This document shows, piece after piece, positions 1 to 36,715 of a stretch of 36,715 bases of DNA (positions are counted from its first letter, which is position 1; the number at the start of each line of letters is the position of its first letter). This DNA is from Chloroflexota bacterium (GTDB taxonomy: Bacteria; Chloroflexota; FW602-bin22; JACPRP01), in assembly GCA_016210495.1 (NCBI GenBank), contig JACQUC010000207.1:1-36715 (forward strand). Direction: 5' to 3'. The notes under the pieces were generated by a model. It made no database searches. It was not told where the DNA came from and saw only the letters and a list, made by a program, of their open reading frames with translations. The position numbers and the translations under genes were made by a program.

Positions 1-146
1 CCAGGATCGCGCAGCACCTCCCCGAACTTGTACCCGGCCTGGCGGATGGCGAAAGCCGGCGCAGCAGGTACCACCGGGATGCGGTCGGGCACACCTAGTG
101 ACACAGCAGTCATAACCCTCTCGTAAGGGCTCATCTCAGCAACCAT
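1..146 (-). CDS. UroD-type methyltransferase, N-terminal part (cut by window edge)
   Basis: Translating the minus strand from the ATG at 146 gives 48 residues that match the N-terminus of the other UroD/MtaA-type methyltransferases in this window: an 'MSPYERVMTAVSLGVPDRIP' segment, then 'AGYKFGEVLRDP', which parallels 'AGYKFAECYFDV' in the gene at 19628. A purine-rich ribosome binding site (GGAGGAGAG) lies upstream. The gene starts 31 bases after the stop of the corrinoid protein gene and is probably in the same operon. In this family the protein is a TIM barrel that moves a methyl group to or from a corrinoid protein using a zinc-activated thiol or substrate. The zinc ligands would lie beyond the edge, so activity cannot be judged. 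This is the sixth member of the family here. Confidence 0.8.
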   Translation of the reverse strand, partial: MVAEMSPYERVMTAVSLGVPDRIPVVPAAPAFAIRQAGYKFGEVLRDP

Positions 147-177
147 GCCCCGCTCTCCTCCTGTCCCTCCTGAATAT

Positions 178-822
178 TCAGCCGGCTCCCGTCAACCGCT
201 GGACGATGTTTACTGCTTCGACTGCGTTCCGCCCGACTGCGTCCGCCCCGACGTATGCCTTCACTGTCTCGTCGACCGGTGCGCCGCCGACGACGATGTA
301 TCGTCCTGCGCGCAGCCCTCGCGCCTCGAGCGCCGCGATGGTTTCACGCATGCTGTCGAAGGACTGTGTCAGCAGCGCGCTCATTCCAACGAACTGAGGT
401 TGGTGGCTTTCAACGGCGGACACAAAACGCTCTTTCGGCACATCCACGCCGAGGTCGACGACCTCAAATCCAGCGGCGGAGAGCATGGTCGTGACGATGT
501 TCTTGCCCAGGTCGTGGATATCACCCTTAACCGTGCCTATGACAACTTTGCCGAGCTTGCGGTCATCACGATTAGCGGCCTCAAGCAGTGGCCCAAGGAA
601 TGCCATCATCTGCTTGAAGATGTTCGCTCCCAGTAGCAGTTCAGGCAGGAAGTACTCCTCCCTTTCATATCTCTCCCCGACGGCTTCCAGTCCGCGCCGA
701 CACTCCTCGACAACACTTAAAGGATCCTTGCCAGTCTCCACTGCTGCTGCGACTTCGCGCAACGCGGTTTTTTCGTCAAGCTCCACAAAGGCGTTGAACA
801 GAGCAGATGTCATCTCGTTCAT
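178..822 (-). CDS. Corrinoid (B12-binding) methyl-carrier protein, MtaC/MttC type
   Basis: 214 residues with the two-part layout of methyltransferase corrinoid proteins. A helical cap (about residues 1-88) is followed by a Rossmann-type B12 domain (about 90-212). The cobalamin signature is present: D101-x-H103-x-x-G106 in 'VKGDIHDLGKN', then 'GMSALL', then 'VVGGAPV'. His103 would be the lower axial ligand of cobalt. The protein carries a methyl group between a substrate-specific methyltransferase and an acceptor methyltransferase in the cytoplasm. Its ATG overlaps the TGA of the molybdopterin oxidoreductase gene by four bases (ATGA), so translation is probably coupled. A UroD-type methyltransferase gene follows after 31 bases. 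Assignment to the family is firm; the methyl donor is unknown. Confidence 0.92.
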   Translation of the reverse strand: MNEMTSALFNAFVELDEKTALREVAAAVETGKDPLSVVEECRRGLEAVGERYEREEYFLPELLLGANIFKQMMAFLGPLLEAANRDDRKLGKVVIGTVKGDIHDLGKNIVTTMLSAAGFEVVDLGVDVPKERFVSAVESHQPQFVGMSALLTQSFDSMRETIAALEARGLRAGRYIVVGGAPVDETVKAYVGADAVGRNAVEAVNIVQRLTGAG

Positions 823-2987
823 CCTCCCCTTTCAACCTCGCATAGAAGCGCTTTGAACACGGGGAAGCCCGAAATCGGATCGCGGTTGTCCGGGTCCGTG
901 AGGTAATTGGTATTGGCCTCGCGCCAGGGCTTCGCGTGCAGCGGGCTTCCACCGCCAACGTTGACCTCTACAGCTCCGGGCATCACGGCATCCGTGACCT
1001 TGGCGAAAAACGTCACTTGCCCCCTCGGAGATCTTACGACGGCACGATCCCCATCCCTAATGCCTCGGGCTCGTGCGTCTAACGGGTTGATGAGTACCTG
1101 TGGCTCGGGCTGCAGCTTCAACAAACTCGGAATGTTAAGGTGTTGTGAACGGAATGCCGACTGAGTCCTGGCGCCCGTATTGAGCACGAGAGGAAACTGT
1201 TTGGCCAGCTCCGGATCCGCCAGCGGTCCCTCCGTCGGCTCGGTGTAGACCGGCAGGGCGTCATAGCCATGTTCTGCCAGCATGCTCGAGGCTAGCTCGA
1301 CCCTACCCGATGGTGTCTCAAACCCGGGCCTTCGATCCCCTCTCAGCAGGCCGGTTTCGTATTTCCTGTACTCCTCGGGCTTGCCGAAGGCGAGCCCCTG
1401 AGGATTGCGGCGCAGCTCGTCCAGGCTCACCGGGTGATCGCGAAGCACGAACTCGACCATTTCCTCCTCGTTTCGGGGATAAACGTCCCCGTAGCCCAGC
1501 CTTTGGGCGAGCTCGGCAAGGATATTGTAATCGCTACGGGCTTCCCCGATGGGCTCGATCACCCTCTGTCGCAACTGGACGTAGTTCCGATGCCGCTGAT
1601 AGCTGAAGTTCTCGTACTGGGTGGTGGCCGGCAGCACAAAATCGGCGTACGGGGCGTCGACCGTCATAAAGCGGTCGATCACCACCAGGAGGTCGAGCGC
1701 CGCCAGGCACCGCTTCCAAAGGTCAGGGTCCGGGTAGCCGGTGATGATCGACGCGCCGCCGATGATCAACGCCTTTATCGGATAGGGATCACCCTCGAGT
1801 ACGGCGCGAGGGAGCTCCATGAAGTGAGCCCCCTTGGTGAGCTTGCAGAAAAGCGGGTACTTTTCGAAGCCAATCGGCTTGGGGTTCTCCGGCGGCAAAA
1901 CATCGGTGCGATTGTAAGGGCTCTTCACTTTCGCGCTCAGCACGATGCCGCCGGGCACGTCGAGGTTGCCCGTGATCGCGTAAAGGACGATGACTGCTCG
2001 GATGTTCTGAACGCCGCTGTTGGTATACTCGAGGCCGGTGTACATAGACAACGTCGCGTGCTTCGCGGCGGCAATCGCCCTGGCCGTCTCCGCAATCACT
2101 TGCGCGGGCACCCAGGTTATGCGCTCCACCTTCTCCGGAGGGAACTCCTGCACGTAGGCGCGCAACTGGTCAAACCCGTGCGTCCACTTCTCGACGAACT
2201 CCCTGTCGTAAATACCTTCGTTGATGATCACGTTGAGCATTCCGAGGGCCAGGGCGCCGTCGGTTCCGGACCTAACTGGTATCCACTTGTGAGCACTAGC
2301 GGCTATCTCGCTGCGCATGTGGTCGATCACGATGACCCTGGCACCACGCTTCTTCGCCTCCATAATCCGCCTCATAGCCATCGGCGGAGAATCTGTGGCG
2401 GGGTTCGCCCCCCACACCACTATCACATTGGCGTTAGCGTAATCGGGCCGGGTCGTGCCCATGCTCGCCCCCAGGGTAGGGATACCAGCCAGGAGGCCGT
2501 AAGACACGAAACAAAGCGAGCTGCAGCCGGCGTTATTGGGCGAGCCGAAGGGAAAGATAATGCTCTTGGGGCTCTGGTTCACCAGGCCCGGCGGGGCGAA
2601 AGGCTCGATCAAAGACACGTCGAACAGGCCTCGCCCGATGTAGCTCATCACCGCTTCTGGGCCGACCGAGCGCTTGATCTCCTGAAGCTTATCGACGATC
2701 TTTTCGAACGCCTCGTCCCAGCTCACGCGCTGGAAACGCCCCTCGCCCTTGGCGCCCACCCTGGCCAGCGGGTACTGCAAACGATCCGGCGAATGGACGA
2801 TGCCCTTGGAATGGGCGCCCCGGACGCAGACGATGCCCATGGGATGCTCTTTGATGGGCATCACCCGCTCGATCTTCCCGCCGACAACCTCGACGTGTAC
2901 GCCGCAACCGCCCGGGCAGATGCCGCAGACGCTGGTGACCACCTTCTTGGGATTGCTGTCTGTTCCTTGCGCTCGCGCGCCAGCCAT
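819..2987 (-). CDS. Molybdopterin (bis-MGD) oxidoreductase with 4Fe-4S domain
   Basis: 722 residues from the ATG at 2987, which has GGGGAGG seven bases upstream. A GTG 15 bases further upstream lies within that ribosome binding site and is less likely. The N-terminus has C-x2-C-x3-C ('CGICPGGC', C21, C24, C28) and a fourth Cys at 54 ('GIVCVRGAH'), as in 4Fe-4S proteins of the DMSO reductase/formate dehydrogenase superfamily. The segment 'FGSPNNAGCSSLCF' (about 147-160) lies where the metal-ligating residue is expected; Cys155 or Cys159 is a candidate. The C-terminal molydopterin dinucleotide-binding domain is complete. No Tat or Sec signal is seen, so it is probably cytoplasmic. No Fe-S electron-transfer subunit or membrane anchor adjoins it. 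It is the penultimate complete gene of the leftward operon and is coupled to the corrinoid protein gene. It might oxidise formate or a demethylated product, but the substrate is not known. Confidence 0.9.
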   Translation of the reverse strand: MAGARAQGTDSNPKKVVTSVCGICPGGCGVHVEVVGGKIERVMPIKEHPMGIVCVRGAHSKGIVHSPDRLQYPLARVGAKGEGRFQRVSWDEAFEKIVDKLQEIKRSVGPEAVMSYIGRGLFDVSLIEPFAPPGLVNQSPKSIIFPFGSPNNAGCSSLCFVSYGLLAGIPTLGASMGTTRPDYANANVIVVWGANPATDSPPMAMRRIMEAKKRGARVIVIDHMRSEIAASAHKWIPVRSGTDGALALGMLNVIINEGIYDREFVEKWTHGFDQLRAYVQEFPPEKVERITWVPAQVIAETARAIAAAKHATLSMYTGLEYTNSGVQNIRAVIVLYAITGNLDVPGGIVLSAKVKSPYNRTDVLPPENPKPIGFEKYPLFCKLTKGAHFMELPRAVLEGDPYPIKALIIGGASIITGYPDPDLWKRCLAALDLLVVIDRFMTVDAPYADFVLPATTQYENFSYQRHRNYVQLRQRVIEPIGEARSDYNILAELAQRLGYGDVYPRNEEEMVEFVLRDHPVSLDELRRNPQGLAFGKPEEYRKYETGLLRGDRRPGFETPSGRVELASSMLAEHGYDALPVYTEPTEGPLADPELAKQFPLVLNTGARTQSAFRSQHLNIPSLLKLQPEPQVLINPLDARARGIRDGDRAVVRSPRGQVTFFAKVTDAVMPGAVEVNVGGGSPLHAKPWREANTNYLTDPDNRDPISGFPVFKALLCEVERGG

Positions 2988-3039
2988 AGCCTTCCTCCCC
3001 ACGGAGCCATCAATTCCGGTCAGTGCCCCGCCCCACCCT

Positions 3040-3064
3040 GGGCGTCCGCCTAAGGCGGACGCCC
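3040..3064. repeat. Palindromic repeat between livF and the molybdopterin gene
   Basis: A perfect hairpin with 11-base arms (GGGCGTCCGCC / GGCGGACGCCC) and a TAA loop. It is flanked by CCCCACCCT on the left and CCTACGG on the right. The core TCCGCCTAAGGCGGA recurs at 15541-15555 and, in reverse, at 34870-34884. It could attenuate transcription between livF and the molybdopterin gene, but no T-run follows on either strand. Confidence 0.8.
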
Positions 3065-3086
3065 CTACGGATTTTACGGTTTGTTC

Positions 3087-3806
3087 TCACGCGCCCAGGT
3101 AGTGCCGCTTGACTTCCGGGTTCTCGCGGAGCGCACTGGCCGCCCCGTGCAGCACCACTTTTCCGGTCTGCATCACGAAAGCGCGATCCGCGATCCCCAA
3201 CGCGGCCCTGGCGTTTTGCTCGACCAGCAAAATGGAGATGCCCCGCTCCCGCAGCTCTACGATGATTCTGAAGATATCTTTCATCACCAGTGGCGCGAGT
3301 CCCAACGACGGTTCGTCGAGCAGCAGCAGCTTCGGCTTCGACATGAGCGCTCGCCCGATCGCCAGCATCTGCTGCTCTCCCCCGCTGAGCGTCGAGGCGC
3401 GCTGTTTCTGTCTCTCGGAAAGCCGAGGGAATGTATGGAAGACCTTTTCCAGATCCTCTGCCAGCTCGGCCTTCTTCAGGCGCCCGTAATGGCTGTACGC
3501 TCCCAGCAGCAGGTTGTCCAGCACCGTGAGCGAAGAGAACAGTTGCCTGCCCTCAGGCACCTGGCACACGCCCGCAGATACGATCCAGTCCGGACTCGCG
3601 CTGGTGATATCTCGACCAGCGTACACGATCGTCCCGGTCGATGGCCTGATTATCCCAGATATAGTCTTCATCAGCGTCGACTTGCCCGCCCCGTTGGCTC
3701 CAATGATGCACGCGATCTCCCCCTCGCGCAAGTCAAGAGAGACGCCCTCGATCGCTTTGATGTGGCCGTAATATGTGCTGACCTCTCGAACCTCAAGCAT
3801 TGGCAT
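3087..3806 (-). CDS. livF: LIV-type ABC transporter ATPase, LivF family
   Basis: 239 residues. Walker A is 'GANGAGKST' (36-44), the Q-loop region 'VPEGRQ' follows, the signature is 'LSGGEQQ' (140-146), and Walker B is 'LLLLDEPSLGL' (160-170). The D-loop and 'LLVEQN' H-loop region are those of the short LivF class. It powers import with LivG, LivH and LivM at the inner face of the membrane. An alternative start at the second Met (3800) has slightly better spacing to a GAGG. It lies 13 bases after livM and ends the transporter block. The solute cannot be told from the ATPase; the surrounding methyltransferase genes suggest a methylated compound and not a branched-chain amino acid. Confidence 0.95.
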   Translation of the reverse strand: MPMLEVREVSTYYGHIKAIEGVSLDLREGEIACIIGANGAGKSTLMKTISGIIRPSTGTIVYAGRDITSASPDWIVSAGVCQVPEGRQLFSSLTVLDNLLLGAYSHYGRLKKAELAEDLEKVFHTFPRLSERQKQRASTLSGGEQQMLAIGRALMSKPKLLLLDEPSLGLAPLVMKDIFRIIVELRERGISILLVEQNARAALGIADRAFVMQTGKVVLHGAASALRENPEVKRHYLGA

Positions 3807-3819
3807 CCGCCTCTACGGC

Positions 3820-4815
3820 CTATTGCGCCGGAACCTTGGTGGGCTGATTGCTCCCCAGCCTCGAAAGTAACGCGAGTATCATGCCCGCGAGCCCCTTGGG
3901 CATAAACATTAAGATCAAGATGAAAACGATACCATAGACTACCACCTTGTAGTCGTTGAAGCCCTGGAGCAGATCGGGCAAGCTTTTCATAATAATGACG
4001 CCCAGGATGGCACCCCACAACGTGCGGCGCCCTCCCAGGAACAAAACTAGAATCAGCTCGATGGAGAGCGTTAGGCCGTAGTCTGCCGGCGAAAGGAAGC
4101 GAAAGTAGTGCGCATACAGAAACCCGGCAATTCCCGTGAATACGCCGGAGACCAGGAAGATCTGCAGCTTGTACTTTGCTACGTTGATGCCCATCATCTC
4201 GGCGGCCAGCTCGTCCCCGCTCAGGGCCAGCGCCGCCCGCCCGACCCTGGATCGCACGATGCCAAAGCTTGCGAGCAGCACGAGGAGCAGCGTACCCCAA
4301 ACGAGGAAGTAATACTTGGTGTCGTTGTCGAAAGCGAAATCGCCCACAGTTATCTTGGGGACATCCATCAGGCCGGAGCTGCCTCCCGTGATCTCGGGAA
4401 GGGCGATGAGGGCGGCCGGAATCAGCACCCCAAACGCCATCGTGCCGATCGCGAGGTAATAACCCCTAAGTCGTAACGTTGGGACACCTATGGACAGAGC
4501 GGCTACAAGTGTTGTAAGCAAGGTCAGCGGAAAGGTAACCCATAGGGGCCAGCCCAACCGAACCGAGGCTATGCCGGTTGTGTAGGCGCCGACTGCGAAA
4601 AAGGCGTTCTGGCCAAGCGATAGCTGATCGCTGTATCCGACGAGCAGGTCCAAAGCGACCGCGACGATGGAGTAGATGCCCACAAGCATGACGAGATTCA
4701 TATGGTAGGACCCCTCCAGCGCAAACGGGAGCAAGACAAGCCCTGCCACCAGTGGCAAAAAAGCAAGATACCTACCGGTGGGACCATTGAGTATCTGAGG
4801 CGCTCTCAGTTTCAT
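3820..4815 (-). CDS. livM: LIV-type ABC transporter permease, LivM family
   Basis: 331 residues from the ATG at 4815, which has GGTAAAGAG upstream inside the livH stop region. A longer reading from 4842 would overlap livH by 23 bases. The protein has about eight to ten hydrophobic segments. The LivM hallmark 'GYSDQLSLGQNAFFAVGAY' lies near residue 60, and the conserved cytoplasmic 'ALSGDELAAEMMGINVAKYK' coupling segment, which contacts the ATPases, lies in the second half. Length is normal for the family. It forms the translocation channel with LivH. Confidence 0.94.
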   Translation of the reverse strand: MKLRAPQILNGPTGRYLAFLPLVAGLVLLPFALEGSYHMNLVMLVGIYSIVAVALDLLVGYSDQLSLGQNAFFAVGAYTTGIASVRLGWPLWVTFPLTLLTTLVAALSIGVPTLRLRGYYLAIGTMAFGVLIPAALIALPEITGGSSGLMDVPKITVGDFAFDNDTKYYFLVWGTLLLVLLASFGIVRSRVGRAALALSGDELAAEMMGINVAKYKLQIFLVSGVFTGIAGFLYAHYFRFLSPADYGLTLSIELILVLFLGGRRTLWGAILGVIIMKSLPDLLQGFNDYKVVVYGIVFILILMFMPKGLAGMILALLSRLGSNQPTKVPAQ

Positions 4816-4819
4816 TCGG

Positions 4820-5683
4820 CTACTCTTTACCAAGCAGGCCATTGGGCCGCACCAGCAAAATCACCAACAGTACCACCAGCGCTATGGCGTCCTTAAAAAG
4901 CGCTGAGATCGTGGCCGCGGCGTAAGACTCGAACAGTCCCAGCAGCAACCCTCCCAGTACGGCTCCGGGCAAACTGCTCAGGCCACCAAAGATCGAGGCA
5001 GATATGCCTTTGAGCAGCAGAAGCGTCCCGTCCTCGTAGTTGACCATTGTGATGGGCGCGATCAAGATGCCGGCAACGGCACCCAACGCAGCGCTCATGG
5101 CGAACGACAGGACGACCATACGCTGAACGTTGATTCCGACGAGACTGGCCGCTACGCGGTTCTCGGCCGAGGCCTTCAGCGCCTTGCCGAAATAGGTACG
5201 CTCGAAGAAGAACCAGACGCCGGTTAGCAAAAGGGCAGTAGCCAGCAAGACGACCACGGCCTGGGGGACGATGGTAGCGCCTCCGATCGACAGGGGCGGG
5301 CCTTCGACCAGTGCCGGTAGGGCGAGGTTCTGGGTGCCCCATATCAACAGCGCCACGCCTTTTATCAGAAACGAGCCGGCCATCGTCACCAGCAGCACCA
5401 CGAAGACAGGCGCACGATAGAGTGGCCTGATGAGCACCCGCTCCGTCACAACTCCGACGATAGTGACCAAAACAACCGCCACCAGAAAGGCCACGGCTAC
5501 GGGGATCTTGGCTACGAGGAGGAGCGAGATCATAAGAAACGCGGCAAGCACAACCAGCTCGCCATGAGCAAAATTGAAGAGCGCGCTCGACTGGTAGATT
5601 ATGGTGAGGCCAAGCGCCACCAGGGCATAGATACTGCCCTGCGTGAGCCCCGAGAAAAAGAATTGCAAATATAGGCTAAGCAT
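4820..5683 (-). CDS. livH: LIV-type ABC transporter permease, LivH family
   Basis: 287 residues, strongly hydrophobic, with about eight membrane segments. 'GSIYALVALGLTIIYQSSALFNFAHGE' (given here only as a hallmark of LivH; residues about 16-42) and the coupling helix 'ASAENRVAASLVGINVQRM' are both present. GGGAG precedes the ATG at 5683 by about ten bases. It is 30 bases downstream of livG and its stop lies just before the livM start. Partner of LivM in the importer. Confidence 0.94.
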   Translation of the reverse strand: MLSLYLQFFFSGLTQGSIYALVALGLTIIYQSSALFNFAHGELVVLAAFLMISLLLVAKIPVAVAFLVAVVLVTIVGVVTERVLIRPLYRAPVFVVLLVTMAGSFLIKGVALLIWGTQNLALPALVEGPPLSIGGATIVPQAVVVLLATALLLTGVWFFFERTYFGKALKASAENRVAASLVGINVQRMVVLSFAMSAALGAVAGILIAPITMVNYEDGTLLLLKGISASIFGGLSSLPGAVLGGLLLGLFESYAAATISALFKDAIALVVLLVILLVRPNGLLGKE

Positions 5684-5713
5684 CGCAAAGCTTCTCCCTC
5701 ATTGAGAGTCGCC

Positions 5714-6472
5714 TCACCCGAGATATGCCTGGATAACGTCAGGGTTACTCTGTATCTGTATCGGTGGCCCCTCGGCGATCTTCTCTCCATAGTTCAGGAC
5801 CACGATTTCGTCAGAGACGCTCATAACCAACTCCATGTTGTGCTCGACCAAAAGTATGGTGATGCCGGCGTCACGGATCCGACGCAGTAACGTTGCCAGG
5901 CGCAGAGTCTCGGCGTCATTCAAGCCCGCGGCGGGCTCGTCCACAAGGAGTAGATCTGGACCCGACGCCAAACATCGGGCAATCTCAAGCAGCCTTTGCT
6001 GGCCAAAGGGCAGCGCTCCGGCCAGCTCGTTCGCCATTCCGGTCAGTCCCACGAACGCCAGTTTTTGCCAGCTCGACTCGCGAAACGAGCGCTCCTCCGC
6101 TCTCACGCGCGGCAGGTGGAGCATGGAATCAAACAACCCGGCTCGCCCCCTGCGGTGCAAGCCCACCATCACGTTCTCCAGTACCGTCAGCTCCTGGAAG
6201 AGTCGCACGATCTGAAAGGTCCTGGCCAGGCCCCGCTCCACGATCGCAGTGGTCTTGAAACCCGTCACGTCGGCGCCCTTGAATTTGACCGTTCCCGCGC
6301 TTGGACGGTACACGCCTGTAATGGCGTTGAAGACAGTGGTCTTGCCGGCACCGTTCGGTCCGATGATGGCCTTGATTTGGCCACGCTTGACACCAAAGGA
6401 GACGTCCGACACGGCTCGCAGGCCGCCAAAAAAGACGTTAAGCTTGTCGACTTCTAGCAGCAAGTTGTCCAA
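5714..6472 (-). CDS. livG: LIV-type ABC transporter ATPase, LivG family
   Basis: 252 residues if started at the TTG at 6472, which follows GGTGAGGAG by four bases. The frame stays open further upstream (to 6613), but that part overlaps the preceding methyltransferase and lacks family similarity. A GTG at 6484 overlapping the upstream TGA is the other candidate. Walker A is 'GPNGAGKTT', the LivG-type insert 'ARTFQIVRLFQELTVLENV' follows, the signature is 'LPFGQQRLLEIARCLA' (LSGGQ replaced by LPFGQ, as is usual in LivG), and Walker B is 'LLLVDEPAAGL'. It partners with LivF. Confidence 0.93.
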   Translation of the reverse strand: MDNLLLEVDKLNVFFGGLRAVSDVSFGVKRGQIKAIIGPNGAGKTTVFNAITGVYRPSAGTVKFKGADVTGFKTTAIVERGLARTFQIVRLFQELTVLENVMVGLHRRGRAGLFDSMLHLPRVRAEERSFRESSWQKLAFVGLTGMANELAGALPFGQQRLLEIARCLASGPDLLLVDEPAAGLNDAETLRLATLLRRIRDAGITILLVEHNMELVMSVSDEIVVLNYGEKIAEGPPIQIQSNPDVIQAYLG

Positions 6473-6480
6473 ACGTCTCC

Positions 6481-7506
6481 TCACCTTGTAGTGTATGCAA
6501 TATTGCGGGCAGCCTTGGCCAGAGCCATCACGTTGTCCCAAGGAGCGTCGCGCGGAATACCGCAATCGGCGCTCAAGATGAATCCGCCCCCTTTGCCGGC
6601 GTCTTCTATGCACTTCGCCGCCTCGTCGCCAACTCTCTCAGGCGGGCCCTTCAGGATGCCCACAGAGCCGACATTTCCCATCAGACAAACCCTGTCGCCA
6701 TAGAGGGTCTTAAGCGCAGAAAGATCGGCGTATTCCGAAACATGCCACACGTCGGCGCCTTCGTCGGCCACGATATCAAACCGATCGTTCCAGTTTCCGC
6801 AGGTATGCAGGGCGGTTCTGACGCCGCTCGCCTTGAGCTGGTGGAATATCCGGCGGCTGTACGGATGAGCGAACTGCTCGTAGTGCTTGCGTGATATGGA
6901 GAGCCCGCCGGCCACCGAGTTTCCCATCCAAATCACGTCGGCTCCAGCTTCAGCCAGAGCCAGCGCGTGCTCGGCGTCCCTTTCCGTAGCGAACTCGAGG
7001 ATCGCGGTGACGAAATCCGGGTCAGAGATCATGTTCTTGTAGAGATTCTCCACGCCTCGTAGCTGACAAGCCGTGTTGAAGGGCGCCTGCACCACGGCAA
7101 CCACCGGGACCTCCTTGCCGACAGCCTTCTTCAGCTTCCGCACGCGTCTCAAGCGACGCTGAGCCTCTCCCTGCGCCATCACGTCGACGGACCGCATTCT
7201 TTCCAGGTCCTCACGACACCTGATGGGATGCTCGAGAATCTGGGGAGCGTCGTCTTCGAGGAACCTCACTTCTGCCCCCAGCGCAAAAGCCACGATGTCG
7301 ACGCCCCCGACGGCCCAGACGGCATCCGATCCGAAGTCGTCGAGGCACTTCAGCTCCGCTCGAATGTACCTCTCGTCGTCGGCCAAGCCCTCGCCAACCT
7401 TGCAGCCAGCGTACTTGATACCGCAGTAAACGGTAAACAGGACAACCGGCACTCTGTCGGTCTCTCTAAGCTCCAGCGCCGCTGCCACGCGCTCCGCCGA
7501 TGTCAT
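6481..7506 (-). CDS. UroD/MtaA-type corrinoid methyltransferase inside the liv operon
   Basis: 341 residues from the ATG at 7506, chosen because it aligns with the start of the paralogs ('EMTSAERVAAALELRETDRV'). The frame is open to 7563. The zinc site of the MtaA/MtbA class is intact: H234-x-C236 in 'ALHTCGNW' and C315 in 'ILSADCGIP'. This family transfers methyl groups between a corrinoid protein and a thiol or substrate. True uroporphyrinogen decarboxylases lack this H-x-C...C set. The gene sits between the LIV binding lipoprotein and livG, and its TGA overlaps a possible GTG start of livG. That position ties the transporter to methyl transfer chemistry. The substrate is unknown. Confidence 0.9.
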   Translation of the reverse strand: MTSAERVAAALELRETDRVPVVLFTVYCGIKYAGCKVGEGLADDERYIRAELKCLDDFGSDAVWAVGGVDIVAFALGAEVRFLEDDAPQILEHPIRCREDLERMRSVDVMAQGEAQRRLRRVRKLKKAVGKEVPVVAVVQAPFNTACQLRGVENLYKNMISDPDFVTAILEFATERDAEHALALAEAGADVIWMGNSVAGGLSISRKHYEQFAHPYSRRIFHQLKASGVRTALHTCGNWNDRFDIVADEGADVWHVSEYADLSALKTLYGDRVCLMGNVGSVGILKGPPERVGDEAAKCIEDAGKGGGFILSADCGIPRDAPWDNVMALAKAARNIAYTTR

Positions 7507-7578
7507 CTCCGCTTTCTTACCCGCTGTACACCTCCCCCTGGCTAGTGCATGATCAGCCAGCACTTGCGGCGAGGTATT

Positions 7579-7605
7579 GTAGGGGCAACCCTGTGTGGTT
7601 GCCCC
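7579..7605. repeat. Palindromic repeat between the lipoprotein and methyltransferase genes
   Basis: GTAGGGGCAACC, a six-base loop (CTGTGT) and GGTTGCCCC make a nine-base-pair hairpin. The outer GTAGGGGC matches the ends of the repeats at 15533 and 34858. It lies in the 172-base gap between the broken binding-protein gene and the methyltransferase gene. Confidence 0.75.
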
Positions 7606-7678
7606 GTCGCTGCCAGGCCAACGACGTCGTTGCCGACGATGCTCTCTGCGAGCGCACTATTGACTGTGCCACACGAAC

Positions 7679-8926
7679 TCAGGGCGCTATGACGAACTTC
7701 TTCTTGGCAACGTCGATGCGCGTCATCGCGTAGCTCTCGGTCCCCGGCCCCATATGATCGTTTGGCCCTCGCCTCATCATCCCGTTCAACCCCGTCACGG
7801 TAGTGTTCTCCAGATAGTCGCGCATCTTCGCCGCGTCGGGTCCTACAGCCTTCAGAGCGTCGACGATGTTCTGCAGGCCGTCGTACCCAGCGGCGGAAAA
7901 CCAGTCCATTTCCTCGCCGTACTTCTCTTTGTACTCTCAAGCGAACTCCGCCAGAGGCTTCTTGGCCGGGTCTGAGTCTGGCAATTCGCTCCATACGCTG
8001 GACTTGATGACCGGGCCATGGAGTACGGAGCCGGCCTCGCCCGCCGCGTCGATCAGGTCGAGGGTCGGCGCCGGAACCAGCAGGTAACCGGGCATCCCAA
8101 GCTGCTGGAAGTTCTTGGCCACGATGGCAACGTCTCTGCCCGTCGCGTAGTTCCAGATGGATTCGCTGCCCGCGGCCTTGAGCTTGGAGAGCTGCACCGT
8201 CATGTCCTTGTCGGTGACCAGATACTTTTCCGTCCCAACCAAAGTGATTCCCGTTTTCTTCAGCGCGGGCTCGGTCATGGGCATTGCCACCTCACCCATA
8301 ACGTCTCCCCTGGTGAGCATACCGATCTTCTTGATGCCCTTTTTCTGGGCCCACGCCAGCGCAACCTCGGCCACGACCAGCCCGGAAGACATGCTGCTGA
8401 AAGCATAGGGGTGTTTCGAGTTCAGGAGCATGGACCCCTGCTGGGCCACGTTGGGGATCTTCGCCTCGTTGACGATGGGCACAAGGGGTCCGGCCTGGGC
8501 GGTAGCGCTGGGACCGACGATAGCAATAACCTTGTCCTGCTGAATCAGTTTCTTGGCCAGCGCCACGACCTGCTCAGGCTTGGATTCGGGATCGTACATG
8601 ATGATCTCGAGAGGGTGGCCGTTGACGCCGCCGGCCTTGTTGATCTTCTCCGCCAGCAACTTCACACCCTTCGAGGCCACCACGTCGTAGGTGGCAAGGT
8701 TTCCGGTCTGGGAATACAACGCGCCGATCCTGTAGGGCTCGGCCTTCGCGGCGGGCTTTTCAGCCGGCGCGGCGGCCTTCTCAGCCGGTGGAGCGGCCTT
8801 ACTAGCGGGTGCAGCAGGTTTGGTTTGCGAAGGCGGTGCCTGGGTAGAGCATGCAGCGAACACTAGTGACATTGTGAGTGCAGCCGCCAGGATGAGTAAC
8901 ACTTTGGAGCGTCTTAGTTTTGCCAC
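7679..8926 (-). pseudogene. LIV-type substrate-binding lipoprotein interrupted by an in-frame TGA
   Basis: Periplasmic binding protein of the LivK/Peripla_BP_6 family. From the GTG at 8926 (GGAGGAG upstream) it begins with a lipoprotein signal: a basic N-terminus, a hydrophobic stretch and the lipobox 'VFAAC' with Cys26. A Pro/Ala/Lys linker to about residue 64 leads into the binding domain ('YRIGALYSQTGNLATYD'). After '...KKPLAEFA' the frame meets TGA at 7937-7939. It then continues in the same frame with 'EYKEKYGEEMDWFSAAGYDG' and a normal C-terminus ending at 7679. With the stop ignored the length is 414 residues, as expected for the family. So one nonsense change, or a base error, splits the gene. 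Other genes here use TGA as a normal stop, so reassignment is unlikely. Confidence 0.85.
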
Positions 8927-9167
8927 GGTCGTTCTCCTCCGATTCAGTCTTTGTCCAGGTCAACAACTGCTCGCCAATGGATCGACGGATACGGTTTTAG
9001 GCCCTTCGATACACAGGAACTGACCAGGAGCGCGTGCTTGCAAGAACCAGGTTTTGCCGCCGGCAACCACCTCCTTACCTCTCCACTGCACGACAGCGAC
9101 GTGGCATCAGCGCAACTTGCCCAGTGGGGGCGACGAATAATTAGCAGGATGGTAGGACGATAGCGGC

Positions 9168-9197
9168 ATTTTATCACAGAGACGTTCCAAATTGCAA
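9168..9197 (-). promoter_or_regulatory. Sigma-70-like promoter of the leftward transporter/methyltransferase operon
   Basis: On the minus strand TTGCAA (9192-9197) is followed after 18 bases by TAAAAT (9168-9173), preceded by TG. Transcription would start near 9161, leaving a leader of about 235 bases before the GTG at 8926. The site lies in the divergent control region shared with the FadR-type regulator gene. Confidence 0.5.
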
Positions 9198-9221
9198 TAG
9201 GTTTTCTTTGAAATGTCGAAA

Positions 9222-9247
9222 TCGTGCGAGAAATTGTTTTCGCACGA
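9222..9247. promoter_or_regulatory. Inverted repeat in the divergent control region, candidate operator
   Basis: TCGTGCGA (9222-9229) and TCGCACGA (9240-9247) are perfect eight-base arms around GAAATTGTTT. No T-run follows on either strand, so it is a poor terminator. It lies about 25 bases upstream of the minus-strand -35 box and about 90 bases upstream of the plus-strand promoter. A site for the adjacent FadR-type regulator is a reasonable inference. Confidence 0.45.
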
Positions 9248-9336
9248 AAAAAGCCGCGAAATGGCCTGCCGAAGGCCGAATATCGCATCAGGGCCAAGAG
9301 TATCGTCGGTCGCGCGCAGAATCGCTGTGCAACCTA

Positions 9337-9365
9337 TTGCATTTCCCCCAGCTCTGTGCTAGAAT
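9337..9365 (+). promoter_or_regulatory. Sigma-70-like promoter of the regulator and rightward cluster
   Basis: TTGCAT (9337-9342), a 17-base spacer and TAGAAT (9360-9365). The expected start near 9372 gives a leader of about 100 bases to the ATG at 9471. Confidence 0.6.
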
Positions 9366-9470
9366 GGCGCTACCATCCCATCATTCTCACGATGCTCGAT
9401 GCTGTTTACGTCAGGAGTTTCGCCGAGACAAATAGAGGGCGTGGCGAACGCGACCTTCGAAGGAGACAGT

Positions 9471-10196
9471 ATGGCCGTTGATAAGCTCTCCACCGTGGCA
9501 CGGGTGAGAAACAATCGTGTGTACGAGGGAGTCGTGACGCAGATTGAGCAACTGATTGCCGAGGGGCGGCTTTTGCCAGGCGACAAACTGCCGCCCGAGC
9601 GGGAGATCGCCGACCGGTTCGGCGTCGGCCGCAACTCGGTTCGGGAAGCCATCAGGAAACTGGAGCTATTAGGGCTCGTGGTATGCCGCCAGGGCGGCGG
9701 CACCTTTGTCACGGAGGCGACCATCGACAACGTGGCTGCCCCGCTCGTCTCCATTTTGGTCCACAATCCTGCGTTGTGCTCGGAGGTGCTGGACTTCCGC
9801 CGAGCCTTCGAGCCCCAGATAGCGGCTCTGGCGGCCCAGCGGGCAACGGAGCGGGATATCGCCAGAATCCAGGAGCTCACGGAAGACTTCGAGAAATACG
9901 TGCGTGCCCCCAGCGGCCCCACAACCATACAGATCGAAAACGACAGCCAGTTCCACTACGCCATTGCCTGTGCATCGCAGAACGGCCTGGTCGTTCGCGT
10001 CATGAGCGCCGTTATGGACCTGCTGGTGGAATCGCGCCGGCAGTTTTCACAGTCGGGCTACAGCCACAAAACCACCGCGGACTCGCACAGAGCCATTTTC
10101 GAGGCCATCAGTAAGCGAGATAGCTCGCGGGCCCGCAAGGCCATGGAAAGCCATTTGGAACAGTTGCGCAGGTACTTGTTGCTGGTCGAGAAATAG
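9471..10196 (+). CDS. FadR-subfamily GntR transcriptional regulator (FCD domain)
   Basis: 241 residues from the ATG at 9471, preceded by AAGGAGA at good spacing; the frame is open 72 bases further upstream but without similarity. Residues 15-80 form the GntR winged helix ('LPPEREIADRFGVGRNSVREAIRKLE', recognition part 45-66). Residues 100-235 form the all-helical FCD effector domain. The likely metal-ligand pattern is D158, H162, H206 and H228 ('NDSQFH', 'DSHRAI', 'ESHLEQL'). Such proteins bind operator dyads and release them on binding a small organic acid. The gene is first in the rightward arm, 33 bases before the molybdenum hydroxylase gene, and divergent from the transporter operon, so it probably controls both. 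The inducer is unknown. Confidence 0.93.
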   Translation: MAVDKLSTVARVRNNRVYEGVVTQIEQLIAEGRLLPGDKLPPEREIADRFGVGRNSVREAIRKLELLGLVVCRQGGGTFVTEATIDNVAAPLVSILVHNPALCSEVLDFRRAFEPQIAALAAQRATERDIARIQELTEDFEKYVRAPSGPTTIQIENDSQFHYAIACASQNGLVVRVMSAVMDLLVESRRQFSQSGYSHKTTADSHRAIFEAISKRDSSRARKAMESHLEQLRRYLLLVEK

Positions 10197-10229
10197 AATC
10201 TTGGCCGTTGGCCAGCGGGGAGGAGAACT

Positions 10230-12620
10230 GTGACGTCCGAGCTACGCGTGGTCGGCCGCCGAGTGCCGATGATCGACGCCACCGATAAGGCAACCGGCGA
10301 TGCTGGCTTCGTCAGCGACCTGAAGCTGCCGGGCCTGCTCTACGGCCGCATTCTGCGCAGCCCACTGGCCCACGCCAGAATCATTTCCGTCGACACCTCG
10401 CGTGCCGAGAGGCTGCCGGGGGTCAAGGCCGTGATCGCTGGCCGCGACGTACCTCATATGAAAGTCGGCGAGGTTATCCCCGACGAGCCCGTCCTGGCGG
10501 TTGACCGGGTGCGCTATGTAGGCGACCAGGTGGCCGCGGTCGCAGCCGTTTCAGAGGATGCCGCCGAGGAGGCGCTGGGGCTAATCGCGGTGCAGTACGA
10601 GGAGCTGCCGGTCGTGGACGACCCGCTCCAGGCGATGGAACCCGGTGCCCCCCTTTTGCACGAGGCGGTACAGAATATCGCCACCCGAATGGCCTTTGGT
10701 CGGGGGGACATCGCGCAAGGCTTCGAGGAGGCCAACGAGATCGTCGAGGAAAGCTTCGAGACCTCGCTGGTCCACCAGTGCTATCTCGAGCCGATGGGCT
10801 GCGTCGCCGACCACAGCCGGGACACGCTGAGCTGGTACCTGCCCGTGCACATTCCGTCGATCGCGCGCCTGACATACAGCAAGATCCTCGGCTTACCTCC
10901 GGAGGCAATACGTATCATCACACCCTACGTCGGCGGTGGATTCGGCGCCAAAATGGAGTACGCGCCGCATCTCATCTGCGCTTTGCTCTCTAGAAAAGCG
11001 GGTCGGCCGGTGCGAATGTTCAACTCGCGTGTCGAAGAGTTCATGGCCACCTTGCCACGACTGCCGATGTACATCACCCTGAAGCTGGGAGTGAAGCGCG
11101 ACGGGAGAATCACGGCGAAGAAGACCAAGATCATCGCCGACAACGGTGCCTACACCCACTACGCACCGGCCATCGTGTCGACGGCGGCGATGCGCGCAGA
11201 TAACCAGTTTCGCCTGGAGAACATCGAGACCGAGGCTTACCTGGTCTACACCAACAAGATGCCCACGAGCTGCTTCAGGGGATTCGGCAACCCGCAGATG
11301 ACGTTCGCGCTGGCTCAGGGCGTCGACATCGTCGCGGCACGATTGGGGCTCGATCCGATCGAGGTCTTGCTGGCCAACGCGGTCCACAAGGGCGACGTCA
11401 CGGCGCACGGCTGGTACATGGGAAGCTGCGGTCTGGAGGATTGCATTCGCCAGTCCGCGGAAGCGGCAGGGTGGCAGGCGAAGCGAGGCCAGTTTGGCGA
11501 AGGTGGTGAGCGCCAGATTGCGCAAACACCCGAGCCGCACCCCGCCCCAGGGCGGACAGCGGACGTCTCCCGCCCTGCGGGATCCCGCTCGGGACGCCCC
11601 TACGTTTCTGGACGGGGCAAGGCGCGCGGGATTGGCATCGCCACCTGCATCCACGTTTCCGGCAACCGGGGGTTCTTCAGAGCGTTCGAGGGGTCTGCGG
11701 CGTTCGTCCGCATCGGCGACGATGGCAAGGTGCAACTGTTCACGGGGGAGATCGATCTGGGGCAGGGCTCGCGCACGGTTTTCGCGCAGATGGCCGCCGA
11801 GGAGCTGGGCCTGTCGGTGCAAGACATAAAGGTGGCGATGCTCGACACCGACGTTAGCCCCTTTGGCATCGGAACCTTTGCCAGTCGCGCGACCACGCTC
11901 GGTGGAAAGGCTGTCATAGCCGCGGCCCGCGACGCGCGAGCCAAGCTGGGGAAGGTCGCCGCCGACCTGCTGGAGGCCAACCAGGGTGACCTGCAATTCA
12001 GGGACGGCAGGATCCTGGTGCAGGGCTCGCCGGAACGGGCGGTGCCGTTCCTCGACGTGGCCAGGAAGGCGGTATACGGCAACGCCGGCGGGCCGATCGT
12101 CGGCCAGGGCTCGTTCGTTCCGGACAACGTCGTCGTGCCGGATGCGCAAACGAAGTACGGCAACGTCTCTATCGCCCACCCCTTCGCCGCGCACATCGCC
12201 GAGGTAGAGGTAGACACCGAGACCGGCAGGGTCGAGGTGGTCAACTACGTCGCGGCGCACGATGTCGGCAAGACGATAAACCCGCTCGCCGCGGAAGGCC
12301 AATTGGAAGGGGGCATCGTCCAGGGCCTGGGCTATGCGCTGACGGAGGGAATCGCCGTCAAGAACGGCAAGGTCGCGAACCCGACGTTTGTGGACTACAA
12401 GCTGATGACATCGACTGACATCCCGCCGATCAAATGTATGTTCATCGAGAGCGACGATCCCGTCGGGCCTTACGGGGCCAAGTCACTGGGGGAGCCGACG
12501 GTAATTCCCGTCGCCGCCGCGATCGCCAACGCTATCTACAACGCGGTGGGGGTCAGGATCAAGACGCTGCCGATCACGGCGGAGAAAGTGCGCAGGGCCC
12601 TGTTGGAGAAAACGGGATAA
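10230..12620 (+). CDS. Xanthine dehydrogenase/aldehyde oxidase-family molybdenum hydroxylase, catalytic subunit
   Basis: 796 residues from the GTG at 10230 (GGGGAGGAG upstream). The order is an a/b hammerhead domain (about 15-125), then the two-part molybdopterin cytosine dinucleotide domain with 'YVGGGFGAKME' (233-243), 'CFRGFGNPQ' (348-356), 'GEIDLGQGSR' (506-515) and 'GAKSLGEP', whose Glu755 corresponds to the catalytic glutamate. Family members hydroxylate aromatic heterocycles, aldehydes, CO or hydroxybenzoyl-CoA-type substrates. The usual 2Fe-2S and FAD subunits are not in the window. Residues about 425-461 are an insertion encoded by a GC-rich repeat (11515-11610) between two conserved stretches ('AAGWQAKRG' and 'GKARGIGIATCIHVSGN'). 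The frame is kept, but folding may be affected. Confidence 0.9.
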   Translation: MTSELRVVGRRVPMIDATDKATGDAGFVSDLKLPGLLYGRILRSPLAHARIISVDTSRAERLPGVKAVIAGRDVPHMKVGEVIPDEPVLAVDRVRYVGDQVAAVAAVSEDAAEEALGLIAVQYEELPVVDDPLQAMEPGAPLLHEAVQNIATRMAFGRGDIAQGFEEANEIVEESFETSLVHQCYLEPMGCVADHSRDTLSWYLPVHIPSIARLTYSKILGLPPEAIRIITPYVGGGFGAKMEYAPHLICALLSRKAGRPVRMFNSRVEEFMATLPRLPMYITLKLGVKRDGRITAKKTKIIADNGAYTHYAPAIVSTAAMRADNQFRLENIETEAYLVYTNKMPTSCFRGFGNPQMTFALAQGVDIVAARLGLDPIEVLLANAVHKGDVTAHGWYMGSCGLEDCIRQSAEAAGWQAKRGQFGEGGERQIAQTPEPHPAPGRTADVSRPAGSRSGRPYVSGRGKARGIGIATCIHVSGNRGFFRAFEGSAAFVRIGDDGKVQLFTGEIDLGQGSRTVFAQMAAEELGLSVQDIKVAMLDTDVSPFGIGTFASRATTLGGKAVIAAARDARAKLGKVAADLLEANQGDLQFRDGRILVQGSPERAVPFLDVARKAVYGNAGGPIVGQGSFVPDNVVVPDAQTKYGNVSIAHPFAAHIAEVEVDTETGRVEVVNYVAAHDVGKTINPLAAEGQLEGGIVQGLGYALTEGIAVKNGKVANPTFVDYKLMTSTDIPPIKCMFIESDDPVGPYGAKSLGEPTVIPVAAAIANAIYNAVGVRIKTLPITAEKVRRALLEKTG
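11515..11610 (+). repeat. GC-rich repeat inserted in frame in the molybdenum hydroxylase gene
   Basis: About 95 bases that recur, inverted, at 19388-19481. The right half, from GACGTCTCCCGCC through CGCCCCTACGTTTCTG, is identical in the two copies; the left half differs at a few positions and one small indel. It contains the perfect palindrome GCGGGATCCCGC. Because the other copy is intergenic and the coding interruption falls between conserved protein blocks, this copy is the insertion. Confidence 0.85.
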
Positions 12621-12707
12621 ACGCGTTCCTACTCGTAGTGTGCTCGCACATCGCACTGGATTGTCGGATGTCACGGCCCATATTCTGCGTGAGGGAGGAA
12701 ACACAAA

Positions 12708-13709
12708 GTGTTGGCAAAGAGCATCGGTATCCTGCTGGCCCTCGGTACCCTGGTTGCGTTCAACGCCTGCGGACTCCCCGCGGGAGCGCCAAAGACGTTG
12801 ACGAAGCTCACGGTCGGCTACACGGCCGCCGCTGCCGCGCACGTGCCGACCTGGATGGCCAAAGATGCGGGCCTATTTGAAAAGTACGGATTGGACGTCG
12901 AAATCATCTACACGGCGGGAACCAAGGGCGCGGCATCGGTCGTCAGCGGGGACGCGCAGATTGTTGACGGAGCAGCCGAACACGTGGTGAGTGCTAATCT
13001 CGCCGGCGCCGACCTGGTGGTCGTGTCCTCTGCCTTCAAAGCATTGCAGCAGTACCTGTACACATCGAAAGAGATCAACAACGTACAGGATCTCAAGGGC
13101 AAGACCGTTGGGATTACCAGGTCGGGCACCGTCACAGACTTTGCGATGCGTTGGCACCTGCAACGGGCGGGCTTGGTGCCGCGTACGGACGTGGCCATTC
13201 TGGAGACGGGAGGCGGGGCAGAGAGCCTGGCAGCACTCCAGGCTGGTGTGATACAGGGAGCGTACCTCTCGCCTCCGATCACCGCCAGAGCAAGGAAACT
13301 CGGCTTCAAAGAGCTGACCAACATATACGCTGAAGGGCTCGACTACAGCTACTTTTCCAACCTGGTTCGAAAACCTTATCTGTCGGCGAATAAGGACGTT
13401 CTCCGAAACTACCTGAAGGCCTACGTCGAGGGGATCGCTCTCGTAAAGAAGGACAAGGCCAGGTCAAAGCAGGTGATCGGCCAGTACCTCAAGATGACCG
13501 ACGAGGAAGACCTGGAGGAAAGCTACAACCTGACGGGCGACGTGTTGGAGAAGGTTCCCTACACCAACCCCGCGGGCGTGAAGCTGATTCTTACCGAGCT
13601 GGCGAAGATGGATCCAAAGGCCCAGACGATGCGGCCGGAGGACGTCTACGACAACAGCCTTGTGAAGGAGCTGGACGACAGCGGCTTCATCAAGAAGCTG
13701 TACCAATAG
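12708..13709 (+). CDS. NMT1/SsuA-type substrate-binding lipoprotein (orphan)
   Basis: 333 residues from the GTG at 12708 (GAGGGAGG about ten bases upstream). The N-terminal hydrophobic signal ends in 'AFNAC' (Cys21), a rather loose lipobox. The binding fold starts 'LTVGYTAAAAAHVPTWMAKDAGLFEKYGLDVE' (residues about 32-63), typical of the NMT1/SsuA family that binds thiamine precursors, sulfonates, phthalates and similar solutes. The C-terminus 'KELDDSGFIKKLYQ' is shared with the lipoprotein at 15645, so the two are duplicates. No matching SsuB/SsuC ATPase or permease is nearby. It lies between the molybdenum hydroxylase and the FAD enzyme and probably delivers, or senses, their substrate. Confidence 0.88.
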   Translation: MLAKSIGILLALGTLVAFNACGLPAGAPKTLTKLTVGYTAAAAAHVPTWMAKDAGLFEKYGLDVEIIYTAGTKGAASVVSGDAQIVDGAAEHVVSANLAGADLVVVSSAFKALQQYLYTSKEINNVQDLKGKTVGITRSGTVTDFAMRWHLQRAGLVPRTDVAILETGGGAESLAALQAGVIQGAYLSPPITARARKLGFKELTNIYAEGLDYSYFSNLVRKPYLSANKDVLRNYLKAYVEGIALVKKDKARSKQVIGQYLKMTDEEDLEESYNLTGDVLEKVPYTNPAGVKLILTELAKMDPKAQTMRPEDVYDNSLVKELDDSGFIKKLYQ

Positions 13710-13739
13710 CCAGGAGGGTTCGTCGGAGGAAGCAGGCTG

Positions 13740-15467
13740 ATGGAAGGCTTCAACAACGTCGTACAGAGCGACGTCCTGGTGATCGGCGGTGGATTGGCAG
13801 GGTGTCTGGCCGCCATTGAGGCAAAAGAGGTGCTGGGCCAAGACGCCCGCGTGGTTATCGTTGACAAGAGCCGAATAGCCAAGAGCGGCCAGAGCACCTT
13901 TGCGGCAGGAATCTTCACCGTCTTCGATCCCGGCCAGGATGACCTGGACGTCTGGCTTAGGGAAATCATTGCCCGTGGCGAGTACCTGAGCGATCAGGCG
14001 TGGTGCAAGCAGATGTTCGAGCAAACCATGCCCATCGCTCAAGACATAGAGAAGTGGGCCGCCGGATACCGCAAGCTCGTCTTCGAGAAGGACGCCAACG
14101 GCAACTTCGTCCGCCGACGCTCGCGTGGCCACGTCAGCACCCGGAACAGCATGGTCAACGCGCTCTCCATGATGGCCGTTTTGCGCCGGAAGCTGGTCGC
14201 AAAGAAGGTCACCATCGTCGAGAGGGTCATGGTCACGGACCTGGTGCAGATGGATGGCAGCCCGGTGGGAGCAGTTGGATTCAACTACTGGAACGACGAC
14301 ACGTCCTTGTTTCACGCCAAGACGATGGTGCTGGCGGCTTCCGGCAGTGGCTTCAAATCCCTGTATATGGGGCACCAGAATCTCACGGGAGATCTTCAGG
14401 CAGCGGCTTTCGAGATAGGCGCCACCTTTCGCAACATGGAGCAGTTTTCCACCAATAGCACTTCCAGGTTTTACGACGTTCACGGACTGCAGATCTATGT
14501 GGGCATCGGTGGGAAGTTCCTCAATCGCCTGGGCGAGGAGTTCATGTGGAACTACCATCCGGAGCTGGGCAGTCGAGCTCCGCAGCAAGACCTTGCTCTG
14601 GCCATGTGCCGGGAGGTCGCGGAGGGCAGGGGGCCGATCTATCTGGATATGCGCAGCGCCAGCGCCGCCGATCGGCAGATGTGTCGCGGGGCATTGCCCG
14701 AGGCGTTTCGCCTATGGGACCGAGCGGGGATCGATCCTTTCGAGCAGCCGTTAGAGTGGGTTCCCAGCTTCGAGGGCACGTTGCAGGCGGGTGGAGGGTT
14801 ACACATCAACACGAGGTGCGAGACCAATCTTCCCCGGCTCTACGCCGCCGGTGATATCACCAGCCTTCCTCCCCACGGGACCTATTCCGTCGGCGGCATC
14901 AACCTGGCCTTCTCCAGCGTCTCAGGGCGTGTGGCAGGGCATAATGCCGCCGAGGAAGCGAAATCGGCGGCGCCCATCGATCCCGCGACCATCGGCAAGA
15001 AAGCCTACGAAGTCTTGCGCCGGTCATTTGCCCCTCTCACCAGGAGCGAACGTATGTCAACAGAGGAAGCGATTAAGATGCTCCAGCAGGCCATGATTCC
15101 AGTGAACTACGGTTATCTGAAATCGGCCGAGGGCATAGCAGACACACTTCAGCAGATTGAGAGGGTGCGGCAGGAGATCTTGCCCCAACTGGCCGCCACT
15201 TCGTCCCACGCGCTGGTCAAGGCCATCGAGGTACGGAGTATGGTCACGGTGGCCAGGGCGATGTTTACGGCGGCGCAGTTTCGGGAGGAGAGTCGCGGCT
15301 GGCACTTTCGCACGGATTTCCCCAGGACCGACAACGAGAAGTGGCTCAAGTGGGTGATGCTTAGCAAGGATGGCGAGAGTATCAGGATCACTACGCAACA
15401 GGTGGAGACTCCCTTTGCGGCTCCGGCGGAGCTTTACGTGATTCCGCCCGGAGTGAGGAGGACGTGA
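13740..15467 (+). CDS. FAD-dependent oxidoreductase, succinate dehydrogenase/AprA-like flavoprotein
   Basis: 575 residues from the ATG at 13740 (GGAGGA upstream). The dinucleotide motif is 'DVLVIGGGLAGCLAA' (11-25), and the family's 'AAGDI' FAD-contact region lies in the last third ('LYAAGDITSLPPHGTYSVGG'). The C-terminal helical domain has 'REESRGWHFRTDFP' (515-528), the signature of fumarate reductase, L-aspartate oxidase and adenylylsulfate reductase alpha chains. The H-P-T-G substrate motif of true succinate/fumarate enzymes is absent; the corresponding part reads 'MEQFSTNSTSRFYD'. So the substrate is probably not succinate. No Fe-S or membrane subunit adjoins it. It is 30 bases downstream of the binding lipoprotein and likely in the same transcript. 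Confidence 0.88.
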   Translation: MEGFNNVVQSDVLVIGGGLAGCLAAIEAKEVLGQDARVVIVDKSRIAKSGQSTFAAGIFTVFDPGQDDLDVWLREIIARGEYLSDQAWCKQMFEQTMPIAQDIEKWAAGYRKLVFEKDANGNFVRRRSRGHVSTRNSMVNALSMMAVLRRKLVAKKVTIVERVMVTDLVQMDGSPVGAVGFNYWNDDTSLFHAKTMVLAASGSGFKSLYMGHQNLTGDLQAAAFEIGATFRNMEQFSTNSTSRFYDVHGLQIYVGIGGKFLNRLGEEFMWNYHPELGSRAPQQDLALAMCREVAEGRGPIYLDMRSASAADRQMCRGALPEAFRLWDRAGIDPFEQPLEWVPSFEGTLQAGGGLHINTRCETNLPRLYAAGDITSLPPHGTYSVGGINLAFSSVSGRVAGHNAAEEAKSAAPIDPATIGKKAYEVLRRSFAPLTRSERMSTEEAIKMLQQAMIPVNYGYLKSAEGIADTLQQIERVRQEILPQLAATSSHALVKAIEVRSMVTVARAMFTAAQFREESRGWHFRTDFPRTDNEKWLKWVMLSKDGESIRITTQQVETPFAAPAELYVIPPGVRRT

Positions 15468-15532
15468 CCAGGCGGTTTGGAAAGGAATAGACTGCGAAGC
15501 GGACCGCCAAACTAGATGCATCCTGATCGTCT

Positions 15533-15570
15533 GGTAGGGGTCCGCCTAAGGCGGACGAACCGCCCCTACC
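15533..15570. repeat. Nested palindromic repeat
   Basis: Outer arms GGTAGGGG (15533-15540) and CCCCTACC (15563-15570) enclose TCCGCC-TAA-GGCGGA (15541-15555). The same core occurs at 3043-3061 and 34870-34884. It lies in the 177-base gap between the FAD enzyme and the next lipoprotein gene; nothing else was recognised in that gap except the ribosome binding site of the latter. Confidence 0.8.
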
Positions 15571-15644
15571 ATGGACACATCTTGTGTCGAACAATTCAGG
15601 TCCAGTTGTTGGCCTCGGAAACAAAAAAGAAGGAGGTTTTGGTG

Positions 15645-16883
15645 ATGGCGGCTCGACACACTGGCATCTGGCGATTGCAGGGGGTTAAGCCCAATCGATG
15701 GCGGATTTCTGGGCGCCGCGGCCCTGGGGAGCGAAGTGGCTCACGGAGATCTATGGGTTTTCTAAACGCTCTGGTGTTTTTGCTCCTGACCACCTTGGTT
15801 ATTGGCGGCTGTGCGGCGCCTGCTACACCCACGCCTGCGCCGCCCACGCCGACCGCCGCGGCGCCGAAGGCCGCGCCAGTGGCCACTCCAGCGGCCGTGG
15901 CGCCCAAACCAACTGCTGCGCCCGTGGCACCAACGGCTGCGCCCAAAGCCACGCCGGTTGCGGCCAAGCCGGCGCAACTGATTCCACTGCCCCTCGCCCA
16001 CACCGCCATCGCGGCGTCTCAAACGATGATCTGGGCACTGAGGGAAGGCGGCATATTTCAAAAGAACGGGCTGGCTCTGGACCTCAAGTACGTGGCCGGC
16101 TCCGCGGGCATCCAGGCCATGATGGCCGGCGACGTGAAGATGCTCTTTGCCGCCGGCTCGATGACCGTGCTGGCCCGGCTGGCCGGGGCCGACGCCGTCG
16201 TTGTGGCCGCCCATGACAACACGATGAACTACCTTCTGGTCACGCGACCCGACATCAAGACCCCGGCTGATCTCAAGGGCAAGAGACTGGCCATAACTCG
16301 ATATGGGGATTCGAGCGACTACTCCGCGAGGTATGCGCTCAAGAGAATGGGGCTGAAACCGGAGGAGGATGTGGCTATTCTCCAGATCGGGCCTCAGCCA
16401 GAGCGGTTTGCCTCCATCGAGGGCGGCTCCGCCGACGGCACGGTGGTCGATCCACCCTTCACGCTTCTCGCCAGGAGAAAAGGATACACCGTGCTGCACG
16501 ACCTGCGTGACGCGCCGTACTTGATGGGAGCCTTGATAACGACGAGAGATTTCATATCCAAAAACGAGGATACTGTCCGTCGAGCGGTAACCGCCTGGGT
16601 CGAAGGCATCCATTTCTACAAGACAAATCAGGATGCCGGACGGAAGGCCGTCTCGGATATGCTGAAGCTAGACGACAAAGAGCTCATCGAGGAAGGGTAC
16701 AGCTTCTTCGCCAAGAAGTTCGTCGAGAAGCCCTACCCGACCTCGGAGGCGGTGCAGGCCATCCTGGACGAGATCGCGGACCAGAATCCCAAGGCCAAGG
16801 AGTTCAAGCCGAGTGACCTGCTGGAGACTCGCTTCGTGAAGGAGCTCGACGACTCCGGCTTCATCAAGAAGCTATACCAGTAG
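15645..16883 (+). CDS. NMT1/SsuA-type substrate-binding lipoprotein (orphan)
   Basis: 412 residues from the ATG at 15645, which follows AAGGAGG by eight bases; a GTG three bases earlier is equally placed. The signal would then have a 36-residue basic N-region before 'FLNALVFLLLTTLVIGGC' (lipobox VIGGC, Cys56). A shorter start at 15753 with CGGAG upstream would give a more compact signal, so the start is uncertain. A Pro/Ala/Thr linker of about 55 residues follows, then the NMT1-type domain ('ALREGGIFQKNGLALDLKYV'). The C-terminus 'KELDDSGFIKKLYQ' is shared with the protein at 12708. It is 31 bases upstream of the second molybdopterin oxidoreductase. No dedicated permease is seen. Confidence 0.87.
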   Translation: MAARHTGIWRLQGVKPNRWRISGRRGPGERSGSRRSMGFLNALVFLLLTTLVIGGCAAPATPTPAPPTPTAAAPKAAPVATPAAVAPKPTAAPVAPTAAPKATPVAAKPAQLIPLPLAHTAIAASQTMIWALREGGIFQKNGLALDLKYVAGSAGIQAMMAGDVKMLFAAGSMTVLARLAGADAVVVAAHDNTMNYLLVTRPDIKTPADLKGKRLAITRYGDSSDYSARYALKRMGLKPEEDVAILQIGPQPERFASIEGGSADGTVVDPPFTLLARRKGYTVLHDLRDAPYLMGALITTRDFISKNEDTVRRAVTAWVEGIHFYKTNQDAGRKAVSDMLKLDDKELIEEGYSFFAKKFVEKPYPTSEAVQAILDEIADQNPKAKEFKPSDLLETRFVKELDDSGFIKKLYQ

Positions 16884-16914
16884 TGGACAACTCGCAAAAC
16901 AACAAGGGGTGCAT

Positions 16915-19326
16915 ATGAAAGGCCATCCGTCCGTTCATGGTAGCGTCGAGCCCGCTCGCTCGCGCTACATCACCGAGAGGTTGCACGTCTACTGCCCAAT
17001 GTGCAAGGCGCGGTGTGGGGCGGTCGCCGTCGTGGAGAACGGCGTCTTTGCCCGCGTCGAGCCTGATAGAGAACACCCCAACGGCGGCGCCCTTTGTGCC
17101 AAGGCCGCGGCGGCCCCCGAGCTGGTGTACAGCCCGCAGCGCCTCAAGCATCCTATGCGCCGAACTCGTCCCAAGGGCGACCCGGACCCCGGATGGGTTC
17201 CTGTAGAGTGGGACGAGGCCCTTGATACCGTGGCGAAGAAGCTCCTCGAGATTCGTTCGACCTGGGGGGCGGAAGCCGTCGTCTTCAACAGATCGGGCCC
17301 GGGGGGATCGGCGTCGATAGATTTCGAGCCCTGGCTGGCACGTCTGTCCCGCGCCTTCGGCACCCCGAACTTCAGCGGAACCACGCACGTGTGCAACTGG
17401 CACAAAGACGTGGCCTCGCGGTACACGTATGGGACGGGCATCCCGTCACCTGACTTCGAGCACACTTCGAGCATTCTTCTCTGGGGACACACTCCCCAGA
17501 ACACCTGGCTGACGCAGGAGCGGAGTATGTCGAAGGCACGCGCCCGCGGCGCGCGTCTGGTCGTCGTCGATCCCCGGCGGACAGAGGCGGCAAAGAACTC
17601 GGACGTGTGGCTTGCGGTGCGACCGGGGACGGATGGCGCTCTGGCCCTGGGTATGCTGAACGTGCTCCTGCTCGAGGGACTTTTCGATGAGGAGTTCGTG
17701 CGAAACTGGACTAACGGGCCACTGCTGGTCCGGCGGGACAATGGCCGGCTATTGAGAGAGAGCGATCTTCTGCGGGGTGGTGATCCCAACCGCTTCTCCC
17801 TCTGGGACACGGCGGAGGGCCGCCCCGTCGCCCACGATCACGCCGCCCCGCCCGTCGCGGCTCTGGTCGGAAGCCACGAGGTTACTCTAGCTTCTGGCGC
17901 CAGAGTCGAGGTGAGCCCCGCCTTCCAGCTCCTCCTCGAGCTGGTCGAAAAGTTCTCACCGGGGCGAGTGGAAGAGATCACTTGGGTGCCGGAGGAAAAG
18001 ATACGATCGGCCGTCAGGATGCTGGCCGAAAACCGCCCGGTTTGTTACTACGTGTATACGGGGGTTGGCCAGCATACCAACGCGACACAGACCGATCGAG
18101 CCATTGCCACCTTCTACTCCTTGCTAGGCGACTTCGATTCTCCGGGGGGCAACGTGATCTTTCCAACCATCCGGCTTAATCCCATCGACGGCAAGGAGTT
18201 CCTGGCACCAGAAGCGGCGGAGCGGCGTCTCGGGCACGGGGAGTACCCTTTGGGACCCCCTTCGACCGCGGGCCAGTGCATGCCGACACAGGTTTGCAAC
18301 GCCATACTCACCGGCCAGCCATATCCCGTCAAGGCGATGGTTGCCTTTGGTGGTAACTTCGTGATGGCCGTGGGAGATACCCCCAGGGTCCACGAAGCGC
18401 TCAAAGCTATCGAGTTCCTCGTCTACATCGACCTTTTCCTCACGCCGACTGCCGAATTGGCCGATATGGTGCTCCCAGCGGCCTCGTGCTGGGAGACCTG
18501 GGGCGTACGGCCGACTTTCGAGCAGGGGGCTGATACCAGCCGGTACGCTCAGTACCGCCCTTCTGTCGTGGGGCCCAGGCACGAGTCCCGGCCGGACACG
18601 CAGATAATCTTTGAGCTGGCGTCTCGTTTGGGGCTTGGGGAGCATTTTTGGGGTGGAGACGTCGAGACCGCGGCGAACTATCATCTGGCCCCATCCGGCC
18701 TCTCGCTGGAGGCGTTGCGGGCGAACCCCGGCGGGATTTCCGTACCGCTCGAGACGAGATACCGCAAGTACGCCGACAGGAAGCAGGGGGGCGCACCCGT
18801 CGGTTTCGCTACTCCGACGAGGCTGGTGGAGGTCTATTCGGAGAATTTCCACCTGCACGGACAGAATCCGCTTCCCCGCTACGTCGAGCCGGGGATAAGT
18901 CCGGTCAGCCGGCCAGACCTGGCGATACGCTACCCCCTTATCCTGACGAATGCCAAGCTGTCACACTACTGTCACGGCCAGCACCGGGCGCTGCCCAGCC
19001 TGCGGCGGCAGGTGCCCCATCCATTTGTGGAGATACATCCGGAGACGGCCAAAGCTCGGGGTGTCGTCGATGGCGACTGGGTCGTCATAGAGACGCCGTA
19101 CGGAAGCATCACCGTGGTGGCTTGGGTGACCGACGACATCGATCCCCGCGTGGTATGCACACAACACGGATGGTGGCAGTCCTGCCCGGAGCTGGAGTAC
19201 GGCGGCTACAATCCCTACGGCCCGGATGGGGCCAACGTGAACCTGCTGGTGAGCGCCGAAGTGGCGGATCCGATCAGTGGCTCGTTGCCGTTCAGATCAA
19301 ACATGTGTGAGGTCCGGAAGGAGTAA
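16915..19326 (+). CDS. Molybdopterin (bis-MGD) oxidoreductase or hydratase-like enzyme
   Basis: 803 residues from the ATG at 16915, with AAGGGG ending five bases upstream; a GTG at 16909 touches that site and is rejected. The 4Fe-4S motif is C27-x2-C30-x3-C34 ('CPMCKARC') plus C61. 'FGTPNFSGTTHVCNWHKD' (about 148-165) places Cys160 where the metal ligand is expected. Next to 'NWTNGPLLVRRDNGRLLRES' there is an insert of about 70 residues that is absent from the enzyme at 819. This layout resembles the subgroup of the DMSO reductase superfamily that includes acetylene hydratase- and transhydroxylase-like proteins, but placement needs a tree. No electron-transfer subunit adjoins it and there is no export signal. 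Confidence 0.88.
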   Translation: MKGHPSVHGSVEPARSRYITERLHVYCPMCKARCGAVAVVENGVFARVEPDREHPNGGALCAKAAAAPELVYSPQRLKHPMRRTRPKGDPDPGWVPVEWDEALDTVAKKLLEIRSTWGAEAVVFNRSGPGGSASIDFEPWLARLSRAFGTPNFSGTTHVCNWHKDVASRYTYGTGIPSPDFEHTSSILLWGHTPQNTWLTQERSMSKARARGARLVVVDPRRTEAAKNSDVWLAVRPGTDGALALGMLNVLLLEGLFDEEFVRNWTNGPLLVRRDNGRLLRESDLLRGGDPNRFSLWDTAEGRPVAHDHAAPPVAALVGSHEVTLASGARVEVSPAFQLLLELVEKFSPGRVEEITWVPEEKIRSAVRMLAENRPVCYYVYTGVGQHTNATQTDRAIATFYSLLGDFDSPGGNVIFPTIRLNPIDGKEFLAPEAAERRLGHGEYPLGPPSTAGQCMPTQVCNAILTGQPYPVKAMVAFGGNFVMAVGDTPRVHEALKAIEFLVYIDLFLTPTAELADMVLPAASCWETWGVRPTFEQGADTSRYAQYRPSVVGPRHESRPDTQIIFELASRLGLGEHFWGGDVETAANYHLAPSGLSLEALRANPGGISVPLETRYRKYADRKQGGAPVGFATPTRLVEVYSENFHLHGQNPLPRYVEPGISPVSRPDLAIRYPLILTNAKLSHYCHGQHRALPSLRRQVPHPFVEIHPETAKARGVVDGDWVVIETPYGSITVVAWVTDDIDPRVVCTQHGWWQSCPELEYGGYNPYGPDGANVNLLVSAEVADPISGSLPFRSNMCEVRKE

Positions 19327-19387
19327 GCCAGTAAACTTCCTCGGCCCAGGGTCTTGCACATGTGCCGCGGTAGCGTACGAATTGTTG

Positions 19388-19481
19388 CAGAAACGTAGGG
19401 GCGTCCCGAGCGGGATCCCGCAGGGCGGGAGACGTCCTCTGTCCGCCCGGGGCAGGGTGGGGCTCAGGTATTTCCGCAATC
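19388..19481 (-). repeat. Second copy of the GC-rich repeat, intergenic
   Basis: Inverted copy of 11515-11610. It fills the middle of the 301-base gap between the molybdopterin gene and the next methyltransferase gene. The rest of that gap holds only a weak promoter-like TAGAAT at 19531-19536, without a convincing -35 box, and a ribosome binding site. Confidence 0.85.
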
Positions 19482-19627
19482 CAGCTTACATTATCTTGCG
19501 GCAAGACGAACAGAATGGTCAAAGATGTGGTAGAATGCAGGGCGGACGCCATTTGGCCCGGATGTGATATCTGGCCTACCGCGTCGCCCGAGAACTTGAC
19601 GGCGCTTGAAGACAGAAGGGGTTCCGT

Positions 19628-20671
19628 ATGGCAAGAAGGGAAGAAATGACGCCGCTAGAACGCGTCCTGGCAGCGGCTGAGCTGAGGGAGGCAGACCGCG
19701 TGCCGGTGCTGCCAAGCACGAAGGCTTGGGGAATCAAGAACGCCGGTTACAAATTCGCTGAGTGCTACTTCGACGTCGACCTGTACGTGGACACTCAGAT
19801 TCGTTGCCAGAGAGAGTTGGGCGACGATGGCGTGTACGACATCTTCTCACTGAACATCGAGGAAGATTTGGGCGCCCAGGTCATCCACCGCGAAGACGAC
19901 CCGCCAAACATCTCGGAGCCTTTGCTGGGATCGCTCGACGATTTGAACAAGTTGGTCCCATACGACGCCAAGACGGGTGCCTGCGCACTCAGAGCCCACG
20001 AAATGATTCGGAAGCTCAAAGACCGCACCGAAGGGCGCGTTGCCGTACTGGGCATGGTGCATTCACCTTTCGAGATCGCCGCCACCCTGTACGGCGCGAA
20101 GAACCTTTACACCGACTTCATCCGCAATCCATCGATGGCGAGGGAGCTGATGGACTTCTGCGTCCCGATGGCCACGTCATACGCCGAAGCTCTGGTGGAA
20201 GCGGGAGCGGATATTGTTAGGACGGTGAACCCCTCCGCTAACACCTCGTGCATTTCGCGCAGGCATTACCAGGAGTTCGCCTTTCCGCCGATGCAGAAGT
20301 TATTTGCTCGCTTGAAGGCCAGGGGAATCAAGATATTGTTTCACATCTGTGGAGACTGGCGGGATCGGCTGGACCTGGTGTGCGAGCTGGGCGCCGACAT
20401 TCTGCACGTGGACAGGATCGATCTTGCCCGCTTCAAGCAGGAGTATGGCCGGGAAGTGTGCGTGATGGGCAACGTGAGGACCGTGGAGACGATGCTGTAT
20501 GGTACGCCGGCAGATGTTGAGAGAGAGGCCCTCGACTGTATCGAGCAGGCGGCTCAAGGAGGTGGTTTCATACTGAGCGCCGATTGCCTGGTGCCACGGG
20601 ATACGCCGAAGGAGAACCTGCAGGCACTGGTAGACGTCGCGATCACGAGTGAGTATCCTCGCCAATTTTGA
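19628..20671 (+). CDS. UroD/MtaA-type corrinoid methyltransferase
   Basis: 347 residues from the ATG at 19628 (AAGGGG upstream). The zinc site is intact: H239-x-C241 in 'LFHICGDWRDR' and C320 in 'ILSADCLVP'. 'CVMGNVRTVETMLYGTPADV' (278-297) is typical of the family. The C-terminal half, from about residue 182, is almost identical to the gene at 22155, in protein and in DNA, while the N-terminal half is only about half identical. The substrate-facing part may therefore differ while the methyl-transfer part is kept uniform. Neighbours are a molybdopterin enzyme upstream and a binding lipoprotein downstream. Confidence 0.92.
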   Translation: MARREEMTPLERVLAAAELREADRVPVLPSTKAWGIKNAGYKFAECYFDVDLYVDTQIRCQRELGDDGVYDIFSLNIEEDLGAQVIHREDDPPNISEPLLGSLDDLNKLVPYDAKTGACALRAHEMIRKLKDRTEGRVAVLGMVHSPFEIAATLYGAKNLYTDFIRNPSMARELMDFCVPMATSYAEALVEAGADIVRTVNPSANTSCISRRHYQEFAFPPMQKLFARLKARGIKILFHICGDWRDRLDLVCELGADILHVDRIDLARFKQEYGREVCVMGNVRTVETMLYGTPADVEREALDCIEQAAQGGGFILSADCLVPRDTPKENLQALVDVAITSEYPRQF

Positions 20672-20789
20672 TCGTTCCCAAGCAGCAACCGCATCAGACT
20701 GAATTTGCCTTGATTCACAGCCGGAAGGCTGAAGTGGTTGGTTGGAAAGATCTGCTGATACCTTTGTCACTACGGATATAAGCTGTAGT

Positions 20790-20808
20790 GCAGGGGCTTG
20801 TCCCCTGC
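20790..20808. repeat. Short palindrome before the third lipoprotein gene
   Basis: GCAGGGG-CTTGT-CCCCTGC, a perfect seven-base stem, followed by further G-rich sequence. It lies in the 211-base gap between the methyltransferase and the lipoprotein gene. It could be a REP-like element or an attenuator; no T-run follows. Confidence 0.6.
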
Positions 20809-20882
20809 TGGGGAGGGGTGGGGAAACCTGCCCCACAAGAAAATGTGACACTTCCAAAGTAATGAGGTTAGGAGGGGTCGCC

Positions 20883-22067
20883 ATGAGACTTGGCCACAAC
20901 TGGATGACTGGTTTCATCGCAACGCTCGTGTATTTGGTCGTTCTGGCGAGTTGTGCTGCGCCAGCACAGCCGAGCCCGACGCCCACGAAGTCGCCTGCGG
21001 CGCAGCCTACCAGGCCAGCCGAAAAGGAGGCCGCGAAGGCCCTTGGAACACCCGCCGAGAAGCCCGCGGAGAAAACCGGTTCCAAAGCGCCCGTGAAGGC
21101 CGCTATGCCTGGCCCGCTGAGTCCAGCGGTCAAGGTCAGGGTGGGCGATTTGGCTACGACCTCGGATGCGCCGACCTACGTAGCGCTCGAGAAAGGCTTT
21201 TTCAAGGAGCAGGGCATCGATCTGGAGCTTACGTCGTTCGATCAATCGGCGCAGGTGATCCCAGCCCTATCGTCGGGCCAGTTGGAAGTTGCCGGCGCAG
21301 GCATCACCGTAGCCCTCTACAACGCGGTCGCGCGCGGCATCGGCGTCAGGGCCGTGGCCGATCGTGCCAGGAACTCGTCTGGACACGAATTCAACACATT
21401 GGCCGTTCGGAAAGACCTGGCAGACCGCGTCAAGGACTTCAAGGACCTGAAAGGATTGAAAGTGGCCCTTGTATCCAAGAACGGACCGGGCTACGTTCAG
21501 ATCGCCAAAGCCGTGGCAAAGGGAGGGCTTTCCCTTGCCGATATCGACATCGTCACGATGCCGTTCCCGGACATGATGTCTGCCTTCGCCAACAAGGCCA
21601 TCGATGCCGCCATCGCTTCGGAACCACTGGCGACCCAAGGAGCCGAGCGTGGGCTGTTTGTCAACTGGAAGACGGTGCATCCCGATTTCTATCCCAACCA
21701 CCAGGTTGGCGTATTGATGTACGGTCCTCAGTTCATCGAGCGCCAACCGGAGGCCGCGAAGCGTTTCATGGTAGCTTACATCAAAGGAATCCGAGCTTAC
21801 CTGGACGGGTTCGACAAAAACGTGGGGCTCGACGAGATCATCAAGATACTTACCGCATATACCCCGCTGAAGGATGCTTCCGTCTACCGCAAAGTTCGCG
21901 GCCCCGGCTTCGACCGCAACGGGTACATCTTCACGCAGCATCTGATAGATGACCAGGACTTCTTCGTCAGCCAGGGCATAATGAAGCCTGAAGAGAGAGC
22001 GGACATGAAGAAGTTGATCGATGACTCATATGTCGAATACGCCTTGAGCATTCTCGGCAAGGAGTGA
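20883..22067 (+). CDS. NMT1/SsuA-type substrate-binding lipoprotein (orphan), third copy
   Basis: 394 residues from the ATG at 20883, which has TTAGGAGGGG upstream; the frame is open to 20742 but the extra part has no signal character. The lipoprotein signal ends in 'VVLASC' (Cys24). A Pro/Ala/Lys linker runs to about residue 80. The binding domain begins 'VKVRVGDLATTSDAPTYVAL'. It is more distant from the other two and lacks their 'GFIKKLYQ' tail. It lies between two near-duplicate methyltransferase genes, which suggests it captures their methylated substrate, though no permease is adjacent. Confidence 0.88.
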   Translation: MRLGHNWMTGFIATLVYLVVLASCAAPAQPSPTPTKSPAAQPTRPAEKEAAKALGTPAEKPAEKTGSKAPVKAAMPGPLSPAVKVRVGDLATTSDAPTYVALEKGFFKEQGIDLELTSFDQSAQVIPALSSGQLEVAGAGITVALYNAVARGIGVRAVADRARNSSGHEFNTLAVRKDLADRVKDFKDLKGLKVALVSKNGPGYVQIAKAVAKGGLSLADIDIVTMPFPDMMSAFANKAIDAAIASEPLATQGAERGLFVNWKTVHPDFYPNHQVGVLMYGPQFIERQPEAAKRFMVAYIKGIRAYLDGFDKNVGLDEIIKILTAYTPLKDASVYRKVRGPGFDRNGYIFTQHLIDDQDFFVSQGIMKPEERADMKKLIDDSYVEYALSILGKE

Positions 22068-22154
22068 CTGACCGAATTCGCTCAGCCTCTGGCGCCCGTC
22101 CGGGCGCAGAGCAGGCCCGCGTTCGGATAGAACGTTGATGTGTGGAGCACGCAG

Positions 22155-23183
22155 GTGCCAAGAACTGAGGAGATGACGTCCCTGGAGCGCATTTTGGCAG
22201 CGGCCGACCTGAAGGAAGTAGATCGGGTACCGGCGCTGCCCCAGCACAATCTCTGCGGTATGAAATGGGCCGGCCACAGTTACGCCGAATGTTATCACGA
22301 CGTGGACAAATACGTGCATGCACAGCTTCGAGCGTGGCGCGAAGTCGGTGGCGACGGCGTGTTCGACTTCCATATGTACAATATCGAGGAATCGCTCGGT
22401 GCCCAGGTCGTACTCCACGATTCCTTGGCCGTTCGCGATCCGGTGATACGCACGCGCGACGACCTGAACAGGCTTCTACCATATGATGGTAAGAGCAGTG
22501 GTCGCTCTCCGGCAGTGCAAAATATCATCCGGAAGTTGAAGCAAAGCACTAATGCCCGCGTGGCCGTGATCGGCTTTGTTCATTCACCCTTCGAAGTCGC
22601 CATTTCACTGCGCGGGTTCAGGAACTTCTACCTCGATCTCGTCCGCGATCCCGCCTTCGCGAAGCAACTGTCGGATTTTCTCGTCCCGATGGCCGCGTCG
22701 TACGCCGAAGCTCTGGTGGAGGCGGGAGCGGATATCATCAGGACGGTGAATCCCTCGGCCAACGCCTCGTGCATCTCGCGCAAGCATTACCAGGAGTTCG
22801 CCTTTCCGCCGATGCAGAAGTTCTTCGCTCGCCTGAAGGCCAGGGGCATCAAGATACTGTTCCACATCTGTGGAGACTGGCGGGATCGGCTGGACCTGGT
22901 CTGCGCGCTGGGCGCCGACATACTGCACGTGGACAGGATCGATCTTGCCCGCTTCAAGCAGGAGTATGGCCGGAAGGTGTGTGTAATGGGCAACGTGAGG
23001 ACTGTGGAGACGATGCTGTATGGTACGCCGGCAGATGTGGAGAGGAAAGCCCTCGACTGCATCAAGCAGGCGGCTGAAGGCGGTGGTTTCATCTTGAGTG
23101 CGAACTGTCAACTGCCGCCCGATACGCCGCAGGAAAACGTGAAAGCAATGGTGGATGCGGCAAGGTTCTTTTGGCATGACTAG
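22155..23183 (+). CDS. UroD/MtaA-type corrinoid methyltransferase
   Basis: 342 residues from the GTG at 22155 (GGAG eight bases upstream), which matches the start of the paralog at 19628. An earlier GTG at 22140 has no ribosome binding site. The zinc ligands are H237, C239 ('LFHICGDW') and C318 ('ILSANC'). The C-terminal half is nearly identical to that of the gene at 19628. It ends 26 bases before the corrinoid protein gene, which is the likely partner. Confidence 0.92.
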   Translation: MPRTEEMTSLERILAAADLKEVDRVPALPQHNLCGMKWAGHSYAECYHDVDKYVHAQLRAWREVGGDGVFDFHMYNIEESLGAQVVLHDSLAVRDPVIRTRDDLNRLLPYDGKSSGRSPAVQNIIRKLKQSTNARVAVIGFVHSPFEVAISLRGFRNFYLDLVRDPAFAKQLSDFLVPMAASYAEALVEAGADIIRTVNPSANASCISRKHYQEFAFPPMQKFFARLKARGIKILFHICGDWRDRLDLVCALGADILHVDRIDLARFKQEYGRKVCVMGNVRTVETMLYGTPADVERKALDCIKQAAEGGGFILSANCQLPPDTPQENVKAMVDAARFFWHD

Positions 23184-23209
23184 AAATCGCTGAGCGTGGA
23201 GGAAGAAGA

Positions 23210-23896
23210 ATGACAGCCGAACAGGTTCGAGTTCCCGCGGAGGAAACCAAGAGCGCGATTCTGGAGGATCTCAAACGCGCGGTGATCGATTACAACGAGG
23301 ATCTGTCGCGGGAAGCCAGCAACCGGGCATTGGCCGAGGGGATCAACGCCTACGAGGCCATCATGCAAGGGCTGGCCGCCGGCATGGAGGTGGTCGGGCG
23401 CCTCTTCGAGGACCAGGAGTACTTCGTGCCCGAGGTGCTGATGTGCGCCGACGCACTTTACGCGGGGCTCGACGTGCTGCGTCCTCACATCAGCCAGGAA
23501 GATAGCCAGAGGATCAAGGGGCAGGTGGTCATCGGCGTGGTGCAGGGAGACGTACACGACATCGGCAAGAACCTGGTGAAGATGATGTTCGAGATCGCCG
23601 GCTTCACCGTGCACGATCTGGGCGTCGACGTTCCGCTGGACAAGTTCGTCGAGGAGCAGATGAGAATCGACGCCGACATCCTGTGTCTATCGGCAATGAT
23701 GACGACGACGATGATGGGCATGAAGAAAGTCATCGAAGCCGTCAAAGCCAAGAATCCCAACACCAGGGTGCTGGTGGGCGGCGCACCCCTGACCCCCGAG
23801 ATCGCCGCCAAGATGGGCGCCGACGGCTACTCCGACAACGCCAATAACGCCGTGCTCGAAGCCATACGGATGGTTAGCTCGCTGAGAACGCTCTAG
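23210..23896 (+). CDS. Corrinoid (B12-binding) methyl-carrier protein, MtaC/MttC type
   Basis: 228 residues, ATG at 23210 with TGGAGGAAG upstream. The helical cap spans about 15-100 and the B12-binding domain about 104-226. The signature is D114-x-H116-x-x-G119 ('VVQGDVHDIGKN'), 'LSAMMT' at 159-164, and 'VLVGGAPL' at 186-193. His116 is the expected cobalt ligand. It is clearly different in sequence from the protein at 178, so the two probably serve different methyltransferases. It is flanked on both sides by UroD-type methyltransferase genes. Confidence 0.94.
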   Translation: MTAEQVRVPAEETKSAILEDLKRAVIDYNEDLSREASNRALAEGINAYEAIMQGLAAGMEVVGRLFEDQEYFVPEVLMCADALYAGLDVLRPHISQEDSQRIKGQVVIGVVQGDVHDIGKNLVKMMFEIAGFTVHDLGVDVPLDKFVEEQMRIDADILCLSAMMTTTMMGMKKVIEAVKAKNPNTRVLVGGAPLTPEIAAKMGADGYSDNANNAVLEAIRMVSSLRTL

Positions 23897-23954
23897 GACG
23901 GACCGGAGCCTGCAACACGAACGGCCGAGTCTTGGAGATGTGGAGGGTGGCGAA

Positions 23955-25004
23955 GTGAGTCGCGCGGAACTGATGACGCCGATGGAGCGCTTGTCTGCCA
24001 CGGTCGCGGGCCTGGAATGTGACAGAGTGCCCGTACTGCCGAACATCAGGCTTTTCGGCATCAGGTACTGCGGGTTGAAGTTTTCCGATTGTCTCAGGGA
24101 CCCAACCCTCTACGTGCGCTCGCAGGTGAGATGTCTGGAGGAGTTCGGCTGCGATGGCGCGTGGGATATCAGTATGGATGGCGTCAGCGAGGCGCTGGGA
24201 GCGAAGCTCGTGGAATATGACGACGACCCTCCCGCTCCGGTCGTGCACCCCGTTCGGGGCATAGAGGATGTTGAAAGGTTGCGCGAGGTAAACATCCTCG
24301 AAAGCCGGAGGGTTCGGTTTCTGTTGGGAGTCGTCACGGAGCTTAAGGCAGCCGTGGGACCGGACGTTCCGGTCGTAGCGTGGGCACCGGCCCCGCTGAG
24401 GACAGCCTGCATGCTAAGGGGGCTCGAGGCAGCATACCGGGATATGATACGCCAGCCACAGTTTGCCGAGGTCTTGGTCGACGCCTGTGTCCAGCCCAGC
24501 ATCCAATACGCCGAGGCGTTGGCCGGGGCTGGGGCGGACTTCATCTGGGTGTCGAACCCCGTGGCCGACGCCACGGCTATTTCCCGCAAGCACTACGAGC
24601 AGCTCAGCGTTCCGTTCTCGAGGCGGATGTTTTCGGCGCTCCGCGGCAAGGGCATCAAGGTGATGTACCATTTTTATGGCACTTCTAGTGATCGCCTCGA
24701 CCTGGTTGCGTCGCAGGGTCCCGACGTATTGCACGGCGCCGACATGGACCTTGGCGAGGCCAAGAAGCTGTATGGCAGTCGCTACACGCTGATGGGCAAC
24801 GTTCGGGCGATTACCACAATGTTTCAGGGTACGCCGGCTGAGGTGGAGAAGGAGTCGATCCGGTGTATCAGAGAGGCTGGCCACGGAGGCAGGTACATTC
24901 TCAGCGCGGGAGCGGGCCTTGCCCCGGCAAACCCGCCTGAGAACCTGGCCGCAATGGTCGCCGCGGCCAAAAAGCACGGCACTTATCCGTTGGCTTTACA
25001 TTGA
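23955..25004 (+). CDS. UroD-type methyltransferase homolog lacking the zinc ligands
   Basis: 349 residues from the GTG at 23955 (GGAGGG seven bases upstream); an earlier GTG at 23940 is too close to its GGAG. The fold and length match the family: 'LMTPMERLSATVAGLECDRV' at the start and 'LMGNVRAITTMFQGTPAEV' near the end. The zinc motif is changed: the H-x-C site reads 'YHFYG' (His239, Tyr241 for Cys) and the distal Cys site reads 'ILSAGAGL' (Ala320 for Cys). It therefore should not bind zinc in the MtaA manner. The reading frame is intact and there is no other sign of decay. It may use a different chemistry, act in a complex, or bind methyl donors without thiol activation. Confidence 0.88.
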   Translation: MSRAELMTPMERLSATVAGLECDRVPVLPNIRLFGIRYCGLKFSDCLRDPTLYVRSQVRCLEEFGCDGAWDISMDGVSEALGAKLVEYDDDPPAPVVHPVRGIEDVERLREVNILESRRVRFLLGVVTELKAAVGPDVPVVAWAPAPLRTACMLRGLEAAYRDMIRQPQFAEVLVDACVQPSIQYAEALAGAGADFIWVSNPVADATAISRKHYEQLSVPFSRRMFSALRGKGIKVMYHFYGTSSDRLDLVASQGPDVLHGADMDLGEAKKLYGSRYTLMGNVRAITTMFQGTPAEVEKESIRCIREAGHGGRYILSAGAGLAPANPPENLAAMVAAAKKHGTYPLALH

Positions 25005-25030
25005 GGAAACATCCGGAGAAGTAGTGCGCA

Positions 25031-25438
25031 ATGAACGTGACATTGGAATTGCTCGAAGATGGCAGGATTATCGGAAAGGCGCGTCAACATACGGTCGAGG
25101 TAGGCTTGCCAGCTCCGGGGTCAGCTGGGGGTGGTGGAATAACCGCCCCCGAGTTGCTGTTGCTGGCATTAGGCTGTTGCAAGCTAGGGAACATTCGTAG
25201 CTATGCCGCGCAGAGGGGTATTTCTCTCAAAGACGTTCGTTTTGATCTGGAGGGTGAGGTGGCGGAAGCGCCGTCTCGAGTTGCCAGAATCAGCATCGTC
25301 GCGAGGATAGGAGACGACTTAAAGGATCTCCGGTTGGAAACCCTGGAAGCTGTCGCCAATCGTTGCAAGATCCACAACACCCTCCGCGAGACCCCAGAGA
25401 TAGAATTCAGACTGCTAACCGGGGCCGTGGAAGAATGA
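25031..25438 (+). CDS. OsmC/Ohr-family protein
   Basis: 135 residues, ATG at 25031 with GGAGAAG about ten bases upstream. OsmC hallmarks are present: 'TAPELLLLALGCCK' with Cys49/Cys50, and 'ANRCKIHNTL' with Cys112. Cys50 and Cys112 align with the reactive pair of thiol-dependent peroxidases. OsmC-fold proteins reduce organic hydroperoxides or act in thiol chemistry. Its TGA overlaps the ATG of the next methyltransferase gene (ATGA), so the two are translated together. That points to a role in the methyl-transfer system, for example protection of oxygen-sensitive Co(I), but this is inference. Confidence 0.88.
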   Translation: MNVTLELLEDGRIIGKARQHTVEVGLPAPGSAGGGGITAPELLLLALGCCKLGNIRSYAAQRGISLKDVRFDLEGEVAEAPSRVARISIVARIGDDLKDLRLETLEAVANRCKIHNTLRETPEIEFRLLTGAVEE

Positions 25439-26490
25439 TTCCGAACCGAGGGCCCTTGGACACGACAGAAATGACCCGTTACGAGCGGGTCATGGCCGCG
25501 CTGTCGCTGGGCGAGCCGGATGTCACCCCAGTCGTGCACACGTGGAACGCGTTTACCTATCGGCACGCGGGCTACACGTTCTCGGAGTGCAACACAGACG
25601 GACGCAAACACGTCGAGGCCCAGTTGAAATGCCTGGAGGACTTTGGCGTCGACGCCGTATGGGCACCGACCGCCACCGGCCCCCTCTGCGAAGCCTGTGG
25701 CGCCGACGTCAGATACCTCGACGATAACCCTCCCGTGAACGGCCCGGGCGTCGTGAAAACGGATGAAGACATCGCGAGCCTGGGCTTCACGAGCGTCCGC
25801 GATGCAGGCAGGATCCCCTGGGTTCTCGAGACCACACGCAATCTGAGGAAGGGCGTGGGCCGCGAGATCCCCATTTTCGCCGTCGTGCCCTCGCCGCACA
25901 CCATCGCGGACGCGTTGCGCGGGACGCAGGAGCTTTTCAAGGATTTCGTCCGGCGGCCGGCGCTGGTGGAAGCCTTGATAGACAAGTGCGTCGCCCCGGC
26001 CGTGGAGTTCGCCGACCTGGTTGCTGAGGCGGGGGCCAACGTCGCGTGGGTGCCCGAGCCCCTGTGCAGCGGCACGTGCATCTCGCGGATGCACTACGTG
26101 CGCTTCGTCTACCCGTACACGCGACGGCTGTTCCTGGCCCTGAGAGGGCAGGGTATCAAGTCAGTTCACCACGTCTGCGGCGACTGGCACGACAGGCTCG
26201 ACCTGTCCCACGATGGCCCGACCGCGCTGCACCTGGCCGCCGAGGCCGACCTGGCCGAGGTGAAAGCGACGTACGGTAGCAAGGTCGCCTTGATGGGGAA
26301 CATAAGGTCCGTTGATCTGCTCTTCGGCACGCCCGAGGCAGTCGCGGGGGAAACCCGCGACTGCCTCGCCAGGGGAGCCTCAGGCGGCGGCTTCATTCTG
26401 AGTTGCGATTGCAGTCTGCCGCCCGGCTCGCCGAAAGAGAACGTGCTAGCGGTTACCACAGTGGCAAGGTCACGGCCGGGGGGTCGGTGA
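25435..26490 (+). CDS. UroD/MtaA-type corrinoid methyltransferase
   Basis: 351 residues from the ATG at 25435, which overlaps the OsmC stop by four bases; the frame is open upstream only within OsmC. The zinc site is intact: H246-x-C248 in 'VHHVCGDWHDR' and C326 in 'ILSCDCSLPP', with an extra Cys324 beside it. The N-terminus 'EMTRYERVMAALSLGEPDVT' matches the partial gene at the left edge ('EMSPYERVMTAVSLGVPDRI') more closely than the other paralogs. Last gene of the rightward cluster. Confidence 0.92.
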   Translation: MIPNRGPLDTTEMTRYERVMAALSLGEPDVTPVVHTWNAFTYRHAGYTFSECNTDGRKHVEAQLKCLEDFGVDAVWAPTATGPLCEACGADVRYLDDNPPVNGPGVVKTDEDIASLGFTSVRDAGRIPWVLETTRNLRKGVGREIPIFAVVPSPHTIADALRGTQELFKDFVRRPALVEALIDKCVAPAVEFADLVAEAGANVAWVPEPLCSGTCISRMHYVRFVYPYTRRLFLALRGQGIKSVHHVCGDWHDRLDLSHDGPTALHLAAEADLAEVKATYGSKVALMGNIRSVDLLFGTPEAVAGETRDCLARGASGGGFILSCDCSLPPGSPKENVLAVTTVARSRPGGR

Positions 26491-26608
26491 AAACCGTACC
26501 GACGTCGGTAAGCTACGCTTGGTTGTCCTTCCCTTCCCCGCTCGTCCGTCTTAGTCACGGAGCTCCCAACTCACAGACCCAGCCTGCGACGCACTTCGTG
26601 AAGCGGTG

Positions 26609-26821
26609 TTACTCTACCGGACGCAGCATCCTCCTTACCTCCCGAACAGCCGCCTTTTCCTCCGGTGTTTCCGGCTCATCGTCCATTGGCGCATTTTCCA
26701 GGGTTCTCACGAGCCTATCAGTCGCGGTGTCGTTCAAGTACCGCAGAAACCGCTGCGCAGCTCGGAGCTCGCTTTCGGGCAGTCTGTCCACCAGCACGTG
26801 CAATTCATCTTTTCCCGTCAT
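26609..26821 (-). CDS. Small antitoxin-like protein, no toxin partner seen
   Basis: 70 residues, ATG at 26821 with GAGGAA upstream. The sequence 'ELHVLVDRLPESELRAAQRF' followed by 'APMDDEPETPEEKAAV' is a pattern common in small helical proteins annotated as antitoxin components. No RelE/ParE-like frame follows on the minus strand: the bases after the stop encode only a few codons before stops and then the methyltransferase gene. It may be an orphan or the remains of a pair. Confidence 0.65.
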   Translation of the reverse strand: MTGKDELHVLVDRLPESELRAAQRFLRYLNDTATDRLVRTLENAPMDDEPETPEEKAAVREVRRMLRPVE

Positions 26822-26900
26822 GGTTCCTCGCCCTCGCTATTGTTAGCATTAATGTACTATGTCCGTGTCCCGGCTGGCAAGAACGCCGGGTAGTGTACGC

Positions 26901-26937
26901 GGAATTGCGGAAATGTCTGAGTCACGCCCCCTCCCCT
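26901..26937 (+). repeat. Partial, degenerate copy of the GC-rich repeat
   Basis: GGAATTGCGGAAATGTCTGA followed by GTCACGCCCCCTCCCC resembles the left end of the copy at 11515 and of the inverted copy at 19481. Only the outer 35 or so bases are present. It overlaps the 3' end of the LysR fragment. Confidence 0.55.
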
Positions 26938-27236
26938 GATTGACGCAGATTACGGGACGCCTGCGTCACCCGGCCCAGCTCCACATCCTTGCGGAAGATG
27001 GCGAGCATGACCCTTTTGACGGAGGGCGCGTCGGACATCGGTACCTCTTTGAGTAGACCCCGCTCCAACTCGCGCAGGATGGCGACGCGGGGCAGAAGCG
27101 AGATGCCTATGCCTTCCTCGACCATCTTCTTAGCCGCTTCGATCGTATCGAGCTCCATTGTGGGTTTCGGGGATATCCCGGCGCTCAAAAGGACAGACCT
27201 GGCAAGCTCGTAGTAGGGTACGGCGGTGCTGAACAA
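26922..27236 (-). pseudogene. LysR-type regulator fragment, C-terminal third only
   Basis: The frame encodes about 104 residues matching the end of a LysR effector domain ('LDTIEAAKKMVEEGIGISLLP' is the hallmark region, residues about 29-49). The helix-turn-helix domain and most of the effector domain, about 200 residues, are missing. In-frame TAA lies just upstream on the minus strand, so the only initiation codon would be a TTG at about 27236. The fragment abuts the promoter of the divergent fumarase-like gene, and its last codons lie in the partial repeat. It is a deletion remnant unlikely to be functional. Confidence 0.8.
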
Positions 27237-27237
27237 C

Positions 27238-27266
27238 TTGAATTATATGCGTTTCGATGCTATAGT
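27238..27266 (+). promoter_or_regulatory. Sigma-70-like promoter of the fumarase-like gene
   Basis: TTGAAT (27238-27243), a 17-base spacer and TATAGT (27261-27266). The start near 27273 is followed closely by AAAGGAGGG and the ATG at 27291. One of the clearest promoters in the window. Confidence 0.65.
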
Positions 27267-27290
27267 CAAGGTTACCAAAGGAGGGTTGCT

Positions 27291-27716
27291 ATGGGGGTTA
27301 TTCGGGCTAGTGAGGTTGAAAACGTAGCCTACAGGCTGCTGCGACACGCTTCCATCGAGCTACCGCCCGACGTCGAAAGGGCCATTCGGCAGGCCTGGGA
27401 GCGGGAGTCCAAGCCAACGGCCAAGTCCTACTTCAAAGCCATTCTCGACAATCTGGAGATCGCCCGCCGGGAGAAGGTGCCCCTGTGTCAGGATACCGGG
27501 GTGCCGATGTACTACGTGACCATGGGATCGAAGGTGTCGGTGCGTGGCCGACTGAGGCAGGCCTTCGTGAACGCCACGGTGCGGGCCACCAGAGATACCC
27601 CTTTGCGACAGCAGGTGACTAACCCGCTTACCAACGAAAACCCGGGAACCAACGTAGGCTGGCAAATGCCCCCCCGTTACATCACCCATCCGCACCTGGC
27701 AAGCGAAGGAGTGTGA
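27291..27716 (+). CDS. Fumarase/tartrate dehydratase-type alpha subunit, C-terminally truncated
   Basis: 141 residues, ATG at 27291 with AAGGAGG upstream. It matches the first half of class I Fe-S hydro-lyase alpha subunits (FumA N-terminal domain/TtdA): 'VPLCQDTGVPMYYVTMG' with Cys66, the first Fe-S ligand, and 'TNPLTNENPGTNVGWQMPP' (109-127). Family members have about 280 residues and two more cluster-ligating Cys in the missing part. After 'MPP' it ends with 'RYITHPHLASEGV'. The beta subunit starts four bases later, so the missing part was deleted and is not in another frame. Without the other ligands it should not hold a 4Fe-4S cluster. Confidence 0.8.
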   Translation: MGVIRASEVENVAYRLLRHASIELPPDVERAIRQAWERESKPTAKSYFKAILDNLEIARREKVPLCQDTGVPMYYVTMGSKVSVRGRLRQAFVNATVRATRDTPLRQQVTNPLTNENPGTNVGWQMPPRYITHPHLASEGV

Positions 27717-27720
27717 GCAA

Positions 27721-28416
27721 ATGTCACCGAAAGAGTACAATCTGCAAACACCGTTGAGTCAAGCCGACGTCGAGCAACTAGAGCTTGGCGATGTCATCTA
27801 CCTCACGGGCAAGCTATTTACCATTCGGGACTGGTCGCATCAGCGTGTGGCCGAGTACGCCAAAACCGGCAGGCTTAGTGAGGTACCTTTCGCGCTCCGA
27901 GACCTGGCGGTGCTGCACAGCGGACCGATCATCAGGCAGGTGGATACCAACCACTGGGAGCCGGTATCGGTGGGGCCAACTTCCAGCTCGCGGTTTTCTC
28001 CGTTCGTCGCACCATTGCTGAGGAGCATGGGCCCGCGCCTGATCGTCGGCAAGGGCACGATGACAAAGGAAGCGATTGACGGATTGGTCGAATGCGGCGC
28101 AGCGTTCGCTCAGGGAGTCGGCGGCTGTGCGGCGCTATACGGGTCCAAAATCAAGCGCGTGGCGAACTGTTACTGGCCAGAATTCGGGATGACCGATGCC
28201 GTGTGGGAGTTCGACGTCGAGGGGTTCGGGCCACTGAGTGTGGAGATCGATTGCCGGGGAAACAACTCCTATCAGAACCTGCGCGAGGTGGTGCTGAAGA
28301 ACAACCTGGCGAGAATCTACGAAGAGCTGGGGCTGGATCCCGAAGCGGACTTTATCTGGTGGCCCCAGGCGCCGGCCGGCACCAGGAAAGCGTTGAAGTA
28401 CGCGACGACATATTAA
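27721..28416 (+). CDS. Fumarase/tartrate dehydratase-type beta subunit
   Basis: 231 residues, ATG at 27721 with AAGGAG upstream. It matches the C-terminal domain of class I fumarases and TtdB: 'LELGDVIYLTGKLFTIRDWSHQR' region (21-43), 'LHSGPIIR', 'SVGPTSSSRF' and 'LIVGKGTM'. It normally combines with the alpha subunit in hydration of fumarate or dehydration of a hydroxy-diacid. The gene appears intact while its alpha partner is cut short, so the pair is probably inactive unless another alpha exists elsewhere. Confidence 0.87.
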   Translation: MSPKEYNLQTPLSQADVEQLELGDVIYLTGKLFTIRDWSHQRVAEYAKTGRLSEVPFALRDLAVLHSGPIIRQVDTNHWEPVSVGPTSSSRFSPFVAPLLRSMGPRLIVGKGTMTKEAIDGLVECGAAFAQGVGGCAALYGSKIKRVANCYWPEFGMTDAVWEFDVEGFGPLSVEIDCRGNNSYQNLREVVLKNNLARIYEELGLDPEADFIWWPQAPAGTRKALKYATTY

Positions 28417-28431
28417 GGTCGGAGGAATACT

Positions 28432-30054
28432 GTGCCATACCCAGCCTCGATGCAGGAATCGCTGGCACGACTGGAGGCTACGAGACCCCGGCGAGCTAAG
28501 GAGCGCGTCGCGCGCCTGAGCCCCGAGGAAAAGACGCGTCTGCTCGAAGCGTTCCATCCGGACTATCGACCCGCGGCCTTTGCCGAGATCGCCGTGGGCA
28601 AGAACCGTGGCGGAGGAGTGCCCAACGAGCTGGTGCGGCTTCTGCACGGCCGCCCCATCGTCGATGCGGATCGCTTCGACCTCATGACCGTCGACCACGA
28701 CGTCGACGTTCTCGTCATCGGCGGGGGTGGAGGCGGAACCACGGCGGCGATCTTCGCGCATCAGGCCGGCGCCAGGGTCCTGATGGCCACCAAGCTCAGG
28801 CACGGCGATTCCAACACCACCATGGCCGAAGGCGGCATCGCGGCCGCGGTGCAGCCGAACGATACGCCGATGATGCACTATGTCGACACCATCGGCGGAG
28901 GCCGCTACAACAATCTGCCTGAACTGGTATCGACGCTCGTTCTCGACGCCCCAATCATAGTCGAGTGGCTGGAGAGCCTGGGGGCGATTTTCGATCGCAA
29001 CCCCGATGGCACGCTGGCCGCGGGCATCGCCGGTGGACACTCTCGCCACCGCCTTAGCTCCTGCAAGGATTACAGCGGGCTCGAGCTTATGCGAACCGTC
29101 CGAGACGAGGCACGAAACCGGCAGATAGAGGTGCTGGAGTTCAGCCCGGTCGTCGAGCTCGTCCTCGACGACAGTGGCGCCTGCGCAGGGGCCATCCTGC
29201 TGAACCTGGACACCCAGGAGTACTCGCTGGTGCGCGCCAGGACGACGATCTTGGCCACCGGCGGTCTCGGGCGATTGCACGTGCAGGATTTTCCCACCAC
29301 GAATCATTACGGCGCCACCGCCGATGGGCTCGTGCTCGGCTATCGCGCCGGCGCCGAGCTGATCTACATGGACACCGTGCAGTTCCATCCGACGGGAGTC
29401 GCCTGGCCCGAGCAAATGTTCGGCTGGCTAATTAGCGAAGACCTGCGGGGCCGGGGCGCGCAACTAGTCAACGCCGAGGGCAATCGCTTCATTCACGAGC
29501 TCGAGTCCAGAGATACGGTTTCTTCGGCGATAATCCGAGAGTGCGGCGACCGGGGAAGAGGCGTCAAGAGCCCCACCGGGGCCTATGGCGTCTGGCTTGA
29601 CGCGCCCCTCATCGACGCGGTGAAGGGGAAGGGAACGATACGTAGCCATCTGGCCGGAATCTACCGCCGCTTCCAGCAGTACAACATCGACGTCGAGCGC
29701 GAGCCGATCCTGGTGTATCCCAGCCAGCACTATCAGAACGGCGGGCTTCTCATCGACCGGGAGGGAAGAACCGGCGTTGCCAATCTCTACGCCGTCGGCG
29801 AAGTCTCCGGGGGGGTACAGGGACGCAACAGGCTGGGGGGCAACTCGCTGTGTGACATATTCGTGTTTGGCCGGCGCGCCGGCCTGCACGCGGGCAGCGC
29901 GTGCAGGGACGTGAAGCCGGGGAAGCTCAGCCTGGATCACCTGCGCAGCTACCGGCGCGAACTCGAGATGGCAGGGGTCTTGATGGAAGCCAGCTCGCCG
30001 ATGATTCTGCCGGACTACACCCGTCCCGAGACCAAATCGCGAAAATGTCAGTAA
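28432..30054 (+). CDS. Fumarate reductase/succinate dehydrogenase-type flavoprotein
   Basis: 540 residues, GTG at 28432 with GGAGGAA upstream. FAD motif 'DVLVIGGGGGGTTAA' (92-106), the H-P-T-G substrate motif at 319-322 ('DTVQFHPTGV'), 'NRFIHELESRDTVS' (351-364) and 'GEVSGGVQGRNRLGGNSL' near the C-terminus are present, so dicarboxylate chemistry is likely. An N-terminal extension of about 90 residues precedes the FAD domain. The C-terminus is short for the family and ends close to the junction with a peptidase fragment, so it may have lost its last part. With the fumarase genes it suggests C4-dicarboxylate metabolism. No Fe-S or membrane subunits are present. Confidence 0.85.
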   Translation: MPYPASMQESLARLEATRPRRAKERVARLSPEEKTRLLEAFHPDYRPAAFAEIAVGKNRGGGVPNELVRLLHGRPIVDADRFDLMTVDHDVDVLVIGGGGGGTTAAIFAHQAGARVLMATKLRHGDSNTTMAEGGIAAAVQPNDTPMMHYVDTIGGGRYNNLPELVSTLVLDAPIIVEWLESLGAIFDRNPDGTLAAGIAGGHSRHRLSSCKDYSGLELMRTVRDEARNRQIEVLEFSPVVELVLDDSGACAGAILLNLDTQEYSLVRARTTILATGGLGRLHVQDFPTTNHYGATADGLVLGYRAGAELIYMDTVQFHPTGVAWPEQMFGWLISEDLRGRGAQLVNAEGNRFIHELESRDTVSSAIIRECGDRGRGVKSPTGAYGVWLDAPLIDAVKGKGTIRSHLAGIYRRFQQYNIDVEREPILVYPSQHYQNGGLLIDREGRTGVANLYAVGEVSGGVQGRNRLGGNSLCDIFVFGRRAGLHAGSACRDVKPGKLSLDHLRSYRRELEMAGVLMEASSPMILPDYTRPETKSRKCQ

Positions 30055-30058
30055 TCGA

Positions 30059-30238
30059 GGCTACGCCAACATCAGCTCGTTCGAGCTGGAGCCCGGCATG
30101 GTCTTTGGCCAAAACATCGACATCAACGACCCGAACTGGCGTCCGAACGTGGGGGTGCAACTGGGCGACACGGTGCTGGTGACGAAAGAGGGGCCGCGCC
30201 TGCTGTGCGAGACACCGCTGGAGCTGCCGATCGTCTAG
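30059..30238 (+). pseudogene. M24-family metallopeptidase fragment (C-terminal 59 codons)
   Basis: In the frame starting at 30059 the translation reads 'GYANISSFELEPGMVFGQNI' and ends with a 'VGVQLGDTVLVTKEGPRLL' region and TAG at 30236. This is the end of a creatinase/Xaa-Pro peptidase-like M24 protein, just after the last metal-ligand region. No start codon or upstream part exists, since the flavoprotein gene occupies the preceding bases in another frame. It is a leftover of a deletion. Confidence 0.65.
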
Positions 30239-30273
30239 GACGCCCGTTGCTGAGATTGGTGCTGAGGGGCCGA

Positions 30274-30699
30274 TCAAAAGCCAGGACTTGTTGGGCTAAG
30301 AACCGTCAAGCCGTACTGGGCGAAGTGGCGATCGAAAGCGAAAGCAACCGGAATCCGCAAGCGACCCATCACAGCAAAGCTCAGCGCATCGACGTATGAA
30401 AACTCCTTGTCGTGATATTTACGTAGGATTTCCTTCGCTCGCTCCTCATCGCTCGCACGCACCCGCACGATCGACGTGCTTCCAGTCTCCAATCTGGCCA
30501 AGAAGTTAAGAGCGTAGTCCCTTCCAAGAGCTGAGAGGATCAAGGAATATGCTTCGAACACGACCGCATTTGTGGTGAAAGGCCGATAACGAGCCTGCGC
30601 GAGTCGGTTTAGCAAGTGGACGGCAGTCGTGAAGGCTCATCTTTTGCGTCTAGGAGCGCCAGATAGGCGCTCGAATCGAAGAACACTCGTCGTTGCCAT
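30274..30699 (-). pseudogene. PIN-domain (VapC-type) toxin, frameshifted
   Basis: Two frames together make a PIN protein. The first, from about 30686, reads 'VFFDSSAYLALLDAKDE' (strand 1 with the first catalytic Asp) and then hits a stop at 30609. The second, from about 30645, reads 'AFTTAVHLLNRLAQARYRPF' and continues to the stop at 30274, with the remaining acidic residues in 'FEAYSL', 'SYVDALSF' and 'AFAFDRHF'. An ATG at 30699 is out of frame with both continuations by one more base. So the toxin carries one or two frameshifts. PIN toxins are RNases. It follows the antitoxin gene, as in VapBC operons. Confidence 0.78.
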
Positions 30700-30718
30700 C
30701 GTGAACGCGGTATGTCGC

Positions 30719-31009
30719 TCACTTGTGTTGCTTGCGATATGCCTGAAGAAGGTACGCGTGTTTCTTGCCCGAGACACCGCCGGGAACGCTACTCTGCCCG
30801 ATCCCCACGAGGCTGAAAAGGGGATCCTCTGTGGTAAGGACCTTGCCGCGCCTGACACGCTTGGTTGAGCGCTTCACTGGGCGAAGAATTGCTACATCAT
30901 CACCGCCCTTGCTCAAGACTAGCGGCTCGTCTCCGCTTTGCACTTCCTCTACGACCTGCAACAGCTCTGGCTTACTGGTAATATCTAGATGCTTGAGTTC
31001 TTTCGCCAT
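30719..31009 (-). CDS. VapB/Phd-like antitoxin of the PIN toxin
   Basis: 96 residues, ATG at 31009. The N-terminal part 'LDITSKPELLQVVEEVQSGD' and 'LSKGGDDVAILRPV' match small antitoxins that pair with PIN proteins. The C-terminus has 'DPLFSLVGIGQSS' and 'GGVSGKKHAYLLQAY', which is the toxin-binding tail in that group. It lies 20 bases upstream of the frameshifted toxin gene and is intact. Confidence 0.78.
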   Translation of the reverse strand: MAKELKHLDITSKPELLQVVEEVQSGDEPLVLSKGGDDVAILRPVKRSTKRVRRGKVLTTEDPLFSLVGIGQSSVPGGVSGKKHAYLLQAYRKQHK

Positions 31010-31041
31010 TTTCGTTCACCGCCATCGTACGACTCACTTGC

Positions 31042-31070
31042 AGTATAGCATGTTCGAACTGAGCCATCAA
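31042..31070 (-). promoter_or_regulatory. Sigma-70-like promoter of the antitoxin/toxin pair
   Basis: On the minus strand TTGATG (31065-31070), 17 bases, TATACT (31042-31047). It lies 33 bases upstream of the antitoxin ATG. Confidence 0.55.
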
Positions 31071-31127
31071 AGAAGACTGGATGGAACACGGCAGATGTGG
31101 ACTATGCAGGCAAGCCCGGGCCGTGCA

Positions 31128-31146
31128 CGGCGGCTTGCAGCCGCCG
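31128..31146. terminator. GC-rich hairpin after the BTAD regulator gene
   Basis: CGGCGGC-TTGCA-GCCGCCG, a perfect seven-base stem, starts about 25 bases beyond the stop codon of the leftward regulator gene. No T-run follows, so a classical intrinsic terminator is not shown. Confidence 0.3.
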
Positions 31147-31171
31147 CACTCAACACCCCAGGTTAAGCCGC

Positions 31172-34100
31172 CTATTGTAGCTCGTCGAGAAGCGCCCTTG
31201 CCTCGCGCAAATCCGGGGTGTCGAACCCCTCGGCGAACCAGCTGTAGATGGATGCCAGCCTGTCGCGCGCCTCGGTTGTTTTACCCTGGGTACGCCAGAG
31301 TCGTGCCAGGCTCATCACCGTGCGCAGCTCCCACGAGCGCGCTTCTTGCCGGCGAGCGATGGCGAGCGCGCGGTGGAGGGACGCCTCGGCCTCCCTTATG
31401 TCCCCACGCCCACCACGCGCCAACAGCACCTCGCCTTTCAGTCGGTGCAGCTCCGCTTCGTGCCAGCGTATGCCGGTCTTCTCGACCGTGTCCAGCGCCT
31501 CGGCGAGCACGCTCAATCCCTGCTCGACACGCCCGGCGTGCCGCAGCAGATCGGCAAGCAAGAGGTGTTGGAAGGCCCGCGCAGGCGTGCTGCCCGCCCG
31601 CCGCAACACGCCGGCGCCGAGATGCGCGCGTGAGAATCCGTCCGCGGCGATTCCTCCATCGGCTCGCACCCAGGCGCGAAAGCCCGCTCCCCAGCCTTGG
31701 GGCAAAGCTCTGCCTCTCTCGCCCGCTAGGCGCTCGAAGGTTTCCAGCGCCCTGCCGGCCGCCTGACGTTCGCCGCGGACCATACGGAAGGCCAGCTCCC
31801 CGGAGAGCAGCGCGAACCCCAGTGTAAAAACGTGATCCAGCTCTCGGGCCAGAGAGAGGGCATCCGCACTGCGGCGCGAGGCCTGATCGGGATAGCCGAG
31901 TACCCACAAAGCGAAGGCTAACCAGGCGCTGTTGACTACCCCGATGTCCCGTTTGATCAAGGACGCCAGAAAGCCGTGTCTCTGGGGCGTGTAGATTTCG
32001 GCGGCCTTTTCCAGGTAGGCACGTGCCGGAAGGAAGCCCCCGGCGAAAAAGTGGCTGCAGCCTAGCATTACGTTGGCGAGCGCCGTGGCCGGGTCGTCCG
32101 GTGGCCCTTGCGCCAGCCTCGACAGCGGATCGGGTCGACTGAGCACTGTCCGAAACTCCCCCTGACCGGCGAGGAAGTCTGATACCAGCAACAAGGCGCT
32201 CCACAACTGATCCGTCCCCGGTCCTTCCGAAGGATGCCCGGACGTAGCGCCGGTCGGGTCGAGGATGCCTATCTGTTCAAGAGACAGCCGGCCCTGCGCG
32301 CTCACCAGCGACATGCCCAGAGCGATCTGCAAGGCTTGCTCACGCTCGGCGCGTTCAGGCCCATCCGGCATCCCACGAAGCAGGGCCAAACCGCGCACGA
32401 AGTGGGCAATCGCCACGGCGTCGCCCGATACCCGCGCTTCTCTGCTGCCCGCTTTCAAAAGCCAGTCCGCCGCCCTGGATGCTATTCCCGCCACCTCGCA
32501 GTGCCGCGCGATCTTCACCGCCACGTCGTCCGCCCACTCTCCGTACAGCGACTCCAGGGCGGTGCCGACGGCCTCGTGCAAACGCGCCCGCTCCACCCCA
32601 TCCAGACGATCGTACAGGTATCTTTGGAAGGCAGCGTGCCGGAAGCGGTACCGCGACAGCCACTGCTCGCCCATCCGATCCAGGCCGCGGGCGGCGACAA
32701 GGTGGTGCTCCCTGCCCAGCACGCCGCTGAGACAGCGATGCACGTCCTGCTCGCCAGATCCGTGCACCCTTGCCACCACCTCGGCGGTGAACTCCTCCCC
32801 CTCCACGCTGGCGATTGCCAGTAGCGCCTGCTGGCTTGCGGGCAGCCGGCCAATGCGCTCGGCGATGACCACCTCCACCCGCGTGGGCATCTCCTCCCAT
32901 CTCAGCACGCTTGGCCCGACCCAGCGGCCCTCTCTGTCCCGCACGAGGTCACCGCGCTCCTTGAAGCCCCGCAGAAGCTCGACGGTGAAGAGCGCGTGCC
33001 CGTCCGTGTGTCGGTACAGCTTCTCGCGGAAGTCGACGGTCAGACGATTCGGCTCGGCATCCAGCAGGTCGCTCACAAACTGCCAGCCCTCGGCCCGCCC
33101 AAGGTCGACGTCGACGTCGCCGAAGTCGCGCCGCAGCTCATTGACGATGGCCTCGAGGGGATGGCGCTGCCCGTCTCTTCCCAGGGTCAGGTCTTCCGGG
33201 CGATAGGCACATAGGATAAGGAGACGCCTGCCAGCCAACCGTCGCGCGAGGTGGAAGAGCAGGCCGATGGAACCACCGTCCGCCCACTGCGCGTCGTCCA
33301 ACACCAGGACCAGTGGCTCCCGCTCGGCCACCGCCAGGAGCACCGCCGTCACCTGCTCGCGCAACTCGTCCTGCCCGATGCCCGCCAGGCCGGGGTCCGC
33401 CCAAGGCGGACTGCGCAGCTTCTCCAGACGATCCGGCCAGGCCTCGCCGGCAATCTTTTCTCGTGCCAAAAACGCCTGCGCCCGCCTCGTCAGCGCTTCG
33501 GCGGATACGAACACGTCGATCAGGGCAGGGCCGTGCTCCAGCAGGTCCTCGAGGCGCTCAGGCAGCCGCGCCCGAACGCGCCGAGCGGACTCTTCGCCAC
33601 CGGGCCAGGGTGCCAGCCGCGCTCTCTCGCAACCCACGAGGGACTGGATGATGTCCCGGAATGGGGCGTACAGAGCGCCAGCGCCGACGTTGGCATCACA
33701 GCTTCCACCCGCCACGGCCAGATCGGGATGCGAGCGCAAGGCCCGCCGGGCAAATTCCTCGATCAAAGCGGTCTTGCCACTGCCGGCATCACCGGTTATG
33801 AAGACCACGCGTCCACGGCCGCCCAGTGCCATCGCCAGATGGCGGGCCATCTCGGCCAGCTCACGCTTCCGGCCGACGAAGAAGGGCGTTTGCTCTCCTG
33901 CATCGTCCGCGACGGGCAGCGGCATGCGGAGAGCATCGGAAGCGGAGATCGCTTTCATCCCGTCCAGTCTCCCATCGCGGATGCTCTCGTACAGCGCCGT
34001 GGTCTCCCGCGCCGGCTCGACACCAAGCTCGTCGGCCAATAGCCGGCAGCAAGTCTTGTAGTGCGCCAGGGCGGCGCTCCGCTGGCCGCCAAGCGCCAGC

Positions 34101-34723
34101 AGGCGCATGACCTGCTGGTGCGCCTCTTCACGCCACGGCTCGAGGGCAATTTGCCGTTGCGCGTAGGCCTGGGCGCGCTCGTACTGCCCGCGCTCCTCCC
34201 AGTACGCCGCCAGCCAGTGCAGCGCCTTCAACGCCGAACGGCCGAACTGCTCTCGCTTGAGGGTTGCCCATTCCTCGAAGGCCGGGCTATCGCCGATGTA
34301 AAACCCCTCCAGGAAGTTGCCGCGATACAGCTCGATCCCTTCTTGCACGAGGCCGGCCGCGAGATAGCCGCCCTCGTAGGGGGCCACGAGCTCGACAAAG
34401 GAAGCTACGTCCAACCGATAGTCGCCGGCCCGGTTGAACTCGACGGAGTCGCGAGCGATGAGGAGAAGTGGGGTCGGCGCGCGGCGATCGTCGATGGCGT
34501 CGCGGAGATTGGACAGGGCGTGGCGCAGCATGGCCAGGGCGCCCTGGTCGGGGTGCTCGGGCCAGAGGAGGGCCGCTAGCACCGGGCGGGGATGCGGCCG
34601 GCCGGCCTCCACGGCCAGGTAGGCCAGCAGCGCCCGCACCTTGTTGGAGGCCAATCCCGCAAGCGGTTTGCCGTCCAGCGTCGCGCGGAAGGGTCCGAGC
34701 AGGGAAAGCTCCAGCCTCGCCAA
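31172..34723 (-). CDS. BTAD/SARP-type transcriptional regulator with AAA ATPase and TPR-like C-terminus
   Basis: 1183 residues from the TTG at 34723, which follows GGAGGAGG by five bases. An upstream reading to 34789 is excluded because it overlaps the promoter (34766-34794). Domains in order: OmpR-like winged helix (about 1-90, 'LELSLLGPFRATLDGKPLAG'), BTAD helical domain (about 100-245, ending 'LADELGVEPARETTALYESI'), ATPase domain with Walker A 'GDAGSGKTAL' (311-320) and Walker B 'LVLVLDDAQWAD' (471-482), then a long helical repeat region. Such proteins activate transcription after ligand- or partner-driven ATP-dependent assembly. Residues 437-444 are encoded by a 17-base palindrome that matches the intergenic repeat core. 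It is divergent from the small protein and TasA-like genes, which may be its targets. Confidence 0.92.
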   Translation of the reverse strand: MARLELSLLGPFRATLDGKPLAGLASNKVRALLAYLAVEAGRPHPRPVLAALLWPEHPDQGALAMLRHALSNLRDAIDDRRAPTPLLLIARDSVEFNRAGDYRLDVASFVELVAPYEGGYLAAGLVQEGIELYRGNFLEGFYIGDSPAFEEWATLKREQFGRSALKALHWLAAYWEERGQYERAQAYAQRQIALEPWREEAHQQVMRLLALGGQRSAALAHYKTCCRLLADELGVEPARETTALYESIRDGRLDGMKAISASDALRMPLPVADDAGEQTPFFVGRKRELAEMARHLAMALGGRGRVVFITGDAGSGKTALIEEFARRALRSHPDLAVAGGSCDANVGAGALYAPFRDIIQSLVGCERARLAPWPGGEESARRVRARLPERLEDLLEHGPALIDVFVSAEALTRRAQAFLAREKIAGEAWPDRLEKLRSPPWADPGLAGIGQDELREQVTAVLLAVAEREPLVLVLDDAQWADGGSIGLLFHLARRLAGRRLLILCAYRPEDLTLGRDGQRHPLEAIVNELRRDFGDVDVDLGRAEGWQFVSDLLDAEPNRLTVDFREKLYRHTDGHALFTVELLRGFKERGDLVRDREGRWVGPSVLRWEEMPTRVEVVIAERIGRLPASQQALLAIASVEGEEFTAEVVARVHGSGEQDVHRCLSGVLGREHHLVAARGLDRMGEQWLSRYRFRHAAFQRYLYDRLDGVERARLHEAVGTALESLYGEWADDVAVKIARHCEVAGIASRAADWLLKAGSREARVSGDAVAIAHFVRGLALLRGMPDGPERAEREQALQIALGMSLVSAQGRLSLEQIGILDPTGATSGHPSEGPGTDQLWSALLLVSDFLAGQGEFRTVLSRPDPLSRLAQGPPDDPATALANVMLGCSHFFAGGFLPARAYLEKAAEIYTPQRHGFLASLIKRDIGVVNSAWLAFALWVLGYPDQASRRSADALSLARELDHVFTLGFALLSGELAFRMVRGERQAAGRALETFERLAGERGRALPQGWGAGFRAWVRADGGIAADGFSRAHLGAGVLRRAGSTPARAFQHLLLADLLRHAGRVEQGLSVLAEALDTVEKTGIRWHEAELHRLKGEVLLARGGRGDIREAEASLHRALAIARRQEARSWELRTVMSLARLWRTQGKTTEARDRLASIYSWFAEGFDTPDLREARALLDELQ
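33395..33411. repeat. Repeat core inside the BTAD regulator gene
   Basis: GTCCGCC-CAA-GGCGGAC matches the core of the repeats at 3044-3060 and 15540-15556 with one base changed, and is preceded by GGG as in the copy at 15540. It sits between Walker A and Walker B. It may be an old insertion or a chance match in GC-rich coding DNA. Confidence 0.45.
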
Positions 34724-34765
34724 GGCCACCTCCTCCAGCCTCCAAGCGTGGGCGCCCGTACGGCG

Positions 34766-34794
34766 ATTATACAGCAGGCGGCAAGGCAAATCAA
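34766..34794 (-). promoter_or_regulatory. Sigma-70-like promoter of the BTAD regulator
   Basis: On the minus strand TTGATT (34789-34794), 17 bases, TATAAT (34766-34771). The start near 34759 lies upstream of the TTG start codon at 34723 and rules out earlier starts. Next to it, AAACG-TTTGATAAG-CGTTT (34799-34817) is a small inverted repeat that could be an operator. Confidence 0.65.
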
Positions 34795-34857
34795 ACCCTA
34801 AACGTTTGATAAGCGTTTTCTCAATGGTCCTGTGCTAACATTTGCGCGCGGGAGGGG

Positions 34858-34891
34858 ACGGGGCAACCATCCGCCTTAGGCGGACCCCTAC
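34858..34891. repeat. Palindromic repeat upstream of the small protein gene
   Basis: GACGGGGCAACCA, then TCCGCC-TTA-GGCGGA (34870-34884), then CCCCTAC. In reverse it starts GTAGGGGTCCGCC as at 15534, and ends with the GGTTGCCCCGTC half of the element at 7597. It therefore looks like a hybrid of two sub-types. It lies between the divergent promoters and the small protein gene. Confidence 0.75.
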
Positions 34892-34960
34892 AGACATCAC
34901 CCGGATGTTGCGTGATCGTGCACCGGGGATGCGTCAACGAATCCACAAGGGGGCGCCGTG

Positions 34961-35158
34961 ATGAGCAACCCGCGCGACTATCGGGCTTACCTGTTACGCC
35001 TGTGGCGGGCCGAGAGCGCCGAGGGAACGGTGTGGCGGGCCTCGCTGGAGAGCCCCCACACCGGCGAGTGCCGCGCCTTCCCGGACCTGGCATCGCTGTA
35101 CGCGTTTCTGCAGGGCCAGACGACGGTTGTCGACGTCAAGGAACAGACCGAGGAATAA
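34961..35158 (+). CDS. Small conserved 'YLLRLWR' protein, function unknown
   Basis: 65 residues, ATG at 34961 with AAGGGGG seven bases upstream. The sequence has 'DYRAYLLRLWRAES', 'WRASLESPHTGE' and 'FPDLASLYAFLQGQT', a pattern I recognise from short proteins near regulators in Chloroflexota; no function is known to me. No signal or membrane segment. Its position opposite the BTAD regulator gene suggests it may be regulated by, or partner with, that protein. Confidence 0.7.
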   Translation: MSNPRDYRAYLLRLWRAESAEGTVWRASLESPHTGECRAFPDLASLYAFLQGQTTVVDVKEQTEE

Positions 35159-35321
35159 GGAAGGAGGTAGGGTGGCCGACATGTGTTCGGCGAGCACGAG
35201 GCTGACGAGGATTGTGTGGCCCGGCGCACCTGTAGCCGAAAGCTTTAGCTTGCGCGTAGCCTGTTCGCCATGGCGAGGCAGCGGTTTGCATACGGGCGCC
35301 TTGCACAGGCGACCGGCCACG

Positions 35322-35339
35322 CGCACCCTGAAGGGTGCG
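35322..35339. repeat. Hairpin in the leader of the TasA-like gene
   Basis: CGCACCC-TGAA-GGGTGCG, a seven-base stem with a TGAA loop, 73 bases before the ATG at 35412. The 253-base gap 35159-35411 holds this hairpin and an open frame continuous with the next gene, but no other gene I can support. It could be a repeat or a leader structure. Confidence 0.5.
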
Positions 35340-35411
35340 GCTACGGCGGATCTGCCCAGTGCAAGATTAGTTCGGCAGCAGTTCTTAGTAACAGATGGGA
35401 GGTTTACCCAG

Positions 35412-36008
35412 ATGAAACTCAAAGCCAGCCTGATGGCGATAATGATGATGGCCGTGGTGCTAGGGCTCGTGGGCAGCGGCACATTCGCGGTGTTTACCGA
35501 TACGGAGGCCAACGGGGGCAACACGTTTGGCACGGGGAACGTAGATCTTTCGCTGAACCCAAGCACGGCTCTCTTCACAGTTTCGGGCATAAAGCCTGGC
35601 GACTATTTGCCGCTGAGGCCGATAACTGTGACCAACAGCGGCAGCATGCAACTGCGGATGGCTATGGAGTCCACCGCTAGCAATCCCGACGGCAAGAACC
35701 TGCGTAACTGGCTCACGCTAAAGGTCAGGCATAACTACCCCGTAGCCTCGTGCACAGGCTACTCCGGTGGCTGGGAGGATTACGGGCTTGCACTTTACCT
35801 GGAGGGACCAATAGGCAACGAGCCTCCCATAAAGATCTTTGGCGACAAGGCGCAAGGGAATCAGGGAGGCGACATCGTGATGCCGCCAGGCTATACCGAT
35901 GTGTTCTGTTTCGGAGTGAACCTGACAGCTTACGTAACGAACACGGTCGCCAGCGCCAGCACCACCGTGACGTTCACGTTCTACGCCGAGCAGACCGATA
36001 ACAATTAG
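35412..36008 (+). CDS. TasA/camelysin-like secreted protein with SipW-type signal
   Basis: 198 residues from the ATG at 35412 (GGGAGG upstream). The frame is open to 35127, including a GTG at 35172 with AAGGAGG, but the extra part is not protein-like and would bury the signal peptide. The N-terminus has basic residues, a hydrophobic core and 'GSGTFAVFTDTEANGGNTF' (21-39), the SipW-type signal with cleavage expected after Ala26. The rest is a beta-rich domain ('VDLSLNP', 'GIKPGD', 'PITVTNSG') like the biofilm fibre proteins TasA and CalY. The signal peptidase gene follows after 42 bases. It is probably a surface fibre or matrix protein. Confidence 0.85.
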   Translation: MKLKASLMAIMMMAVVLGLVGSGTFAVFTDTEANGGNTFGTGNVDLSLNPSTALFTVSGIKPGDYLPLRPITVTNSGSMQLRMAMESTASNPDGKNLRNWLTLKVRHNYPVASCTGYSGGWEDYGLALYLEGPIGNEPPIKIFGDKAQGNQGGDIVMPPGYTDVFCFGVNLTAYVTNTVASASTTVTFTFYAEQTDNN

Positions 36009-36050
36009 CAAGGCCTGGGACGGCATCGCAGTAAACCGCGAGGAGAGCGA

Positions 36051-36590
36051 ATGAAGATCGCCGTCCCCCTAGTCGGCTACTCGCTCCTGCTGCTGGCCAC
36101 CGGTCTCGTCTACCTGGTGGTGATCTTCCCGCGCACCACGAACACCCAGTTGATGGTGGTGCGCAGCGGGAGTATGGCGCCGACCTTTCTGACGGGCGAC
36201 GCGATCATCGTGCGCCAGCCCGACGGCTACTTCGCGCCGGAGATGATCGTCACCTTCGCCGAGGGCAACAGGCTGATCACCCATCGCATCGTCGAGGTAA
36301 ACGAGGTGGACGGGTCGACGCAGTTGGTGACGCAGGGCGACGCCAACAGCGCCCCGGACGCCATGCCGGTGTCGCCGGAGCAGGTGCGGGGCATCTACAC
36401 CCATCGCATTCCTTACCTGGGGTACCTGGCCGAGGGCGTCCGCCGGCCGATGGTCTGGCTCGTGGTGCTGGTCCTGCCGGCGGTGCTCCTCGTCGCCCTG
36501 GAGGTGTGGAACCCGTTTAAGGCGTCGGGGCCGGCGGAAGCCGGGAGGAGGCCGGGGAAGGCGTCAACGGATTTGAAACGTTATGCGTAA
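36051..36590 (+). CDS. Signal peptidase I, SipW-like (ER/archaeal type)
   Basis: 179 residues, ATG at 36051 with GAGGAGAG upstream. A membrane segment (about 5-26) is followed by 'VVRSGSMAPTF' with catalytic Ser41, then 'LITHRIVEV' with His78 where bacterial type I enzymes have Lys, and 'QGDANSAPD' with Asp97/Asp103. This Ser-His-Asp set marks the ER/archaeal class that includes Bacillus SipW. A second membrane segment lies at about 133-151. It is the expected processing enzyme of the TasA-like protein encoded just upstream. Confidence 0.9.
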   Translation: MKIAVPLVGYSLLLLATGLVYLVVIFPRTTNTQLMVVRSGSMAPTFLTGDAIIVRQPDGYFAPEMIVTFAEGNRLITHRIVEVNEVDGSTQLVTQGDANSAPDAMPVSPEQVRGIYTHRIPYLGYLAEGVRRPMVWLVVLVLPAVLLVALEVWNPFKASGPAEAGRRPGKASTDLKRYA

Positions 36591-36607
36591 TAAAGGGCAA
36601 TTTGTGG

Positions 36608-36663
36608 TACGATAGTTAGTAGGGCTTCCCGCTCTCCTTGAATGTTGTAGATGAAAGGAGAGC
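36608..36663 (+). promoter_or_regulatory. Promoter-like element and hairpin covering the ribosome binding site of the last gene
   Basis: An extended -10 (TGG-TACGAT, -10 at 36608-36613) lacks a clear -35 box. Downstream GCTCTCCTT (36631-36639) pairs perfectly with AAGGAGAGC (36655-36663) across a 15-base loop. The second arm contains the ribosome binding site AAGGAG of the ATG at 36666, so folding would hide it. Confidence 0.55.
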
Positions 36664-36665
36664 CA

Positions 36666-36715
36666 ATGGACACGGACCAAGGTCCACTGTCGCCGGAGCA
36701 CGGTAAGGTGCTCCA
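36666..36715 (+). CDS. Start of an unidentified gene (cut by window edge)
   Basis: ATG at 36666 with AAAGGAGAG just upstream opens a frame of 16 codons ('MDTDQGPLSPEHGKVL') running off the window. Too short to identify. It follows the signal peptidase gene by 75 bases and has its own leader. Confidence 0.45.
   Translation, partial: MDTDQGPLSPEHGKVL

Follow-up and report, generated by a model that had tools for sequence, protein, structure and literature searches.

The window, which is the whole 36,715-base contig and probably comes from a Chloroflexota bacterium, carries a GntR/FCD regulator flanked by two divergent arms that hold UroD, corrinoid, LIV, NMT1, bis-MGD, Mo-hydroxylase and flavoprotein genes. 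A Pfam run on 30 ORFs tiling the window (146 ORFs of at least 80 aa in total, the remainder mostly overlapping those 30) identified five complete UroD-fold genes and the start of a sixth. This bears out the gene inventory of an earlier note on this DNA, which had placed the genes in two arms diverging from a FadR-type regulator. The sixth UroD is a 48-residue fragment and, since the window is the whole contig, cannot be completed from it. The features are as follows.

1 to 146, minus strand: UroD1, 5' fragment, 48 residues, cut at the contig edge
178 to 822, minus strand: corrinoid protein A, with B12-binding and B12-binding_2 domains and the motif DIHDLG (Pfam and motif)
819 to 3002, minus strand: bis-MGD protein 1, 727 aa, metal-ligating Cys aligned
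3087 to 3806, minus strand: LivF-type ABC ATPase (Pfam)
3820 to 4842, minus strand: LivM-type permease (Pfam gives the family only; M/H assigned by order)
4820 to 5683, minus strand: LivH-type permease (Pfam gives the family only; M/H assigned by order)
5714 to 6613 (ORF limits), minus strand: LivG-type ABC ATPase, true start probably past the UroD2 end, near 6471
6481 to 7563, minus strand: UroD2, zinc motif HxC...C kept
7937 to 8926, minus strand: LivK-type binding protein, interrupted; the same frame runs on to about 7680
9471 to 10196, plus strand: GntR/FCD (FadR-type) regulator, likely start 9471; the ORF opens at 9399
10230 to 12620, plus strand: Mo hydroxylase large subunit, xanthine dehydrogenase family (Pfam)
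12708 to 13709, plus strand: NMT1/SsuA-type binding protein 1
13740 to 15467, plus strand: fumarate/succinate/APS-reductase-like flavoprotein
15516 to 16883, plus strand: NMT1-type binding protein 2
16909 to 19326, plus strand: bis-MGD protein 2, 805 aa, metal-ligating Cys aligned
19628 to 20671, plus strand: UroD3, zinc motif kept
20742 to 22067, plus strand: NMT1/SsuA-type binding protein 3
22140 to 23183, plus strand: UroD4, zinc motif kept
23210 to 23896, plus strand: corrinoid protein B, motif DVHDIG
23940 to 25004, plus strand: UroD5, zinc-site cysteines lost
25031 to 25438, plus strand: OsmC-like protein (Pfam), a gene absent from the earlier inventory
25363 to 26490 (ORF limits), plus strand: UroD6, zinc motif kept; overlaps OsmC, true start probably further in

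Intergenic gaps within the arms are mostly below 100 nt, the exceptions being 301 nt before UroD3 and the gap between LivK and UroD2, which is wide because of an in-frame stop (TGA, 7937 to 7939) in LivK; a frameshift in LivK was rejected, the lesion being this stop. The bis-MGD1 gene overlaps that of corrinoid protein A by 4 nt, one corrinoid gene lies within each arm, and both corrinoid proteins have the DxHxxG motif. The divergent intergenic region contains one 11-nt inverted repeat only (9222 to 9247), promoter- and terminator-like matches between 8900 and 27400 occur at chance level, and Rfam returned nothing at the gathering threshold. With respect to the binding proteins, numbers 1 and 3 match the SsuA family model with scores under its cut-off (in a scan run without protein 2). 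The lipoprotein label that the earlier note gave to the three was checked by a crude motif search only, which flagged proteins 2 and 3 and neither protein 1 nor LivK. No FeS or FAD partner of the Mo-hydroxylase large subunit was found among the 30 ORFs scanned.

All five complete UroDs fall in one clade, both in a first tree (36 rows, support 100/98) and in a second tree built on another sample (24 rows, support 97/94), apart from HemE, CmuA, MtaA and the three UroDs of an Acetoanaerobium UroD-corrinoid-RACo cluster. The first tree drew on proteins P0123 to P0134 and P0143 to P0175, leaving out those of 280 residues or fewer and cutting CmuA to 380 residues, and the second used 19 of these proteins, with ORFs of more than 480 residues from new loci to be cut to their last 420. 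A haem-pathway function is rejected, as judged by the position of the HemE rows outside the clade in both trees, the check that the earlier note had proposed for its view that these are not haem-pathway decarboxylases, and by scores of 53.0 to 79.9 bits against the HemE model TIGR01464 (cut-off 302.95) for four of the five complete copies, UroD4 not being in that scan. The same four score 132.4 to 183.5 bits with the MtaA/CmuA model TIGR01463 (cut-off 235.4). Named members of the clade are annotated only as uroporphyrinogen decarboxylase (family) or MtaA/CmuA family proteins.

The closest solved structure for UroD4 and UroD2, the UroDs searched, is the methylcobalamin:CoM methyltransferase 4ay7, and the same structure is closest to UroD5 by fold. 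The zinc motif H-x-C...C is present in UroD2, UroD3, UroD4 and UroD6 (four of the five complete copies), while UroD5 has Tyr246 and Ala325 in place of both zinc-site cysteines. The window proteins thus resemble the MtaA/MtbA methylcobamide:CoM methyltransferases, which have a CoM-methylating role in methanogens (PMC10418091), in nearest structure and zinc motif positions, but differ in that the four scanned copies stay below the MtaA/CmuA cut-off. A 0.4-kb tract of gene conversion is common to UroD3 and UroD4, UroD4 codons 182 to 317 being nearly as in UroD3, whose nearest outside relative is P0143 (71%). Taken from sequence, methyl transfer to a corrinoid is the best reading of the UroD and corrinoid genes.

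We observe that this pairing recurs in relatives. A profile search of genome contigs with the five-UroD alignment gave at least 13 loci, none from Chloroflexota among the matches listed. In the six inner-clade loci outside the window, a corrinoid gene is directly adjacent to the UroD in three (L123, L137 and L140), and in L124 the distance is 3.6 kb, both genes being oriented alike and RACo adjoining the UroD. L124 holds three UroDs (one inner-clade), the corrinoid and RACo genes, an NMT1 protein and a rhodanese-domain protein, and L123 has additional genes, all of one orientation, for a pterin-binding methyltransferase (PF00809), for CoA-transferases and for acid transporters.

Several UroDs with a corrinoid protein and no methyl-folate methyltransferase are the layout of type 1 mlp gene clusters, for which a role in methyl-sulfur/selenium salvage has been proposed (PMC10418091). 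In such a role, the UroDs would, without folate, shuttle methyl groups to and fro between the corrinoid and thiol or selenol compounds, and the NMT1/SsuA-type proteins would import sulfur compounds. The published criteria comprise at least two Mlps and a corrinoid protein, Ram/RACo in the cluster, proteins of the Mlp2 and Mlp3 lineages, core genes in one direction and no more than 2 kb apart, and no tetrahydrofolate methylase within 20 kb (PMC10418091). The window has the Mlps, taken loosely as MtaA-like UroDs, and the corrinoid proteins, and no methyl-folate methyltransferase is seen among the 30 ORFs scanned on a contig that ends beside UroD1; the SsuA matches of binding proteins 1 and 3 and the gene content of L124 also speak for salvage. 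However, the window lacks Ram/RACo, its genes run in two divergent arms, it has an LIV and other transporters together with bis-MGD, Mo and flavin enzymes, and the clade is paired with a pterin-binding methyltransferase in L123. Furthermore, all five window UroDs lie apart from the three of the Acetoanaerobium cluster, the one sampled cluster, typed as type 1 mlp by gene content and not from the list in PMC10418091. We therefore regard salvage as improbable; it shares the methyl-transfer step with the reading that we prefer.

Another parallel can be drawn with O-demethylases. As described in PMC8630106 and PMC13222342, the Mtv, Odm and Vdm systems and archaeal Mto use a UroD-superfamily MT I with a corrinoid protein, and the Mto operon has two MT I paralogues plus MT II and an activator. 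By gene content, MT I-like and corrinoid genes are present in the window, and a pterin-binding methyltransferase stands beside a UroD in one relative; the MT II and activator of Mto as described there have no counterpart found in the window. The earlier note had likewise listed the activator and a methyl-corrinoid:tetrahydrofolate methyltransferase as missing and supposed that they lie elsewhere or are replaced. RACo gave neither a Pfam match in the 30 ORFs nor a tblastn match at E ≤ 1 in the window, the left end of which is cut, and the 30 Pfam-scanned ORFs include no MtrH or pterin-binding methyltransferase. RACo is present in 10 of 11 related genomes, usually away from the UroD locus; G1205, the genome of L132, had no match. 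The genome-wide check for MT II covered MtrH (PF02007) only, so that PF00809 proteins such as that of L123 fall outside it.

For both bis-MGD proteins the nearest solved relative is acetylene hydratase (2e7z), which has the same length as bis-MGD1 (727 aa) and whose cluster and metal-ligating cysteines align with those of both proteins. Acetylene hydratase has a catalytic Asp just behind its second cluster Cys; it is replaced by Pro in bis-MGD1 and Lys in bis-MGD2, and membership of that family is rejected. Among the matches listed for bis-MGD1, 119 homologues (60 to 79% identity) have Pro at this position in all cases except one, where there is a gap (118/119). Formate dehydrogenases carry Sec or Cys followed by His at the metal, and here Phe (bis-MGD1) or Asn (bis-MGD2) follows the metal-ligating Cys where aligned FdhF has His. 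The formate dehydrogenase alpha model is the best NCBIfam match of both proteins, with 331.6 and 283.3 against a cut-off of 666.25, and on these scores and the missing Cys-His pair this membership is rejected too. By their residues, then, the bis-MGD proteins are predicted to be neither enzyme.

This bears on a variant of the preferred reading in which the bis-MGD proteins, as formate-dehydrogenase-like enzymes, would oxidise the methyl group further. The top model match fits such a C1 oxidation unit, as do two sets of loci: in L077 genes for a 4Fe-4S protein and a pyridine-nucleotide oxidoreductase come after that for the bis-MGD protein, with L078 containing ORFs alike in size and order (compared without a domain scan), and in L082 and L084 a bis-MGD gene is clustered with corrinoid, UroD and MtmB-like methyltransferase genes. 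Against this stand the residue after the metal-ligating Cys, acetylene hydratase as closest structure and the absence of an electron-transfer partner among the 30 window ORFs scanned, and we consider the variant very unlikely.

In addition, the two Synergistaceae loci L077 and L078 have an inner-clade UroD and, on the same strand, a bis-MGD gene at a distance of 252 and 1,935 nt, respectively, and L132, an outer relative joining the window clade with support of only 96/36, encodes bis-MGD, UroD, LivK, LivH, LivM, LivG and LivF in one direction; no corrinoid gene was matched in these three loci. Uniqueness of the mix of enzymes, earlier thought to match no known methyltransferase operon, is therefore not supported. 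Single ABC-ATPase matches to LivF or LivG in L124, L125, L128, L140 and L141, being generic, did not count as an LIV transporter. The UroD-bis-MGD link is loose: a bis-MGD gene occurs in only 3 of 19 UroD-selected neighbourhoods (17 genomes; 19 of 20 places fetched), two of them near-identical loci with a UroD outside the window clade, and none of 17 neighbourhoods of bis-MGD1 homologues in the phylum of G007 has a UroD. A UroD occurs in 4 of the 10 Synergistota bis-MGD neighbourhoods fetched with flanks (of 13 places). Among 47 UroD matches pooled from UroD-selected and bis-MGD-selected loci, a mixture that does not give a frequency, 7 have a bis-MGD gene in the locus and 4 have it within 400 nt on the same strand. 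Two homologues labelled Chloroflexi, P0035 (of bis-MGD1, 68%) and P0143 (of UroD4, 62%), come from contigs of equal length, 85,653 bases, presumably one and the same. No relative was found in two scans of viral contigs, and plasmid searches gave only matches below 60% identity.

The locus could also be a patchwork of independent catabolic units side by side, without a single pathway. The earlier expectation that homologous neighbourhoods keep the genes together holds for pairs (UroD with corrinoid, bis-MGD or LIV genes) and fails for the whole set, which no neighbourhood seen retains. A patchwork would also fit the flavoprotein, the Mo hydroxylase and three different binding proteins, which have no shown functional tie to the UroDs, and the neighbourhoods of bis-MGD1 homologues in another phylum, that of G007, where no UroD was found in 17 stretches of 4 to 20 kb each. 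The LivK stop and the loss of the zinc cysteines from UroD5 suggest that some of the island may be in decay, which points the same way. Tight spacing, two divergent arms around one regulator, the recurrence of left-arm gene types in L132 and UroDs of a single clade in both arms argue against a patchwork, which we hold to be unlikely.

We thus favour, as the probable reading, a regulated catabolic island for import, UroD/corrinoid demethylation, methyl hand-over and passage of the product to redox enzymes; the pathway put forward in the earlier note stands as far as UroD-fold corrinoid methyltransferases beside corrinoid proteins and importers, judged by model scores and trees. The importers would bring in organic compounds that carry methyl groups, organic or aromatic acids being the likeliest, and several UroD-fold methyltransferases (MT I) would transfer these groups to the Co(I) cofactor in corrinoid proteins A and B. 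An MT II encoded elsewhere would then move them on to an acceptor linked to folate or pterin, with the corrinoid activator supplied from another locus, and the lone bis-MGD, flavin and Mo-hydroxylase enzymes would take over the demethylated product. As to the substrate, a tentative first guess is a methoxylated aromatic acid. Equally speculative is a fuller picture of an undescribed anaerobic strategy, in which the UroD clade and corrinoid demethylate imported acids, a lone Cys-ligated bis-MGD enzyme transforms the product, e.g., by dehydroxylation or hydration, and UroD paralogues with diverged amino-terminal halves and a gene-converted carboxy-terminal stretch widen the substrate range.

The combination is less unique than first thought. 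Because parts of it recur in distant bacteria, it points to an undescribed route for stripping methyl groups off imported compounds. A floodplain study (PMC11264602) reports that none of its genomes had genes annotated as belonging to methoxy, methyl-sulfur or halomethane methyltransferase systems, which could be partly because systems of the present kind go unrecognised. If correct, our reading would add a methyl-group-using route in a mostly uncultured lineage, would give a function to a supported UroD clade named so far only by family and would tie an orphan bis-MGD group, that of the 119 listed homologues at 60 to 79% identity, to a testable pathway.

We observe that the description of the island in the earlier note is right, and its gene list was borne out by Pfam scans of 30 ORFs, on which our inventory is based. 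The window is one entire contig (36,715 bases; G+C content, 58 to 68% across the window), in which we found no tRNA genes. The island holds five complete UroD-fold genes (UroD2 to UroD6) and, at the left edge of the window, the 48-residue start of a sixth (UroD1), together with two corrinoid proteins, both with the DxHxxG motif, a LIV set (LivF/M/H/G/K-type transporter genes), three binding proteins of the NMT1 type and four redox proteins: two bis-MGD proteins, a large subunit of the xanthine dehydrogenase family and a flavoprotein resembling fumarate reductase. These lie in two divergent arms on either side of a GntR/FCD regulator gene (likely start, 9471), with intergenic gaps within the arms mostly below 100 nt. 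LivK carries an in-frame TGA at 7937-7939, after which the reading frame runs on to a normal end; the stop reflects either a mutation or an assembly error. Further features are as follows.

819-3002, minus strand: bis-MGD1
16909-19326, plus strand: bis-MGD2
23940-25004: UroD5
25031-25438: OsmC-like gene, absent from the earlier list
27291-30054: operon in which fumarase-type alpha and beta genes are joined by one for a flavoprotein resembling fumarate reductase or aspartate oxidase, 800 nt from the island and counted as outside it
31172-34789: large BTAD/AAA_16 regulator; the first large ORFs of two Synergistota loci (L082 and L084) have similar domain combinations
35127-36590: camelysin-like protein, then an ORF that by eye resembles a signal peptidase (no Pfam hit)

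With respect to family placement, the four complete UroDs included in the NCBIfam scan stayed below the cut-offs of both models, with 132 to 184 bits for MtaA/CmuA (cut-off, 235) and 53 to 80 bits for HemE (cut-off, 303). Among solved structures, 4ay7, a methylcobalamin:CoM methyltransferase, is the closest to UroD4 and to UroD2. In a first tree (71 rows), UroD2 to UroD6 all fall within one 36-row clade (support, 100/98) that excludes HemE, in agreement with the earlier view that they are not haem-pathway enzymes, as well as CmuA, Methanosarcina MtaA and three UroDs of an Acetoanaerobium cluster, whose order UroD-corrinoid-UroD-RACo-UroD is the layout of type 1 mlp clusters (PMC10418091). A second tree (64 rows) places all five in a 24-row clade (97/94) with UroDs from the phylum of a Bacillota genome (L123 and L124), Synergistaceae (L004 and L005) and the phylum of genome G007 (L137 and L140), the L132 UroD lying just beyond it (96/36). 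In neither tree do the window UroDs form a single group within it (3 changes in both). The closest named matches of bis-MGD1 (P0005, 76%) and UroD4 (P0143, 62%) are both labelled Chloroflexi, with Dehalococcoidia (71%) and Betaproteobacteria (69%) labels on bis-MGD1 matches of somewhat lower identity. This makes a Chloroflexota origin of the window likely.

Of the five complete UroDs, all but UroD5 keep the H-x-C...C positions aligning with 4ay7, which we take to be its zinc ligands. In UroD5, Tyr and Ala replace both cysteines, which are kept in 11/11 of its nearest other homologues (P0123 to P0133); its predicted structure is of high confidence (pLDDT, 95), with 4ay8/4ay7 as best fold match. 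Since zinc-free UroD-superfamily methyltransferases exist, CdmB being one (PMC13222342), UroD5 need not be dead despite the cysteine loss.

UroD3 (20162-20569) and UroD4 (22683-23090) share a gene-conversion tract of 92% DNA identity, against 61% elsewhere in the genes. The log-likelihood gain of the tract is 65.0, whereas 200 codon shuffles, a null that ignores uneven constraint along a protein, gave no more than 14.6. Third positions nevertheless show the tract as well: their agreement is 76 to 92% in the five 25-codon blocks of the tract and 32 to 60% in the remaining blocks. P0143 matches UroD3 evenly (69, 73 and 67%) and UroD4 unevenly (51, 74 and 60%), so UroD3 was probably the donor and UroD4 the recipient.

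No similarity to the corrinoid activator RACo was found within the window, confirming the absence claimed earlier. RACo was found in 10 of 11 related genomes and MtrH, the one methyltransferase family covered by this genome-wide check, in 5; the activator is therefore usually encoded away from the cluster. The genome without a RACo match, which may be incomplete, is that of L132, and the RdhA-family protein in its cluster may or may not be related.

Across 19 neighbourhoods chosen by UroD (17 genomes), corrinoid genes occur in five (L123, L124, L137, L140 and L141), NMT1-type binding-protein matches in four (L124, L125, L126 and L141), bis-MGD in three (L132, L138 and L139), and RACo (L124 and L141) and LIV-type permease and ATPase matches (L132 and L131) in two each. 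UroD alone was matched in L127, L130, L134 and L136, weak GntR matches occur in L129, L133 and L135, and flavoprotein matches (28 to 29%) in L138 and L139. Only L123, L124, L137 and L140 are inner-clade loci in the 64-row tree, with L132 an outer relative and the UroDs of L138, L139, L131 and L141 placed elsewhere. L132 encodes, in a single direction, bis-MGD, UroD, LivK, an RdhA-family protein (TIGR02486 above cut-off), LivH, LivM (a two-piece match), LivG and LivF, the same gene types as the left arm of the window but without the corrinoid protein. In L123 (3.5-Mb contig), UroD and corrinoid genes adjoin a pterin-binding methyltransferase, and genes for CoA-transferases, a carboxyltransferase and a transporter of short-chain fatty acids lie nearby; in L124, RACo adjoins the inner-clade UroD, with the corrinoid gene 3.6 kb away. 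L137 and L140 have TRAP-type binding-protein genes (L137 also DctM), and L138 combines bis-MGD, a 4Fe-4S protein match, TRAP transporter genes, an amidohydrolase, a flavoprotein and an RdhA-family protein. The RdhA-family proteins alongside UroD and bis-MGD genes are short (L132, 6854-8077; L138, 6871-8016; both above the TIGR02486 cut-off), and comparable but shorter ORFs lie close to UroD and corrinoid genes in L001 and L003.

In Synergistota, bis-MGD1 matches (E ≤ 1e-60) occur in 12/149 genomes, and UroD accompanies bis-MGD in 4 of the 10 places examined with flanks, out of 13 (L077, L078, L082 and L084); no corrinoid gene was matched in L077 or L078. L082 and L084 hold clusters of an MtmB-like methyltransferase, a corrinoid protein, UroD and bis-MGD, with RACo in L082 and 4Fe-4S and Pyr_redox proteins in L084. 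Counting against a UroD/bis-MGD link, UroD is found in 0/17 neighbourhoods of closer bis-MGD1 homologues (43 to 60%) in the phylum of G007, one of them only 4.4 kb long, and UroD4 matches (E ≤ 1e-40) in only 3/296 genomes of the phylum of G006. UroD-family matches number 39, 34 and 29 in G004, G005 and G006 (genomes of L008, L011 and L012; 2.2 to 3.8 Mb).

For both bis-MGD proteins the closest solved structure by sequence is acetylene hydratase, also the closest by fold for bis-MGD1 (predicted model; pLDDT, 86.8). In both, the four cysteines of the cluster and the one that ligates the metal are conserved. Both lack the Asp of acetylene hydratase and, when aligned with FdhF, its His following the metal Cys; the latter difference counts against the alternative that they oxidise the methyl group as formate-dehydrogenase-like enzymes. 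The molybdenum hydroxylase is closest to the alpha subunit of 4-hydroxybenzoyl-CoA reductase (619.9 bits, below the cut-off of 994.55; structure 1rm6), and for the flavoprotein none of the best 25 of 42 matched families reached its cut-off.

Our literature searches, whose coverage mostly lacks subscription journals, found no account that combines UroD, corrinoid, bis-MGD and LIV genes, and this absence is accordingly weak evidence. Both methyl oxidation by the bis-MGD proteins and a second alternative, a methyl-sulfur/methyl-selenium salvage island, overlap with methyl transfer, so the odds of these readings do not sum to one. Methyl transfer to a corrinoid is the best reading of the island and a reasonably probable one; its substrate and redox roles are inferred.
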